Shown: in pieces, positions 1 to 64,000 of the stretch
How positions within the stretch are numbered: position 1 is the stretch's first letter
Layout of the letters: each line of letters opens with the position of its first letter
Notes under the pieces: model-generated
Seen by the model: only the letters and a program-made list of their open reading frames with translations
Told to the model about the DNA's origin: nothing
The model's database searches: none
Made by a program: the position numbers and the translations under genes
Assembly: GCA_002189035.1 (NCBI GenBank)
Contig: NEEC01000014.1
Location: 1,304,501 to 1,368,500, forward strand
DNA from: Utricularia gibba
Taxonomy: Eukaryota; Streptophyta; Magnoliopsida; Lamiales; Lentibulariaceae
Reading direction: 5' to 3'
DNA length: 64,000 bases

Positions 1-1049
1 CGACTCTATTTGCTTTCATTTTTTTCAAAAACTATTTTTAGAGAAATGATTCTAATAAAACATAATTTATGTTTCCATAGTTTTTTTAAATTTTTTTTTT
101 ATTTTTTTGTGTTATCAGAGTAGCCTTAAGCAAATAGTATTATATCGAAAAATTAAAATTAAATGATAAAGTATATAATAAATTATAAATTATTGATTAT
201 TGATTGAACTTAATCTTTTCTAATATGAATTATGTATTTAAACTTCATATGTAATTTATCGATCCATATAATCTGTAATTTTAACGTTATCTTATTAAAC
301 TATTGGAGTTGAGCAAGGGATGTGTAAGCAACGTTATTGAATGGATAAAAAAATAATGAAAAAGGTTAGAATGGTGGAAGAATGGGGCCCACATGTGTGT
401 TATAGCGCACATGTTTGTTGTGGGCTAGAAAAGGGCACGTGAAAGTAACCTAAATCACATGGCCAGGTCGGGAACAAGAATCGATTGATTCCATGAATAT
501 TTTTGCCCATTTCACGGATGCATCCGAGTGGATCCACTATTGAGCCTGTGTTGCTTTTCGCTGTCGGGTTGAGCTGGGGATGGGGAAGATGATCCATCAT
601 CTCCATTTCACTTTCAGGATCTGACCAACTGCCTCCGTCACTGTTTCAATACAACCATGGAAAAGCTATACGCCTTTTCAGCCTGCTACAAGAAATTCAA
701 TGGTGCGTTTTAAGCTCATGTCACCCCAATTGGCTGGCCTTCCTGGATGGGTTTGGGCAGACCAGGCCCAATTTTGAGAGCCCAGGAGGATCTGGAACGA
801 TCTCATCGAAACGACGTCGTATCGTTGACCTACTGCTTCCTCCACGTTGCCCTGCCCTATTCTTCTCTATTGGGTTTGAGCGAGATGTCTGAGCCAAAAG
901 CAGGAGAAACCAGGCGGGAACCCGAGGATCGCGCATCCGGAGCAGCGGCTTCTACAATTCTGTAGTGCGTTTCAACAGGTTTTTTTTTTTTAATTAGGTG
1001 AGGAGCTCTCTCACGATCCCTTCTCTGTGTACATCCGAAGAACTGTGCA
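1..1049. other. AT-rich intergenic, left edge
   Basis: Very AT-rich to about 300, then more mixed sequence to the end of the dehydrogenase gene on the minus strand. Short open frames here have no recognisable family features. I see no convincing gene, RNA or mobile element. Confidence 0.6.
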
Positions 1050-3251
1050 TCATTGTTCACTTTGGTTGCACCGTTCGGTTCTGACCATGAGCTGAACGAG
1101 CCTCGAGTTCGATAACCGAAATCGACGCTGTCTGCTAGAAGATGCGGCGGCGCCGGTCACGCGTTCCATGTCCATGCCGGTCTCCTGGGCCAGTCGACGA
1201 ATCCCGTCCTCGCTCTCGACAACCCTGTCGAAGCAAATGTACCTGCCGGATGCAGATTTCTTCATTCCCTCGAACACGGAAACCTGAGCTTTTGCTAAAC
1301 GGTCGATGTCCACTGTGGCGAGTAGTCCGCGCGGTACATCTCCCCGACTCCCTTGAGGTACGCGATGGTGGCCGTGGGATTCTTGAGGCAGAAATCCCTG
1401 CCGGTGATCAGCCCGGGGCATATCGCCGCTAGCTTCAGTCCAGTTCGCTTGGCGATCTCGAATGCGGCTTTCTCGGCTCGTAGCTTCCCCAGAGCATACC
1501 ACAGCTGCTCACGCATTGAGGACTTTCAACAAACATGTCCCAGGCGTCACAAGGGAAGGAAGCATTCGAATCTGCCTACCTTTTTGTCGATGCAGAGAGA
1601 CTCGTCGCTCCAGCACTTGTGATCAATGAGGCCCGGGGCGTCTCCAAGAGGGCTGTCCTCGTCGCCTTGCCAGATGCACGTCACCAGAGAAGACGTGAGG
1701 ACACAATTCCTAACAGAAGATGACATCCCACACGCCTTCATTACGTTTTCACATGCCTTCACTTCAACATCCACCATGCTTTTCTGCACAAAAAAGAAAC
1801 CATCTACTAAGAATGTCGTCTGAAACCAAATAACTCACTTCCATAAGCGGCAATCATCTAACTAACAGGTATTGATGTTCGAATTTCCTAGGAATGTAAG
1901 AAGATCAGATGGGCATAATGACATCTCTGGGGCGATGGGTTACAGGAAAAGCAAGGAAAGTTTTTTTTAGGCCACCACAGAATCCGGGACCAATCCAATT
2001 CTAAGTGAAATTCATCCTTCACATGAAACATCACCCTCGAGTAGCGAGAGCGTGGACGGCTCACCTGAAAAAGACCTAAACCTGCTCTGTGGCCTACAGT
2101 TAATGCAGATTGTGAAATTTTGCCACTAACACACATGCAGCTACTCCAACTACCAGTCAATGACTCAAGACAAAAAAGGCTACCATCATCAGTGATGAAC
2201 CTCATCCACGCCCGGAATTATAATAAAGTAAATCAGCATTTCATGAACTTATTCAAAGGTGCAGTCAGACATGTAATGCCAGCAGCCACTAGATATTTGT
2301 TATTCGCCCTCCAAATTTCTATTCCCTACACGACCTAGCAGTCGTGTTTGCAGAGAAAATTGACCGGAATGCATACAAGTGTTATTTTCATTTGGATTAT
2401 TTTAATCAACAAATTGACCAGACATACTCATTCTTGTACTTTTTTCTATACAAAAATACCCAGTTGCTTTTTAAAAATGATAAAGATATAAAAAGAGAAT
2501 TGTTGGTAAATGAACCTCGGCATCGGATGCAGATCCGTGGTAAAAACGGCGAAGCGATAAAGTTAAAAACTAGGGCGGGGCCAACATCTACTACCCGTGA
2601 ATTGAATGCGGATTTTAAACACTCACCGTGTAACCGGAGAATCCTGCGGGGTCCACAAAGGCGGCGGTGTGAAAAACGCCGCCGCAGCCTTCGAAAGCCT
2701 CGGCGAGGCCGTCGACGTCGCTAAGCTTCGCCATCGCAACTTCGATTGTGTTGTGTCTGAGTGCCGTCATCTCGCTGGAAACCTCCATTTCTCGTAGTAT
2801 TTCGACGTCTTCTGCGATTCGCAAATTCTTTGACATCAGTTTCAAAGATACACCCGTGGAACCGATTTAATCGATCGAAAATTGAAAACAGAAAGCAGGA
2901 AAGAAAAAATCATAAAAAATGCGCTCCAATTTCCCCTGGATTCAGAGATACGGAGTAGAACCATCCGCCAACCACATCTGTATCGCGTACCTTCGTCATC
3001 GACAATAACGCGAACAGAGTAACCACGCGATAGTAGCTGGTTCACGATGGCAATCCCAAGATACGATACGCCGCTCGTGACGCAAACAAGTCTATCGACG
3101 AGACTATCCGAACCGAACCTCGAAACAACCTTCGGCTTCTCAATAGAATCCCCGCCGTCCTTACGGCGTTGGACGGCAGCGCAAGATAGCACCATCTGGC
3201 GAAACTCCTCCATCTCCGCCCCCGAGACTCCTCCGTCACCAAAATCCCCAT
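1050..3251 (-). CDS. cinnamoyl-CoA reductase-like (SNL6-type) SDR, two apparent 1-base deletions
   Basis: Predicted extended short-chain dehydrogenase, NADP-dependent, of the plant CCR-like/SNL6 group. Exons 2991-3251, 2627-2811, 1580-1783 and 1050-1504. The N-terminus carries a Rossmann beta-alpha-beta (VCVTSGVSYLG); exon 2 has the family segment GGVFHTAAFVDPAG; exon 4 has the catalytic YxxxK in WYALGKLRAEK. It lacks the NWYCYGK signature of true lignin CCR, so the substrate is unknown. Two breaks: the family-like start MGILVTEES at 3251 is one base out of frame with MEEFRQM (C run 3219-3223), and near 1326-1328 the frame shifts between GEMYRA and LLATVD. Adding one base at each gives 1,107 coding bases (368 residues), normal for the family, with all splice phases consistent. 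So either two sequencing deletions or a very young pseudogene; I favour sequencing error. Confidence 0.85.
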
Positions 3252-4296
3252 ACCGGCTCCAAATCAGCGATCCACTCAATAAAGGCTACAGGCCCGCACC
3301 AAAGCTCCTGCCACTGCGCAGTATAAATGGAGCAGCACCCCACTGAAAACGACCCGCCACCTGTCAATCGGCCGGAGCTAACCCCAAATGGCTTAGCAAA
3401 GTAGTTGGCTAATTTAGGACTTCCAATGTTTTTTAGAACACATATTTATTATTTAAAAAAGCCAATAATTTCTAATTTTAAATTCATAACTCAAAAATTA
3501 AATGCTCATTTCGGAAATACTAAATATCCATTTTCACATCAATTTATTCTCTCATTTTATATTCATTTTCCCCCATTAATTAAAATTAACTTAATTACAT
3601 ATTCATTTTGACACAGTATTGGTAGCTGGGGGATCGGTAGGTGGAACGCGCGGACCAAAAAACCGGAGGGCGCACCATCGCCGACGGCCCGACGTGCATG
3701 CTTCCTAATCCGCACGTTTCTTCCAATTAACTCTTTTTTTTTAATGTGTCACAGTAAAATAAAAAAAATTAAATTTTGATAGGATTTCTAATATTTCCAT
3801 ATTTCAAAAATGGGGGGAAAAAGGGATTGGACAGATTTCGCTGCCATGGAGGACAAAGTTGACCCGGTCTGCCTAAGAACAGCCGCTGCGTAATAAATTG
3901 TCTAATTCAACGGCTAGGATTAAAACCTAATTAAAATTCCATTTATTAATTCCCTTGACCCTTCCACGCAGGAGAGTCGAGGGGTGATTTAGGAATGCAC
4001 CAATCCTATAATTTTACGATAATATTAAATTATTATAATTTTATATTTTTCATTTTTATGGAAAATATCTCATAAAATATTATCAGAATACTTTTATTTA
4101 AATACTTCTAATATATCACATTCGTAATCAATATAACATATCATTCAGTTCAAATTTTATATCACATACATTTATATAAAAAAATATATTACAAATGACT
4201 ATATTCCTCACACACATGATATTATATAAAAATATTTAAATAAAAATATTATTTTAAAGTACAGAAATTAACAATCAAAGAAGATTATCACGTAAA
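3252..4296. other. AT-rich intergenic with imperfect inverted repeat
   Basis: No gene seen. An imperfect inverted repeat of about 33 bases lies at roughly 4087-4122 and 4217-4255, centred on TTTAAATA/TATTTAAAT cores. It may be a decayed MITE, but ends and target duplication could not be fixed. Confidence 0.4.
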
Positions 4297-4366
4297 TGGG
4301 CTTGCAGTCGGGCCGAAGTCCTACATGGGCTTATTCATTCGAAGCCCGGATCATGTGAAACCCTAA
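4297..4366 (+). promoter_or_regulatory. site II (TGGGCT) and telo-box (AAACCCTAA) cluster
   Basis: Two TGGGCT motifs (near 4297 and 4325) are followed by a perfect telo-box AAACCCTAA at 4358-4366. In plants this pairing is typical of promoters of ribosomal-protein, snoRNA and other translation-related genes. No coding gene follows on the plus strand before CYP38 (which is on the minus strand), so it probably drives a non-coding transcript. Confidence 0.5.
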
Positions 4367-4369
4367 TGT

Positions 4370-5250
4370 TTTGGATTTGGGAGTATAAGACCTGCTGGTG
4401 TGCTTTCGTCGTTCATAACCTTTCGGTTGCCGGAGGGAAAACCTTCAATTTTTCTGTTTCAGCATCTTCTATGATTTTCTCTGTTTCAGGAGAGCGTATT
4501 CGCAGAGGAAATTTGAATGGATGCTATAGCGAAATATTTCAAAACGGTTCCACTGGACACGCGGCATTGCTATTTCATTGGTGTTTTTGCGTTTTCTCGT
4601 TGGTACTACATGTTTCATGATGGTGTTGAGATTTTTTCGATGATGATGGATTTGCTTTAACCACTCCAAGGAGAGTTTGTTGGGTTTCGTTCCAATTTGG
4701 TTTTGGGTTTGAGGATGTTTTCGCCGTTCTGATGCTGAACTGCTTTGCGGTGGTTGTACGTGTCTTTTCTCTTTTGAGATTAGATGAAGACCTTGTAAAG
4801 CACAAAGAATTGAATGGTTCGCTTCCTCTCGGTCAAAATCACTGAGGGATTACTAATCATCTCTCCAATGTGGAAAACATTGGCCTTTCCACTGAGAACT
4901 ACTGCATTGGTGATTTAATTTTGGTTGCTCCTTCGGTGCATGATGAATTCCTTGATTTTGGTTTCTTGTTAGAATCGAACTATCTGAGTAACACCTGCTG
5001 GAGGAAAACGGGATATAGTTACTCAGCTCCTGATTTCTCTTGCAAACGCACTCTGTCCCTAAACCGATGACAATGTTTTGTGGCAATTTCTTCGTTTGCT
5101 ATATGAACGAATTTGGATCCAGTTACTCGCCTGTTTGATACTTCATTTCGTGATCTTTTCAGGCGCATGACTGGATTATATTCTCACTCTTTTTAGAACT
5201 CCCTCATCATGCTTTGTTGTTTATGACTAAATGGCAGGAATTTGGGTCCC
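4370..5250 (+). ncRNA. putative non-coding transcript / snoRNA host locus
   Basis: A stretch of about 900 bases with transcript-like composition, clearly less AT-rich than its left flank, directly downstream of a telo-box/site II promoter. No open frame here resembles a protein. It contains a good box C/D snoRNA candidate (4934-4996), a weaker C/D-like arrangement at about 4776-4860 (GATTAG/CTAATC closing stem, C-like ATGAAGA, D box CTGA), and a perfect 7-bp hairpin at 4865-4883. Transcription and boundaries are inferred. Confidence 0.35.
4934..4996 (+). ncRNA. candidate box C/D snoRNA
   Basis: C box ATGATGA at 4940-4946 and D box CTGA at 4984-4987, about 40 bases apart, flanked by a short closing stem GGTG (4935-4938) / CACC (4992-4995). 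The bases just upstream of the D box contain GAATCGAAC, complementary over nine bases to the universally conserved GTTCGATTC of 18S rRNA. By the D+5 rule the methylated base would be the first U of that rRNA motif. No clear C'/D' boxes. A chance match cannot be excluded. Confidence 0.35.
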
Positions 5251-5436
5251 CTTGGAGAAATCGGTAAGCTTTCAAGAAACTCAGACAAGATATGGCGACC
5301 TCTGATGCTGGAAATTGCATGATCAATAATGAATCCTCAATGCTCAACAATTTGATTGTAGCTTTTGAAGCAAGAGAAAAGCTCTGCTCAGTGTTCTCGC
5401 TGTTATTGTCACAATTGAAAGAATACAAGAACTCAC

Positions 5437-7391
5437 TCAAACAGCAATCTTGTAGCTGGGATTTTCCAGATTATCTATTCCGCTTACCACTTGCACTGAC
5501 TCAATGACATCTCCAACCTTAACATCGGCCAACAGATCTTCGTTTTCGGTGACATATCCAAACACAGCGTAGCGGCCGTCTAATATATTAGCGTTGCTTG
5601 GAGTCAACTCACTCTCCTTCAACAGCCAAAACACCTGGCTTGATGCAGAGTTGTTCTCGAACTCCTGCAGGCCAACCAACAAATATATTTCAGATGATTC
5701 TTGCAATTCCTTGTGCTAAGAGATGTGAATCACCATCATCATTACCTCTCGGGCCATCGCCATTGTCCCGAATGCATTGAAGGGGAGTTTGGTTTGCGAT
5801 TTGTAAAGGCCAAGTTCCTATTCCATGTGGATTGGATCAGTGAAAGGAACATGAAGAAGCTTACTAAATGGTGCACTTACTTCAAGGGTTTCCCCATAGA
5901 AGGGCGCCTTTTCTCCATTCACCATGATCTCAAGAGGCACTATTCTGGTTTTTCCAGTGCTGGGATCCACGAAGCCCTCTGCCGGACCCTCAGGATCTCC
6001 AGTTTGAACGACGAAGCCATCAGCTGGATAAGTGAAGAAGAATAAAGATGGCAATTTCATTCATGTGATCAAATAAGCTGTGGAATTAGCAGTAGGGAGG
6101 AAGACTCTTGCCTCTCTGTATCTCCATGCCATCATAGAAGTGCCTTTCGACTAAATCAATGAAATTTCCGGCCGTTACTGGAGCATTGTAGCCATCCAAA
6201 ACAATGCGGAATACACATTCACTAAAATTTGGGTTGTCCAAGACCTTGACCTTCATGTCCACAGTTGCTCTGCCCTTCAACAATGGCATGGTTTTGAATT
6301 CTTCAGGGACATCGTATGGAAAGCCGTCCACCATATCCTCTTCAACACTGCAATCCAATGCCCCACGAAGATCTCAGCTGCAGGGTTGAAATGAGAAGGA
6401 CTTAACTTGTAGAAGCACTAAATTTCTCATAAATATTGGATTTTTCGGCAACCAGAAGAGTGAGTGGAAGATGCAGGATGCCACGCCTTTCAGCCCATCA
6501 ATACCCAGACCTGGACTTACGCAATCAAAGGCATCAGCATCTGATTACTCACCTTCCGACATAATTCAGCAGTTCCTTCTGCTTAGAAGCAACAGCTTCA
6601 CGGTTTCGATCCTCGACTATTGTCTGAAGCTCTCCCAGCCCAGATTCTAACTTGCTCAGGTTCTCAATCCCATCATCCACTTTGGACTTTGCTAGACCCC
6701 CAACAATCAAACTTCTACCTTCCTTTAGAGCCCTTGATGCCTGCCTAACATTCTGTAACTCCAAACAGAATGGAAACATGAGCATACTGATCAACAGGGC
6801 ACAGAAGAATCTAAGGGGCATCACATTCTGCTTACTCTTTCGACGGAATCGAGGGCTTTGACACCAGCAATCTTTAGGCTTTCTGTAATGTCTTCAAGCG
6901 GCTTCTGAACCACCCTTATGGCCTTATTGTCAATCGGTAAAGCATTCCTCAGTAGTGCTCCAGGGTCTTTGATTGGAGGCCCTGAAATCAACACTGAAAC
7001 ATCCGGTAATGATGGAGCCAAGGAAGCAGCATTTGCCTGATCCAGTGCACCAAAGGCTGGAATCCCAGCCACCAATTCAATCACTAGTGCAAGAGATATC
7101 GCATTCTTCTTGATCAACGATACCCAATCTCTCTGCTTCTGAAACAAGGTTCAAGCTATCAATATCTACGAAAATAAGATCCCCAGTAAATGAAAAGAAG
7201 AAACTCACTTCTTGATCCACAGGCTGAAATGCAGGTGGTTTTTTGGAGCACGGAAGCTTCGCTGTCTGGGAAGAAGTCCTCATGAAAGACGAAATCTTTA
7301 CGCACTTCGATTGATGCTTCGTGGAGGGAACAAGATGGGGTGTGGAAAAATTGGGAAAAGCGTAGTGGTGGCAAGAAGTAATGGCCGCCAT
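5437..7391 (-). CDS. CYP38: thylakoid-lumen cyclophilin CYP38/TLP40
   Basis: Peptidyl-prolyl isomerase-like protein of the thylakoid lumen, known in Arabidopsis and spinach for photosystem II assembly and repair. Seven exons: 7209-7391, 6836-7138, 6553-6752, 6112-6347, 5881-6023, 5746-5817, 5437-5664; 454 residues, slightly longer than the usual ~437. Residues 1-60 look like a chloroplast transit peptide, then a lumen-type hydrophobic segment ending near ANAAS. The helical N-terminal region carries [14 protein letters not shown] and KPLEDIT; the cyclophilin domain shows [37 protein letters not shown] and [13 protein letters not shown], all diagnostic of CYP38. The start ATG at 7391 is the first in frame. 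Intron 4 has a GC donor (GCAAGA at 6111-6106) paired with a normal AG. The frame is intact. Confidence 0.94.
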
Positions 7392-7903
7392 TGATGAAAA
7401 GCTTGCTTCAGTTGACAAGTTTCAGGAAAACAGGCGAGGCGCTCGATCAAAAAAATTCACGTAAGGATAAGAATGGGTTTTAGGGAAGAAGAAATCCGAA
7501 CGCAGGGTCGCCCTTGTTATGCGATCCGTGGAAGCACAGATTGTGAAGAAGAGCTCAAGGGGTCAACCTCACACTCAGGATAAGACGATTATCCGTACGG
7601 ATCCAACAAAATCCTCGGCCCAATGGGCTTTCGCGAAGGGCAGTCCGACAACTTGGCCCGAACCCATTTCTAAAAAACGCGTGCTTTCTAAAAAAAGAAT
7701 ACCACTCAAAAAAGCGTTTTTGGAATTTCTTTTAACATTTATTTTTTCACTTGCATTAATAAAGAAAATAAATATAAAAAACCTACAAAAACGCGTGTAA
7801 TCATTGTTTGAAAATCATATTTAACTAATTTTCGGATCTATTCATGGTTTTGAATTTGTCACCCTCTCACATAAATCTCTAATATTTTTAAAATTGGCAC
7901 GAT
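7392..7903. other. intergenic, upstream of CYP38
   Basis: Probable CYP38 leader and promoter, then AT-rich sequence. No further gene recognised. Confidence 0.5.
7617..7630 (-). promoter_or_regulatory. palindromic site II element upstream of CYP38
   Basis: GGCCCAATGGGCTT contains two facing GGCCCA/TGGGCT site II cores about 230 bases upstream of the CYP38 start. Such elements are common in promoters of nuclear genes for organelle proteins. Function is inferred from motif and position only. Confidence 0.4.
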
Positions 7904-8309
7904 TAGTTTCCAATATTTGATAAAAGTGATATAAATAATCCTTCAATGATATATTTAATTCCCAATTTTTTAATCTTCATTATTATAAATATCATTTATA
8001 ATTTATTTTCTCAATATTTACAAACCATATATATTTGATCTCCATTATTTAATAATTTGATAAAAATTGATCCTCATTTTTTCGGTCCCACCACTACCAA
8101 CCGGTCGCAAGGGGTGTGGACCGAGGCAGAGACCGACGGTGTACGGGCGGTGGCAGCGAGGAGCGCAGGTAGTGGGTGGCATGGGTGATACCGACGGTTG
8201 GTGGCGGTGGTCGACGGTGGAATCAGAAAATAGTAAAATTAAATTGAGTAAAAAATTAGGGTTTTATATTGGAGATTGATTTTAGGATTAATGTAAATAT
8301 TGGAAACTA
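7904..8309. repeat. fold-back (inverted-repeat) element
   Basis: A perfect 15-base inverted repeat TAGTTTCCAATATTT (7904-7918) / its complement (8295-8309) bounds 406 bases. Inside it a GC-rich core has a second inverted repeat, CCACCACTACCAACC (about 8087-8101) against GGTTGGTGGCGGTGG (about 8195-8209), 13 of 15 matching. AT-rich arms with a GC-rich centre differ from the surroundings. I could not find a target-site duplication, so its mobile-element class is open. Confidence 0.5.
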
Positions 8310-8554
8310 TCTTACTTTATTTTGAAATAATAATGATAAGTCTTTGATCGAATATAAAATGTTTGAATCAATTATAAATGATTTTAAAATAATGATGATT
8401 AAAATAATATTTCAATAAACCAATTATGACGTTTATGAAAAGAATTTTGACCATTGGTGCAATCTTGAATTGACAAATAATGGACATTTAACAAGATGCC
8501 CAACATATGCTATTTCGTCGGTTGTATCTTTTTGTCTATTAAGGGTCACGTCAC

Positions 8555-10021
8555 ATGGCTGCGGTTTGCTCCGGCGCCGGCGACCGGAGGAAGATGGGTG
8601 TGCCTCATATGGTTATTTTTCCTTTCATGGCTAAGGGCCACACGATTCCCCTCCTCCACCTCGCCGCCCACCTCCGGCGCCGGGGGGTTCGGGTTACACT
8701 CATCACCACGCCGGGGAACCACTTGTTTGTCTCTCACTGGATTTCCTCCGGCGTCTGCGAGGAGGGCCATCAAAACTTGGTCTCCATAATCGACATCTCC
8801 TTCCCGGAGGACATCCCCGGAATCCCAAAGGGAATCGAAAGCACTGACGAACTCCCCTCGATGTCTTTGTGGGTTCCGTTTCTAATCGCCACGGAGAAAC
8901 TTCAGCCTGCTTTCGAAGAAGCTCTGGGGAAGATCAATTCCGATGTTTGCTGCCTGATCTCGGATTTGTTTCTCCACTGGTCGGCGCGATCGGCGTCAAA
9001 ATTCGGGATACCGACGGTGGGTTTCAGCGGGATGAGCTGCTACGCCACCACCGTGTCTTACGATTCCATCATAGGCGGCGGTCTGTTTTTACACGATTCC
9101 GACGACGAGCCCTTCTCCCTCACGGCGTTCCCGTGGATTCAGTTGACGAGGAACATCTTCGATTCGCCGTTGAATCAACGGAACCCTAGCGGTCCTCACG
9201 CCGAATTCATTGAAAGGTCGACGGTCGCATGGGAGGAGTGCTACGGCCACGTCGTGAATACGTTCTCTGAGCTTGAGCCGCCGTTCATGGAGTACTTCCG
9301 GAATTTCATCAAGGATAAGTTTTGGGCTGTTGGGCCACTCCGGGTTGCACAAAAGGGCCTGGCTCAAAAGCCCAGATGGATTCTCTGGTTGGATGAAATG
9401 CTGACCCCAAACACCCCTGTTTTGTACATCTCCTTCGGCACTCAGGCGGAAGTATCGGAGAACCAGTTGCGGGAAATTGCCGTTGGGCTTGAGGAATCGA
9501 ATCTGAGTTTTTTGTGGGTGGTCAAGAAAAGTGACAGGGGGATTGTTTCTGGGTTTGAGGAGGAAGTGAAAGGGAGAGGGATGATCGTGAGTGAATGGGT
9601 TGATCAGAAAGAGATTCTTGAACACGAAAGCGTGCAGGGGTTTGTGAGTCATTGTGGGTGGAATTCTGTTTTGGAAGGGATCTCCGCCGGAGTTCCGATA
9701 CTCGCTTGGCCGATTGCGGCAGAACAGTTTCTGAATGCAAAAATGGTGGTGGAGGAGATCAAGGTTGGTCTGCGTCTGGGATGTTCGAATGGGCCGACGG
9801 TGAGAGTATTTGTCACGGCCGGGGAGTTGAGGGACGCGTTGATTGAATTAATGAACGGGGGAAAAGGGAAGAAAGTGAGAGAGAGGGCGAAGGAGCTGGC
9901 TGGCTCCGCCGCAAAGGCGGTGGCCGAGGGTGGCTCGTCGTGGACTGCGTTGGAAAATCTGATAGTCGATACCCAGAAGCGAAAAGAAATCAACTTAGCT
10001 AAAGCTGCTGAGACCCAGTGA
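8555..10021 (+). CDS. UDP-glycosyltransferase, UGT90A-like
   Basis: Family 1 glycosyltransferase that moves sugar from a UDP-sugar to a small acceptor in the cytosol. A single exon of 488 residues. The N-terminal catalytic histidine sits in MAKGHTIPLLHLA and the partner aspartate in LISDLF. The PSPG box is complete near residues 348-391: it starts WVDQ, has HCGWNS, and ends in EQ, the glutamine usually linked to UDP-glucose use. The overall sequence (WILWLDEM, SFGTQAEVSE, VKGRGMIVSEWVDQKEIL) is closest to UGT90A by memory. An in-frame second ATG at 8594 (MGVPHMV) is an alternative start and fits the family length better. The acceptor is unknown. It lies tail-to-tail with the CNGC18 gene, about 160 bases apart. 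Confidence 0.93.
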   Translation: MAAVCSGAGDRRKMGVPHMVIFPFMAKGHTIPLLHLAAHLRRRGVRVTLITTPGNHLFVSHWISSGVCEEGHQNLVSIIDISFPEDIPGIPKGIESTDELPSMSLWVPFLIATEKLQPAFEEALGKINSDVCCLISDLFLHWSARSASKFGIPTVGFSGMSCYATTVSYDSIIGGGLFLHDSDDEPFSLTAFPWIQLTRNIFDSPLNQRNPSGPHAEFIERSTVAWEECYGHVVNTFSELEPPFMEYFRNFIKDKFWAVGPLRVAQKGLAQKPRWILWLDEMLTPNTPVLYISFGTQAEVSENQLREIAVGLEESNLSFLWVVKKSDRGIVSGFEEEVKGRGMIVSEWVDQKEILEHESVQGFVSHCGWNSVLEGISAGVPILAWPIAAEQFLNAKMVVEEIKVGLRLGCSNGPTVRVFVTAGELRDALIELMNGGKGKKVRERAKELAGSAAKAVAEGGSSWTALENLIVDTQKRKEINLAKAAETQ

Positions 10022-10181
10022 AGCAATTTCCAATTGATAGCGAAGAGGAAGAACAAAAAAAAGCTTCTTTCATGAATTCGTGTATGCATTTATAATGTAC
10101 AAGGAATGAGAACTGAAAATTGTAATACATATTCATCTGGATACTCGTCAAAAAGGCAGTAAAATTCACCTAGTTCTGCAA

Positions 10182-12626
10182 CTAAACTTCTTCACTGAAA
10201 TCAGGTTCATTTGGTTTGAAAATCTTGGGCATTTTCAGACTTGAAGAGGAAGTATCAGTGATTTCAGCCTTCTGATTAGCTCCTTTTCTGGTGTTTGCAG
10301 CAAATTTTGAAGCAAGAAGAGTTGCTCCAAGATGTTGGGCATGGGCATCATATGATGGATCATATGACAATCTCTCTCTTAGAGCCAACTCCTTTGCTAA
10401 CTTCCTCTTTTTGTACCTCCTCCATGCTGCCTGTAAAAAGCAAGCACCCCAAGTTCTCCATTGATGGGAATAGTATCTGAAAGCATGTTGAAGCTTCATG
10501 CTATGGAGGCGTTTGAATTGAATTGCAACGAATCTGAGATCCTCTGCTCGTAGGGTGAAGGCCTCAACTTCTGTGAGAGTTTTAACTGTCCGAGTGGAGG
10601 ATGGAAGATTGAGAGATGAATTGGGGACAAGTGCCCATGTTAGCAATTCCTCTCCACAGAAGTCTCCTGGTTTTAGAGCTATAGAGTTGTAGAACCCTGT
10701 TTGTCCTCCATTTGTTGTGGAGCTCTCCATTTGTCCTCTGATGATGAAGCTCATTTCGTTTACAGGGTCGCCTTCTCGGACAATGTAGCTTCCCTGTGTG
10801 CTTAGGGATGAGGTCAGTCTCTCGCATATGGCATCAAGCAGTTGATCATCCATTTGTGCGAAGAATGGTACCTAAAGGGGCAACGAAGGCGTGAGAATGA
10901 GGGCTTGGAACCCAGTGCAGTTCATGATCAAGAAACGTACTCTGCGAACAAGGTTAAGACAGAGGTGCCTCCTAATTTCTCGGCCAAGGTCACCAGGAAG
11001 AGACTGTAGAATGAGTTCTTCATTGACTCCCCTGGTTGTCAGCCATTTGTATTGCTCGAAACGACGGACTCGTTCTTGGAGATCCGGGGGAAGCTGGCGA
11101 CGCCTCATCCATTCTTCCATGTCTCGCCTCCTCACTCTCCATTCTTCGAGCCTCACAGTCATTGATTGCAAGTATGTCTTCATTCATAGAATGGAAAACC
11201 AGTCATCAGTATTCAATGCTATTTTTTGCTTCTAGCAAAGAATCCAAGACATGGAAAATGATTTTGAAGTGGCCTGTTCTAGTAGTACCTGCATATTTCC
11301 AATAAGCTGCGCAGAGAGGATCAGTCCAAAGATGCACACAATGATACAGAATGTCGTCTCGCCGAGATAGGTACTTGTATCAAGACCTTGTCCATATGAA
11401 CTGCAAATGGTCATGGATTTTCAGGGAGGGGCTGAAAAATTGAAGTTCAGAGTTCATCCAAATTCTCACCTTAGGTTCCTGAGCCCCCACCACAGGCAGT
11501 ACAGGTACTTATCAATGAAACTAGAGGAAGCAACATGAGTTGTGAAGGCATCAGCGAACATGCCAAACTTGAAGTCTAAATCATTGTTCTTGGCATCGCA
11601 GCGAGACAGCACGTTTGTGGTGTTTAGCCACTGCCGTCTCTGTATGTCTCCTGCTTCTGTGATACTACAATCGAAGTAAGTAATTTTACAGGGTGGGTGT
11701 CTGTTTAGCTCGTCCATGCATCGTCGTTCCCAGCAGGAATGCTGCCTGCCTATCGACGCCAGGTACCACGCTGCACCCAGTACCTGCGTTAGATCAGGAA
11801 TGCACAATGTAATCGACGCAAGCGAGAGAAGCAAGCAAGTGGTCGAAATTTGAAACATGATTTACATGACTGGCCAACATGAAAAGAAGCAGGTTGTAGG
11901 CTGCCCCTGCCCAGGCAGTCTTGGCAATAAATCCTGTCGTTTTGATGATCTGCTGGTTCAGGGGAAAAATGACGAACAGTCTAGGGATGTATTGGATGAG
12001 GACAATCAACGCCAGAGTGTTGTTCGAATGTCCGCCTCCCTTGGACTTTGTTGCCGGAATCACGTACCAGATGACAATCTGCAGATCGATTGGCATTATC
12101 CGCCGCAAGCAGATGCATACCCAGACACATTGTTATCCAATCAGATCACCTGAGGCAACGGCAGCGTCGCCGTCAAATCGATGATGAAATCGGACCTAAG
12201 ATACCTTCGCCGGATCTGCCTCGGATCCATGACGAGTTCTCCCCTGCCGAAGACCCGAGAACTGGGGGCAACAAAGGCCATTCTGAACTTCATCAGCATG
12301 TGGAGAAGATAGAAGACATCGGCCAAGGATCGGAAATAAGTGATCAAAAGAGAAATGTGAGTATCCGTGGACATGCAGGCGGCGTCGTCGACAACGTAGG
12401 GGAGGTAGAAATACAGGGGATCGATGAAAAGGGAGATCAAGCACGCGACCAGGAAGACGTGGTTCCATCGGCTGACGATCTCGCTGTTCGGATCGAGAAT
12501 TTGGTAATGCCATAGAATGCTCAGGGAACTGTGTTCCTCCGGTGCGGCGTCGTCACCGTTGTTTTGGGTGATGCTTCGCCGGAAGCGGCGGAGGTGCGAG
12601 GTCGGCCTCGAGAATAACGTATTCAT
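10182..12626 (-). CDS. CNGC18: cyclic nucleotide-gated channel, CNGC18-type
   Basis: Plasma-membrane Ca2+-permeable channel; Arabidopsis CNGC18 is needed for pollen-tube tip growth. Six exons: 12150-12626, 11866-12078, 11470-11783, 11289-11400, 10941-11177, 10182-10871; 680 residues (Arabidopsis about 706), all phases intact. It shows the S1-S6 region (RWNHVFLVACL to YGQGLDTSTYLGE), pore segment CLWWGLRNLSSYGQ, a C-linker with EEWRVRRRDMEEWM, a cyclic-nucleotide-binding domain (VREGDPVNEM, PGDFCGEELLTWAL), and an IQ-type calmodulin site (AFRYYSHQWRTWGACFLQAAWRRYKKR). The C-terminus KIFKPNEPDFS is typical of CNGC18. The acidic stretch after the IQ motif seen in Arabidopsis is shortened. A strong out-of-frame ATG lies seven bases upstream of the start (see the uORF entry). 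Confidence 0.94.
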
Positions 12627-12633
12627 CTTCCAT
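12559..12633 (-). promoter_or_regulatory. overlapping uORF at the CNGC18 start
   Basis: An ATG at 12633-12631 in a near-ideal context (GCCATGG) opens a 24-codon frame ending at 12559, overlapping the CNGC18 start (12626) in a different frame. The CNGC18 ATG has a weaker context (A at -3, A at +4). If the leader includes it, most ribosomes would be expected to read the short frame first, lowering channel output. Confidence 0.4.
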
Positions 12634-12689
12634 GGCGGGAGGTGGTGGAATGTTTTGTTTTAGACGTTTGACCTCCTACTCCATTCCCA

Positions 12690-12695
12690 TATATA
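12690..12695 (-). promoter_or_regulatory. TATA box of CNGC18
   Basis: TATATA 64 bases upstream of the CNGC18 ATG. A start site about 30 bases downstream (around 12660) would put the upstream ATG at 12633 inside a very short leader. Confidence 0.45.
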
Positions 12696-12699
12696 GGAA

Positions 12700-14340
12700 G
12701 GTCCTTTTTGTCTTTTCAAACATATAAGCATATTACATTTTAAAATAACATTATTTTCTAGACATTTTAACCCATGATTCTATTTTAATATCAGAATTAA
12801 AAAAAATTATTTTTTTGTAGATTATTTAATGTTGATTTTACAGTGTGTTTTATTTAAATTGTACGTTTTGCTTAATTTAAAACTGTTCTAATATAAATTA
12901 AAATCGTATATACAGATTTTATCGAAAATTGAGAAAATTATATATTTATATTAAACTATATATTTATTCTTAATTCACCCTTATTTCTATTTTATTTCAA
13001 AATAAATATAAAACAAGTCATTTAAAATCATAATCCAAAATTTTTTTATTACAAAATTTAATACATCTACCGAACATATTTTAAATTTAAAACTATAAGA
13101 TATATTTTATCTTCAATTATATAAGGTTAATTTTTTAATTAACAATCCAACGGATCGGGTTTAACCTACATTGCATAGAAAACTAGACATTGAAACATGG
13201 AAGGCCAAAAATCCTTCCACGTAAATTTTTATTTAAAAAAAATTAAAATAATATTATCCGGTTTATTTAAATGGTCATGTGGAGATTCACTAGGCCAACT
13301 GTCCATCACCCTACTTGTACAAAATGGGCTTACAAAATTATGTTACTGACCATAAAATATACAATCATGATGACTATGTTGTATATTCATATGGTCATGT
13401 GGCACGGTCACTAGGCCAACTGCCCAATCCAAACCTGACACGTGTATGACAATTTATATCTTTTTTTAACTATTATTTTTTAAATATTTATATAAAAACC
13501 TCGTTTATGTTTTCAAATCAATCGATTTAATACGAGTTAATTATGTTTTTATTGAGTGGCGTTCGTATGACGTCATCCTGCAGCAGGGGAATAATGATGA
13601 TGGTTCTTCTTCTTTCAACTTTTTCTTTTTCTTTTTAATATATATTTTACTGCTATGCTAATCCTAGTGAAAGAAGTCAATATGGGATCATTGCTAGAGG
13701 TTGAAGAATGAAGATTTGGAATTCATTGTTTTCTGGAGAAAAAAGAATAATAAAAATAAAAGCGGGAGGACCACTCCACGTCTCTGATCTAAAGAAACCC
13801 CACAAATTGAATGAAAGTCGGGCTAAGTTAATAGTACAACAGTTGTTCGCTTGCTGTAACGCACATCCTCAGCGCGGAATCGGATGCGGGGACACCTGGA
13901 TACGCCTGTATTGGGAGCTACGCAGACAGTAGACAAGTATTCGTGTTTGTATTGGTGGGGATTTGTGGTGGGTGGGTTGTGTTGATCTTAAGGTTACTTG
14001 GTGGAGTGTGGTGTTGGCTATGGTGGGTGAGTGTAAAGGTAACTTTTTGCTGTCGGCTGTCGCTGTACACAAAGCCCACTACATAAATTTTTGATGGTCT
14101 ATGATTGGCCAACCGCAGTAGCTTTTGTGGATTGGAAGGAAGTATCTTTCGATCTACCTCCTTCTGGTCATTGGTTTGTGCATCCTCCTGGTGTTTCTTT
14201 ATCTGGGCATCTCGTGCCTTATTATTCCTTCAAAGGAATGTCTTTTTCGTTTCTTGGATTTCTGGGTGCGGCCTGGTTTTTGTGCAGAAAGGTAAAGCAC
14301 TGTGTCAAATGATTTTCACATGATCCTTGAGCGTGGAGTG
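12700..14340. other. AT-rich intergenic and probable 5' leader of the KUP gene
   Basis: 12700-13600 is AT-rich, with a local direct repeat (13271-13424). From about 13680 the sequence becomes more balanced and probably holds promoter and leader of the K+ transporter; possible leader splice sites occur near 14285-14290. No separate protein gene recognised. Confidence 0.45.
13271..13424. repeat. short direct repeat, 120-base spacing
   Basis: ATGGTCATGTGG followed by TCACTAGGCCAACTG occurs at about 13271-13303 and again at about 13391-13424 with few changes. This suggests a small local duplication. Confidence 0.5.
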
Positions 14341-17222
14341 ATGGAATTGGAAGACCTCAACTATTCAAACTCACGGCATCATATAAAGGTGAAGTTTTCT
14401 TTACTGGTTTGGTTAGAAAACACGAAGGGGGTTGAGTTTTTGCTGATTCGGATCGTGGGTTCTGCTCTGATTTGCAGAAAGAGTCATGGAGGAATGTGCT
14501 GTTGTTGGCTTATCAGAGTTTGGGTGTTGTATACGGGGAATTGAGCACTTCCCCTTTGTATGTGTACAAAAGTACCTTTGCGGATGCGATTCAGCATTCA
14601 GAAACCAACGAAGAAATATATGGAGTTTTGTCCTTCGTTTTCTGGACTCTAACTCTTATCCCTCTTCTCAAATACGTTTTCGTAGTTCTTAGAGCTGATG
14701 ATAACGGGGAAGGTGGAACCTTTGCTCTGTATTCCCTTCTCTGCCGCCATGCCCGGGTGAGCAATTTACCTAACGGTCAGCTTGCTGATGAGGATTTGTA
14801 TAAGTACAAAAGAGATGGAAATAGATCTGCTAACAAGGGTCTTGGATTGAGATTGAGATTAACCATGGAAAAGCACACAGTTCTACAGAAGATTTTGCTG
14901 ATATTGGCTTTGATTGGGACGAGCATGGTCATCGGAGATGGAGTTCTTTCCCCTGCCATTTCCGGTAGTTGCAGCTGTTTTCAGTATCTGCTTCCTATTG
15001 CAACTGTATTATTCATCTGTGCGTGCTCTGTCACTTGCAGTGTTTTCAGCCGTCTCAGGGCTAGAGCTCCTTGTCGAAAAAGAGCACTATCAATGTAAGC
15101 TTCTCTGTATTCCACTCCATGACTTTCAACTTATCTGAATTTGCATCACCCTTCTGCAGATATGAAGGTTCCGGTTGCATGTGCCATTCTGGTTGTCTTG
15201 TTCTGTCTTCAACACTACGGGACACGCCGGATTGGGTCTCTGTTTGCTCCTATTGTGATAGCATGGCTTTTCTGCATCAGTTCAATAGGATTATACAACA
15301 TTTTGCACTGGAATCCCCTGGTCTGCAAGGCGCTTTCCCCTTATTACATGTTCAAGTTTCTGAGGAAAACCAGAAGACAAGGATGGATGTCTTTGGGAGG
15401 GATTCTGCTTTGTATAACAGGTAATGCAGATCATCATCCAAACTGCAATTCGTTTCATAAACCATGAGTCGCTGATCACCATCTCCATCAGGCTCTGAGG
15501 CGATGTATGCTGATCTTGGACATTTTACACAGTTATCCATCAAGGTGAAGCAGCACTGACCTGAATATACACATGCTGACTGATCTACTTCCAGATACCA
15601 ATGTAACAGTATCATTCCTCTGCAGGTTGCATTCACCTTCTTCATCTATCCATCCCTGATCCTGGCTTACATGGGGCAAGCTGCATATCTCTCCCGGCAT
15701 CACTACATTGAGAACAACTATAGCATCGGATTCTACGTATCTGTCCCCGGTACGCCTCGGAACTCTTGAAAATGAGCCTGCCATGAATCAAGTAGAGAGC
15801 CTAAGGCTGCAAATTTTCCCTGCAGCGCAGCTAAGGTGGCCTGTTCTTGCAATTGCCATACTTGCTGCTGTGGTTGGAAGCCAAGCCATCATCACCGGAA
15901 CCTTCTCTGTGATCAAGCAGTGCTGTGCTTTGGGTTGCTTCCCTAAGGTAAAAATCGTTCACACGTCGTCGAAGATGTTCGGCCAGATTTACATTCCGGA
16001 GATCAACTGGACTCTAATGCTGCTCTGCCTGGCTGTTACCATTGGATTCAGAGACACCAAACATATAAGCAATGCAGCAGGTAACCAAGATAAGATATCT
16101 CATCATATGTCTGTCTCCTTTACACCGCACCAGAGTGATCCCAGTTGTTCACCAGGTCTTGCTGTTATAACTGTGATGCTGGTGACAACATGCCTCATGT
16201 CGCTTGTGATCATCCTATGCTGGGACCGGAATGCGCTTCTTGCTGTTGGCTTCATACTCATCTTCGGTTCGATCGAAGCACTGTACTTCTCAGCCTCACT
16301 GATAAGGTTCCTGGAGGGAGCTTGGGTTCCCATTGCTCTGTCCTTCATCTTCCTCAGCATAATGTACATATGGCACTACGGGACACTGAAAAAGTATGAG
16401 TTTGATGTCCAGAACAAGGTCCCCATCAACTGGTTCTTGGGGCTGGGGCCGAATCTCGGAATAGTTCGTGTTCGGGGCATTGGATTGATCCACACAGAGC
16501 TGGTCTCCGGCATCCCCGCCATCTTCTCACACTTTGTGACGCATCTCCCTGCTTTCCATCAGGTTCTGGTTCTGTTCTGCATCAAGTACGTCCCCATGCC
16601 TCATGTCACGCCGGCGGAGAGGTTCCTCGTCGGCAGAATCGGTCCCAGGGAGTACAGAGTGTACAGATGCATAGCAAGGTATGGATACCGGGACACGCTC
16701 GCAGACGACATAGAATTTGAGAAGGACCTCGTGTGCAGCATCGCGGAGTTCATCCGATCCGAGGAGGCGGAAGGGAGAGCCAGCTTGGTGGATGATCATC
16801 ACGAGGATGAAGAAAAGATGGCGGTCATCGGAACCCCGTCGGCAAATCCAACGGGGGTCCGTATCTGGGACGATGAGAATGGAGATTTGAATCCGTCGAC
16901 AAGCAATGCAGCGGAACCCAGGGAGATCATCAGTCCTCCGCCCGGCCCCCGTAAGAGGGTCCGTTTCCTTATGCCGGAGAGTCCGAATATCGACGTGCAG
17001 GCGCAGACGGAGCTGAGGGAGCTGATGGAAGCGAGAGAAGCAGGGTTGGCCTTCATACTAGGCCACTCATATGTGAAGGCCAAGACAGGGTCGAGTTTCA
17101 TCAAGAAGCTTGTGATTAACGTTGGGTACGACTTTCTCCGGCGGAACTCTAGGCCGCCGTCGTACGCCTTGAGTTTTCCGCAGGCGTCGACGTTAGAGGT
17201 CGGAATGGTTTACCATGTATGA
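14341..17222 (+). CDS. KUP6/8: KUP/HAK/KT potassium transporter, KUP6/KUP8-type
   Basis: Membrane K+ transporter of the KUP/HAK/KT family; KUP6 and KUP8 act in K+ balance and osmotic or guard-cell responses in Arabidopsis. Eight exons: 14341-14388, 14478-14964, 15041-15094, 15160-15420, 15492-15544, 15626-15749, 15826-16080, 16156-17222; 782 residues, the same length as Arabidopsis KUP6 by memory, with all phases consistent. Motifs: [54 protein letters not shown], a long hydrophilic C-tail with KKRVRF-like RKRVRF, and the ending LEVGMVYHV. The usual VVYGD has E in place of D in this first-helix loop, a change worth confirming. The start [11 protein letters not shown] matches the short N-terminus of KUP6; an in-frame ATG at 14320 is possible. 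Confidence 0.95.
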
Positions 17223-18119
17223 CATGCCCTGTGGCAGACGATAGCTCTCCGTCACCGAGTTAACCACTCGCCACCCTTGCGTTTTTTCAGGGCATTTTCA
17301 GTTGTAAATTTCGATTCTGTTCCGTTTGCCTGCAAAAGTCGACAGGAGCAATTTTCTGACCAAGTTAAGAGATTATCAAGTGGGATTCAATCTCTACGTA
17401 CCCTAACCGACGGGGTAATGGCTGCGACGGTGATAAGTTACGGCGGCGCATTGCCGGAGTCACCTTCCACTAGATAGAGCAGCAACTGGAGGAAGATGAC
17501 GCTTCATTACGAGATTTTTGCTGTACCTTTTTCCCCGATCACCTCGCTCCCGTCGAAATTTCGAGCCTGGGTATGGGATTCGTCTTCGATGTTACCAACA
17601 CCGAATTATCGGAAGCGATTCGGAATTTCATCGACGGAAGCACAATTCACTTTACACGTCGCCTGTCTTGTGCCCTAATCTCTTCCTCTACCTGGTTTCT
17701 CAGCCTTCTCCCTGTTTGTCAAGCAGCCCTAATCGACGCAAGTATCTCCGAAATGAAATCAAACGCCGATGGGAGACTATCACTCGCCTGCTTGAAGAAG
17801 GAAGGCGACCAGAGACATCGAGAGCGAAAGATACTCTGGTGAACTCAACGGCGACTGGGTGCCGGAGAAGATGGTGTGTCGAGGACAATCATGTAAATAA
17901 ACAATTTAAATCAAATTTTCAAATTATTTACATAATTATGACGTATTATTCTACAAAGCAACTTTTCATTTCTAAAACAAAATAAAGAATAATTTGGCGT
18001 GCTCTGTTCTTTGTAGGAAGCTGAAAACGTGTCTTTTTAGGCACGGGGTCAACGGCCCGGGGTTGCGCGCCGGTGAAATCTGTTCTTCGCTTCGCGGTGA
18101 ACAGAAAGTCGATTGAAGG
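17223..18119. other. intergenic with unassigned open frame
   Basis: 3' region of the K+ transporter, then sequence of coding-like composition, then the UVH3 promoter. The only notable object is the open frame at 17476-17843. Confidence 0.4.
17476..17843 (+). other. unrecognised open frame, possible gene relic
   Basis: An uninterrupted frame of about 122 codons without a start at its beginning (a stop lies directly before it). It reads EEDDASLRDFCCTFF and MGFVFDVTNTELSEAI, which look protein-like, but I cannot place them in a family. The first internal ATG is at 17573. It may be an exon of a decayed gene or chance. Confidence 0.25.
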
Positions 18120-21100
18120 ATGGGAGTTCATGGACTGTGGGAGCTTCTGGCTCCCGTGGGCAGACGAGTCTCTGTGGAGACGCTTGCTGGGAAGAAGCTC
18201 GCGATCGGTACCCTAGAACGCGTGCTTCTTCGTCTTTTACCATGGTTCCGCCTTTGGTTTGTTATGGTTCTTTCTGGGTCATGTAGATGCGAGTATATGG
18301 ATGGTTCAGTTTATGAAGGCTATGCGCGACGAGAAGGGAGAGATGGTCCGAAATGCCCATATACTGGGGTTTTTCCGTCGAATATGCAAGCTTTTGTTTC
18401 TACGGACTAAGCCCGTTTTTGTGTTCGATGGTGGAACGCCAGCTCTCAAGCGGAGGACGGTCATTGCCCGTCGCCGTCGACGAGAGAATGCTCAGGCAAA
18501 GATTAGAAAAACTGCTGAAAAATTGCTGCTTAACCATGTATGTAGTTCTGTTAATTTATTGCATTCTTTTATGGGTGTCTTCATTGTGTGTTGAATCTGA
18601 TAAGAGTGCCCGCGTATTGCTGCGTTAGTTTGAGATAGTTTGACATTTTGTCTAATTGTGATAGCTTAAGGCAACAAAGCTGAAGGAATTGGCAGCAGAT
18701 CTGCAGAGGCAACGACAGGAGGATGACATCAAAGGGAAAAGGCCCATCTTGCAGGAACCAGATAATGAACCGGAGGCTTATAAAGGAAATGATGGCTTAC
18801 GCTCTAATTTTGATCAGGAAAAAAATGATGAATTGTACGACAGGCTATTTTTATTTGTCACGATTTTTAGGTTAAGAAATGTTTCTAATTGTAGTCATCT
18901 AGTTGATTAAGGTTGGCTGCTTCTCTTGCGGCGGAAGAGAATGAAGACATAGAAGTTGATGATGGCTATGAAGAAATGATGATGATTGTATGATTTTTCT
19001 TTTCTTTTTGGGGTTCCTTATGAGCACCTCATTGTTATAATTGACTTCATCGGTCTTTTCTCATTCAATGGTTTCTTTCAATTCTCCCACAGCCAGAGAT
19101 GCATGGAAAGGTTGATCCTGCTGTTTTAGCTCTTTTGCCCCCATCAATGCAACTTGACCTGCTTGTCCAGGTGACCTTTGGATTTTTCGAGATCATGAAA
19201 TTGCCGACATTCATGTATAATTCCTTTTAAACTTGGCTACTGCTTTACAGATGAGAGAAAGACTGATGGCTGAGAATAGGCAGAGGTACCAGAAAGTGAA
19301 AAAGGTAGAGACTGCTCTCTCCATGTATGTTCTTTTCACGTCATTGGAATGTTTTGAAAGGTTTCAATATTTTCTTTGTGATCAGGAGAAGATTAATTCA
19401 TGTTTTCAGTAACTTTCGTTGGTGTTTTAGGCACCAGAAAAGTTTTCAGAAATACAAATAGAGGCATATCTTAAAAAGGTGGCTTTCCGTCGTGAGTTAG
19501 AGGTAGTTCAGAAGTCCACCGCAGGCCAGGGAGTAGGTGGTGTGCAGACCTCAAGAATCGCATCAGAAGCGAACAGAGAATTTATTTTTTCCTCATCATT
19601 TACTGGTGACAAACAGTCCGTAGTAAAATTTTATCTCTGTATTTTTCCATATTTTATGCATACAAATTCTTGTACGCCTATGTGCGTCTTCTCATTAGAA
19701 AAATTAATACAATTGAACCTTACAGTGCTACTTTGCTGAAACATGATCGTGTTTTTCAGATCTTTCACATCTGGTGAGGAGAGCATGCTCCTATCTGATC
19801 AAATGCAGCCACACCCAGTTGTGTGCTCCTCGGTTGCAACAGGTGAAGCTTTGCCAACCAATGGAACTGGTGGCATAGCTGCTCCACCTGCTCCAGATAC
19901 TGGAGGATTATTAGATGGCATTGAGACATATTTAGATGAAAAAGGCCGATTGCGCGTTAGTAGAGTGAGAGCTCTGGGAATTCGTATGACTCGGGATTTG
20001 CAGAGGAACTTAGATTTAATGAAGGAGATTAACAATGAGACAGAAGGGATCCTCTCTGGGTTGACTCTGAATCAGGATGCAGCTGAGGGTAGTGATACCA
20101 GGATGGGTGATGAACTCAAGAAAAATAATGGAACTGATGTGTTTTATAGCATTCCCATTGAAATATCTTTTGAACATGCAACAGCTCTGGAAAATATATC
20201 AGATGATGGGGATTTATTTGATCGTTTAGTAGCAGGACAACCTGTTTTGGATTTTACTGTTGATGCACCTGCTTCGCTGAAGGATAGATCGGTTTCATCA
20301 TCAGAATGTGAGTGGGAGGAAGGGGTAGTTGGAGACACAGCTCTGGGAAGTGAGGCAGAAATCCGGTCTGAAGGGGTTGTGAGTGATGAGGGAGAAGTTG
20401 AATGGGAAGAAGGACTCAGTGACACTCAATTCACCTCAACTCACCAAGAAGGAAGCCTTAAAAATGTTTCCAAGGGTGTACAGGAGGAAGAGGACGATCT
20501 TCAAGAGGCAATTAGAAGAAGCCTGGAAGATGCAAGCTGCAGGTCCTTTCAGGAAATCAATGATCATGTGTCTGCATGGGGCGGAGGAATGGCACGTGAA
20601 GCTGCAATGTCATCTGGAAAAAAGGGGCCTGAGGATGCAATGCCTTGTGTCAGCAAGGGATTTGGTGGCTCAACTGATTCTGCGATTGGACTATCTTCTT
20701 CATTTATGGAATCAACCCCTCAACCAAACCTGGAGTATCGGAATAAAGATCCTGATGGAAATTGGAATTTGAGTGGAGACCAGTATCGCACTACAGACAC
20801 TCCTTCTGAAGAAGAGGTGATAGCACAGGGAAAGAAATCCGATGAGATATTGGATGGAGCAGGCGAGAGGGATTCTGAGAACGAGGGTGTAGAACCACAT
20901 CATGTTTCAGTTAAGGGTGATGCTGGTTTTGACTCGTTTATTTCATCTGTTGCTGATTTGCCACATGCCAAACTCCTTGACTCTTCAACTGCCGACACCC
21001 AATATGATGTAAGTCAAACAGCATCAGATGAAAAATATCGCAGTTCCATACAATTTGAAAATGCTACTCATTATGGGTCAACAAGTTATTTACATGGAGA

Positions 21101-23740
21101 AAAACAGGTAGCAGAGGACAAGCTGGAAAGTACTGTGTCGATAGAAATGGAGACATCCATGGGGAATAGTTTTCTGGATGTTAACAATGAGCAGGAAATG
21201 CTCACGGAATATATTGAAGATCAATTATCTTCTCTGAGTAAAGAATCTGAACAGCTTCAGAACAAGCAACAGAACCTAGAAAAAATCACAGAGTCTGTTA
21301 GCAGCGAAATGTTTGCAGAGTGTCAGGTAATTGGAGCCCCCATATCGTAATGGAAATCCTTAATGCTAGAGCATCAGTTTATAAAGTTTTCTTGCATTAA
21401 ATCGTGAATGCATGCATAATTTGAATGGGGACAGTCACTGTAAGTGCTTGAACTGTTTTCAAGAACACGAAGTATAGATGCATATGTTTGTTCTCTGCTA
21501 TTGGTTCCATGATTATTGCTACTTCTCACTCTAGGAGTTGCTTCAAATGTTCGGACTACCATATATTGTTGCACCATTGGAGGCTGAAGCTCAATGTGCA
21601 TACATGGAGTTGTCAAACCTCGTTGATGGAGTGGTCACTGACGACTCTGATGCTCTTCTTTTTGGAGCTCGAAGCATATACAAGAACATCTTTGATGATC
21701 GAAAGTATGTGGAGACTTATTTCATGAAGGTAAGTTATTACTGATCCTGCTCCTACTCCTTGATCAACATGGAAATGACCATTGTCATCATGCTATACTG
21801 TAGGATTATTATCCGTTAATCAACAATCACCTTCTGTGTTTTTCTGGTTCTAATCCTTTGTGAGCCCTCCTTCAGGATATTGAAACCGAGCTGGGGCTGG
21901 ATCGAGAAAAACTGATCAATATGGCCCTGCTTCTTGGGAGTGACTACACAGAAGGCATCAGGTGATCATCAATCTGCATTTTCTCTGGGTTCGTTTTCTT
22001 AGGCATCTTCCCTGTTGAACATGAGAAATATTGGTATTCATCTGAAATTTGGCAGTGGCATCGGAATTGTAAATGCTGTTGAGGTTGTAAATGCGTTTCC
22101 AGACATTGATGGCCTTCGTGAATTTCGGGAGTGGATTGAGTCGCCAGACCCATCTATACTTGGCACAGTGGACACAAAAGCAGTGGGGCATTCTAGAAAG
22201 AAAGCATCCCAAGCAGATGAGAATATTCAGAGGCATTCAGATGATCAAACAGATAGCAAAAAGCGTATCTTCATGGGGAATCATGTAATCCATATCTTCT
22301 ACAGCCATCTCTCCTTCTGAAGTTTCATTACATGATGCAATAGTTAACACATGTTACATCTGAAACAGAGAAATGTTAGCAAAAATTGGCATATCCCGTC
22401 TTCTTTCCCCAGCGAGGCAGTGATTTCTGCATATGTATCTCCCCATGTTGACAAGTCAACAGAGCCATTTTCATGGGGAAGCCAGATCATTCCGCTCTTC
22501 GAAAGTGTGTAGCAACCTCTCTTTGTTTCGTGCTTGCATCGTTTCATGATATTTCTCTCCTATATAACAAGGTTCCTGTGACTTAGACTGTGCATGGAGA
22601 AGTTTGGATGGGGAACTACAAAAGCTGATGAGCTGCTGCTGCCTGTACTGAAGGAGTATGGCAAACACGAGGTTGATCCGTTGAACCAGCTTGTTTTCTC
22701 TGGAATCGGTTTTTCTGATATTCATGCCTGGCTAATGCAGACGCAGCTGAGGTTGGAAGCATTTTATACATTCAACGAAAGATTTGCTAAAATTAGAAGC
22801 AAACGCATAATGAAGGCTGTCAAAGGAATCACCGGCAAGATGTCTTCGGAGTTCATGGATGTTACCGCAGTTCCCCTGCAAACAGGACGAGGAAACAAGC
22901 GAAAGGTATCAGCTGGGGAAGATGAAGATGGATCCGGGGGAACAAGTGAAGAAAAACACCTGGAAGAGTCCCTGGCATCCGAAAGCAGCGCAAGGAGGAA
23001 AGCAACAAGAGGACGAGGACGAGGAGGAAGAAGCAAAAGGCAACCAAGTGAGGCTAGAGCAAGGAAAAGGAACCCTTGCGGTGATGCTAAAGCTGACGAT
23101 GGAGGCGGGGAGGAAAAGCTGGAAGGATCTCTTGAACTCCGTAGGGTAATCACCCAATCCACTTCATTATGTTCTCATTTCTGCTCCATTACAACTCGGG
23201 TTTGAGTAAGCTAACATGTTGTTCCCTTCTTTGAGGGGATTCCAGTCTGCTCGGCCTCGGAAGGCCGTGAGCTACAGATTTTCTGAATTGGACAAAGACG
23301 ATGAGGAGTCCCTCGACAAAGGGTCATCGGTGCATTCATCCGGAGGTCAAGCCAGTAAAAATGAAGATAACCAAAGTGACGATCATCATAGTGAGGACCG
23401 AATTGCCTCATATGAGGAACCCGAAAGAGCATACGCAGCTGATAATGCAACCACTTGCCATGATGATCAGAATGCACTGTTGCTGCCAGCGTCATCATCA
23501 GATGACTATCTTCGATTTGGGGGTGGATTTTGCTCAGTTGACAATGAAGAAGCCGAAGGCGTCGATGGGCGCACACCAGTGACGGACTCCGGCGAACTAG
23601 ACGCCCCGGATTCGTCGGAACCACTGGTTGAAGCTGGGCATGAGGTTCAAAGTGATCAGCATGCAGAGCTGGGTAATCCTAGCAGTTCGAACCCATTTCG
23701 CCCCATGCCAGGTTTGAGAAGGAAGAAGAAGACAACTTGA
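18120..23740 (+). CDS. UVH3: XPG/RAD2-type endonuclease UVH3
   Basis: Structure-specific endonuclease making the 3' incision in nucleotide excision repair, nuclear. Fifteen exons: 18120-18207, 18287-18537, 18665-18834, 18912-18987, 19093-19170, 19251-19304, 19431-19615, 19760-21326, 21535-21729, 21876-21961, 22056-22284, 22369-22508, 22587-22671, 22741-23145, 23246-23740; 1,367 residues. XPG N-domain: [41 protein letters not shown] long acidic spacer follows (most of the large exon 8), then the I-domain with [10 protein letters not shown] and [15 protein letters not shown] carrying the metal-binding acids, and a helix-hairpin SGIGIVNA. A basic [11 protein letters not shown] tract and the C-terminal RRKKKTT look like nuclear localisation signals. 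The intron at 22672-22740 is open in frame, so it could be mistaken for exon; the family alignment (KHE joined to TQLRLEAFY) argues it is removed. Confidence 0.95.
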
Positions 23741-24954
23741 GCTTCCCTTGTTCCTACTTCCAGCCCAGCATCATTCAAAGCATCCGTCCATCTTTCACCT
23801 CAATTTTTTAACTGGGTCCTGTCCATCCATTGCCCGGTAAAGTCTACTCTGGAAACTAGAGAAACACCTCGAGGAGTTTGGCAGAGGAAGAGCTCCCACA
23901 ACACTGTTCTTCTGTTTCTCACCCCAACTCCAACATTCCATTCTCAGATGACCGATGCACCAAAGAAAGATGGTGTAGAAATAGCAGATGGATACCGTTT
24001 GGATTCATGGATTCCTGATTCCCCCCTGGCTGGCCAAGGAAGTTCCTATAGCTGGCTGAATCTTCTGGTTCTGGAACTGTTGAACCACATGGGGCAAATG
24101 TGCATGACGCGCACGTAATTTGAGTTTGAATGTGAATTTGAATTTGATGAGAGATGTGAGGAGTTGGTAGGGTCCACACATGGCCCCACACCAAGCTTGT
24201 GCTCCCCTTTATTAGGGCACCCCCACATCCAACTCCCATTTTATCTTTATATTAAAACTCACACATGCCAAATATCAAATTCAAAGTACAATCATTTTGT
24301 ATATAAAATAATAGAAAATTTATTTCAATTTTCAATACCACAGATATTCGATATTCCCAATATACCCTTTTCCACAATTTTTTTCTTTTTTTTTTTGTAG
24401 ATAATCCATACCTACCAGATAACCACCTCACCTCGTGCATGGGGCTTACTGGTACGGCTTACAGAAAAACAGTTGCACGTCCTATTCATAAAAAGAAAAA
24501 GATTATATGAGTATAATAATTTTTAATTATAATTTAACATATTTTTAAAATATAAAAATAATTATTTTATCATGTTATTATTAAATTAAATTAAATTAGA
24601 TTTAATTCTAAAGTAAACTCATAATTTAGCAACACTATTGAAATAAGGGACAGGGAGGTATTGAGACTAGGGATGTGTTAACTCACATTGCCACTCGCAT
24701 CAAGTTGTGTGTTTGTGTCTCCCCACATGACGTTTGTCTCATGTGCGGAATTAGATCATTTACAAATTTGATCAAATTTCTTATATCATTTATATATTAA
24801 GATAAAAAAAATAATACTGAACATGATCAATTTTTTTTATACACATATCATACGATAAAGCTATTTGATCCCATCCCGATTAAATAGTTGGGTTTAGGTA
24901 TTTTGATCTCTTTTTATTTTTAACGAATAAAAATGATGTTATTTAAGATAATTC
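23741..24954. other. intergenic 3' of UVH3
   Basis: Untranslated tail of UVH3, then AT-rich spacer. I see no gene in it. Confidence 0.5.
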
Positions 24955-25560
24955 ATGATGTGACCCTTTAATCTATAGAGATTAGCAACCTACAAAAAAG
25001 AGGTGATTTTGAAGCTTAGAAGAGAACCCACCCAAGTCTACCCTCAAGAGAATAAATCTCTTGCAACCAGACTTCGAAACAAAGAAAATTAGGAGCCACA
25101 CTTCAAAAAAGAGAGATTGATTGGAAGTGATAATCCTAGAACGCCACAAGCTCAAAGCTTGATAAGTTAAGAGTGTTCAAGCACTCAAAGGAGAGGAGAA
25201 TCCTCACAAGATACATAAAATGACCAAAGATGCTGAATTAGTACATCTCTAGAGTATTTATACTCTAGAATTGGGCTCTAACATTACATAGTCCAAACTA
25301 AATGAAATAGAAAAGTCTAACAAGCCCAATGCTCTAAGTTAAGTCCATCTTCAAGTAGTTGAGCTCTTTTGATGGGATGTCTTCAAGCCCATGTTTGATT
25401 CCAATGGTATTGAGTAGACCCTTAAGTGTATCTTCAACCATCTTTATCTTGCTCCTAGTCATTGGTCCTGGTGGAATCATCTTTCTTTCTAATTTGTTCA
25501 CTTGAACAAACTCCTCATCATTCTTCAAATACACTTCATTATCTTCCTGGGGCTCATCAA
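24955..25560 (-). mobile_element. Ty3/gypsy retrotransposon remnant (end of pol plus LTR-like end)
   Basis: On the minus strand, 25534-25334 encodes ERKMIPPGPMTRSKIK, a variant of the GPMTRARAK tail found at the end of plant Ty3/gypsy polyproteins, followed by a stop. Downstream (25330 to about 24955) is LTR-like sequence with a TATA motif (TATAAATA near 25258), repeated CTCTTGAG-type motifs, and an end in GGGTCACATCA. The rest of pol and a second LTR are not visible within several kb, so it is a truncated remnant. Confidence 0.6.
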
Positions 25561-27450
25561 TTCATATAGATCTATTCTAACTATCAAATGTCTAAATCAT
25601 GATCCATAACAAGGGTTTAGAGGATTAATATCATAACTAAATTCAGGTATGTGCCAATGGTGGGATAAAATGGCACTCATCGAATATACTGATTATTTAA
25701 GAGTGGTAAAATGCGAGAATATGAGACTAATGACGGTATCCTATATCAGTTAGAAATGTAAGAAGAGGACATGATTATATAGAATAATCTTCTAATCTTA
25801 CATGATACCTTTTTTAATATAGTTAAGTATGATTAGATTGAAGTATTGCGAAAAAATAAGTGAACTTTTAGGATGATATATAAAAAATAAAAAAAAATAA
25901 AATCGTAAAAATTAGATGTTCAAATTAAAAAAATATCGTGACAGATGGGAATGGCAATTACATGAAGTTTGAACGTGTTGGATTATGTTATGGTGGGTGT
26001 ATTATGAGAAAAAGAAATGCACGGTTTATATAATCGAACCCGGTCCAAAGAAAGAGACTGAATATTTGGTAAACCGGAAGCAAACAATACAGTTATTATT
26101 ATTATTTTTTTAATGAAAAGAAGCTGGTTGGTTTCATGTCCCGTGAATCATGGTCTGGGGAGCCGGGATCTGTTACAGTTGGGTGTATTTAATTTTATTG
26201 CCGACATTATAATAATAAAAATAATACAAATATATCATTTTCAAAATTAAAAAAATTTATATTTTGAAATGACAGTGGCAATGAATGGCTTGAATGAGAC
26301 GAAGCATCGGCGGCTTGTCAGATGAAGTGGCGCATGAGGCCAGTGACCATTCTTCCTGTGTCCTAATAATAATAATAATTACTATTATTATCATAATTAA
26401 TTAATTGATTGATTAAATTCCTCATCTCCCTTTTAAAGCCAAGAATGGAACGGAAGAGGGAAGAATTTAAATTTGGGTGGTCGGGGAGTGGGTCCCACGT
26501 TACTTTGGTTTATTATTATTATTATTATTTTATTGGGTTAATGTATGAAATTAAATTTACCTTCGGGTAACAGTGAGTCGGGAGCATTGATGATTCCGAT
26601 TTCTGACCGGAGGAGTTTAGGGGTGCCGATTGAAAAGCGGCGTTAGGGATTTGAGGGGGATCCTTGTCGTGTTATCGCTATGGGGTTTTGGATTTCTGTG
26701 AAACGAGATGGAGTGGGAGATGATGAAGCCCGATCGTGGGAAATTTTAGTTTTAGAGATAGGTAGGTTGCGTCTAGGGAGTAGAGTAATTCGAATGTAGC
26801 GGGTGACTTGGGGTGTGGAGTGACCACTGTCACTACAACCTGGAATCCGAGATTGATACCACGGCAAAAATGTCAGAGGATGAATTTTTTTTTGGGGATT
26901 GGAGATGAGGTACAGGTGAGCAGACAGGACACTAAAAATGGGTGTTGGTGGTGTGGGGCTGGGATTTTGCTGTAATTAGTTGTCTCTTAAAAGAAGTTTT
27001 TATCCCACACCGACACTTCTGCGGTGAATTTTCCGGGGACTTTGCCACCGCCACCTCGCACGCAATCCGCCATTAAAATGTGGTATCAACGTGCTTTCGG
27101 TGTTGCTGGCCCAGCTCTAATTCACGGGTATTTCGTTAATCGTCCTGAATTACTTGTGTGTAAGTGGGGATCATCGGGTTTTCTACAGATCAAGACAATG
27201 GAATGTGCGAATTCGCTGCTTCTCTGTTTCTTCTCTTTTCTCTAAGTTGGGAATTGGAATTGACAACTGGGTTTTCCGGTGTCTGCCCCTTCTTCCCCCC
27301 TTTTTTTTTTGTTAAAAAAATTAGGTTCAAGATCTGGTTTTCGTTTGAGCAGAGTGTGGTCGGCATGGAATGAGAGGTTGAGGATTCTCTGCCGTTTTCA
27401 TCAGAGATTTCGATTTTGGGTTGTGGGCTTTCAAACTTCTCCGGTTACCT
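25561..27450. other. AT-rich spacer and CSLC promoter/leader
   Basis: AT-rich spacer with ATT/AAT microsatellites; from about 26560 more balanced sequence that probably includes the CSLC promoter and leader. No separate gene seen. Confidence 0.45.
26363..26530. repeat. AAT/ATT trinucleotide microsatellites
   Basis: An AAT tract (about 26363-26380, followed by mixed ATT/AATT units) and an ATT tract (26511-26530). Likely length-polymorphic. Confidence 0.7.
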
Positions 27451-29686
27451 ATGGCGCCTAACACTGTGGTTATCACTCTAGAAAAGCCGGAGAACTTCTC
27501 CTTGATTGAAATGAGCGAGTCTAGTCCTCTATCCAAGTCCCAGGAGAAAGAAAAATCTACCAGCCCCAAGCGTTTAACTTGGGTTTTTCTCTTGAAAGCC
27601 CACAGAATTCTGACCTTCGTTCCATGGCTGGCGGTTAAGTCCTTCGGCGTTTTTGGGTCTATAAGGAAACGCATTGCTTCATCTGATCTTAACCAAGAGG
27701 ATCCTCGGTACAGAGGGAGATTGTACAATTTGATACAAGTGTTTTTAGCTCTTTCGGTGATTTCCCTTGTGGTTGAGTTTGCAGCTTTTTACAATAACTG
27801 GGATTTGAGTTTGATGAATCCATGGGAAGTTAACAATCTGGTGCAGTGGCTGTATTTGACTTGGATGGATTTTAGAGCAGATTATATTGCCCCAATGGTT
27901 GTCACACTTTCAAGACTCTGCATTTTACTTTTCATGATTCAGTCTTTGGATCGACTCATTCAATGTTTGGGATGGTTTTGGATCAAGTACAAGAAGTTGA
28001 AGCCTGTTATAGAAGAAGTAGACATTGAGGATGGATCAAATTACCCCATGGTGCTTGTTCAAATGCCTATGTGTAATGAAAGAGAGGTAACAGCTGAACT
28101 CCTGTTTTCACTCGCTGCTTCTTTTGAATGTTCTTGATCTGAAATGCTGTTTATCATCGTGAAAATTCAAGGTCTATGAACAGTCAATTGGTGCTGCTTG
28201 CCAGCTTGATTGGCCCAAGGACAGGTTTCTTATTCAAGTTTTGGACGATTCAAATGATGAACTGGTACAGAAATTGATAAGGGAAGAAGTCATGTCATGG
28301 AGAGAAAAAGGGGTGAACATAGTCTACAGGCACCGTTTTATCAGAACAGGTTACAAGGCAGGGAACCTTAAATCAGCCATGGCTTGTGACTACGTAAAGG
28401 ACTATGAATTCGTTGCTATTTTCGATGCTGATTTCCAACCAAACCCAGATTTTCTCAAGCTGACAATCCCTCATTTCAGGGTACCACTTAATTCACAACA
28501 TTTCATCCTCTTATCAAGCTTTCTAAAGTTCTTCCTTTTTCTTTTGTATCAGGGGAAGCCTGATGTGGGCCTTGTTCAGGCACGTTGGTCCTTTGTGAAC
28601 AAGGATGAGAACCTGCTAACAAGGCTACAGAACATCAATCTCTGCTTTCATTTTGAAGTTGAACAGCAAGTAAATGGAATTTTCCTCAACTTCTTTGGGT
28701 TCAATGGAACTGCTGGTGTCTGGAGAATCAAGGCTTTGGAGGATTCTGGGGGCTGGCTCGAACGGACTACGGTGGAGGACATGGATATTGCCGTCCGGGC
28801 TCACTTGAATGGATGGAAATTTGTTTTCCTCAATGATGTTAAGGTTCTTTGTGAGTTGCCCGAATCCTACGAAGCATACAAGAAGCAGCAGCATCGTTGG
28901 CATTCCGGCCCTATGCAGCTCTTTAGATTATGCCTCCCTTCAATCATCACTTCCAAGGTATTAGTTTTGTTATACAGGCAGTAGAATAGCACCCCCAATG
29001 TTACTCATTTGCTTTTCTTCCTACTGTGGCCGGTCTTTGCAGATATCAGTTTGGAAGAAGGCAAATTTGATATTCCTTTTCTTCCTGCTCAGGAAGCTTA
29101 TACTTCCCTTCTATTCTTTCACCCTGTTCTGCATCATTCTCCCCTTGACAATGTTCATCCCTGAAGCTGAGTTGCCTGGCTGGGTGATCTGCTACATCCC
29201 ATTACCATGTCCATCCTCAACATTCTCCCTGCGCCAAAATCTTTCCCATTTCTGATGCCATATCTGCTCTTCGAGAACACAATGTCTGTCACAAAGTTCA
29301 ACGCCATGGTGTCGGGGCTTTTTCAGCTTGGCAGTGCCTACGAGTGGGTTGTAACAAAGAAGACCGGAAGGGCATCAGACTCAGACCTCGTAAGCCTTGC
29401 CGAGAGGGAGTCGAAAACTCTCAACGAAGATAAGATTCAGAGACGGCTTTCAGAATCTGGGCTCGAGACCCTGAGCAAACTAAACGACCAGAAGGAGCAG
29501 AAACCACAAGTGGTGAAGAAGCAAAACAGGATCTACAGGAAAGAACTGGCCCTGGCGTTCCTTCTGCTCACTGCTGCTGCTAGAAGTCTGCTGTCAAAAC
29601 AAGGGATCCATTTCTACTTCTTGCTGTTCCAGGGCTTCTCTTTTCTGATCATGGGCTTGGACTTGATCGGTGAACAGGTGAGCTAA
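27451..29686 (+). CDS. CSLC: xyloglucan glucan synthase, CSLC family (one apparent 1-base deletion)
   Basis: Family GT2 Golgi enzyme making the beta-1,4-glucan backbone of xyloglucan. Exons 27451-28086, 28172-28480, 28553-28957, 29043-29686; 664 residues after correction (CSLC4 about 673). Catalytic motifs are all present: DDS in [12 protein letters not shown] in [15 protein letters not shown] in TTVEDMD, and QQHRW. Hydrophobic segments lie at about residues 95-200 and again in the last third. In exon 4 the frame jumps between GWVICYIP and [11 protein letters not shown] near 29198-29203; one missing base accounts for it, and exon length and phases then fit. The stop follows GEQVS, the usual CSLC C-terminus. 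I read this as a functional gene with a sequencing deletion. Confidence 0.92.
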
Positions 29687-30228
29687 TGACAATAAACTCG
29701 GGATCGGAATGTTCTACGCACACACTTGATGGTGTGTTCAGAGCCACAGGCTACAAGACTGGAAAGCCAACAGTCAAGAGTTTCCATTCTTTAATTGTAT
29801 AATGCCATTACCTCGTTCACATCCATTGTTTCCTTATTCTTCAGGTGTATAGATCGCGTTCCTTGAACTCTTCTGTACTGCGGTTCGCCGCCTTCAGGTG
29901 GTCTGTGCCAATATGAATACCATTCCCATGTCTGTTGAACGACCATAGCTATTTTCTTCCTCCCTGATTCTGGATGTTACATCTAATCTGAAAGCTAAGG
30001 AATCCATGAATGAGGTAAAATAGCAAAAGAAGATAGATCTAGATTCAGAGGACAGGAAGAAGAAGACCACGACCCAACTGGCCAGTAGCAGTCACAGAAA
30101 AAGAAACACGACTCTTGATGCAGTAGAGGAAATCGCATTTTGCCGCTACAGTGGGGATTTATCTCATAAACGCCTTGTGAATAGCGGATACCGGATAGAA
30201 TTGCCTTTGGAGCTCACGAGAGACAGCA
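29687..30228. other. intergenic
   Basis: 3' tail of CSLC and the promoter of the next gene; nothing else recognised. Confidence 0.5.
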
Positions 30229-31056
30229 ATGGCGTCCATTTCGGCGATCTCATTTCCCTCAACCATCTCTCGAACTAACCTCCGTGATTTTCCCTCATAT
30301 TCCCCAACTTCTGGGTCGGGATTCCCCTGCGTCAGGTTTCTGCTTGAGTCGAGGAATTCATCATTGAGTTCTTGCACTTCCTCCGTGTTGCAGAAGATGC
30401 GTAAGGAGACCTACTCAAGACCCTTCAGAGTAATGGCGGTTGCGGAGGAGGAAGAAACGTCGCCGCCGCCAGGTTTGGCTGATCAGGCTGTATCTGTAGC
30501 GGTCTCGCCTTCGGATACGCTCATTATGTACCTTCAGGTTTCCTCATTCGTGTCTTGTGGAAGGTGCCCATCAGTTGTTCGATAAATTGCGTCGGTAACC
30601 CACGCTGTTTGAATCCGCAGGCAGAAGGAACAATACCCGACTCTGCTATTCCTGCAGTTACCAAGGCGCTCCAGGTATATGTGTATATATATGTGTTTCA
30701 GCTGTGTTTTCTTTTTCAAGATTTGTGCTTGCGCCAACCGTCGTAAGCCTCTGGTGCAGGAAGTAGAAGGCGTTTCTGATCTCAAAGTGAAACTTCTTGA
30801 GGGCATTGCAAGCGTTGAGGTAATCATCTTAATACATCATTCTGATGAATCATTTATCCTTGATATTTTTCTCATGATTCATGATGGGTATCTTCTTGAT
30901 GCATCGATCATTATGGGTATCTTTTTGTAGTTAACGAAGCAGACGACCGTCCAAGCTACAGGGGTGGCTTCGAACATTGTTGAATTGATACAAGGTTCAG
31001 GATTCAAGTTGCAAACACTCAACTTGAGCTTCGAAGAGGAGGAAGATTTTAGCTAG
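30229..31056 (+). CDS. small plastid-targeted HMA-like fold protein
   Basis: Exons 30229-30537, 30621-30674, 30760-30819, 30931-31056; 182 residues. The first ~75 residues are Ser/Thr-rich and basic, as in chloroplast transit peptides. The mature part has a beta-alpha-beta-beta-alpha pattern like a heavy-metal-associated domain (MYLQAEGTIPDSAIP, GVSDLKVKLLEGIASVEL, GVASNIVELIQGSGF) but lacks the CxxC metal ligands, so metal binding is doubtful. It ends in an acidic tail. It matches my memory of a conserved plant protein annotated only as HMA-domain; role unknown. Confidence 0.8.
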
Positions 31057-31619
31057 GAATGACTCTCTCCCTCTCCATTCTCGTTCTTCTTCTCTTTCTA
31101 AACATTGGATACTGAGTTGAATGCTGCAGAATTTGTTTTCAACTTCTAATCCCGTGACTCCATCTAAAATACCATCATTCGACTGTTCGACTGACGCCTA
31201 TTTTGATTCAAATCATGAAGTTCTGCGAAAGAAACGGTTTTTCCCAGAAAAAAAAGTGAAAATTGGAAGGAGAATGAAGAACAACTGTAATGCATTGTGA
31301 TTTTTCAGAATCCCCAGAATTTGAAAATGGATTCTAATTTTAAAACTTTGAATGCAATTAGGGTTAGAAAAAAGTTTTGTTTTTGTGTTCGTAGATTATA
31401 CAATTTTGGGTTTAGTGTTTAGACTGCGTTCTGCAAAAGTAGAGAGTTTGGGTTTAATTCAAAAGTGAAGAAAGGCAATCGATGATTCGTGCGATTTAAA
31501 GGGATGCCACTCTAGGCGTGCACACGGCAACAGAGACGGGGTAGGCTAGCGGTATCTAGATTCATTGAGTTTTTGGGGACGCCGTGGCTTCTTGAACCTC
31601 CGATCTTGGGTAGGAGAAG
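31057..31619. other. intergenic
   Basis: 3' tail of the HMA-like gene and the PIG-N leader/promoter. Nothing else recognised. Confidence 0.5.
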
Positions 31620-34600
31620 ATGAAGTCAGACGTTGGGGTTCTTGGGGTGGGAAGCAGTATTAGGGTACCAGAATTAAGAGGATTACGAAATCGAGCTCAA
31701 TTTCTGAAGAGGCGAGAAAGATGGTTAGTGATTCTGGGTGTAGTTCTTCATGCAGTTTACATGTTGAGCATATTCGATATCTATTTCAAGACACCAATTG
31801 TCCATGGAATGGACCCTGTTGTACCTCGCTTTTCTCCTCCCGCGAAGCGCCTTGTGCTAGTAGTTGGTAGCTTTCTCCTCCTTTTACAGTATCATTCCAC
31901 ATTGCGAGTATTATGTGGCATTTGATTCAAGAAAAATGTGCTTTTGGTTTGTAGCGGATGGTTTAAGGGCAGACAAGTTCTTCGAGCCTGATATAGATGG
32001 AAACTATCGGGCACCCTTCTTGAGGCGTGTGATGAAAGAGCTTGGGCGTTGGGGAGTTTCTCATGCACGTCCTCCCACAGAGTCTAGGCCTGGTCACGTT
32101 GCTATTATTGCTGGATTTTATGAAGATCCTAGCGCTGTTACCAAAGGTGGGAATATGGAAAGAATTTCCTTCCCTGCTTCATTGACTTTGTTGATAACAT
32201 GTAAATGTCTTTAGATATTCATGTTTACTGAATGTTGCTTGATTCTAGGATGGAAAGCAAACCCGGTTGAATTTGATTCAGTTTTTAATAGGAGCAGGCA
32301 TACATTTGCATTTGGCAGCCCAGATATCGTTCCTATGTTTTGTGGTGCTTTGCGCCATAGCACATGGAACTCATACCAAGTGAATATGAAGATTTTGCAA
32401 CAGGTACCCTGGTTGTTTTTTATTTAATAGAGGTGAATGTCCTAGTGGTAAGGTAGAGTATGACGATGAGAGATTGAAGGCTTGCTTTTATATGAAATTT
32501 GGTTCAGTGCTCTTGCTGAAAAAAAAAAAAATCACCAGCTTTTCTATTGCCTTGATTCTATATGGTGTTTCATTTCTTAGTTTCTTGTTGATGCAGATGC
32601 CTCATTTTTGGATGAATGGTCTCTAGATCAATTTCAGAGCCTCCTGAACCAATCATATGAAGATGCGAAGCTGAAACAGCTTCTTCAGCAAGATAATCTT
32701 GTCATATTTCTGCACCTTCTTGGTTGTGATTCAAATGGTCATGCTCATAGGCCTTACTCACCGACATATCTGAATAATGTTAGGGTTGTTGATCGTATTG
32801 CCTCAAGAGTTTATGATCTTGTCGAGAGTTACTTCAAAGATAATTTGACGGCTTATATTTTTACTGCTGATCATGGGATGAGTGACAAAGGTTGAGCACG
32901 ATATGCAGTAATATTTCGTTTGTGTTCTTTATGTAGTTCTTCTGGGGCATGTATATGTGGCATTAACTTGAAAATGGTGCTCTTTTGTGACAGGGAGCCA
33001 TGGAGATGGGCATCCATCAAATACGGATACTCCACTTGTTGCTTGGGGAGCAGGCATTAAAAAACCTGTAAAAAGGCATGTTAGCCACCATCTGGATCAT
33101 GATGATAATATTCCCTTTGTGGACGAACACTTGCACAATGCTCCTACGCCGTCTGAGTGGGGACTGGATGGTTTAGAGAGGCTTGATGTGAATCAAGCTG
33201 ATATTGCACCTCTGATGGTAGGAACCTTTCTAAAATAGTTCAGTCTTGATGCTAAGCTATGTTCTTTGGAATTCATGCATTTATATTCTGATGTATTGTT
33301 TCTTTGACTTTATCAAGTCGACTCTTCTAGGTTTGCCATGCCCTGTTAACTCAGTTGGAAATCTGCCTCTTGGATTTGTTAATTTTAGTGAGGTTAGTTG
33401 CAGCCAAAGAGCACTGCTATGAATCTTCGTGCAGTTTATGTCTGACAAAGTTGCATGGATAATTAGTTGGATTTCTATAAAGATTTTCGGTCTTTATTGT
33501 CACTTGCATGGATATAGTGAAGATGGTGAAATTATTCCAGGTGCAAGAAATTGAAGCGATGCTGGCTAATACAAAGCAAATTTTGAATCAATTTCTCAGG
33601 AAGGCTCGTATCCTTGAAATTTCAATATTTCTATTTGATACTTTTAGGATTTGAAATACGATCGAGTTCCATAAGAATTCTCAACTGTTTTGGTTTCTTT
33701 CACTACTAATCAGAATTGAAGCAGGCTAGCTCACTAAATTTCAAGACCTTCAAACCTTTAGCTGATTATAACTTAGTTCTGGATCAGATCGAGCACGTAA
33801 TAGCAGTTGGAAATTATGAATCTGCTATGAAGTTCTGTAAAAATCTCCGAAGACTAGCACTGGACGGGATTCAGTACTTTCAAACTTATGATTGGTTTAT
33901 GCTCATGACAGTGATTTCTCTTGGCTACCTTGGCTGGATGATTTATTTATTTATGCATGTTTTGCAACTATATACTCCCCTTCTTGAAAAATTTTATACA
34001 AGGGATCAATCTGGTCATTTGAAACCTAATGCTAACAAGGTAGAAAAACCAACTAGATTCTCCTCATCAAGTTTTCTTCTGCTTTTTTTTATTTATTTCG
34101 TTTTATAATTCTTCAGATTTATCTCTATGGATCTCTTCTGATGGGGCTGGCGTCTGTTGTACTGCTTGTGGAGCATTCTCCTCCTCTTTACCATGCTTAT
34201 TTTGCAATGACTATATTTCTATGGGTCCAAATCGTTCGTGAGTATGAGTTTATTCAAGCTCTATGCCGTTACATTCTTGAGAAAGATGTTAATTATTTGA
34301 AGTTGGTGACTAGTTTTGCAGTATCGGTATTTATTCTCGAAATTCTGGTATGTGCATGTTGCTGTTTTCATATGATTTGAATCCAAATTTTTCTACTGAA
34401 GTGCCACATTTCATTTTTGATGTATCTTATTTTGTGCAGGTGAAAAGCTTTACGGATAGAAAAATCTACACATGGACTTTTTTGCTTGTTGGGGTTATAG
34501 CTTCCATATATCTTTTTTACTCAATATCTTGGAACTCTGGAATACCTGTTTTTGTTTGGCTTGCGTGCTGGTTTTTATCCATCTTCACATTGATGCCAGC

Positions 34601-36411
34601 AGAAATTCCAGATAATACTGAACTCGTGTATGTTTTCATTGCATTCTTTTCTCTGTGATGATGAACTCTACATTTAAGCTATCATGTTCAGTGATTTTTA
34701 GACACACTTTATACACTGGTGCGCTCAAAATTTATCCAATCTTTCTTCCATATGTATTTATTTCTACTTGTATATGCTATTCTTTGATAAAATAGCAGAT
34801 TGGATGTCATAATTCCTTGTTAATGATGCAGAGTGGGTAGTGGATTTATGATTGCAATTGTTGGAGGAGCTGCAAGATATTTAAGTATGAATGCTGGGGA
34901 TGGTAAATACTGGTCTAGCCTTGCGCATAAATTGAAAAGACCTGCGTTTGGTATGCTTTTTCTCTTGCAGGTTAGAACAACTATGTTTCCATCTCAGAAT
35001 GTCTATTGCAGTTAATTGCATATACATTACAGAAATTGATAGTGTCTCCGTTTGTGTTTCATAACAGATCCTACTTGTCATTCTTTCCTCCCTCATGGTG
35101 TCTATGTCCACTTCTCATAGAACAGAGAAACAAGAACTGCTTGCATTACACCAAGTAATCAACTGGACACTTGCTGGTATTTATTTATTTTTTCTTCTCT
35201 CATTCAGTACAATGAATTCACATAATGTCTACACTACACCTTAAATGCTGATCTCTTTAGGTGTATCTATGGTTGTCCCTCTTTTCTCGCCAACTGATCT
35301 GTTGTCCAGGCTTTCTTCCATCTATCTTGGTTTTGCCCCTGCATTCCTTCTCCTTTCCATCGGGTATGCTTACTGATATGTATTTTCATCCTCGAGCCTT
35401 GGATTCTGTAGTACTTACCCACTTCATTCCGTGCAGATATGAGGCTGTGTTTTACAGCTCCCTTGCTCTTTCACTCATGGCTTGGATACTTTTCGAGAAT
35501 ACTCATCTCATGAAAAGCAGGATGAAGAAATCTTGGAGTTCAGCTGAGACCAAACTTGTTTCGGAATCCGACACGATTTGCTTGCAGCTGTCTGATATAC
35601 GAATTCCATTGGCTTTCGTGAGTGATCCCTTCTTTCATCTGCTTCTGTAGCTCTGATTGGTGAAGCCTTCATCTCACATGCATCGTTCTCATAGATGGTC
35701 TTCTTCAACATTGCATTCTTTGGGACTGGCAACTTCGCAAGCATCGCAAGCTTTGAGATCTCTTCTGTCTACAGGTTCATCACGATTTTCAGCGTAAGTA
35801 ACCTTACATCCATCCACACCTCTCATCTAACAGGAGTAGCGGATACCTGATCATCTGGCTCCCTTGCAGCCTTTTCTGATGGCAGCCCTTCTTATATTCA
35901 AGCTACTCATACCATTTATCCTGGTTGTGTGAGTATCCCATCCAGCTTCTGTTTTTCTTCTTCTTTTTCCAAAAGCAAGATCAGAATCAGAAACAATGTG
36001 GAATTGGATGGACTGGACTCCATCCCTTTTCCGTTTGGTGCTGTTGCAGATGCACTTTCACCGCGATCACGAAGCTGCTTCGTCTTCCTCAGTCGGGATG
36101 CTATTTTGTGGTGATCATCTGTTCAGACATCATGACAGTGCATTTTTTCTTCCTGGTACTGCGCTCCTCCCTTTGGACAAAAGAAACAGAGGAATGAAGC
36201 GGATCACGTACCAAAGTCATCCATTTCTGGGTTTCAGGTGAAGAACACGGGCAGCTGGATGGAGATCGGCAACAGCATCAGCCATTTCGGGATCATGAGC
36301 GCACAGGTCGTCTTTGTTCTGCTGCTCTTCGCGGTGACAGGCGTGTACACCAAACCCATCCAGGTTGCATCTTCTTCTTCTAGCCGCCATTCCTTCAGAA
36401 AGCACATGTGA
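31620..36411 (+). CDS. PIGN: GPI ethanolamine phosphate transferase 1 (PIG-N), one apparent 1-base deletion
   Basis: ER-membrane enzyme adding ethanolamine phosphate to the first mannose of the GPI anchor. Eighteen exons: 31620-31866, 31955-32146, 32249-32403, 32597-32890, 32994-33217, 33318-33392, 33541-33607, 33714-34039, 34117-34347, 34440-34627, 34832-34970, 35068-35176, 35261-35363, 35437-35617, 35695-35793, 35870-35928, 36050-36155, 36238-36411; 989 residues after correction. One N-terminal membrane anchor, then an alkaline-phosphatase-like lumenal domain ([40 protein letters not shown] with the metal ligands), then a large multi-span PigN domain. In exon 3 the frame slips at TACCAAG (about 32375): one extra base restores [18 protein letters not shown] and the splice phase. 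Confidence 0.94.
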
Positions 36412-36558
36412 TCTTCGTGTTCAGGAAGCTCTGTGTTTCTTCTGTGTCTTGTCGATTAGGTCACTGGTAATGCTTCAGATATTTATCGATGAGTTTTATT
36501 ATTTTATTTATTTACTTGGAATAATGGTAAAGCAACAGAACGCGGGTGCACCGCTTCG

Positions 36559-36604
36559 CCACGTGGTGCCTGCTGGCCCATAGGGCCCACATCCAGCTAT
36601 TTAA
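36559..36604 (+). promoter_or_regulatory. G-box and TATA-like element of the peroxidase gene
   Basis: A palindromic G-box CCACGTGG (36559-36566) lies 32 bases before a TATTTAA element (36598-36604), about 155 bases upstream of the peroxidase ATG. bZIP/bHLH binding and ABA or light response are possible but inferred. Confidence 0.45.
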
Positions 36605-36759
36605 GCTCGTGATTGGCGGGACGGGTGAAAATTACAATGCTCCCATCCACACCGTGTTATATCTCACGCGCGGCTGGAAGGGTTTGAGGCTGGTTCTGTT
36701 CTCTCTCTACTCAGCTTTCGCTGGATCAAGCTCGGAAGTCGGACCGGTTGTCGGAGTGA

Positions 36760-37767
36760 ATGAATGCAGCAGCGATGGCAGGTCTAGTCCTGGTTGTCCT
36801 CACGCTTATCGGCGTTTTTGTCGCAGGACAGGCGGCGGCGGCGGCGCCGCCGCTTCTCACCACAGGTTACTACGCTGAGTCGTGCCCTAGATTTGAGCAG
36901 ATCGTGCAAGAAACCACCACAAACAAGCAGATCGTGTCCCCGACGACAGCGGCAGCGGCGCTCCGTCTTTTCTTCCACGACTGCTTCGTCGGAGGCTGCG
37001 ACGCCTCCGTCCTAGTGTCTTCGACTCCGTTCAACAAAGCTGAGCGCGATGCCGACATCAACCGCTCTCTCCCTGGCGACGGTTTCGACGTTGTCGTCCG
37101 AGCCAAAGCCGCGCTCGAGCTCGCTTGCCCCGGCGTTGTTTCCTGCTCCGACATCCTCGCGGAGGCCACACGCAACCTAGTGGTGATGACCGGAGGCCCA
37201 TTCTACGCCGTGAAGCTCGGAAGGAAAGATTCTCTCACGTCCCGGGCCGCCGACGTCGACGGCCACCTTCCTCTCCCCAATATGCCGATGAATCAAATAA
37301 TCGGAATCTTCCGATCGAAAGGCTTCCTCATCGGCGAAATGGTAGCCCTAGTCGGCGCTCACACAATCGGATTCTCCCATTGCAAGGAATTCAGCTCAAT
37401 TCTCTACAATTTCAGCCGGACCACGGATTCGGATCCCGGTTACTACCCGGAATTCGCCAAATCCCTAAAATCCGCCTGCGCCGATTACCACAAAAACCCT
37501 ACATTATCAGTGTTCAACGACGTGATGACTCCCAACAAATTCGACAACATGTACTACAACAACATCCAGAAAGGTCTCGGGCTCCTGGCTTCGGATCACG
37601 GAATGAGCTCCGATCTAAGAACCCGACCCTTCGTCGACCTCTACTCCAGGGATCAGAACGCTTTCTTCAAGGCTTTCGGTGCCGCCATGGAGAAGATGAG
37701 CACCGTCGGCGTGAAGAGCGGCGCCGCCGGTGAGGTCAGACGACGGTGCGATGCCTTCAATAATTGA
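36760..37767 (+). CDS. class III secretory peroxidase, intronless (PER31/41/63-like)
   Basis: Haem peroxidase secreted to the cell wall or vacuole; oxidises phenolics with H2O2. One exon, 335 residues. Signal peptide at residues 1-25 (from the second ATG at 36775: MAGLVLVVLTLIGVFV...). Distal site LRLFFHDCFVGGCDASVL with catalytic Arg and His; proximal haem ligand in LVGAHTIGFSHC; eight cysteines in the expected positions. The C-terminus G-EVRRRCDAFNN matches the PER31/PER41/PER63 group, which often lacks the canonical peroxidase introns. It is GC-rich compared with neighbours. Confidence 0.95.
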   Translation: MNAAAMAGLVLVVLTLIGVFVAGQAAAAAPPLLTTGYYAESCPRFEQIVQETTTNKQIVSPTTAAAALRLFFHDCFVGGCDASVLVSSTPFNKAERDADINRSLPGDGFDVVVRAKAALELACPGVVSCSDILAEATRNLVVMTGGPFYAVKLGRKDSLTSRAADVDGHLPLPNMPMNQIIGIFRSKGFLIGEMVALVGAHTIGFSHCKEFSSILYNFSRTTDSDPGYYPEFAKSLKSACADYHKNPTLSVFNDVMTPNKFDNMYYNNIQKGLGLLASDHGMSSDLRTRPFVDLYSRDQNAFFKAFGAAMEKMSTVGVKSGAAGEVRRRCDAFNN

Positions 37768-38735
37768 GCGAGGCCTAGGGCGCCCATCCAAGCGGATCAT
37801 CACATCGGTATACCTCCTGTCTCCCTCCCCCTCTCTTACGACGTCGTTACCACGCCGATTGCGTCCAAAATCACGGATTATGAAACGCTGCGTTTTATCC
37901 GGAAATATAATTTTTTATTTTTTTTGTTCCCTTGTGTGATTTGGTTGATTGATGATTTGGGCGTAGCAAATGAATTGAGGAATCAGCCCCATGCTTTAAG
38001 TGCGAGGGGACGACCAAAAGTAAATGGCGCGCATCCATCAAAACGCAACTCCGCTTCACATGAATGTGATGCATTTATGTCCACCTTCAGTCCCATTCCG
38101 ACCAATAAATTGTAGGGGAAAATAATAATTTATTATTTTCACAAAAATAAATAAAATAAAATAACACGTCATCGCCATTTATAGGGTTTACATCCTGACC
38201 CCGTGAAAAGCTTCGAATATCTCAACAACCCCGGATCTATTCAAAGTTCTCATTTCCCGCCCCACACTTTCCGTAATTTGAATTTCTTCCAATGAACTTG
38301 GCGAATAGATATACTGTTAACCGCGCTGGGGCAACAACAGCTTGCCGTAGTCGACCGAAGGTGTAGTGTTTCGATTGTTCTTTTTCAGGGAATTGGAAGA
38401 TCTGTTCTCGGAGGTTAAACCTTAGCCTTCTCATAGTCGAAGGTACCGCGGATTTTGTCTTCATTTGTTTTTGGTTTTACTACGTGATGCATTTTGATTC
38501 TTCTTTGTTTGGGAAACCTATCGAGGTCAATTTTTTTATGAGATTATGCGGTTGTTTGATCATGTTTTGAGGTGCGATATCGGGAATTTTGAATGAGCTA
38601 GCTAGGTGTATGTGTTTTGTTACCTAGAGTTTGATTAAGAACAATGAAAAATTATGTATGCAATGCGATTGGGAAATTAGGGTTTCATAGCAAGATGTTG
38701 GAATGTTTATATTTCAGGACGATTATCAAACTCAA
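37768..38735. other. intergenic plus BUD13 promoter, leader exon and leader intron
   Basis: Up to about 38180 no feature is seen. The rest carries the leader described in the duplicated-repeat entry; the leader intron starts at GTACCGCGG (about 38442) and ends at 38716. Confidence 0.5.
38180..38660 (+). repeat. promoter/leader segment duplicated in front of SEC13 (copy 1)
   Basis: This segment upstream of BUD13 is clearly similar to 46345-46950 upstream of SEC13, including CACTTTCCGTAATTT, GGTGTAGTGTTTCGATTGTT, AGATCTGTTCTC, the splice donor block GGTACCGCGGATTTTG, and TAGCTAGCTAGGT followed by AGAGTTTGATTA. It covers promoter, first non-coding exon and part of the leader intron. Copies differ by many substitutions and small indels, so the duplication is not recent. 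Confidence 0.85.
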
Positions 38736-41031
38736 ATGGTGGATACGTCTTCAGCTGCAAAGTCACTGAAGGAGTATCTTAAGAAGTACACCAGCAACGA
38801 TGACAGTGAAATTAAAAAGAAGAAGAAAAAGAGAAAGGCCAAACCAGATGTATCAGGAGTTCTTGTGGTGGATCAAGATCCCATTTGGCAAAAGCCAATC
38901 AACCTGGGGGATGAAGATGAAGACTCGCCAGGTAACACGTTTGTTTTGGTTTTGTGTTGTTTCTCTTGCTTCTGTGCCCCAGTAGAGCGCCTTTCTCTGA
39001 ATGTGTTTCACATTGAAATTGGTAACAGAAGAGGACAGGCCACTGGTAGATGAGGATATTGAAGTGAAGCGTATGAAAAGGTTGGAGCTTCTCCGGTCTA
39101 AACGCTCTCAGGGTACCGTTTCTGAAGACGGAAGTGGTTGGGTATCCGTATCTACAGTTTCTAATGTTTCTGGTCGGGAAAGGGGAAGGCGTCGAAATGA
39201 CTCTCCGTCACCCGAGGCGCGACCAAGGTCTGATGGCCTATTAGGTCCTGATTTGTCCCCACCCCGCCATTCGCGGAGGAGGAGTCCCAGTGCAGAATTG
39301 GAAAAATCAGCAGCATCCGGTTCTAAAGGTGACAGGAGGGCCGTTCGCTATGATACACCCTCTCCTAGGGGAAACTCAGGTGGTGATGAACCGAAAGATT
39401 TATCTCCCGTTAGACGGAGGAGGAGAGACAGAAGTACGGCTCATTCTATACATGAAAGGGCACCTTCATCTCCTAAAGCCATAGACTCTGATGTATCTGC
39501 TCCACGACGGGCTCATCATGGCACCAATCCCGCAAATTCAAATTCTGATGATCCCAAAGATTTGTCTCCCGTACGCCGAGGGAGAAGAGATAGAGGTACA
39601 TCTCATTCAGCACATGAAAGGGCGTCTTCATCTCCTGAAGCCATAGATTCTGATATATCTCCTCCACGGCGGACTCGTCCTGGCTCCAATCCTGCATACT
39701 CTACTTCTGACCTGTCTCCTCCAAGGAAGGGGAAAGGTTCAAAACCGCAGGTACCTCCTAGAAGAACCGGACTAGTGTCTGCTGAAGATATTAAAGACGA
39801 AATTAGCAAAATGAAGAAGGAAACTGATGCTAGGTAATATATCTAAACCTAATCAGCACAAAAAAACATGAATACTTCTTCTCAACAAGAATCTCAATTC
39901 TAATGCTTGAGTTCAGGTTTAAGGAGATGGATCCTTCTGCAAGTGGCCAAAATGCTGCACCAGTTTACCGAGACAAAATTACTGGTTTGTTGAAATATGC
40001 ATTTCATGCATGAAATCCGATATTCCGATTACTGAAAAATGGCTTAAATTTTCTTTGTGATCACTTTACAGGAAAACGAATGACAAGGGAAGAGTTTTTG
40101 AATTCACAGAAAAAACAACTCAAGAAGGATGATCCACCTAAGGTACCTTGATGGCAGTTGATACCTTAAACTTCTCACTCCATCTATGCGTCCACCTTGT
40201 CTGAATCAAATGGTGGAAATGCATCCTCGTGCAGGAAATAAAGCTTGAATGGGGAAAAGGTCTGGCTCAAAAGCAGGAAGCTGAAGCTAGGTTAAAGGAA
40301 CTAGAATCAGAGAAGAATAAGCCATTTGCTCGAAGCAGGCAATAATATTAATTTCTCGAGTGTTACTGTCTTCTGCTATTTAGATTTTTGAATTCCCTTA
40401 GCATTGAGTTTTCTAGCTGCCCTGGGGCTGCTATTGATTGATAAACTTTTGTTTATTCATTGATAAACTTTTTTTTTTGGAAACTTCTACAACAGGGATG
40501 ATCCTGACCTGGATTCTATGCTGAAGGAAAGAGTTAGATGGGGCGATCCAATGGCACATTTGGTGAAGGCAAGTTAATGGTTTTTGTCGATCCAGGGGAG
40601 TTAAAAGCAAATGTATCTGACCATCCTTCTCAAATAATTTGCAGAAAAAGTACCCGGAGATGTCCCTCCCTAACCTGGGAGATGATGAAAAGATGAGAGA
40701 ATCAGGCTTCATAATTCCCCAGGAGATCCCAGCTCACAGCTGGATACGCAGAGGTCTTCCTGCTGCCCCAAACAGATACGGCATTAAGCCAGGGAGGCAC
40801 TGGGATGGCGTGGATCGCAGCAACGGTGGGTGTTCTTTCGATCACATTGCCTGTAGTTCTCCTTATTTCACTACTGTAAACTTCAAAGACACATACTGAG
40901 CAGCTATTGTTATTGCCCCCTTAACGCATCCCTTTCTGTGTGTAGGGCATGAGAAGGAGATGTTCATCAGGGTCAATGAAAGAAGAGCTACTGAGCAAGA
41001 AGCTTACCTCTGGTCGGTTGCGGACATGTGA
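38736..41031 (+). CDS. BUD13: BUD13 homolog, RES-complex splicing factor
   Basis: Nuclear pre-mRNA retention and splicing (RES) complex subunit. Eight exons: 38736-38931, 39029-39833, 39917-39984, 40072-40142, 40235-40338, 40496-40568, 40645-40825, 40946-41031; 527 residues, frame intact. N-terminus [11 protein letters not shown] is family-typical; an Arg/Ser/Pro-rich middle carries a tandem repeat; the conserved C-terminal half has [43 protein letters not shown] and [33 protein letters not shown]. Introns 5 and 6 use GC donors (GCAATA at 40339 and a consensus GCAAGT at 40569). The start at 38736 is the first ATG after the leader-intron acceptor. Confidence 0.95.
39379..39700 (+). repeat. tandem coding repeat in BUD13
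   Basis: Two copies of a unit of about 53-56 codons. Each has [13 protein letters not shown], an HER motif, SSP.AIDSD and PRR. This is an in-frame expansion of the Arg/Ser/Pro-rich region. Confidence 0.7.
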
Positions 41032-41460
41032 GCTCTTCCTGCCGGCGCACAATCTTGTATCCGTACACAAACGTCATAGCCTTCGCGGGAAGATTTGAAG
41101 CACCTTTCACTCAGGCGCATGCGAAAAACAAACCTCCTACACTTGTGAGTCGCTATCCGTATTTTCGAAAGTTTGGGGGTCGTTTTGTAAACCTTTTAAT
41201 TGTTGGGGAAATCTTGTACTCCCTTGTTTCAAGGGCACCAACGTACGTCATCCCTGAACTGGGATGTCTTAATTTCTAAGAAATTAAATATCTAAAATTA
41301 CCTACTCGGTCAACTTCCGCGTGGGAAATAAATCTAAAACTTGGCTTTCGCCTCAAGACAAGGCATCGTTTATATAAGGGAGGTCTCCGGCGATCCCTGC
41401 GACGGGCACCGCCGACTCCCAACCGCGAAGACACCAGGTTCTTTCTACGCATCCGAAAAA

Positions 41461-42098
41461 ATGGCCGGAGGAACAGAAGCTTTCCCTGATTTAGGGAGGC
41501 ACTGCCAGCATCCCGATTGTAATCTGCTCGATTTCCTTCCTTTCATCTGCAACGCCTGTTCCAAGGTTTGGTTCTCTGCCTGAAATTTTCAATTCAATTC
41601 GATACGCTCGGAAGTGTATGATACGTAGGTGCAATTGCTGCAGACCTTCTGTTTGGAACATCGATCTTACAAATCGCACGAGTGCCCGAATTCCGAAGTC
41701 AAGAGCCGTAAGGTTTTGGTTTGCGAGATCTGCTCCACCGCGGTCGAGACCACCGGGCACGACGGAGACGAAGAAAAGAAGATTCTAGAGAAGCACGAGA
41801 AGTCGGGGAATGCGATCCTAGGAAGAAGAAAAAGCCGATTTGCTCCATCAGACGGTGCAAGCAAGTCCTAACGTTCTCCAATACGGCCACGTGCAAGAGT
41901 TGCGGAATTCAGACTTGCCTTAGGCATCGGTTTCCGGCGGATCACGCCTGCTGCCGGCCGCTGGCAACGCCGCATGTCTCCGTGGCTCCCAATATCAAGC
42001 TCCTCAACAGCATTCTGGCGGCGAGGAAGGGGATAGATTGCGGAAGCAACGGCCAGGCCACTGCTTCGCCCTCCGCTCCAAGCGTTAAGGCCCATTGA
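41461..42098 (+). CDS. SAP12: AN1-type zinc-finger stress-associated protein, SAP12-like (one apparent 1-base deletion)
   Basis: Small protein with two AN1 zinc fingers; SAP family members respond to abiotic stress, and Arabidopsis SAP12 is cold/salt-induced and redox-sensitive. Exons 41461-41565 and 41644-42098; 186 residues after correction, the same length as Arabidopsis SAP12. First AN1: [22 protein letters not shown], then [13 protein letters not shown]. Second: [12 protein letters not shown] and [17 protein letters not shown]. At the G run 41804-41807 one base is missing, so the frame breaks between EKHEKSG and ECDPRKKKK; restoring it joins the fingers. No A20 domain. Confidence 0.9.
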
Positions 42099-42392
42099 TT
42101 CACTGTTAGAAGTACCATAATTCGATTCAAACTTTTGATGTGAAATTGTTCAATGAAATACACTGTTAGAAGTCACCATACGCATCATGAGCATTAGGAT
42201 TGTAGAACTTACATCACCTTCGGGAAAACGAAGCTCATAATTCCGACAACGATCTGCGAAATTCTAGAAAACATGACAACCTAGTCCCTGCAACGAACCA
42301 GAATTGTCCATTGCTGCTAATGAAGAGGGTTGTTTGGAAGATCAACTGGCACAATCCCAATGATATAATATTATCTGCTCAGCATATCCAAA

Positions 42393-42972
42393 TCAACGCG
42401 ACCAGAACCTAATGGGTATTTTCTTCCTAAGTCCCTGCGAAATGATAACAGATCAAGAGCTAGTAACTGAGGAAAATACAGAGGAGTTCACGAAGATGGA
42501 GTGTGATATGTAATGAGGTTATGTACCCAAGAGGTGCTTTTAGAAGCCAATGAATAACATGGCATAGACTCCTACGGAATGCATAAAACAAATGGTACCT
42601 ACCATTGGTATACCCAGCTCCTTTAGGTGCCTGTCTCGCATTTGCTTCAATGCGGCCATATCTATCTGCAAGAAAGAACAATAGCGAAGGTTCAACACAA
42701 AGGACTCGCAAGCATCAGCAACTTAAGTAGTGTTGATGGGGGCAGGGACTGAGTACCTCTTCAGCTTTAAGTTAATGGAATATCTTTCCAAAGAAAGTGA
42801 ACTCTAGCCTTTGAAGTTCCATGGGAATCCTTGGGCGAGAAGGAATTGGTGCTTTCGACATACACAGTTCAACAGCTTGGGACAGTGTGACATGCCCTGT
42901 TCTTGAAGCATCAACTGGCCTTGCTATTGGAAGTCGAGGCAATTCTTCTGATGTCCCTCTCGGGTTAGACAT
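42393..42972 (-). pseudogene. SAM-domain protein gene, premature stop or incomplete model
   Basis: Three exon-like blocks join in phase: up to 42757 (ending LKAEE), 42603-42665 (IDMAALKQMRDRHLKELGIPM) and 42393-42434 (GLRKKIPIRFWSR, stop). The joined end is a clear SAM domain C-terminal half; the family continues GPRKKILLAL, so the tail here is shortened and altered. In the first block an in-frame TAA (42774-42772) sits where the domain expects one residue between GKIFH and LKAEE. Upstream sequence to MSNPRGTSEELP is open but I do not recognise it. Either a decaying gene, a base error at the TAA, or an unseen intron ending at the AG at 42763-42762. Further 5' exons may lie up to about 43750. 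Confidence 0.5.
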
Positions 42973-45082
42973 CCTGATTGATTATTTTGGAGTACTTAAA
43001 GGGTACCTCGTTTATACCCCACTCGAAGATGGCCAAGAGGAATAAGAAGTTGCCATCGAACGCTCAGTTAGAGTTCCAGTAATCCTCATGGAAGAAGCTT
43101 CTCGCCATGAAACTTTCTCACTTTTTCATATTCCTCCAATGCCTAATCAACCACTTCAGCCCTTGAAGCTCTTTTGTGCCTTAGCTTCGAATGGAGATCA
43201 TTTGGACACAATTGAGAATCAGCAGCTACGACATCAAAAAAACACAAGAAAATCAAAAGAGCATATTGAAACATGGACACATAATTCACCGAACAAACAA
43301 GCTGATCCATGGTTACAATTCTCATCCTACACAGTACACACTCCCATCTTCAAAATCATAGAGCTGTGGATCATTGAATAATAGCTCTCAAAAAAGAACA
43401 ACCCGCTGACCTTTTGTTCTCATGCAATCTGCAGCACTCCTACCAAAAGACTCCGATCCTGATCTGTTATTCCCAAATAACCAAGTGCATTTTCGCGACC
43501 GCCGGCGGAATCTCCCCATGACTCCTTCACTACTTTCCGCGCATAAAAAACAAGCAACCAAAATCGACCACCATCTTCAACCTTACATTCCACGTACGCA
43601 TCACATGATTTCAGATCGCAAACTAATTTAAAAACCTTCTTAGTCGATCAACCGAGAAAAAGAAAAACGCTCACCTATCCGCAGCAACCGAGCCGTATTG
43701 CAACATGCGAATTCGGCATCTAGCGCCAGAGAGAAACAGAGAGATCGCCAGAAGAAACCGGTTTCTTGGAACCCCAGACACTAATTTCGCGGCTCAGCAA
43801 AAATTGGAAAAATGTACGATCATTTATTCTTTATTTAAAAAAAAATTAAAAAAATAAAAATGATCATTTTTTTCATATATTTATAAATAAATATACTTTA
43901 AAGTTCCAGAATAAGAAACGAAAATAAATTTACAAAACTCAAATTAATAAATATTCAAAATTTTAGTAAGAATATTTAAAATATTAGCATATTATTTACA
44001 AAAAATGTAAAAATTAAAAAGTAAAAATAGTCATTTTTCAAATTTATTTTTACTCAAAAATTGATTTTAATTATATTATATATTTTTATTTTAAGTTGGA
44101 AAATTTGCAAAACAAAAACCTAATATTTCTATCTGTGCTATTTTTTTTCTTTAGGTCGTAATCCGCAGGTCTGAAATGTTGTTGTTGTCGTCCACATAAA
44201 TGCCTTGTGTTGTATGCATCGGGCGCTCTGTATTTACTGCGTTTTCACCTGTTGTCAGCCCTTTCCTTTACCCACAAAATGGAGGGATTCGCAGCAGCAG
44301 CTGGAGCAGCAATCACCCCTCGACCCAGAACACGCAGAACGCTCTACCAATGCTCTTCTCGCGTATTCCTCCTCCAAAACGAACAAGTATTCATCATCCT
44401 ACGGCATACGATCAGAACGACACCAAGCACACTTGAGAGGATTCATGCAGCAGTTCTGCGCACGGATTGGCATTACAGACGACAGTGAACGCTCGTAAAG
44501 ACGAGGTTTCCAGCGTTTCATGTGAAAAGGAATCCATGATGGGTGAGCAAAGTCGAGTACTTTATCGTATTTGTCATGATATTTAACGTTTTCATACTGT
44601 TTTCCCCACACAAGGGGACGAATCTGGAGATTGATACTGCAAGAAAATTTCGTACTTTCTTTTCTTGGTGTAGCTAGTGAATGGCTAGGAGGTTGGTTAT
44701 CTGTCTGAAAAGAGGGAATTGGGAACACTCTCCGATCATCTGGTTAACCAGGTTTTCTATTTATGGGATCGGAGTTACATGCATGGAGACCCTCATCACC
44801 CTTTAGACTGTAAGAATGAACAGCACACAGGGAGTAGTGTGGGGTGGTTTTCGTGTAATTTTCCAATCCTTTGTTTATATAAAAAGCATCGAGAATGACA
44901 ATGTAATGGTGTTTTACAGGCGTGGAAACGAGTTGTAGGAGCCAATCCGGCCACCCCACAAACAAGGGGCGTTCACCAAACCCTAAGTTGGGTAAGAAAG
45001 AAACCCTAATCCCAAAAGGGAAAGAGTTGGGATCAGAGAATCGATCCCCCCAGCCTCAGGAACGTACACTAGATACAGGAGG
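42973..45082. other. spacer, possible 5' exons of the SAM gene, then AT-rich
   Basis: 42973-43760 may contain leader exons of the SAM gene (a donor-like end after AADR at about 43675). 43810-44160 is AT-rich. A 70-codon frame begins MEGFAAAAGAAITPR at 44279; I do not recognise it and would not call it a gene. Confidence 0.35.
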
Positions 45083-45625
45083 ATGCAAACGGAGACAGAT
45101 CTGCAAAGCAAGCGCGAGCTGTTGGAGAAGAAAGTGAAGAAGTGTGGATTCGGACCATTATGCTTGATTCCCCATCGAACGAACGAAGGCAGCAAAGGAT
45201 CAACGGATCCCTTCTTCCTTCACCACTTCAACGCAAGGAAGACAGTCGTGGAAGAAGCCATGATGAGGGCGACGCTGGATCTCCATGATGATGAGCTGCT
45301 TGCTTATCTTCAGGAAGAAACAAATAGGAGAGAGAAGAGAGCGTCTGAAACAAGAAGATGGAAGAAGAAGAAAAACAAGTGTGTGGTGTGGGATGCGGTG
45401 TGGCTCGTGAGTGATGTGATGATGAGCAGCGGGAGGGGCGCACCGGCATGCGAAGATGCCAGGGGCCAGGTTTTTTGGTTGGGTGTAATAATTGAAAGTC
45501 CAGACAGACTAATCATTATGTTTTTGCCCCTCCCTCCTTTTCCTGCCCTTCATGTTTTCTTTCTTTTGCTTCGCCATTCAGCCACCATTGCAGGCCCAAG
45601 TAACTGCCTAAATTCAACTGTGTAA
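45083..45625 (+). CDS. uncharacterised open frame, 180 codons
   Basis: Open frame rich in Lys/Glu in its first 100 codons (KRELLEKKVKKCGFG, ELLAYLQEETNRREKR) with a hydrophobic end. No family recognised, no clear splice sites, and the first codon at 45083 is an ATG. It may be a lineage-specific gene, a leftover exon or chance. Evidence is only length and residue bias. Confidence 0.25.
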   Translation: MQTETDLQSKRELLEKKVKKCGFGPLCLIPHRTNEGSKGSTDPFFLHHFNARKTVVEEAMMRATLDLHDDELLAYLQEETNRREKRASETRRWKKKKNKCVVWDAVWLVSDVMMSSGRGAPACEDARGQVFWLGVIIESPDRLIIMFLPLPPFPALHVFFLLLRHSATIAGPSNCLNSTV

Positions 45626-46180
45626 TAATCAAGACCACACAGTTGAATTGGAACACATACGCTGTGTCTGTATTTAGACATGGTGAGATGCTCCATTCTC
45701 ATTCTCAAGGTGGTGATGATCCCTGTCCTTCACCTCTTCCTTGTTGTAGATATTGGGAATACACATATATGCAGATTAGATGGCCTGTTAGCTTGTGAGG
45801 CATTCTGTTTCCATGCAGACCTCTTGCAGCCGGGAGAACGATGGTGAAGGAAGGCCTCATCGAATACATCCTTCTTGGCTGCTGCTCCCCAGAAGCTTGC
45901 TTGAGATTGCAGATCACCTCTTCAATGGATATATGCGCCTTTGCTTCTGCCTTTTATGTTCACAATGACAAGAGAATGATCTTTCAAACACACGAAGAAC
46001 TCATTCTTACAGCCACGTCCAAAATTTGAGCCATAGCAGCAAGAAAACTACAGAGTTTGTGGCACTTTTTTGGGAGATCATAAGATAGGAAGCTTTTCCC
46101 AATACTCTACGGATGCAGGATACAGAAAAAGCTTCAGCCTCCCGGACCGCTGCGGCGAGCTCGGCGGCCGACCGGCGTTA
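45626..46180. other. intergenic
   Basis: Nothing recognised apart from short chance frames. Confidence 0.4.
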
Positions 46181-46187
46181 ATGCTTT

Positions 46188-46330
46188 TAGGTTGAAAAGG
46201 AGAGTTGGGAGTTGGTAAGAAGCTTCTACAATGCGCTTGAAAGGAAGAATATGAAAATGGCGGTTGATGTTGTAGCTGGGAATCATCATTTTCAGTACCA
46301 TTTGCTACTGCAGAAGGAAGAGACCTTCAC
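46188..46330 (+). pseudogene. fragment of a wound-induced protein (WI12/SAG20-like, NTF2 fold)
   Basis: The frame ELVRSFYNALERKNMKMAVDVVAG resembles the first helix of WI12/SAG20-type proteins (family form: VEALYNAL..D......LLA.DLEWWFHGP). The conserved DLEWWFHGP that should follow is missing; unrelated residues and then the duplicated leader segment begin. Upstream codons are interrupted by stops. It is a truncated relic. Confidence 0.4.
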
Positions 46331-46344
46331 GTACCAGTCCACCC

Positions 46345-46950
46345 ATTTACATTCTAACCCCGTAAAAAGCTTTGAATATCTAAACAACCCCCGTACTATA
46401 TAAAACTCTCATTTCTCCCCCTACACTTTCCGTAATTTCAATTCCTTCCCAAAACTCGGCAAATAGATACTCCGGTTGTCTGTTAATTTCGCTGGGCGAC
46501 AACAGCCTTTCATCGTTAGTCGGATCAAGGTGTAGTGTTTCGATTGTTTTCGTCAGAGAATCGGCAGATCTGTTCTCAGAGCTTAAACCTTCGCCTTCTC
46601 GTAGTCCCAGGTACCGCGGATTTTGCCTTCATTTCTTTTTGTTTCATTATGTGATGCTTTTTGATTATTCTCTAACCTATCAAGGTGAAATTTTTTATGA
46701 GATCTAACGGTTGTTTCGTTTTAATTTATGATATTGATGAGATTCTTTTTTTGCAATGAACTATAAGGCGCCATATCTGGGATTTTGTTTCATCATGTTA
46801 TAGTATTGATTAGGATCCGTCGAAGCTGCAATTGTGTAACCCCAGTGTAGATTCACGCCGAATTATAGATTGTGTGTTGAGTAAATGGTTAGTATGCTGT
46901 AGCTAGCTAGGTATCTGAATTTTCTTACCAGAGTTTGATTAGGGATGCTG
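46345..46950 (+). repeat. promoter/leader segment shared with BUD13 (copy 2)
   Basis: Counterpart of 38180-38660. It retains the TATA-like TATATAAA (near 46398), the ACACTTTCCGTAATTTC block, GGTGTAGTGTTTCGATTGTT, and the donor GGTACCGCGG. It therefore supplies SEC13 with a BUD13-like promoter, first non-coding exon and leader-intron donor; the SEC13 leader acceptor is TTTCTAG at about 47070. Confidence 0.85.
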
Positions 46951-47096
46951 GCTATGTTTATTTGTTATTTTCTTAGCAATTAACACTTGCTCGGATGTGG
47001 GATTTACATCAAATTCTCTGTTGTTGTTATTTCTGAGGTGTGTATGGTGTTTGGATGCCTGGTTTCTAGGTTTTGAACAAGTTTCACCTGAAAAGA

Positions 47097-48005
47097 ATGC
47101 TGCCTGGACGGAAGATAGAAATAAATGAAGGTGATAATGTTCATGATGTATCCATGGATTACTATGGAAAACGTGTGGCAATAGCCCTGTCTGATGCTAC
47201 AATAAAGATAATTGGTGTTGGCAGCGACGCTTCTAAGCACCTAGCCACTTTGAGTGGGCATCGAGGCCCCGTTTGGAAGGTGGCATGGGCGCATCCCAAG
47301 TTTGGTTCAGTGCTTGCCTCTTGTTCTTATGACGGCAAGGTCATCATCTGGAGCGAAGGAAGCAACAATATCTGGTCTCAGTACCATGTTTTCAGCAATC
47401 ACACATCATCTGTGAACTCTATTGCTTGGGCGCCATATGAGGTTGGTTTGTGCTTAGCATGTGGATCTTCGGATGGAAATATTTCCATCTATACATCTCA
47501 ACCAGATGGCAGCTGGGAGACTGCAAATATAGAGCAAGCACATCCTACTGGAGTAACGTCAGTGGCATGGGCTCCGGCAACAGCCCCTGGTGCGCTCATC
47601 GGATCTAGTGCCTCCGGAACTGTCCAGAAACTAGCTTCAGGTGGCTGTGACAACACAGTTAAAGTATGGAAGCTGCACAATGGCATCTGGGAAATGGATT
47701 CTGCACCAGCCCTTCAAAAGCATTCTAATTTGGTCACTGATGTGGCCTGGGCGTCGAGCTTGGGGCTTCCCACGTCAACAATCGCAAGTGCTTCCGAGGA
47801 TGGCACCGTCGTCATATGGACGGCAACCAGGGAAGGAGGTCATTGGGATGGCAAAGTGCTGAACGATTTCAAGGCTCCCGTGTGGAAGGTTTCTTGGTCC
47901 TTGACCGGAGATTTATTGGCTGTTTCATCTGGAGACAACAATGTGACATTGTGGAAGGAAGAAGGTGGAGTTTGGCTAGAGACCACTGCCACCGTGAACC
48001 AGTAG
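47097..48005 (+). CDS. SEC13: SEC13, COPII coat and nuclear-pore WD40 protein
   Basis: Six-bladed WD40 beta-propeller that pairs with SEC31 in the COPII coat and also sits in the Y-shaped nuclear pore complex. One coding exon, 302 residues, the usual length. Conserved blocks: VHDVSMDYYGKRVA, SGHRGPVWKVAWAHPKFGSVLASCSYDGKV, NSIAWAPYEVGL, CGSSDGNISI, VTSVAWAPATAPGAL, KLASGGCDNTVKVWKL, and TIASASEDGTVVIW. Several positions are unlike typical plant SEC13 (for example the N-terminal MLPGRKIEIN and WSEGSNN), so this copy may be a diverged paralogue. The start is the first ATG after the leader acceptor. Confidence 0.94.
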   Translation: MLPGRKIEINEGDNVHDVSMDYYGKRVAIALSDATIKIIGVGSDASKHLATLSGHRGPVWKVAWAHPKFGSVLASCSYDGKVIIWSEGSNNIWSQYHVFSNHTSSVNSIAWAPYEVGLCLACGSSDGNISIYTSQPDGSWETANIEQAHPTGVTSVAWAPATAPGALIGSSASGTVQKLASGGCDNTVKVWKLHNGIWEMDSAPALQKHSNLVTDVAWASSLGLPTSTIASASEDGTVVIWTATREGGHWDGKVLNDFKAPVWKVSWSLTGDLLAVSSGDNNVTLWKEEGGVWLETTATVNQ

Positions 48006-48449
48006 TGATATTCTTTTTCACTTGGTGTGTTGGTATTTGTTTTCTGAGCCTCTTCATTCTCTCATTTCACACCATTTATGTTACGCAGTTGCATATTTTG
48101 TACTTGGAAAACGAATTCGGCATGTATCTTTGACTTAGCTTGTTTTTTATACCAAAGAGAAAGAGTAGCTTCATTGAAAAACATTATGGCTACCATTTAA
48201 GTATAAAGCATCCGTGTTTACAAAAAAGGGAAACATGTGTACCATCCCTGCGCAGCCTACTACTATGTACAGAGTTGCAGCCGCCCTGGTGGACAAGGCA
48301 AGGCACAAGCAAACCGGGGCAAAGCCAGACGCAGATGATGTGATGGAGATTTTGCAACACGGAATCTGAACAAAAACAGATGCGGCTCAGGGAATGATGG
48401 GGAGGGGGAGTAGAATGGATCAAGAAATGAATCTTTACCTAGAGTCATG
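48006..48449. other. tail-to-tail spacer of SEC13 and the SIN3-like gene
   Basis: 3' untranslated regions of both convergent genes. Nothing else seen. Confidence 0.5.
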
Positions 48450-51400
48450 TCACTGTAATTTAGAGGATTCCAAGAGCTGATGAAACCGTTGGGTTGCAGC
48501 CGCCTTGTGAGCTTGTGAATATTCATCTGTTGGTTGATGCCTTCTCCGTCCCAAACGCACAAAATAATCAGCAGTGTCGAGGACATATGAGATCTGAAGC
48601 AGGCATGAAGCACTCACAGATTAAGGTAACCAAAAGAAATTTAGCTAAGAAGCCTGTGTGTGTCCGAGCCAAAAATTGTCAATTTCTGCTTCGGCAGAAT
48701 AAAATGGAACTATACCTTGGATGTGCTGGATGCCATCTTGCACTCCAACCCATTTATGGTCCGGGTGCTTTCAGTTGCCTTAACAAGGGCAGAAATTTCG
48801 TCCAGATTGTGGTATTTCTGCATGTTCCTGGGACCAGCTCATGTAGGTTAGAGACGCAAGTTGATCAGCAATTACATTGGCAGCAGAGCTATCGGAAGTT
48901 GAAAAAACCCAGGTCACATGTGAAGGCATTGATTCAACTTATCATGGTCTCTGCAGTAAATTGATTGATTTACTGCAGAAAACGCCACATACCATTAGAT
49001 GAACTTTCTAGGGAGATATTGAGGATCTGTACCTCTTTAGCATAATAGCCGATGACTCCTTCCTCCCATGATTAACTGAAAGATAGTCATACTGAAGATA
49101 TGTAACAAAATTAGGATCAACTGAGACTGCAACGACTTCAGACTTCTCATTTCTGTCATCCATCAGTTGAATAGATAACCGAGTGGGATTGTATGTCTGC
49201 ATTAAAAAGGGACGGAGCTCAGGATGGACCAAAATCCCCTCAGAATAAAAGAAAAATCAGATGGCTTACACATTCGATCCGGTATACATTCTCGTCATGC
49301 AGAAGCACATGGACATTTTCATAGTGAACTGAATCCACATATTTCTGTGGCTTTCTGGACTTTTCGTAGTCAAACAACTGAAGAAGTTTACAGCACACGT
49401 CATCACTTGATACAATTTGGAGCTGTAAAAGCGCAATCCAAATTCAGAATTCAAGAAAATATATGAGCTAGAGGTGACCTTCCAACATACACGAGGAGTA
49501 AGAAAAACTTACCTGCTTCACCAACTTATATATCAGCTTGTCCAATGTAAAAAGGACATACGATTGGTTTCCAACCAGAGATTGGCAATCATCTTCAAAC
49601 TTTGCATTGTCAGAAGAGCCATCAAGCAAACTAAACAACGCATTCATAAACCTGAGGCGAGAGATAAACATTATCCAGAAAATAATTAAAGTGGGACTTC
49701 AAATATGTTGGAAAACTCAAGTGTCACTCTGTTACCTTGCATTTGGATCAGATGGTGCATCCTTTGTCGTTTTCAATCTTGTATCACTAGATACAGAATG
49801 CATCTTTGCAAACGATATTCTTTCATATAGTGTCTGCAGCAGTAACAGAGCAAATCATGTAGCATCCAAGAGATAATGCGAACTCAGATGATGGGGAGGG
49901 AACAGTTATAAATAAAAATATACCTGATGCAACCGAAAGAGTATGTACAAGGCATCATTTCCATAAAGAACCTGCTGCTCTTTCACCGTATCGTAAACTA
50001 ATGGTGAAGAAACAAGCTTGCAAATAGGCTTACATGTCACCAAATATTGCTCTGAAAGGGGAAGTGATTCACCATCACCAGCATGATAATTTGTGCCACA
50101 TGCAATCTCGGTCTCCCCTTCACTCTCAGCTTTAACATCAATGTCATCGTGGTCCACATCTTGCTCCTCGTGTTCTTCACGTGAGCAATCTTCAGAAGCA
50201 GACCCGGTTCCGGAAACATCTTCTCCATCCACGGAAATGTTTTCGCTGTCCTCATCATCTGCATCTACATCATTCTTATCCCTGGTATCTGCACAAATAT
50301 CCTCATTAATCCCCATTTGAACTCGAATCTTCGCACTAACTCCATTTTCCTCAGGTACAGCTTGCATACTACACTCTTGCGAGGATGCAAAATTGTCTTC
50401 AAAATCACAATTGGGTGACAGCTCACCCTCTTCCTTCTCAACTATGCAAGGATCAACAGAATCCTCCTTAAATATGTTAGTTCTGGACGCCTCCTCATAT
50501 TCAATATGTGCAGATGGATTCAATTTCAACATTTCCTCACCCAGCTGCATAATAATATGATTATATTAATAATTCTAATAATAAAAATAATAGTTCAGAC
50601 CCACAAGATCACATGATTAGAAGCGGAGAAGACCAGATATCGGGAAAGGGAAAACTAGTCAATAGTAAGAGAGGGTAAATCAGACAATTTAGTCACTCAA
50701 AATTCCTATTAAAGTGAAACTTAGAGTTCAATATCAGGAGGACAACCTCTGATGACAGCCTATCGTCTGCATCAAATTTTTCAGTGTCAACCTTCTCAAT
50801 GGGCCCATTCTTCGTAAGTGCAGTGTTTGCAACCAACACTTCAAATAAAATACATACAATTAGTCAGAATCCAATAGTAATCATGAAGAAAGGATAATTC
50901 CCGACTCACACATATGATTAGAATCCGGCATTGAAGAGGCACATATGTTATTTCTTTCAGTAGAGGGCATATCTTGTCCCTCTTTCACCCCTTCAACCAT
51001 GCTCACGGAACGAGCACTAAAATTCATAAGTTGGGATTGCATAGCAGAAGCATTATTGTAGGTCCTGAAGTCCTCGGAGGGTGTTACTGCAGCATCACCA
51101 ACAGGTTGGGCTTCAGCTTCGTCTGAATTCACGGTCTTATGATTTGGGCCACTGTCTCCCGTGGCATCCATTCCATTAGATCGGGTGCATATCCCCAGAA
51201 TGGGTTCAATGAAGTGAGTCCAAACTCTCAACACTTTTTGCATTTGATCTCTTGTTGAGCAAATCTCTTCACATGAGTACTTAATAATTCTGAAAATATC
51301 ATCCTGGACATCAGCATCAGCATACTCAAATTCCATGTGTGGACTGCAAGAATGCCTACTTCCAGCTGCAAGACCAAGAACAGCATCATCCTCCTTCTGC

Positions 51401-54400
51401 ATTTTATCCTTGATTTCTTTAATCTCAGCAACTAAGGCTGCCACAAGAAGATAAAAGAATGAATCAACATAAAGAAGATAAGGTTCAAGAACATTTCAAG
51501 TTCTCTAAGTGCAAAGCATTTAATACTACGCAGAAAGAGAGATGCAATAATGAAACATAAATAGCCTACATTTTGTACTCAAATTCTTTGAATCCTGCTG
51601 CTTAAAATAAAAGCTTCTGTGATCAAGTGTCTTGTAATGATTCTTCTGATATATCTCAGCCCAAACTTTGTTAAAATCTGAACGGCACTTAGTCCACTCC
51701 TCCTGCTTCTGCTTTAGGCGTGTCAGGATGACAGGTAACGCCAGAGAGGGATTTTTCCGCAAAATGTCCATTACATCCAGACCATGGTCACCATAGAGGC
51801 GCTCAATGCATCTTAAGTTGAGAGCTGTTTAAACCAAGAAAGAATTCAACAACTAACGGAAACTACAAATTTCTATATTGAGAGTTGTGAAATTTCAAGT
51901 GACTTGACAAGCCTGTGAAATGATCCTCAAACCGTATGTGGCCCTCTGTTCCAATTGAGTTATCTGTGATACTATTCAAAAGTTCCTCCACACGCTTGGA
52001 CGTAGAACTCACCGACTCCAACAGCATATCTAGTTCAAACCTGAAAAAAATATAATTAGGAATTCTCAGGCACTAGGAATGACATGACAAGATGGATAGA
52101 TGAAATGGAATACAACTTCAAAGTCTAAACCAATCCATAAACCATGTTAGCTTTCTATACCTATCATCTTCACATCTAAAAAGGCTTTCTTCGTACTGGT
52201 TTCTTCGCATGTGTTTAAAAGAATAATCCTCACTTCCAGATGTTACAGACACCCATTTGTCATTTAGAACCTGGTTACCAAGATCTGACCTCTGGCTAAC
52301 GGAGCACATTGGTACTGCATGGTCATAATTAACATAACGTCATTGAATGCAGATTACACTAGATTTACTTTTTTTAAAAAAAATCTGCATAAAGAAATAT
52401 TACATCATCAGGAAGAAGCCGATAACTGGGAGTACAGCATTCAGAATTAGAAAGGTCGAGCTCCTGAATGGACTTCCCAAAGTATTTAGAGTTGGGTCGT
52501 TCTTTCTCTTTACCACCCTCACCTTCACGTCTCTGCTCCTTTTCCTTATCCTCGAGTTTCAAATGTTTCGAGGAGCTTGCTTTGTTCCAGGATGACTCTG
52601 CTTCCAATGAAAAAAAAAATAGTCACGATAATATTTTACCCAGAAACAACAACAATGAAAACAGAAAAGCCATCTCTTTATGAACGAAGAATAATAGAAA
52701 ATGAGTAGATTGCATACTTTTTCCCATAACACCAGGCAGAAATCCATCTGAAGAATAAGAGAATGTATCAGAAACCCAACTAAAAAAGTAGGTTTTAAAC
52801 AGTCAAAACCAATGCATACCCATGCGTTCACACCGTTCCAGAAACTCATGAAAGCGCTCCAAAAGGTCTTGATGTTTTCCAATTATAGCAGCGACCTGTT
52901 CGCACATCAAGTGAGAAGAGATCCTACGCATTTTAGTTTTCCAAAATGTTGAAGGAAAACCATCAAGAGATACAGAAAAAACCAGTTTATCATCCTTCAC
53001 AAAAGAAAGAAACAAATCCACCTTGTTGATGATACTTTCCAAATCTAATTTCATTCACACTCACATAATAAACACATTTTGTAATGGAATAATCAGATAA
53101 ATAGAAAACTCCTCAATTTCCCAACATAAGAATGAAATAATTTGTCACAGGCTAAGCAGTCCTACCAAATCCTGCAATTCATGCCTACTGATGATTTCTT
53201 GGCTGTAAAGGTGAAGGCATTTCAAAAAATCCTGGTAATCATCTGCATTATGCAACCTCTCTTTGACTTTTTCACAGAAGCGAAACTCACGGCTGTATGC
53301 ACCTGCAAGACCAAACATGAAATAATTGTCAAAAGTGCGCATATGAATCGTAAGAATATTAAATGCAAAGATGAAATGTAAACTGCACGGACAATTATCT
53401 TTCTAACAGATTTTAGATGACATATTTCAAGAAAGAGAACAACTCTTTGGCTTTTTGCAACTTTTTGAACTCCGAGTAAGATGACTTTTGGCATGATTAA
53501 AGAGATCCGGGAATGCTTGATGGAACAGACTTTTAGATGATACAAGTGAAATCCGAAAAACAGGAGAGAGAAGTCTCACTTTTCAATGCATCTTTGTTAT
53601 CAAAGGAAGCAAACTTTGCAGTTCCTCCAAAGTCATCAGATTTTTTAGCAGACTTCCTTTTTTCCGAAACCCGATGCACATTAACTTCCAACTTATTCTC
53701 AGTGTCAAAATCCCCGCCATCCATATCACAGTTCCTCCTGTCTCTGTCCCTTTCAGCATGCTTCTTTTGCTCCTTGTGAATTTTTGTGGCTGTTTTATCT
53801 TCTTCGATATCTGGGCGCTCAACACTAAGGTCTCGTTCTATGTTTGGGTCTACAGACCTTTCTTTAAGTTGTCTCTGCTCATGAAATAACATGCCAAATA
53901 AACATCGATACAAGAGCACCAAAAACAAGCAATTGATTGCATTGGAAATAAACTTATAAAAACCTTCTCGATGTATGCGTTCCTCATTGCAGATAAGGAA
54001 GAGTTCCTCTCATCATTCCCGTTAGAGAAATGACGGCCCAAAGAACCATTAGAATATGCAGTAGCAGCTGCTGGCAAAAATTTTGTGAACTCATCTAGGA
54101 GGTCCGTATGGCCACGAAAAAGTGCAGCTACCTTCAGGTGAATATATTCAGATTGGTATGGTTTGACAATGAAAAACCCAACAACAGACACACTTAAGTG
54201 CACAGAAAATAAACTCCAGACATGACCAGCTCAAAGGAAAACACATACCTCTCTATAAACTTGAGTTATACTCTTGTGTTCCTTCCGGTACATGTTCAAG
54301 ATATCAAGAAATGACTTGTAAATGTGCTCATCATTCTGAAATCGTTTCTACAGGCGAATAATATCACTTAATAATGTGCATCATGGGATAAATAAAGACA

Positions 54401-55148
54401 AGAACATCATAAAATTAACAATTTTCACCTTAATTTTGTTCACAAAACAGATAGCTTCTTCAAACTCAACTGTCCGCTTAGGGGGAACTTGTTCATCATC
54501 AGTGAGAGATATTTCATAGCCCTTAGGCAAAAATGTATTAAATCCAAGGATTAGACTAGGATGCCCCTTAAACAATTCTTTCACTCTACGTATGACACCA
54601 GGTGTATCGATTCTGTGGGAAATAAAAGCTTCAGAATGCTTCAAGTGATTTCTAAAATTCAAAAGGTTTTCTTGGTAGAAACAAAGTTTTACCGTTGACC
54701 CTTGAAATCTTTCATAACATCAAGAAAGCAATCATATTTTCCCCTTTGATCTTGGAACGTGTCTTTGACTTGCTTCAAATAGCTTAAGGCATCATTCGTA
54801 GTGAGCTTTTGGGTGCTGCCAGGAGCTTCACCACCTGCCCCACTATTTCCAACATTAACAACACCACTCACACTATTTCCACCAGCCGCAGGAGATTGTG
54901 AAGTTCCGTGCCTATGACAATATTAATATGCGAATATGATTCATTCAAGTGATGAAAATCTGGAATCTTCGAATAAAATGGAATTGTTCATTCAAGCATC
55001 TGAACACAAGTCACCTTACAAAGAATGTCTACATTGATAAAATAATGGAAGAATTTAAAAGCTCTTACGAATCAGCGCGGGGAAACGTAGAACTAAACGG
55101 TCGCTTAAATGGAGGCCTCGAAGAAACCTCCTCACACAATCTCTTCAT
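48450..55148 (-). CDS. SNL: SIN3-like histone-deacetylase corepressor (SNL), one apparent 1-base deletion
   Basis: Nuclear scaffold that recruits class I histone deacetylases. Twenty-two exons from 55069-55148 (MKRLCEEV) to 48450-48593 ([16 protein letters not shown]). With one base added the coding length is 4,071, giving 1,356 residues, normal for plant SNL. PAH1: [19 protein letters not shown]2: [31 protein letters not shown]3: [27 protein letters not shown]. The HDAC-interaction domain reads [21 protein letters not shown]...[14 protein letters not shown]. An acidic stretch (about residues 890-980) precedes the conserved C-terminal domain. Exon 11 (52161-52314) begins TACCAATG, where the family has Tyr-Pro: one C is missing. 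Intron 12 appears to use a GC donor (51912). Start choice: MKR is the universal SNL beginning. Confidence 0.94.
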
Positions 55149-56164
55149 CACCCGATCGGTATCCCAACCTAAACCTCACCAAAACAAACCAATAAGCCCA
55201 GAAAATACCGAAACTCACTTCAAAAGCACTACTAAGAGAAAAGACAAACCCCAAAGACCGTTTCTTTCGTGAAATCAATGCCTACACGCCGCGGTTCGGG
55301 AGAGGAACACCAGCCCCCGTCCCCCGAACGGAGCGACGACGTCCTTATATCGATCTCCCAATACAAAACAGTAACCCCGCCCTTCTTCAATCTGCCCCAA
55401 AAAAGGAGCGAAAACAGATCTAACCAACCGGAACACACCCCTGAAAACTGTCAGATACCGATCAAACTAACTCTTCAGATTCCGGCGCTATCAGTTCTTC
55501 GTTGTACTCCAAACTTCTCGTCGTCCGAACGTAAATAGTAGAACCCGGAACTCGGGAGTCCAGACCAACAACAAAGACTTGAAAAATGAAACCTTTCAAA
55601 CAGATTTGCGCAGCGTGTGTGCGTTGCCGGCACATTTATAGTGCCGCCACTGTGCATAACAATTCATTTTTTATTTCAAAAAAAAGCGTAAAACTAATTT
55701 CTTATAATTATTTTTCGAAACAATCAGATATTAAATTTAAATATTTGTAAATCCGACCTAAATATTTCCAAATTTAAGTGATTTTTGATAAATCGTCCGA
55801 CTTTCTTTTGAATTCTCCCGGGAAAGATCAAGGGTTTTCCCTCGGTGCCAACTTTGGATAAATTATTCTAAAATAATTTTTAAAATATTTACATAATTTT
55901 TCTAATTTCATTTATTAAAATTATTAGAATTGTATTAATTAAATGTTTTTATTTATTTTAAATATATTTATAAACACACAATAAATAATTTTGAAGTTAT
56001 GTGTGTAAAAAAACAGTATATTGAAAATGACTTTATCAAATATTTTTCATGTGTATTTATTTAATTGAAAAAAATGAACTCATAATTATCATTTTGGATA
56101 ATAAAAAAAGATTCAAAATCGAAAATAAATAAATAACTATGATATTTAAACTCTATTCTTGTTA
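55149..56164. other. SNL leader/promoter and AT-rich spacer
   Basis: 55149-55650 probably holds the SNL leader and promoter; the rest is AT-rich. No gene recognised. Confidence 0.5.
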
Positions 56165-56381
56165 GAATGTATTTGGTAAGTGGATAAATTATATTAAGTA
56201 TAAGAGTTAATATAGAAAAAATAAGTATATTATATTATAACTTTATACCAACTTCTTTTTTTTATTATTTTATCTCATATTCATAATATAAATTATTCTA
56301 AGTATAATTTATCCTACCTACCAAATATCATATTTTTTTCCATTTAATTATACATTTTTATCTTTTATACCAAATACATTC
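56165..56381. mobile_element. Tourist-like MITE (PIF/Harbinger type)
   Basis: 217-base element with perfect 14-base terminal inverted repeats GAATGTATTTGGTA / TACCAAATACATTC, flanked by TTA on both sides (56162-56164 and 56382-56384), the target duplication expected of PIF/Harbinger MITEs. No coding capacity. Inside, a second copy of the terminal sequence in reverse orientation (TTTATCCTACCTACCAAATATC, about 56308-56330) mirrors the left subterminal GGTAAGTGGATAAATTATA. Confidence 0.85.
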
Positions 56382-56384
56382 TTA

Positions 56385-56791
56385 GTGTATTGGGATTTAA
56401 GGAATATTCATAAAACATATGATATTTTTGTATATCATTCGCTTTTGATGTGATATCTTTTAAATCGTAATAATTAATACTGTTTAAAGTATATCATTTT
56501 AAATTTTGATTTTTTTCCAAATTAAATAATTTCTATTGTGTAGGCATAGAGCAAAAATTGGAGTTTTCTTCTGTTTTATTTTTATATTATTATCTTCTGT
56601 TCTTTATCCGCAAACAAAATCAAACGACGTCTTTGTGATGGAGAACTTTTTTGTTGTAGCCGGCGTTTGCCACTTGGCATCGCGCAGAAGATAACAGCAG
56701 CTGCCAATTGCATGGCTCATTTCCGCTCACCGCCGCTCACTCCATCGCTCTCTCTCTGCCACTTCATATTGCTGCAGTTTTTGTACCAGCA
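56385..56791. other. spacer and glycerate kinase promoter/leader
   Basis: AT-rich to about 56600, then the likely promoter and leader of the next gene. Confidence 0.5.
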
Positions 56792-59263
56792 ATGGCGACG
56801 ATGCCTGTTTGTTTTCTCAACCCCTATACGGTTCAAGGTGGGGTTCCTACCGCTCGTTGTCCGCAGATTTCAAACGAAATGTTTCCACCCAGAAATCGAT
56901 CTTCGGTCTCAATACAGTCTCACAAGATGACACCCAGTTGCTCAAACTCATCAGGTGACCAGTAAATGTATTTTTTCAAAGGCTCCTCTTTTTTGTGGTT
57001 GCAAATGGGGTTATCTGGAACTGTTTGCGCTTACGATCTGAGGAAAGGGAATCATGTGAACTCTGGAGATTAAGCTAGAGAGCTCTGTTTTGAATTCGTT
57101 ACCAAGTTTGCATCTTTTATGATTGATGATGATGATGCCCTGTTGTGCAAATACATTAGTTGTTCAGAGATTCTTTTATTTGCGTGCCTTATTCATCAAT
57201 CATTTGGATGCTGTGGATATCCTTTCTCTGCCCTTAGGTTCTCTGATTTCCAAGTGTGGTGAAAAAATGCTAGTGGGTTGCTAGGTGAAGTACATGGAGT
57301 GGAGATGAGAACTGATACAAGTTTTGGTTGCACGTATTCTTTTATTTTCTTCCAACCACAAGACGCAGAGTTGCTCATTCACAGTTAAGTGAATTGGTGT
57401 TGTTGGCATAGGAGTTGGAAGCTCATGGATGAAAATCAAGGAGAAAATTGATGAACCAAGAAGGGAAGGTCGACTGAAGTCTGTCTTTCCAAAGATTCCG
57501 GCTGAAGTTTCTTCTGTAGAGGACCTTTTCGAATTTATATGCTCAGGTCCTCTTGTGGAAAAAATCGGCCTTACCTCTGAGAAGGTGGCTGAGTCCATTG
57601 ACAAGTGGATTGTATATGGATCACAGCTTTGCCGGCTGTTTAAAATAAATGAACTCTTTCTCTCAGAAGCTCAGAAGGTTCGAATCTTCCATTACTATAT
57701 ACCAGTTTTAATGTGGTGTGAGCAGGAAATCTCCAATCATCGTTCCATGTTCAAAGAAGGAGATGATATCCCCCTTTAGTGGTAAACAAGCACCTTGATT
57801 CAATGCTGTTTTAGTGTATCATGGTAAGCCATTTGCTGTTCCACTTGGTTTAGGAAATGTTGTGTTTGCAGATTGGTTTCAGTGCACCCCAAGGTTGTGG
57901 TAAGACCACACTCGTCTTGGCACTGAGATTCCTTCTCAATCTTGCAGGGAGGTGAATCCAACATACTGTTCAAGTTTCATGTTATTTTACATGTTTGGAA
58001 AGACCACTAAACACTCATTCTTTCAGAAACACAGAGGTTATCTCCATTGACGATTTTTATCTTACAGCAGAAGATCAGGTACAAGTAAAATCACTCCTTT
58101 TGGTGTATTTCCTTTTCATGAATCTACAGTGTCGAATTTAGGCAAAACTCAGAGAAGCTAACCCTGGGAATGCACTTCTAGAGGTATGAAACTTACCTGT
58201 TGTACTGGACATGTCATTGTGTTTTATCTGAAATCCATCTCTTATCATATTGAAACAGTTCCGTGGGAATGCTGGCAGCCATGATCTTTCCTTATCTCTG
58301 GAAACACTAACGTCCTTAAAGAAACTGACTGCACGAGGTATGACTGTACTGCCAGTTGAGTGTACATTTGAACTGCAGCTAACTGTGATATGCACTACCA
58401 AAATTTAGGCCAGAGAATGAAGATCCCTCGCTATGACAAGGTAATCAAACTCTTGCCCAGCAATGTCAAGTTTGAAACTCAAACCTGTGTTGTCATTTGC
58501 TCAGTCCGCATATAGAGGTAGAGGTGACAGAGAAGATCCTTCAAAATGGCCAGAAGTGGAAGGCCCTCTAACGGTAACTTGATGGTGTTCATATTCTGAA
58601 CACCCCCACATCACAACGTTTACATTTCGCTGCTAATGAAGTTATGATCAGTAGGCTGTTCTGTTTGAGGGCTGGATGCTGGGTTTTAGGCCTCTTCCTG
58701 TTGAAGTTGTCAAGTCAGTAGATCCACAGGTCTGTAGAGCACATGAAAATCTTATAAACTTGTTATCATCTTCCTCAAACGCAACTAGGTGTTGATATAT
58801 TGCAGTTGGTGGTCATCAATAAAAATTTAGAAGCATATAATGAAGCATGGGATCAGTTCATCAATTCCTGGATTGTAATCAAAATACAGGACCCAAGCTA
58901 CGTCTATCAGTGGCGTTTACAGGTACTCAGGAATGACACTAGATGAGTCTGTCTTGTTTTGTAAAAGTACCACACGAACCACCATTTCATTTCAGGCAGA
59001 GATTGGTATGAGAGAAGCAGGAAAAACCAGCATGACTGATGATGAGGTATATGTTTCTCCCCATTGTTTTCTCAAGGAAGCAAAATGTTTCCTGCATTTA
59101 GCACCTCTTGTGTACACAGGTGAGGGACTTTGTCTCCAGATATATGCCTGCATACAAAGCATATCTTCCCACACTATATGCTGAAGGGCCAAATGGGTCC
59201 GATCCGTCTCATACTTTGGTCGTCGACATTGATGAAGGCCGGAACCCCATCCTAGCCAATTAG
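56792..59263 (+). CDS. GLYK: D-glycerate 3-kinase, chloroplastic (one apparent 1-base deletion)
   Basis: Phosphorylates glycerate to 3-phosphoglycerate, the last step of the photorespiratory cycle, in chloroplasts. Twelve exons: 56792-56954, 57412-57781, 57872-57951, 58027-58078, 58142-58183, 58259-58337, 58409-58440, 58505-58573, 58655-58729, 58806-58922, 58996-59046, 59120-59263; 424 residues after correction. Transit peptide in exon 1; P-loop IGFSAPQGCGKTTL; IDDFYLTAED; GNALLEFRGNAGSHDL; KSAYRGRGDRED; FEGWMLGF; C-terminal YAEGPNGSDPSH...RNPILAN. At the C run 57770-57774 one C is missing, giving a false stop after DDIP; with it the family reading DDIPPLV|IGFSAP and the splice phase return. 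Confidence 0.94.
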
Positions 59264-59424
59264 TTAACTCACACTCTGTGTTGAGCTTTTTACTGCTAAA
59301 AAGGGTATCAGTCGTGTCTGTGTATTAACTGAAAGGTAGAATACAAATACCATACAGATATATTTTATTCATCATCCGTGTTTCAATGCTGCAGTTGTAA
59401 TTTTCTTGATGTAATGATATGACT

Positions 59425-59712
59425 TTAACAGCACGATATGAGATCAAAGCAGCAATCACAAGCCTCATCACAGTACCAGCAGCAGCATAAAGTGAACAAA
59501 CTGTAAAGCACAGAGGGACATAACTTAATATGCTTACCAACAAAAGCCATTTAGCCACGACTAACTGGGATGAGTAAGTAAATGTACAAATGAAGATACT
59601 TGATGGTAGATAAAAGCAAAAGAGGATACCAGGCGTAGAGGCATGGCTTCTTTCCACGCCTTTTCAGGATAATTTCATGGTAGGAGATCGCCTGATTCTG
59701 CGGAGCATCCAT
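59425..59712 (-). CDS. CYSTM-like small cysteine-rich membrane protein
   Basis: Two exons (59630-59712 and 59425-59500) encode 52 residues. The N-terminal half is polar (MDAPQNQAISYHEII, then KRRGKKP); the C-terminal half is a cysteine-rich hydrophobic tail (LFTLCCCWYCDEACDCCFD...CC) typical of the CYSTM/WIH-type tail-anchored family, whose members are linked to stress tolerance or metal resistance. Splice sites are a GT donor (59629-59628) and an AG acceptor (59502-59501), and the phase is right. An in-frame upstream ATG at 59757 would add 15 residues. Small plant genes of this kind are often missed. Family membership is judged by pattern only. Confidence 0.65.
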
Positions 59713-59757
59713 TTCTGGAAAGCTGAAGGCTGAGGGAAACTTTGTGGCATGTCTCAT

Positions 59758-60277
59758 GCATTTAATGAAACTGGAAACCTTTTTCCAAGTAGCTTCATCA
59801 ACATCTGTTGAAATCTTGAGTTATCTATCCCTAGCACCTACCTCAAGCCACTTTAGTTGAAAGTAACATATGATTGCCTTAACAGATCTTCAGTGGACAC
59901 TCTCACAGAACATTAAACTCAGTAGCAAATTAATCTACTAGATATGAACTGGGGTTCCCAACAGAAGTTCCATTCTTTGTTTAATGATTACTAAGGAAAC
60001 AGATGCTTTATGATTGCAAAAGGGTTTAATCAAACACCAACGCTATGGTGCTAAGCAAAGTGAAACAGAGGCATGATAGGCATACAATGAAACATCAAGG
60101 TTACATTTCCATGGCAACGGGAAAGGGAGGCTTACAGGCCTAGTCACAATGAAGGCCAATAAAAGGAATTCAACTCAATCACAAGGCAAGCAATGAGAAA
60201 ATCAAGGGAAATATTTCACTAGCACAACGAAATCACACTGAAACAGGTTAATATTACTATATGGGGGTGATCCGAAA
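59758..60277. other. intergenic
   Basis: Probable CYSTM promoter/leader and 3' tail of the CDI gene. Nothing else recognised. Confidence 0.45.
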
Positions 60278-61027
60278 TCATTCAGCCTTCTTCAAAGCAA
60301 ACTTGGTGTACTCCTCGGCCTCATTCACCCAAAGATCACCGAAGTCAACATCCTTCCACTGCTCGAACCACGGTCCTCCTAGAGTGTAATGTATTGCCTT
60401 GGGATACGTGGTATCATCTCCCTCAACAACCTTGTTATGCCCAACAAGGAAGTTCCACACAAATGGAATGGATCCAATCTCATCATCATTCAACCACTGG
60501 AACCTATGCAGAAATGCTCCTGTCTCAGTATTCACCACTTGAGGGGTAAGAATCTTGTTTTTTGGGTGCCCACAATTGTACAAAACCATTGAAGACCAGT
60601 TCTTTCTAGGATACACTGTCTGCACTGCACCATCCATTTTAGTGGTCTCCTTGGGTGCGTACTCATGGTGCACGCACATAGCAGCATACTTATCATCAAT
60701 CAGATCAACTAGTTTCTTGATATCGTCGACATACAAGAAATCGCAATCCACAAACATAGCCCATCCCTCGTAACCCGCAAGATGTGGAGTCAAAAATCTA
60801 GTGAAGGAGAACTCAGTGCTCTCCGTTTTCCCTCTCTCGCGCCAATACAGGCCCCTTTCCCGCAACTCAGATTGCACAATTGGGTAAATCTCAAGTGGGA
60901 TTGAAGATCTCTTAAGCATAGAATACCGACAAACCTCAAAAGCAGTATCTTCCCGCGGATCATACCCTATGAAAACCTTGAACGGCTTCACATGTCCATT
61001 CCCGTTCTCTATTCCTCCGACCGACAT
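60278..61027 (-). CDS. CDI: CDI-type nucleotide-diphospho-sugar transferase
   Basis: A soluble GT-A-fold glycosyltransferase-like protein conserved across plants as CDI. One exon, 249 residues. It shows KPFKVFIGYDPREDTAFEVCR, GKTESTEFSFTRFLTPHL, the DxD-like WAMFVDCDFLYVDD, VYPRKNWSSMVLYNCGHPKN, and FVWNFLVGHNKVVEGD...AIHYTLGGPWFE. The donor sugar and product are not known to me. The start at 61027 is the first ATG and gives the family N-terminus. Frame intact. Confidence 0.93.
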   Translation of the reverse strand: MSVGGIENGNGHVKPFKVFIGYDPREDTAFEVCRYSMLKRSSIPLEIYPIVQSELRERGLYWRERGKTESTEFSFTRFLTPHLAGYEGWAMFVDCDFLYVDDIKKLVDLIDDKYAAMCVHHEYAPKETTKMDGAVQTVYPRKNWSSMVLYNCGHPKNKILTPQVVNTETGAFLHRFQWLNDDEIGSIPFVWNFLVGHNKVVEGDDTTYPKAIHYTLGGPWFEQWKDVDFGDLWVNEAEEYTKFALKKAE

Positions 61028-61560
61028 TATGGGCAGACAATGTGACGCCGGCTACAAAATGTAAACAACCCAGAGATTAAAAATCAGTTGGGTATGAAAG
61101 AAAACGACTGCGCACCCCTCGTAAATGCGACGCTTGTAAAGGTGGCCATGGATGTAACTGCATTGCACTGTGCACCTCAACTTCAGATCTGAGATCTGGG
61201 ATCCAACCCCACGGCACCGACACTATCAGACTGTGTGGCACCCATTTACTGCAACCACCTTTCTTCCATAGCAAGTTATCCATCATTCACTTCATTATAA
61301 TGATGATTGTTTGAATGGAAAGATTATTATTAACATCAGTTGTATGATAAATTCTGGACAGAACGGGCGTAGGGTCGACCGCCGGAGCATCACATGAAGG
61401 GGAAAAACGAACGTAGAGCACAGCTGGAGTGAGAATCAATGTGAATGATCCATAAGAAGCACACCAATGTGAGTCATTCAATGGGAACTCCGGTACAGCA
61501 AAAAGAGACACAGTAACCAAGTATAATGGGCGTGCAGTAAGCGGAGGAGAAGTGTGTGTT
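61028..61560. other. CDI leader/promoter and XRCC1 3' region
   Basis: No further gene recognised. Confidence 0.5.
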
Positions 61561-63280
61561 TCAAGTACCGATGCTGTTGTAAGCATGATCTATATCCTCT
61601 TCAGTCATCTTTACTGTTGTATCACTCTCGTAAGAAGTCTCTTTCTGGGCCGTGCTCTCTTTCGTTTTCTCTGCTGTGGCTCGAGCCTGGCTTCCAGGTC
61701 TTCTCTTGCTCGCAATTTCATCACGTTGCACTAGAAATTCAAGCTCGTATACTGCTTTACAGGCCATTGCTTCTTCACGTAGAGTTTTCCTGCTGGTTGA
61801 GCTGGTGCCTTCAATGTTTTTGTCTAGACGAGCCAGCTCCTCCACCACTCGAGGAACGCAGGCCCATTGTTCGGTTACTTGTTCCATGCCCTGAACAAAA
61901 AAGAAAATGCAAGTCAGGTGAACTGCCATGGAGGAGGAAACCTGGGATTTGGTTGTAAAGATGTGTTCTTTGCAATAATAACATGAAGAACAGAAAGCAA
62001 AAAAAGCATACCTGCCCTGTCCCTAATGCATCTATGGCATCTTGTATGCATGTCAAGATTCCTTCCCGTGCAACTCTCTGTATCTCACTTGGCTCTGGCT
62101 GAAGAAACGGAGACGAAAACTGGTTGGATAAAGAATTGCAGCAAAGCATTCATGCGCAGCATGCCCTGTTAAGCTGACTACGCCATTACATTTACATGAG
62201 CAACATATTCAATCTTCCAAGGCATAGCATGGAATCAAACAGGCGCTACTACAAAAAATCTTTCCATTCAGTAAACTGAAGGCTCCCTTGGTGTAACTCG
62301 ACTCTAACAAAAAAATTATAAGTTACCTTCTCTTCTTGACTTTCCAGCCAGGATATGGTTCTTACGAGATCCTCACCAGCCCATCTTTTGGCTTTTGAAG
62401 GATTAATAGCACTGAAAATGCCCTTATCCTGATAGGATTCATAGCGTACGGTCAAACCATCAACTTTATTTGGTTTCAACCATGGGGAAAAGAAAGAGGG
62501 GGCAAGAAGAACCTTTATGGAGGGTGATCCTTTCTCTCCTTTCAAATGTTTAGTAGCTCTCGACGGCTTCGTATCTGACCATAAACACAGTTTGCAACTG
62601 TAACAATTTTTAAACTTCAAAAGAAATAGCATGAAGAAGAACGTAGAGGAACTTTTCACTGCAATTAGTATTCACTTTGAGCATCGGATCCACGAGAAAG
62701 TGATTGCCTCCTCCACGGTTTACCAGGATGCAGTAGGTATGGCTCAATGTCAACAAGCTTTTTTTGGGTGTAACACTCTAGTATCCACTCCTAAAGCAAA
62801 ACAAATCAGTAGAAGGCTGTGAATTGAAGAGTGGGGTTGTCTTAGCAAAACATCACTAGCTCACACAGGAAAGAAAAGTGAACCTTGGACACAATGGTGC
62901 CACCTTCACCTTCAACTTGCCTGAACTTGGGAGTGCTCCAAACGCGCATACTAAAAGAGTGCACTTTGCATTCCAATCAGGCTGATATTCAGACCCCATT
63001 TCCAACATCTTGGATCTCAAATCACCGCGCTCAGGATTCACAAATCCAGACAGCACAAACACTACCCCTTCCTGCATGCAAACAGATGCGTGATTCATCC
63101 TCAACATCAACAAAAAATTAAAAACCTGCAATAGAAAAGTGTTACCATGAGCCTTGAGAAACCTGCATTACTCAACCCAGAATCGGATGTTTCGCGGTCC
63201 TTTTTGGAATTTTCCGTGTCATCTTCTCGACAATTCATCCAAGAAGGCAGGTTCCTTTTCTTTGCGCTTGACCCTGACAT
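61561..63280 (-). CDS. XRCC1: DNA-repair scaffold XRCC1 (one apparent 1-base deletion)
   Basis: Scaffold in base-excision and single-strand-break repair, nuclear. Plant XRCC1 lacks the animal N-terminal domain and keeps one BRCT. Six exons: 63146-63280, 62884-63071, 62676-62790, 62327-62574, 62012-62098, 61561-61890; 367 residues after correction (Arabidopsis about 353). It begins MSGSSAKKRNLPSWM; BRCT: GVVFVLSGFVNPERGDLR, YQPDWNAKCTLLVCAF, then EWILECYTQKKLVDIEPYLLH. The C-terminal half has RTISWLESQEEK and VPRVVEELARLD, ending YESDTTVKMTEEDIDHAY. Near 62939-62943 one base is missing between LLVCAF and STPKFRQVE; restoring it fixes exon length and phase. Confidence 0.92.
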
Positions 63281-63781
63281 AATCAACGAGCAAATTCTTC
63301 CCCACTTCAACTAAACCCACAACCAACCAAAAACCCTCCGCTTAAACACAATAACCCTTGAGATTAAAAACGAATTCGTATCGGCAGTGTGAATAATTTC
63401 AAGCCCACTTTAACCGGAAAAAGCGACAAGGAAAGTGGGGGCTTTCGTATGTATCCGTGATCGTCGAAGGACATGTCTAACGCAAACCTAACACGACACT
63501 ATACTCATGAAATCTGTCCGCTGTTATTAACATGACGATTTTCAGTGGAGTACCTCAAAGTTTGTATCTTTTGACTCAAATCAAAGGAATTTCTCAATTT
63601 CAGATGACTTGAACAACGCGGGTATGCATTGATGATGATGGTGGTGACACAGGGGTGATTTTGGAGGGGGAGAATCAAAATGAATTGATAAGAAAACGAA
63701 GGTGCATCAAGAAGATGGAACTGATATGTTTATTGTTCCCATGGTGGTCAAATAGTGACCAAACAATGACCTGCAAAAATG
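63281..63781. other. XRCC1 leader/promoter and spacer
   Basis: No gene recognised. Confidence 0.5.
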
Positions 63782-64000
63782 CTACTTTATTCTCATGGAC
63801 TTGTACAGAACCTCACCAAATTTCTGGTACATGTGTTTCTTCAGGTACATCTTCTTCACCTTTTCTCTGCCCCTTCTCCCCATTTCTTCCCCCACTGATG
63901 GATTCTCAAGCAGGTATTCAAGGTTTTCTGCAAGAATAGGAGCCCCCGCCCGCCCCACGGGGTGTAGGAGCCCCGTTACATTATGCTCAACTATTTCCAT
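63782..64000 (-). CDS. GT4-family glycosyltransferase, C-terminal part, cut by window edge
   Basis: 72 codons to a stop at 63782: EHNVTGLLHPVGRAG, ENLEYLLENPSVGEEMGRRGREKVKKMYLKKHMYQKF, ending VLYKSMRIK. The E-x-V-x-x-x-x-T-G-L-L-x-P pattern is the donor-binding end of GT-B family 4 enzymes, and the tail matches a plant group of membrane-anchored GT4 proteins. The remaining exons lie beyond the right edge. Confidence 0.8.
   Translation of the reverse strand: MEIVEHNVTGLLHPVGRAGAPILAENLEYLLENPSVGEEMGRRGREKVKKMYLKKHMYQKFGEVLYKSMRIK

Follow-up and report, generated by a model that had tools for sequence, protein, structure and literature searches.

Seven genes in a stretch of the Utricularia gibba genome appear to be broken by eight single-base deletions, which raises the question of whether these lesions belong to the plant or to its assembled sequence. 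The window, i.e. the whole 64,000-nucleotide stretch that was analyzed, corresponds to C98:1304501-1368500 of an assembly (G000) comprising 100.09 Mb in 516 contigs. All eight places were read in six frames, and the frames upstream and downstream of each were compared; homology was assessed by Pfam, by alignments to PDB structures and by DNA relatives within the same genome.

The six-frame reading revealed the expected change of frame at all eight places, bearing out the claim of the sequence-only reading that every break is of the -1 type and none is +1. In the 3' part of the CCR-like gene (minus strand) the frame is lost after GEMYRA, at 1326-1328, where the minus strand reads CGCGCGGACTAC and the short run is likely GG; the structures 5tqm (a cinnamoyl-CoA reductase) and 4r1s both align through the joined frame at this junction. 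GLYK (glycerate kinase, plus strand) lacks one base in CCCCC at 57770-57774, at the end of an exon, whereby GDDIPL followed by a stop replaces GDDIPPLV, and a plant glycerate kinase (7xpc) aligns with it gap-free for 118 residues through IPPLVIGFS. The XRCC1-like gene (minus strand) is interrupted within its BRCT domain, at TTTGG (62938-62942), where either the GG or the TTT is short. The BRCT domain of human XRCC1 (2d8m) aligns across this break without gaps, with one unknown residue at that point, and the BRCT match extends from profile position 49 to 78 once the frames are joined, the whole domain being present only then. In the SIN3-like (SNL) gene (minus strand) the break falls in the first codons of an exon, at 52311-52312, where GG on the plus strand corresponds to GGG in the paralogue on C411; Pfam recognizes Sin3_corepress only once the frames are joined, and the alignment with human SIN3B (8bpa) runs through the break.

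The PIG-N-like gene (plus strand) has lost a base at TACCAAG (32375-32377), the likely short run being CC. Pfam detects Phosphodiest, with a match that starts at the break, in the joined protein but not in the frame as given, and PDB support upstream of the break is weak. The SAP12-like gene (plus strand), which codes for a double AN1 zinc-finger protein, has a -1 in the G run of CGGGGA at 41804-41807; the second zf-AN1 finger is recognized by Pfam only in the shifted frame, the exon pieces being detected separately. The CSLC (cellulose-synthase-like C) gene (plus strand) has CCC at 29198-29200 vs CCCC in its homeologue on C409, which is approximately 85% identical, and the remaining visible in-exon gaps between the two are multiples of three. 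The eighth site is a possible -1 in GGGGG (CCCCC on the plus strand) at 3219-3223, at the extreme N terminus of the minus-strand CCR-like gene, where the supposed start MGILVTEES is not in the main frame and immediately precedes an in-frame ATG (MEEFRQM). No relative found in the PDB alignments or the same-genome search covers the first nine residues, and for this reason the site is unproven; it may be a real -1 or merely a 5' leader. Seven of the eight breaks are thus backed by homology to relatives outside the window, the N-terminal CCR-like site being unconfirmed.

The sites have much in common. Their runs as assembled, at seven of them, are GG, GGGGG, CCC, CC, GGGG, GG and CCCCC; a single G or C missing from a run of two to five bases fits seven of the eight, and XRCC1 fits either G/C or T, such that seven or eight of the eight lie in G/C runs. 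Exact placement from a DNA relative was obtained for CSLC and SNL only, and GLYK is pinned closely by the protein alignment. The earlier description of the breaks as all being at homopolymers is correct provided that runs of two are included, but the bias is towards G and C rather than towards homopolymers in general. Beyond the break, the frames at the CCR-like 1326 junction and in XRCC1, SNL and GLYK match solved relatives well, and only -1 lesions occur at the sites. The mixture of lesions and the decay of the downstream frame that mark a pseudogene are not seen.

A DNA search of the window against its own genome, covering in parts all but positions 20001-28000, yielded no near-identical second copy of the parts searched and identified homeologues on C409 and C411. 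The block C409:1554921-1585428 (minus strand) is homeologous to window positions 28000-61046, originating from a past genome duplication, and carries CSLC and two further genes in collinear order at approximately 85% identity. The window genes at 36.8-37.8 kb and 60.2-61.0 kb show no frame-changing gaps against their homeologues in the well-aligned parts. Neither PIG-N nor SAP12 has a counterpart in the C409 block, which suggests that this block may have undergone fractionation.

The same kind of break is found far outside the window. The GRAS family, whose genes are mostly intronless, was searched across the genome, and a locus was considered split where the frame switches contiguously, too close for an intron. 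By this definition 26 loci are intact and about 14 of 40 are split. Thirteen of the 16 junctions are -1, and 11 of these 13 are clearly at G/C runs when judged by eye; the other three are nominally +1 or -2, and one of them (C244:1855129-1855140) is best understood as a pair of -1 events. The resulting density is about 0.36 frame switches per kb of GRAS coding sequence, and eight events are approximately the number to be expected for the window if one third of it is coding. In HSP70 genes, all three further junctions are likewise -1, at C4, C3 and G5. Since similar -1 breaks thus occur in unrelated intronless genes genome-wide, the window is typical of the assembly.

Four paralogous GRAS loci (L027, L028, L029 and L030, on C375, C142, C2 and C1) carry a -1 at or adjoining the same Gly-Gly-Pro-Pro stretch, apparently because the motif forces a C run. 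Such a run represents a systematic error hot spot, which could mimic shared pseudogenization.

These data bear on the possibility that the deletions are true, recent loss-of-function mutations in the plant. Slippage at homopolymers is a real mutational route, and the loss of CSLC or SNL could be compensated by their paralogues. Genes under relaxed selection, however, would also gain +1 changes, stops and substitutions, whereas here the frame of each gene is preserved apart from one or two -1 lesions. In addition, approximately one third of the GRAS loci would need to have suffered the same kind of break; redundant copies of the same DNA vary in run length and hardly by substitution; and the same-genome searches returned no close second copy of PIG-N, SAP12 or the CCR-like gene. 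It is very unlikely that one of the eight, for instance the PIG-N or the XRCC1 break, is a true lesion fixed in the lineage, through which a normally essential or repair gene has been lost, and true mutation as the general explanation is very improbable.

The redundant parts of the assembly allow the same DNA to be compared with itself. Small contigs that are near-identical to parts of large ones include C376, C343 and C234, and probably C241 and C316; since the assembly holds such redundant copies, its gene counts are inflated. Three pairs (C376 vs C413, C343 vs C328 and C234 vs C505) were compared over 56,124 aligned positions (56.1 kb), revealing 76 single-base length differences vs 25 substitutions, a ratio of about three to one. 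Of the length differences, 56 involve G or C, mostly in G/C runs of three to five. When only runs of at least three bases are considered, G/C runs account for 46 of 62 differences, compared with a 29% share of all runs of that length in the sequence examined (p = 3e-13). The main (large) contig is the shorter one in 28 cases, or one per 2 kb, a rate that may exceed the genome average, as redundant contigs may split the reads and lower the coverage; the rate is much the same, however, when estimated from the GRAS loci of ordinary contigs.

Wherever a protein family could show which member of a pair is correct, the longer run was the one that keeps the frame. The main contig preserves a GATA finger, a laccase, a P450 and an intron maturase whose copies in the small contig are frame-shifted. 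The reverse holds for a CRAL-TRIO protein, which is complete in the small contig C343 but has lost its CRAL_TRIO domain in the main contig C328; large contigs therefore bear deletions as well.

It could be argued that the redundant contigs are alleles, in which case their differences would reflect heterozygosity and would be uninformative as to sequencing error. A 39-base indel together with a few substitutions between C376 and C413, and 20 substitutions between C343 and C328, are what such an account would predict. Real alleles, however, differ mainly by substitution, whereas here the run-length differences exceed substitutions three to one, and C234 and C505 show eight single-base differences in 9.9 kb with no substitution at all. 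The excess of length differences is therefore an error signature, and heterozygosity was rejected on account of the scarcity of substitutions, the chance that it is correct being very slight.

Programmed ribosomal frameshifting or other recoding, whereby translation would restore the frame, could be reconciled with the sharp frame switches and conserved downstream frames, but it was rejected as having practically no likelihood, since the genes are unrelated and share no common signal or slippery motif beyond a G/C run, intact paralogues and other relatives encode the same protein in a single frame, and two copies of one locus differ in run length.

Some breaks recur in both copies of a redundant sequence. 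The P450 gene (L018 and L020, on C343 and C328) contains several -1 breaks, some apparently in both copies and some in one, and the common ones may represent a consensus error that recurs at one site. An HSP70-like gene carries an identical -1 in its two redundant copies (C304:2236266-2236269 and C241:17791-17794), which fits systematic error but would also fit a true lesion. The lengths of several contigs are exact multiples of 500 (C1, 8500000; C2, 6192500; C505, 3452500; C409, 2492500 bases), which may reflect a consensus caller operating in 500-base windows.

The breaks are thus best explained, with a probability of about 0.96, as consensus errors of a long-read assembly, mutations not being the cause, and the living plant almost certainly carries intact versions of several genes that appear broken in the window. 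During consensus building, short runs of the same base, mainly G/C runs of three to six, would be called one base short; where such an undercall falls within an exon, the frame would shift by -1 and the gene would appear broken. The sequence-only reading had already proposed undercalling of homopolymers in long reads, and the redundant contigs, the in-frame longer runs and the genome-wide -1 breaks support this proposal. We infer that PacBio continuous long reads were used, assembled with an HGAP/Quiver-type consensus and without effective short-read correction.

The significance of this result is practical rather than biological, and it matters since this plant, with its tiny genome, serves in studies of gene loss. 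A single frameshift is no basis for inferring gene loss from this assembly, in which about one third of intronless genes of approximately 1 kb are split by such errors, as estimated from the GRAS sample. Assembly-based counts of gene loss, pseudogenes, truncated domains and family contraction would be inflated, with G/C-rich coding sequence overrepresented, together with motifs in which G/C runs are unavoidable, such as Gly-Gly-Pro-Pro in GRAS proteins.

A U. gibba assembly has been described as built from PacBio reads with HGAP at 88x, with a contig N50 of 3.4 Mb (PMC5793159). A literature search on the polishing of this presumed source assembly turned up only a review and no description of it; nothing was retrieved on errors left by Quiver, and homopolymers are not treated in the Loa loa HGAP paper. 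PacBio consensus sequences are known to be prone to omit a G or C in homopolymers, thereby shifting reading frames (PMC4849082). In one case HGAP and Quiver left 205 indels, almost all in G or C homopolymers (PMC4832174), and in another five G/C runs in coding regions were mended by one added G or C (PMC5064100). The error features of PacBio continuous long reads (CLR) are found here as well: the events are mainly single-base deletions, they concentrate in G/C runs, and copies of the same DNA differ much more often in run length than by substitution. The pattern of deletions in G/C runs is thus an already known artefact, with no new biology.

The present breaks accordingly resemble the errors of PacBio CLR assemblies produced by HGAP/Quiver in that one base is missing in G/C runs, coding frames are shifted and indels greatly outnumber substitutions (PMC4849082, PMC4832174, PMC5064100). 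Unlike those precedents, which are bacterial, the genome here is that of a plant, of about 100 Mb; many of its affected runs are only two to four bases long as assembled, and the density of breaks is high, at about 0.36 per kb in GRAS coding sequence. They also resemble the cases addressed by Kastor (PMC12007338) and polishCLR (PMC9985148), the former concerned with small genomes and the latter a general short-read polishing workflow for PacBio CLR assemblies, in which artificial frameshifts make intact genes look like pseudogenes and are cured by accurate reads or by homologues.
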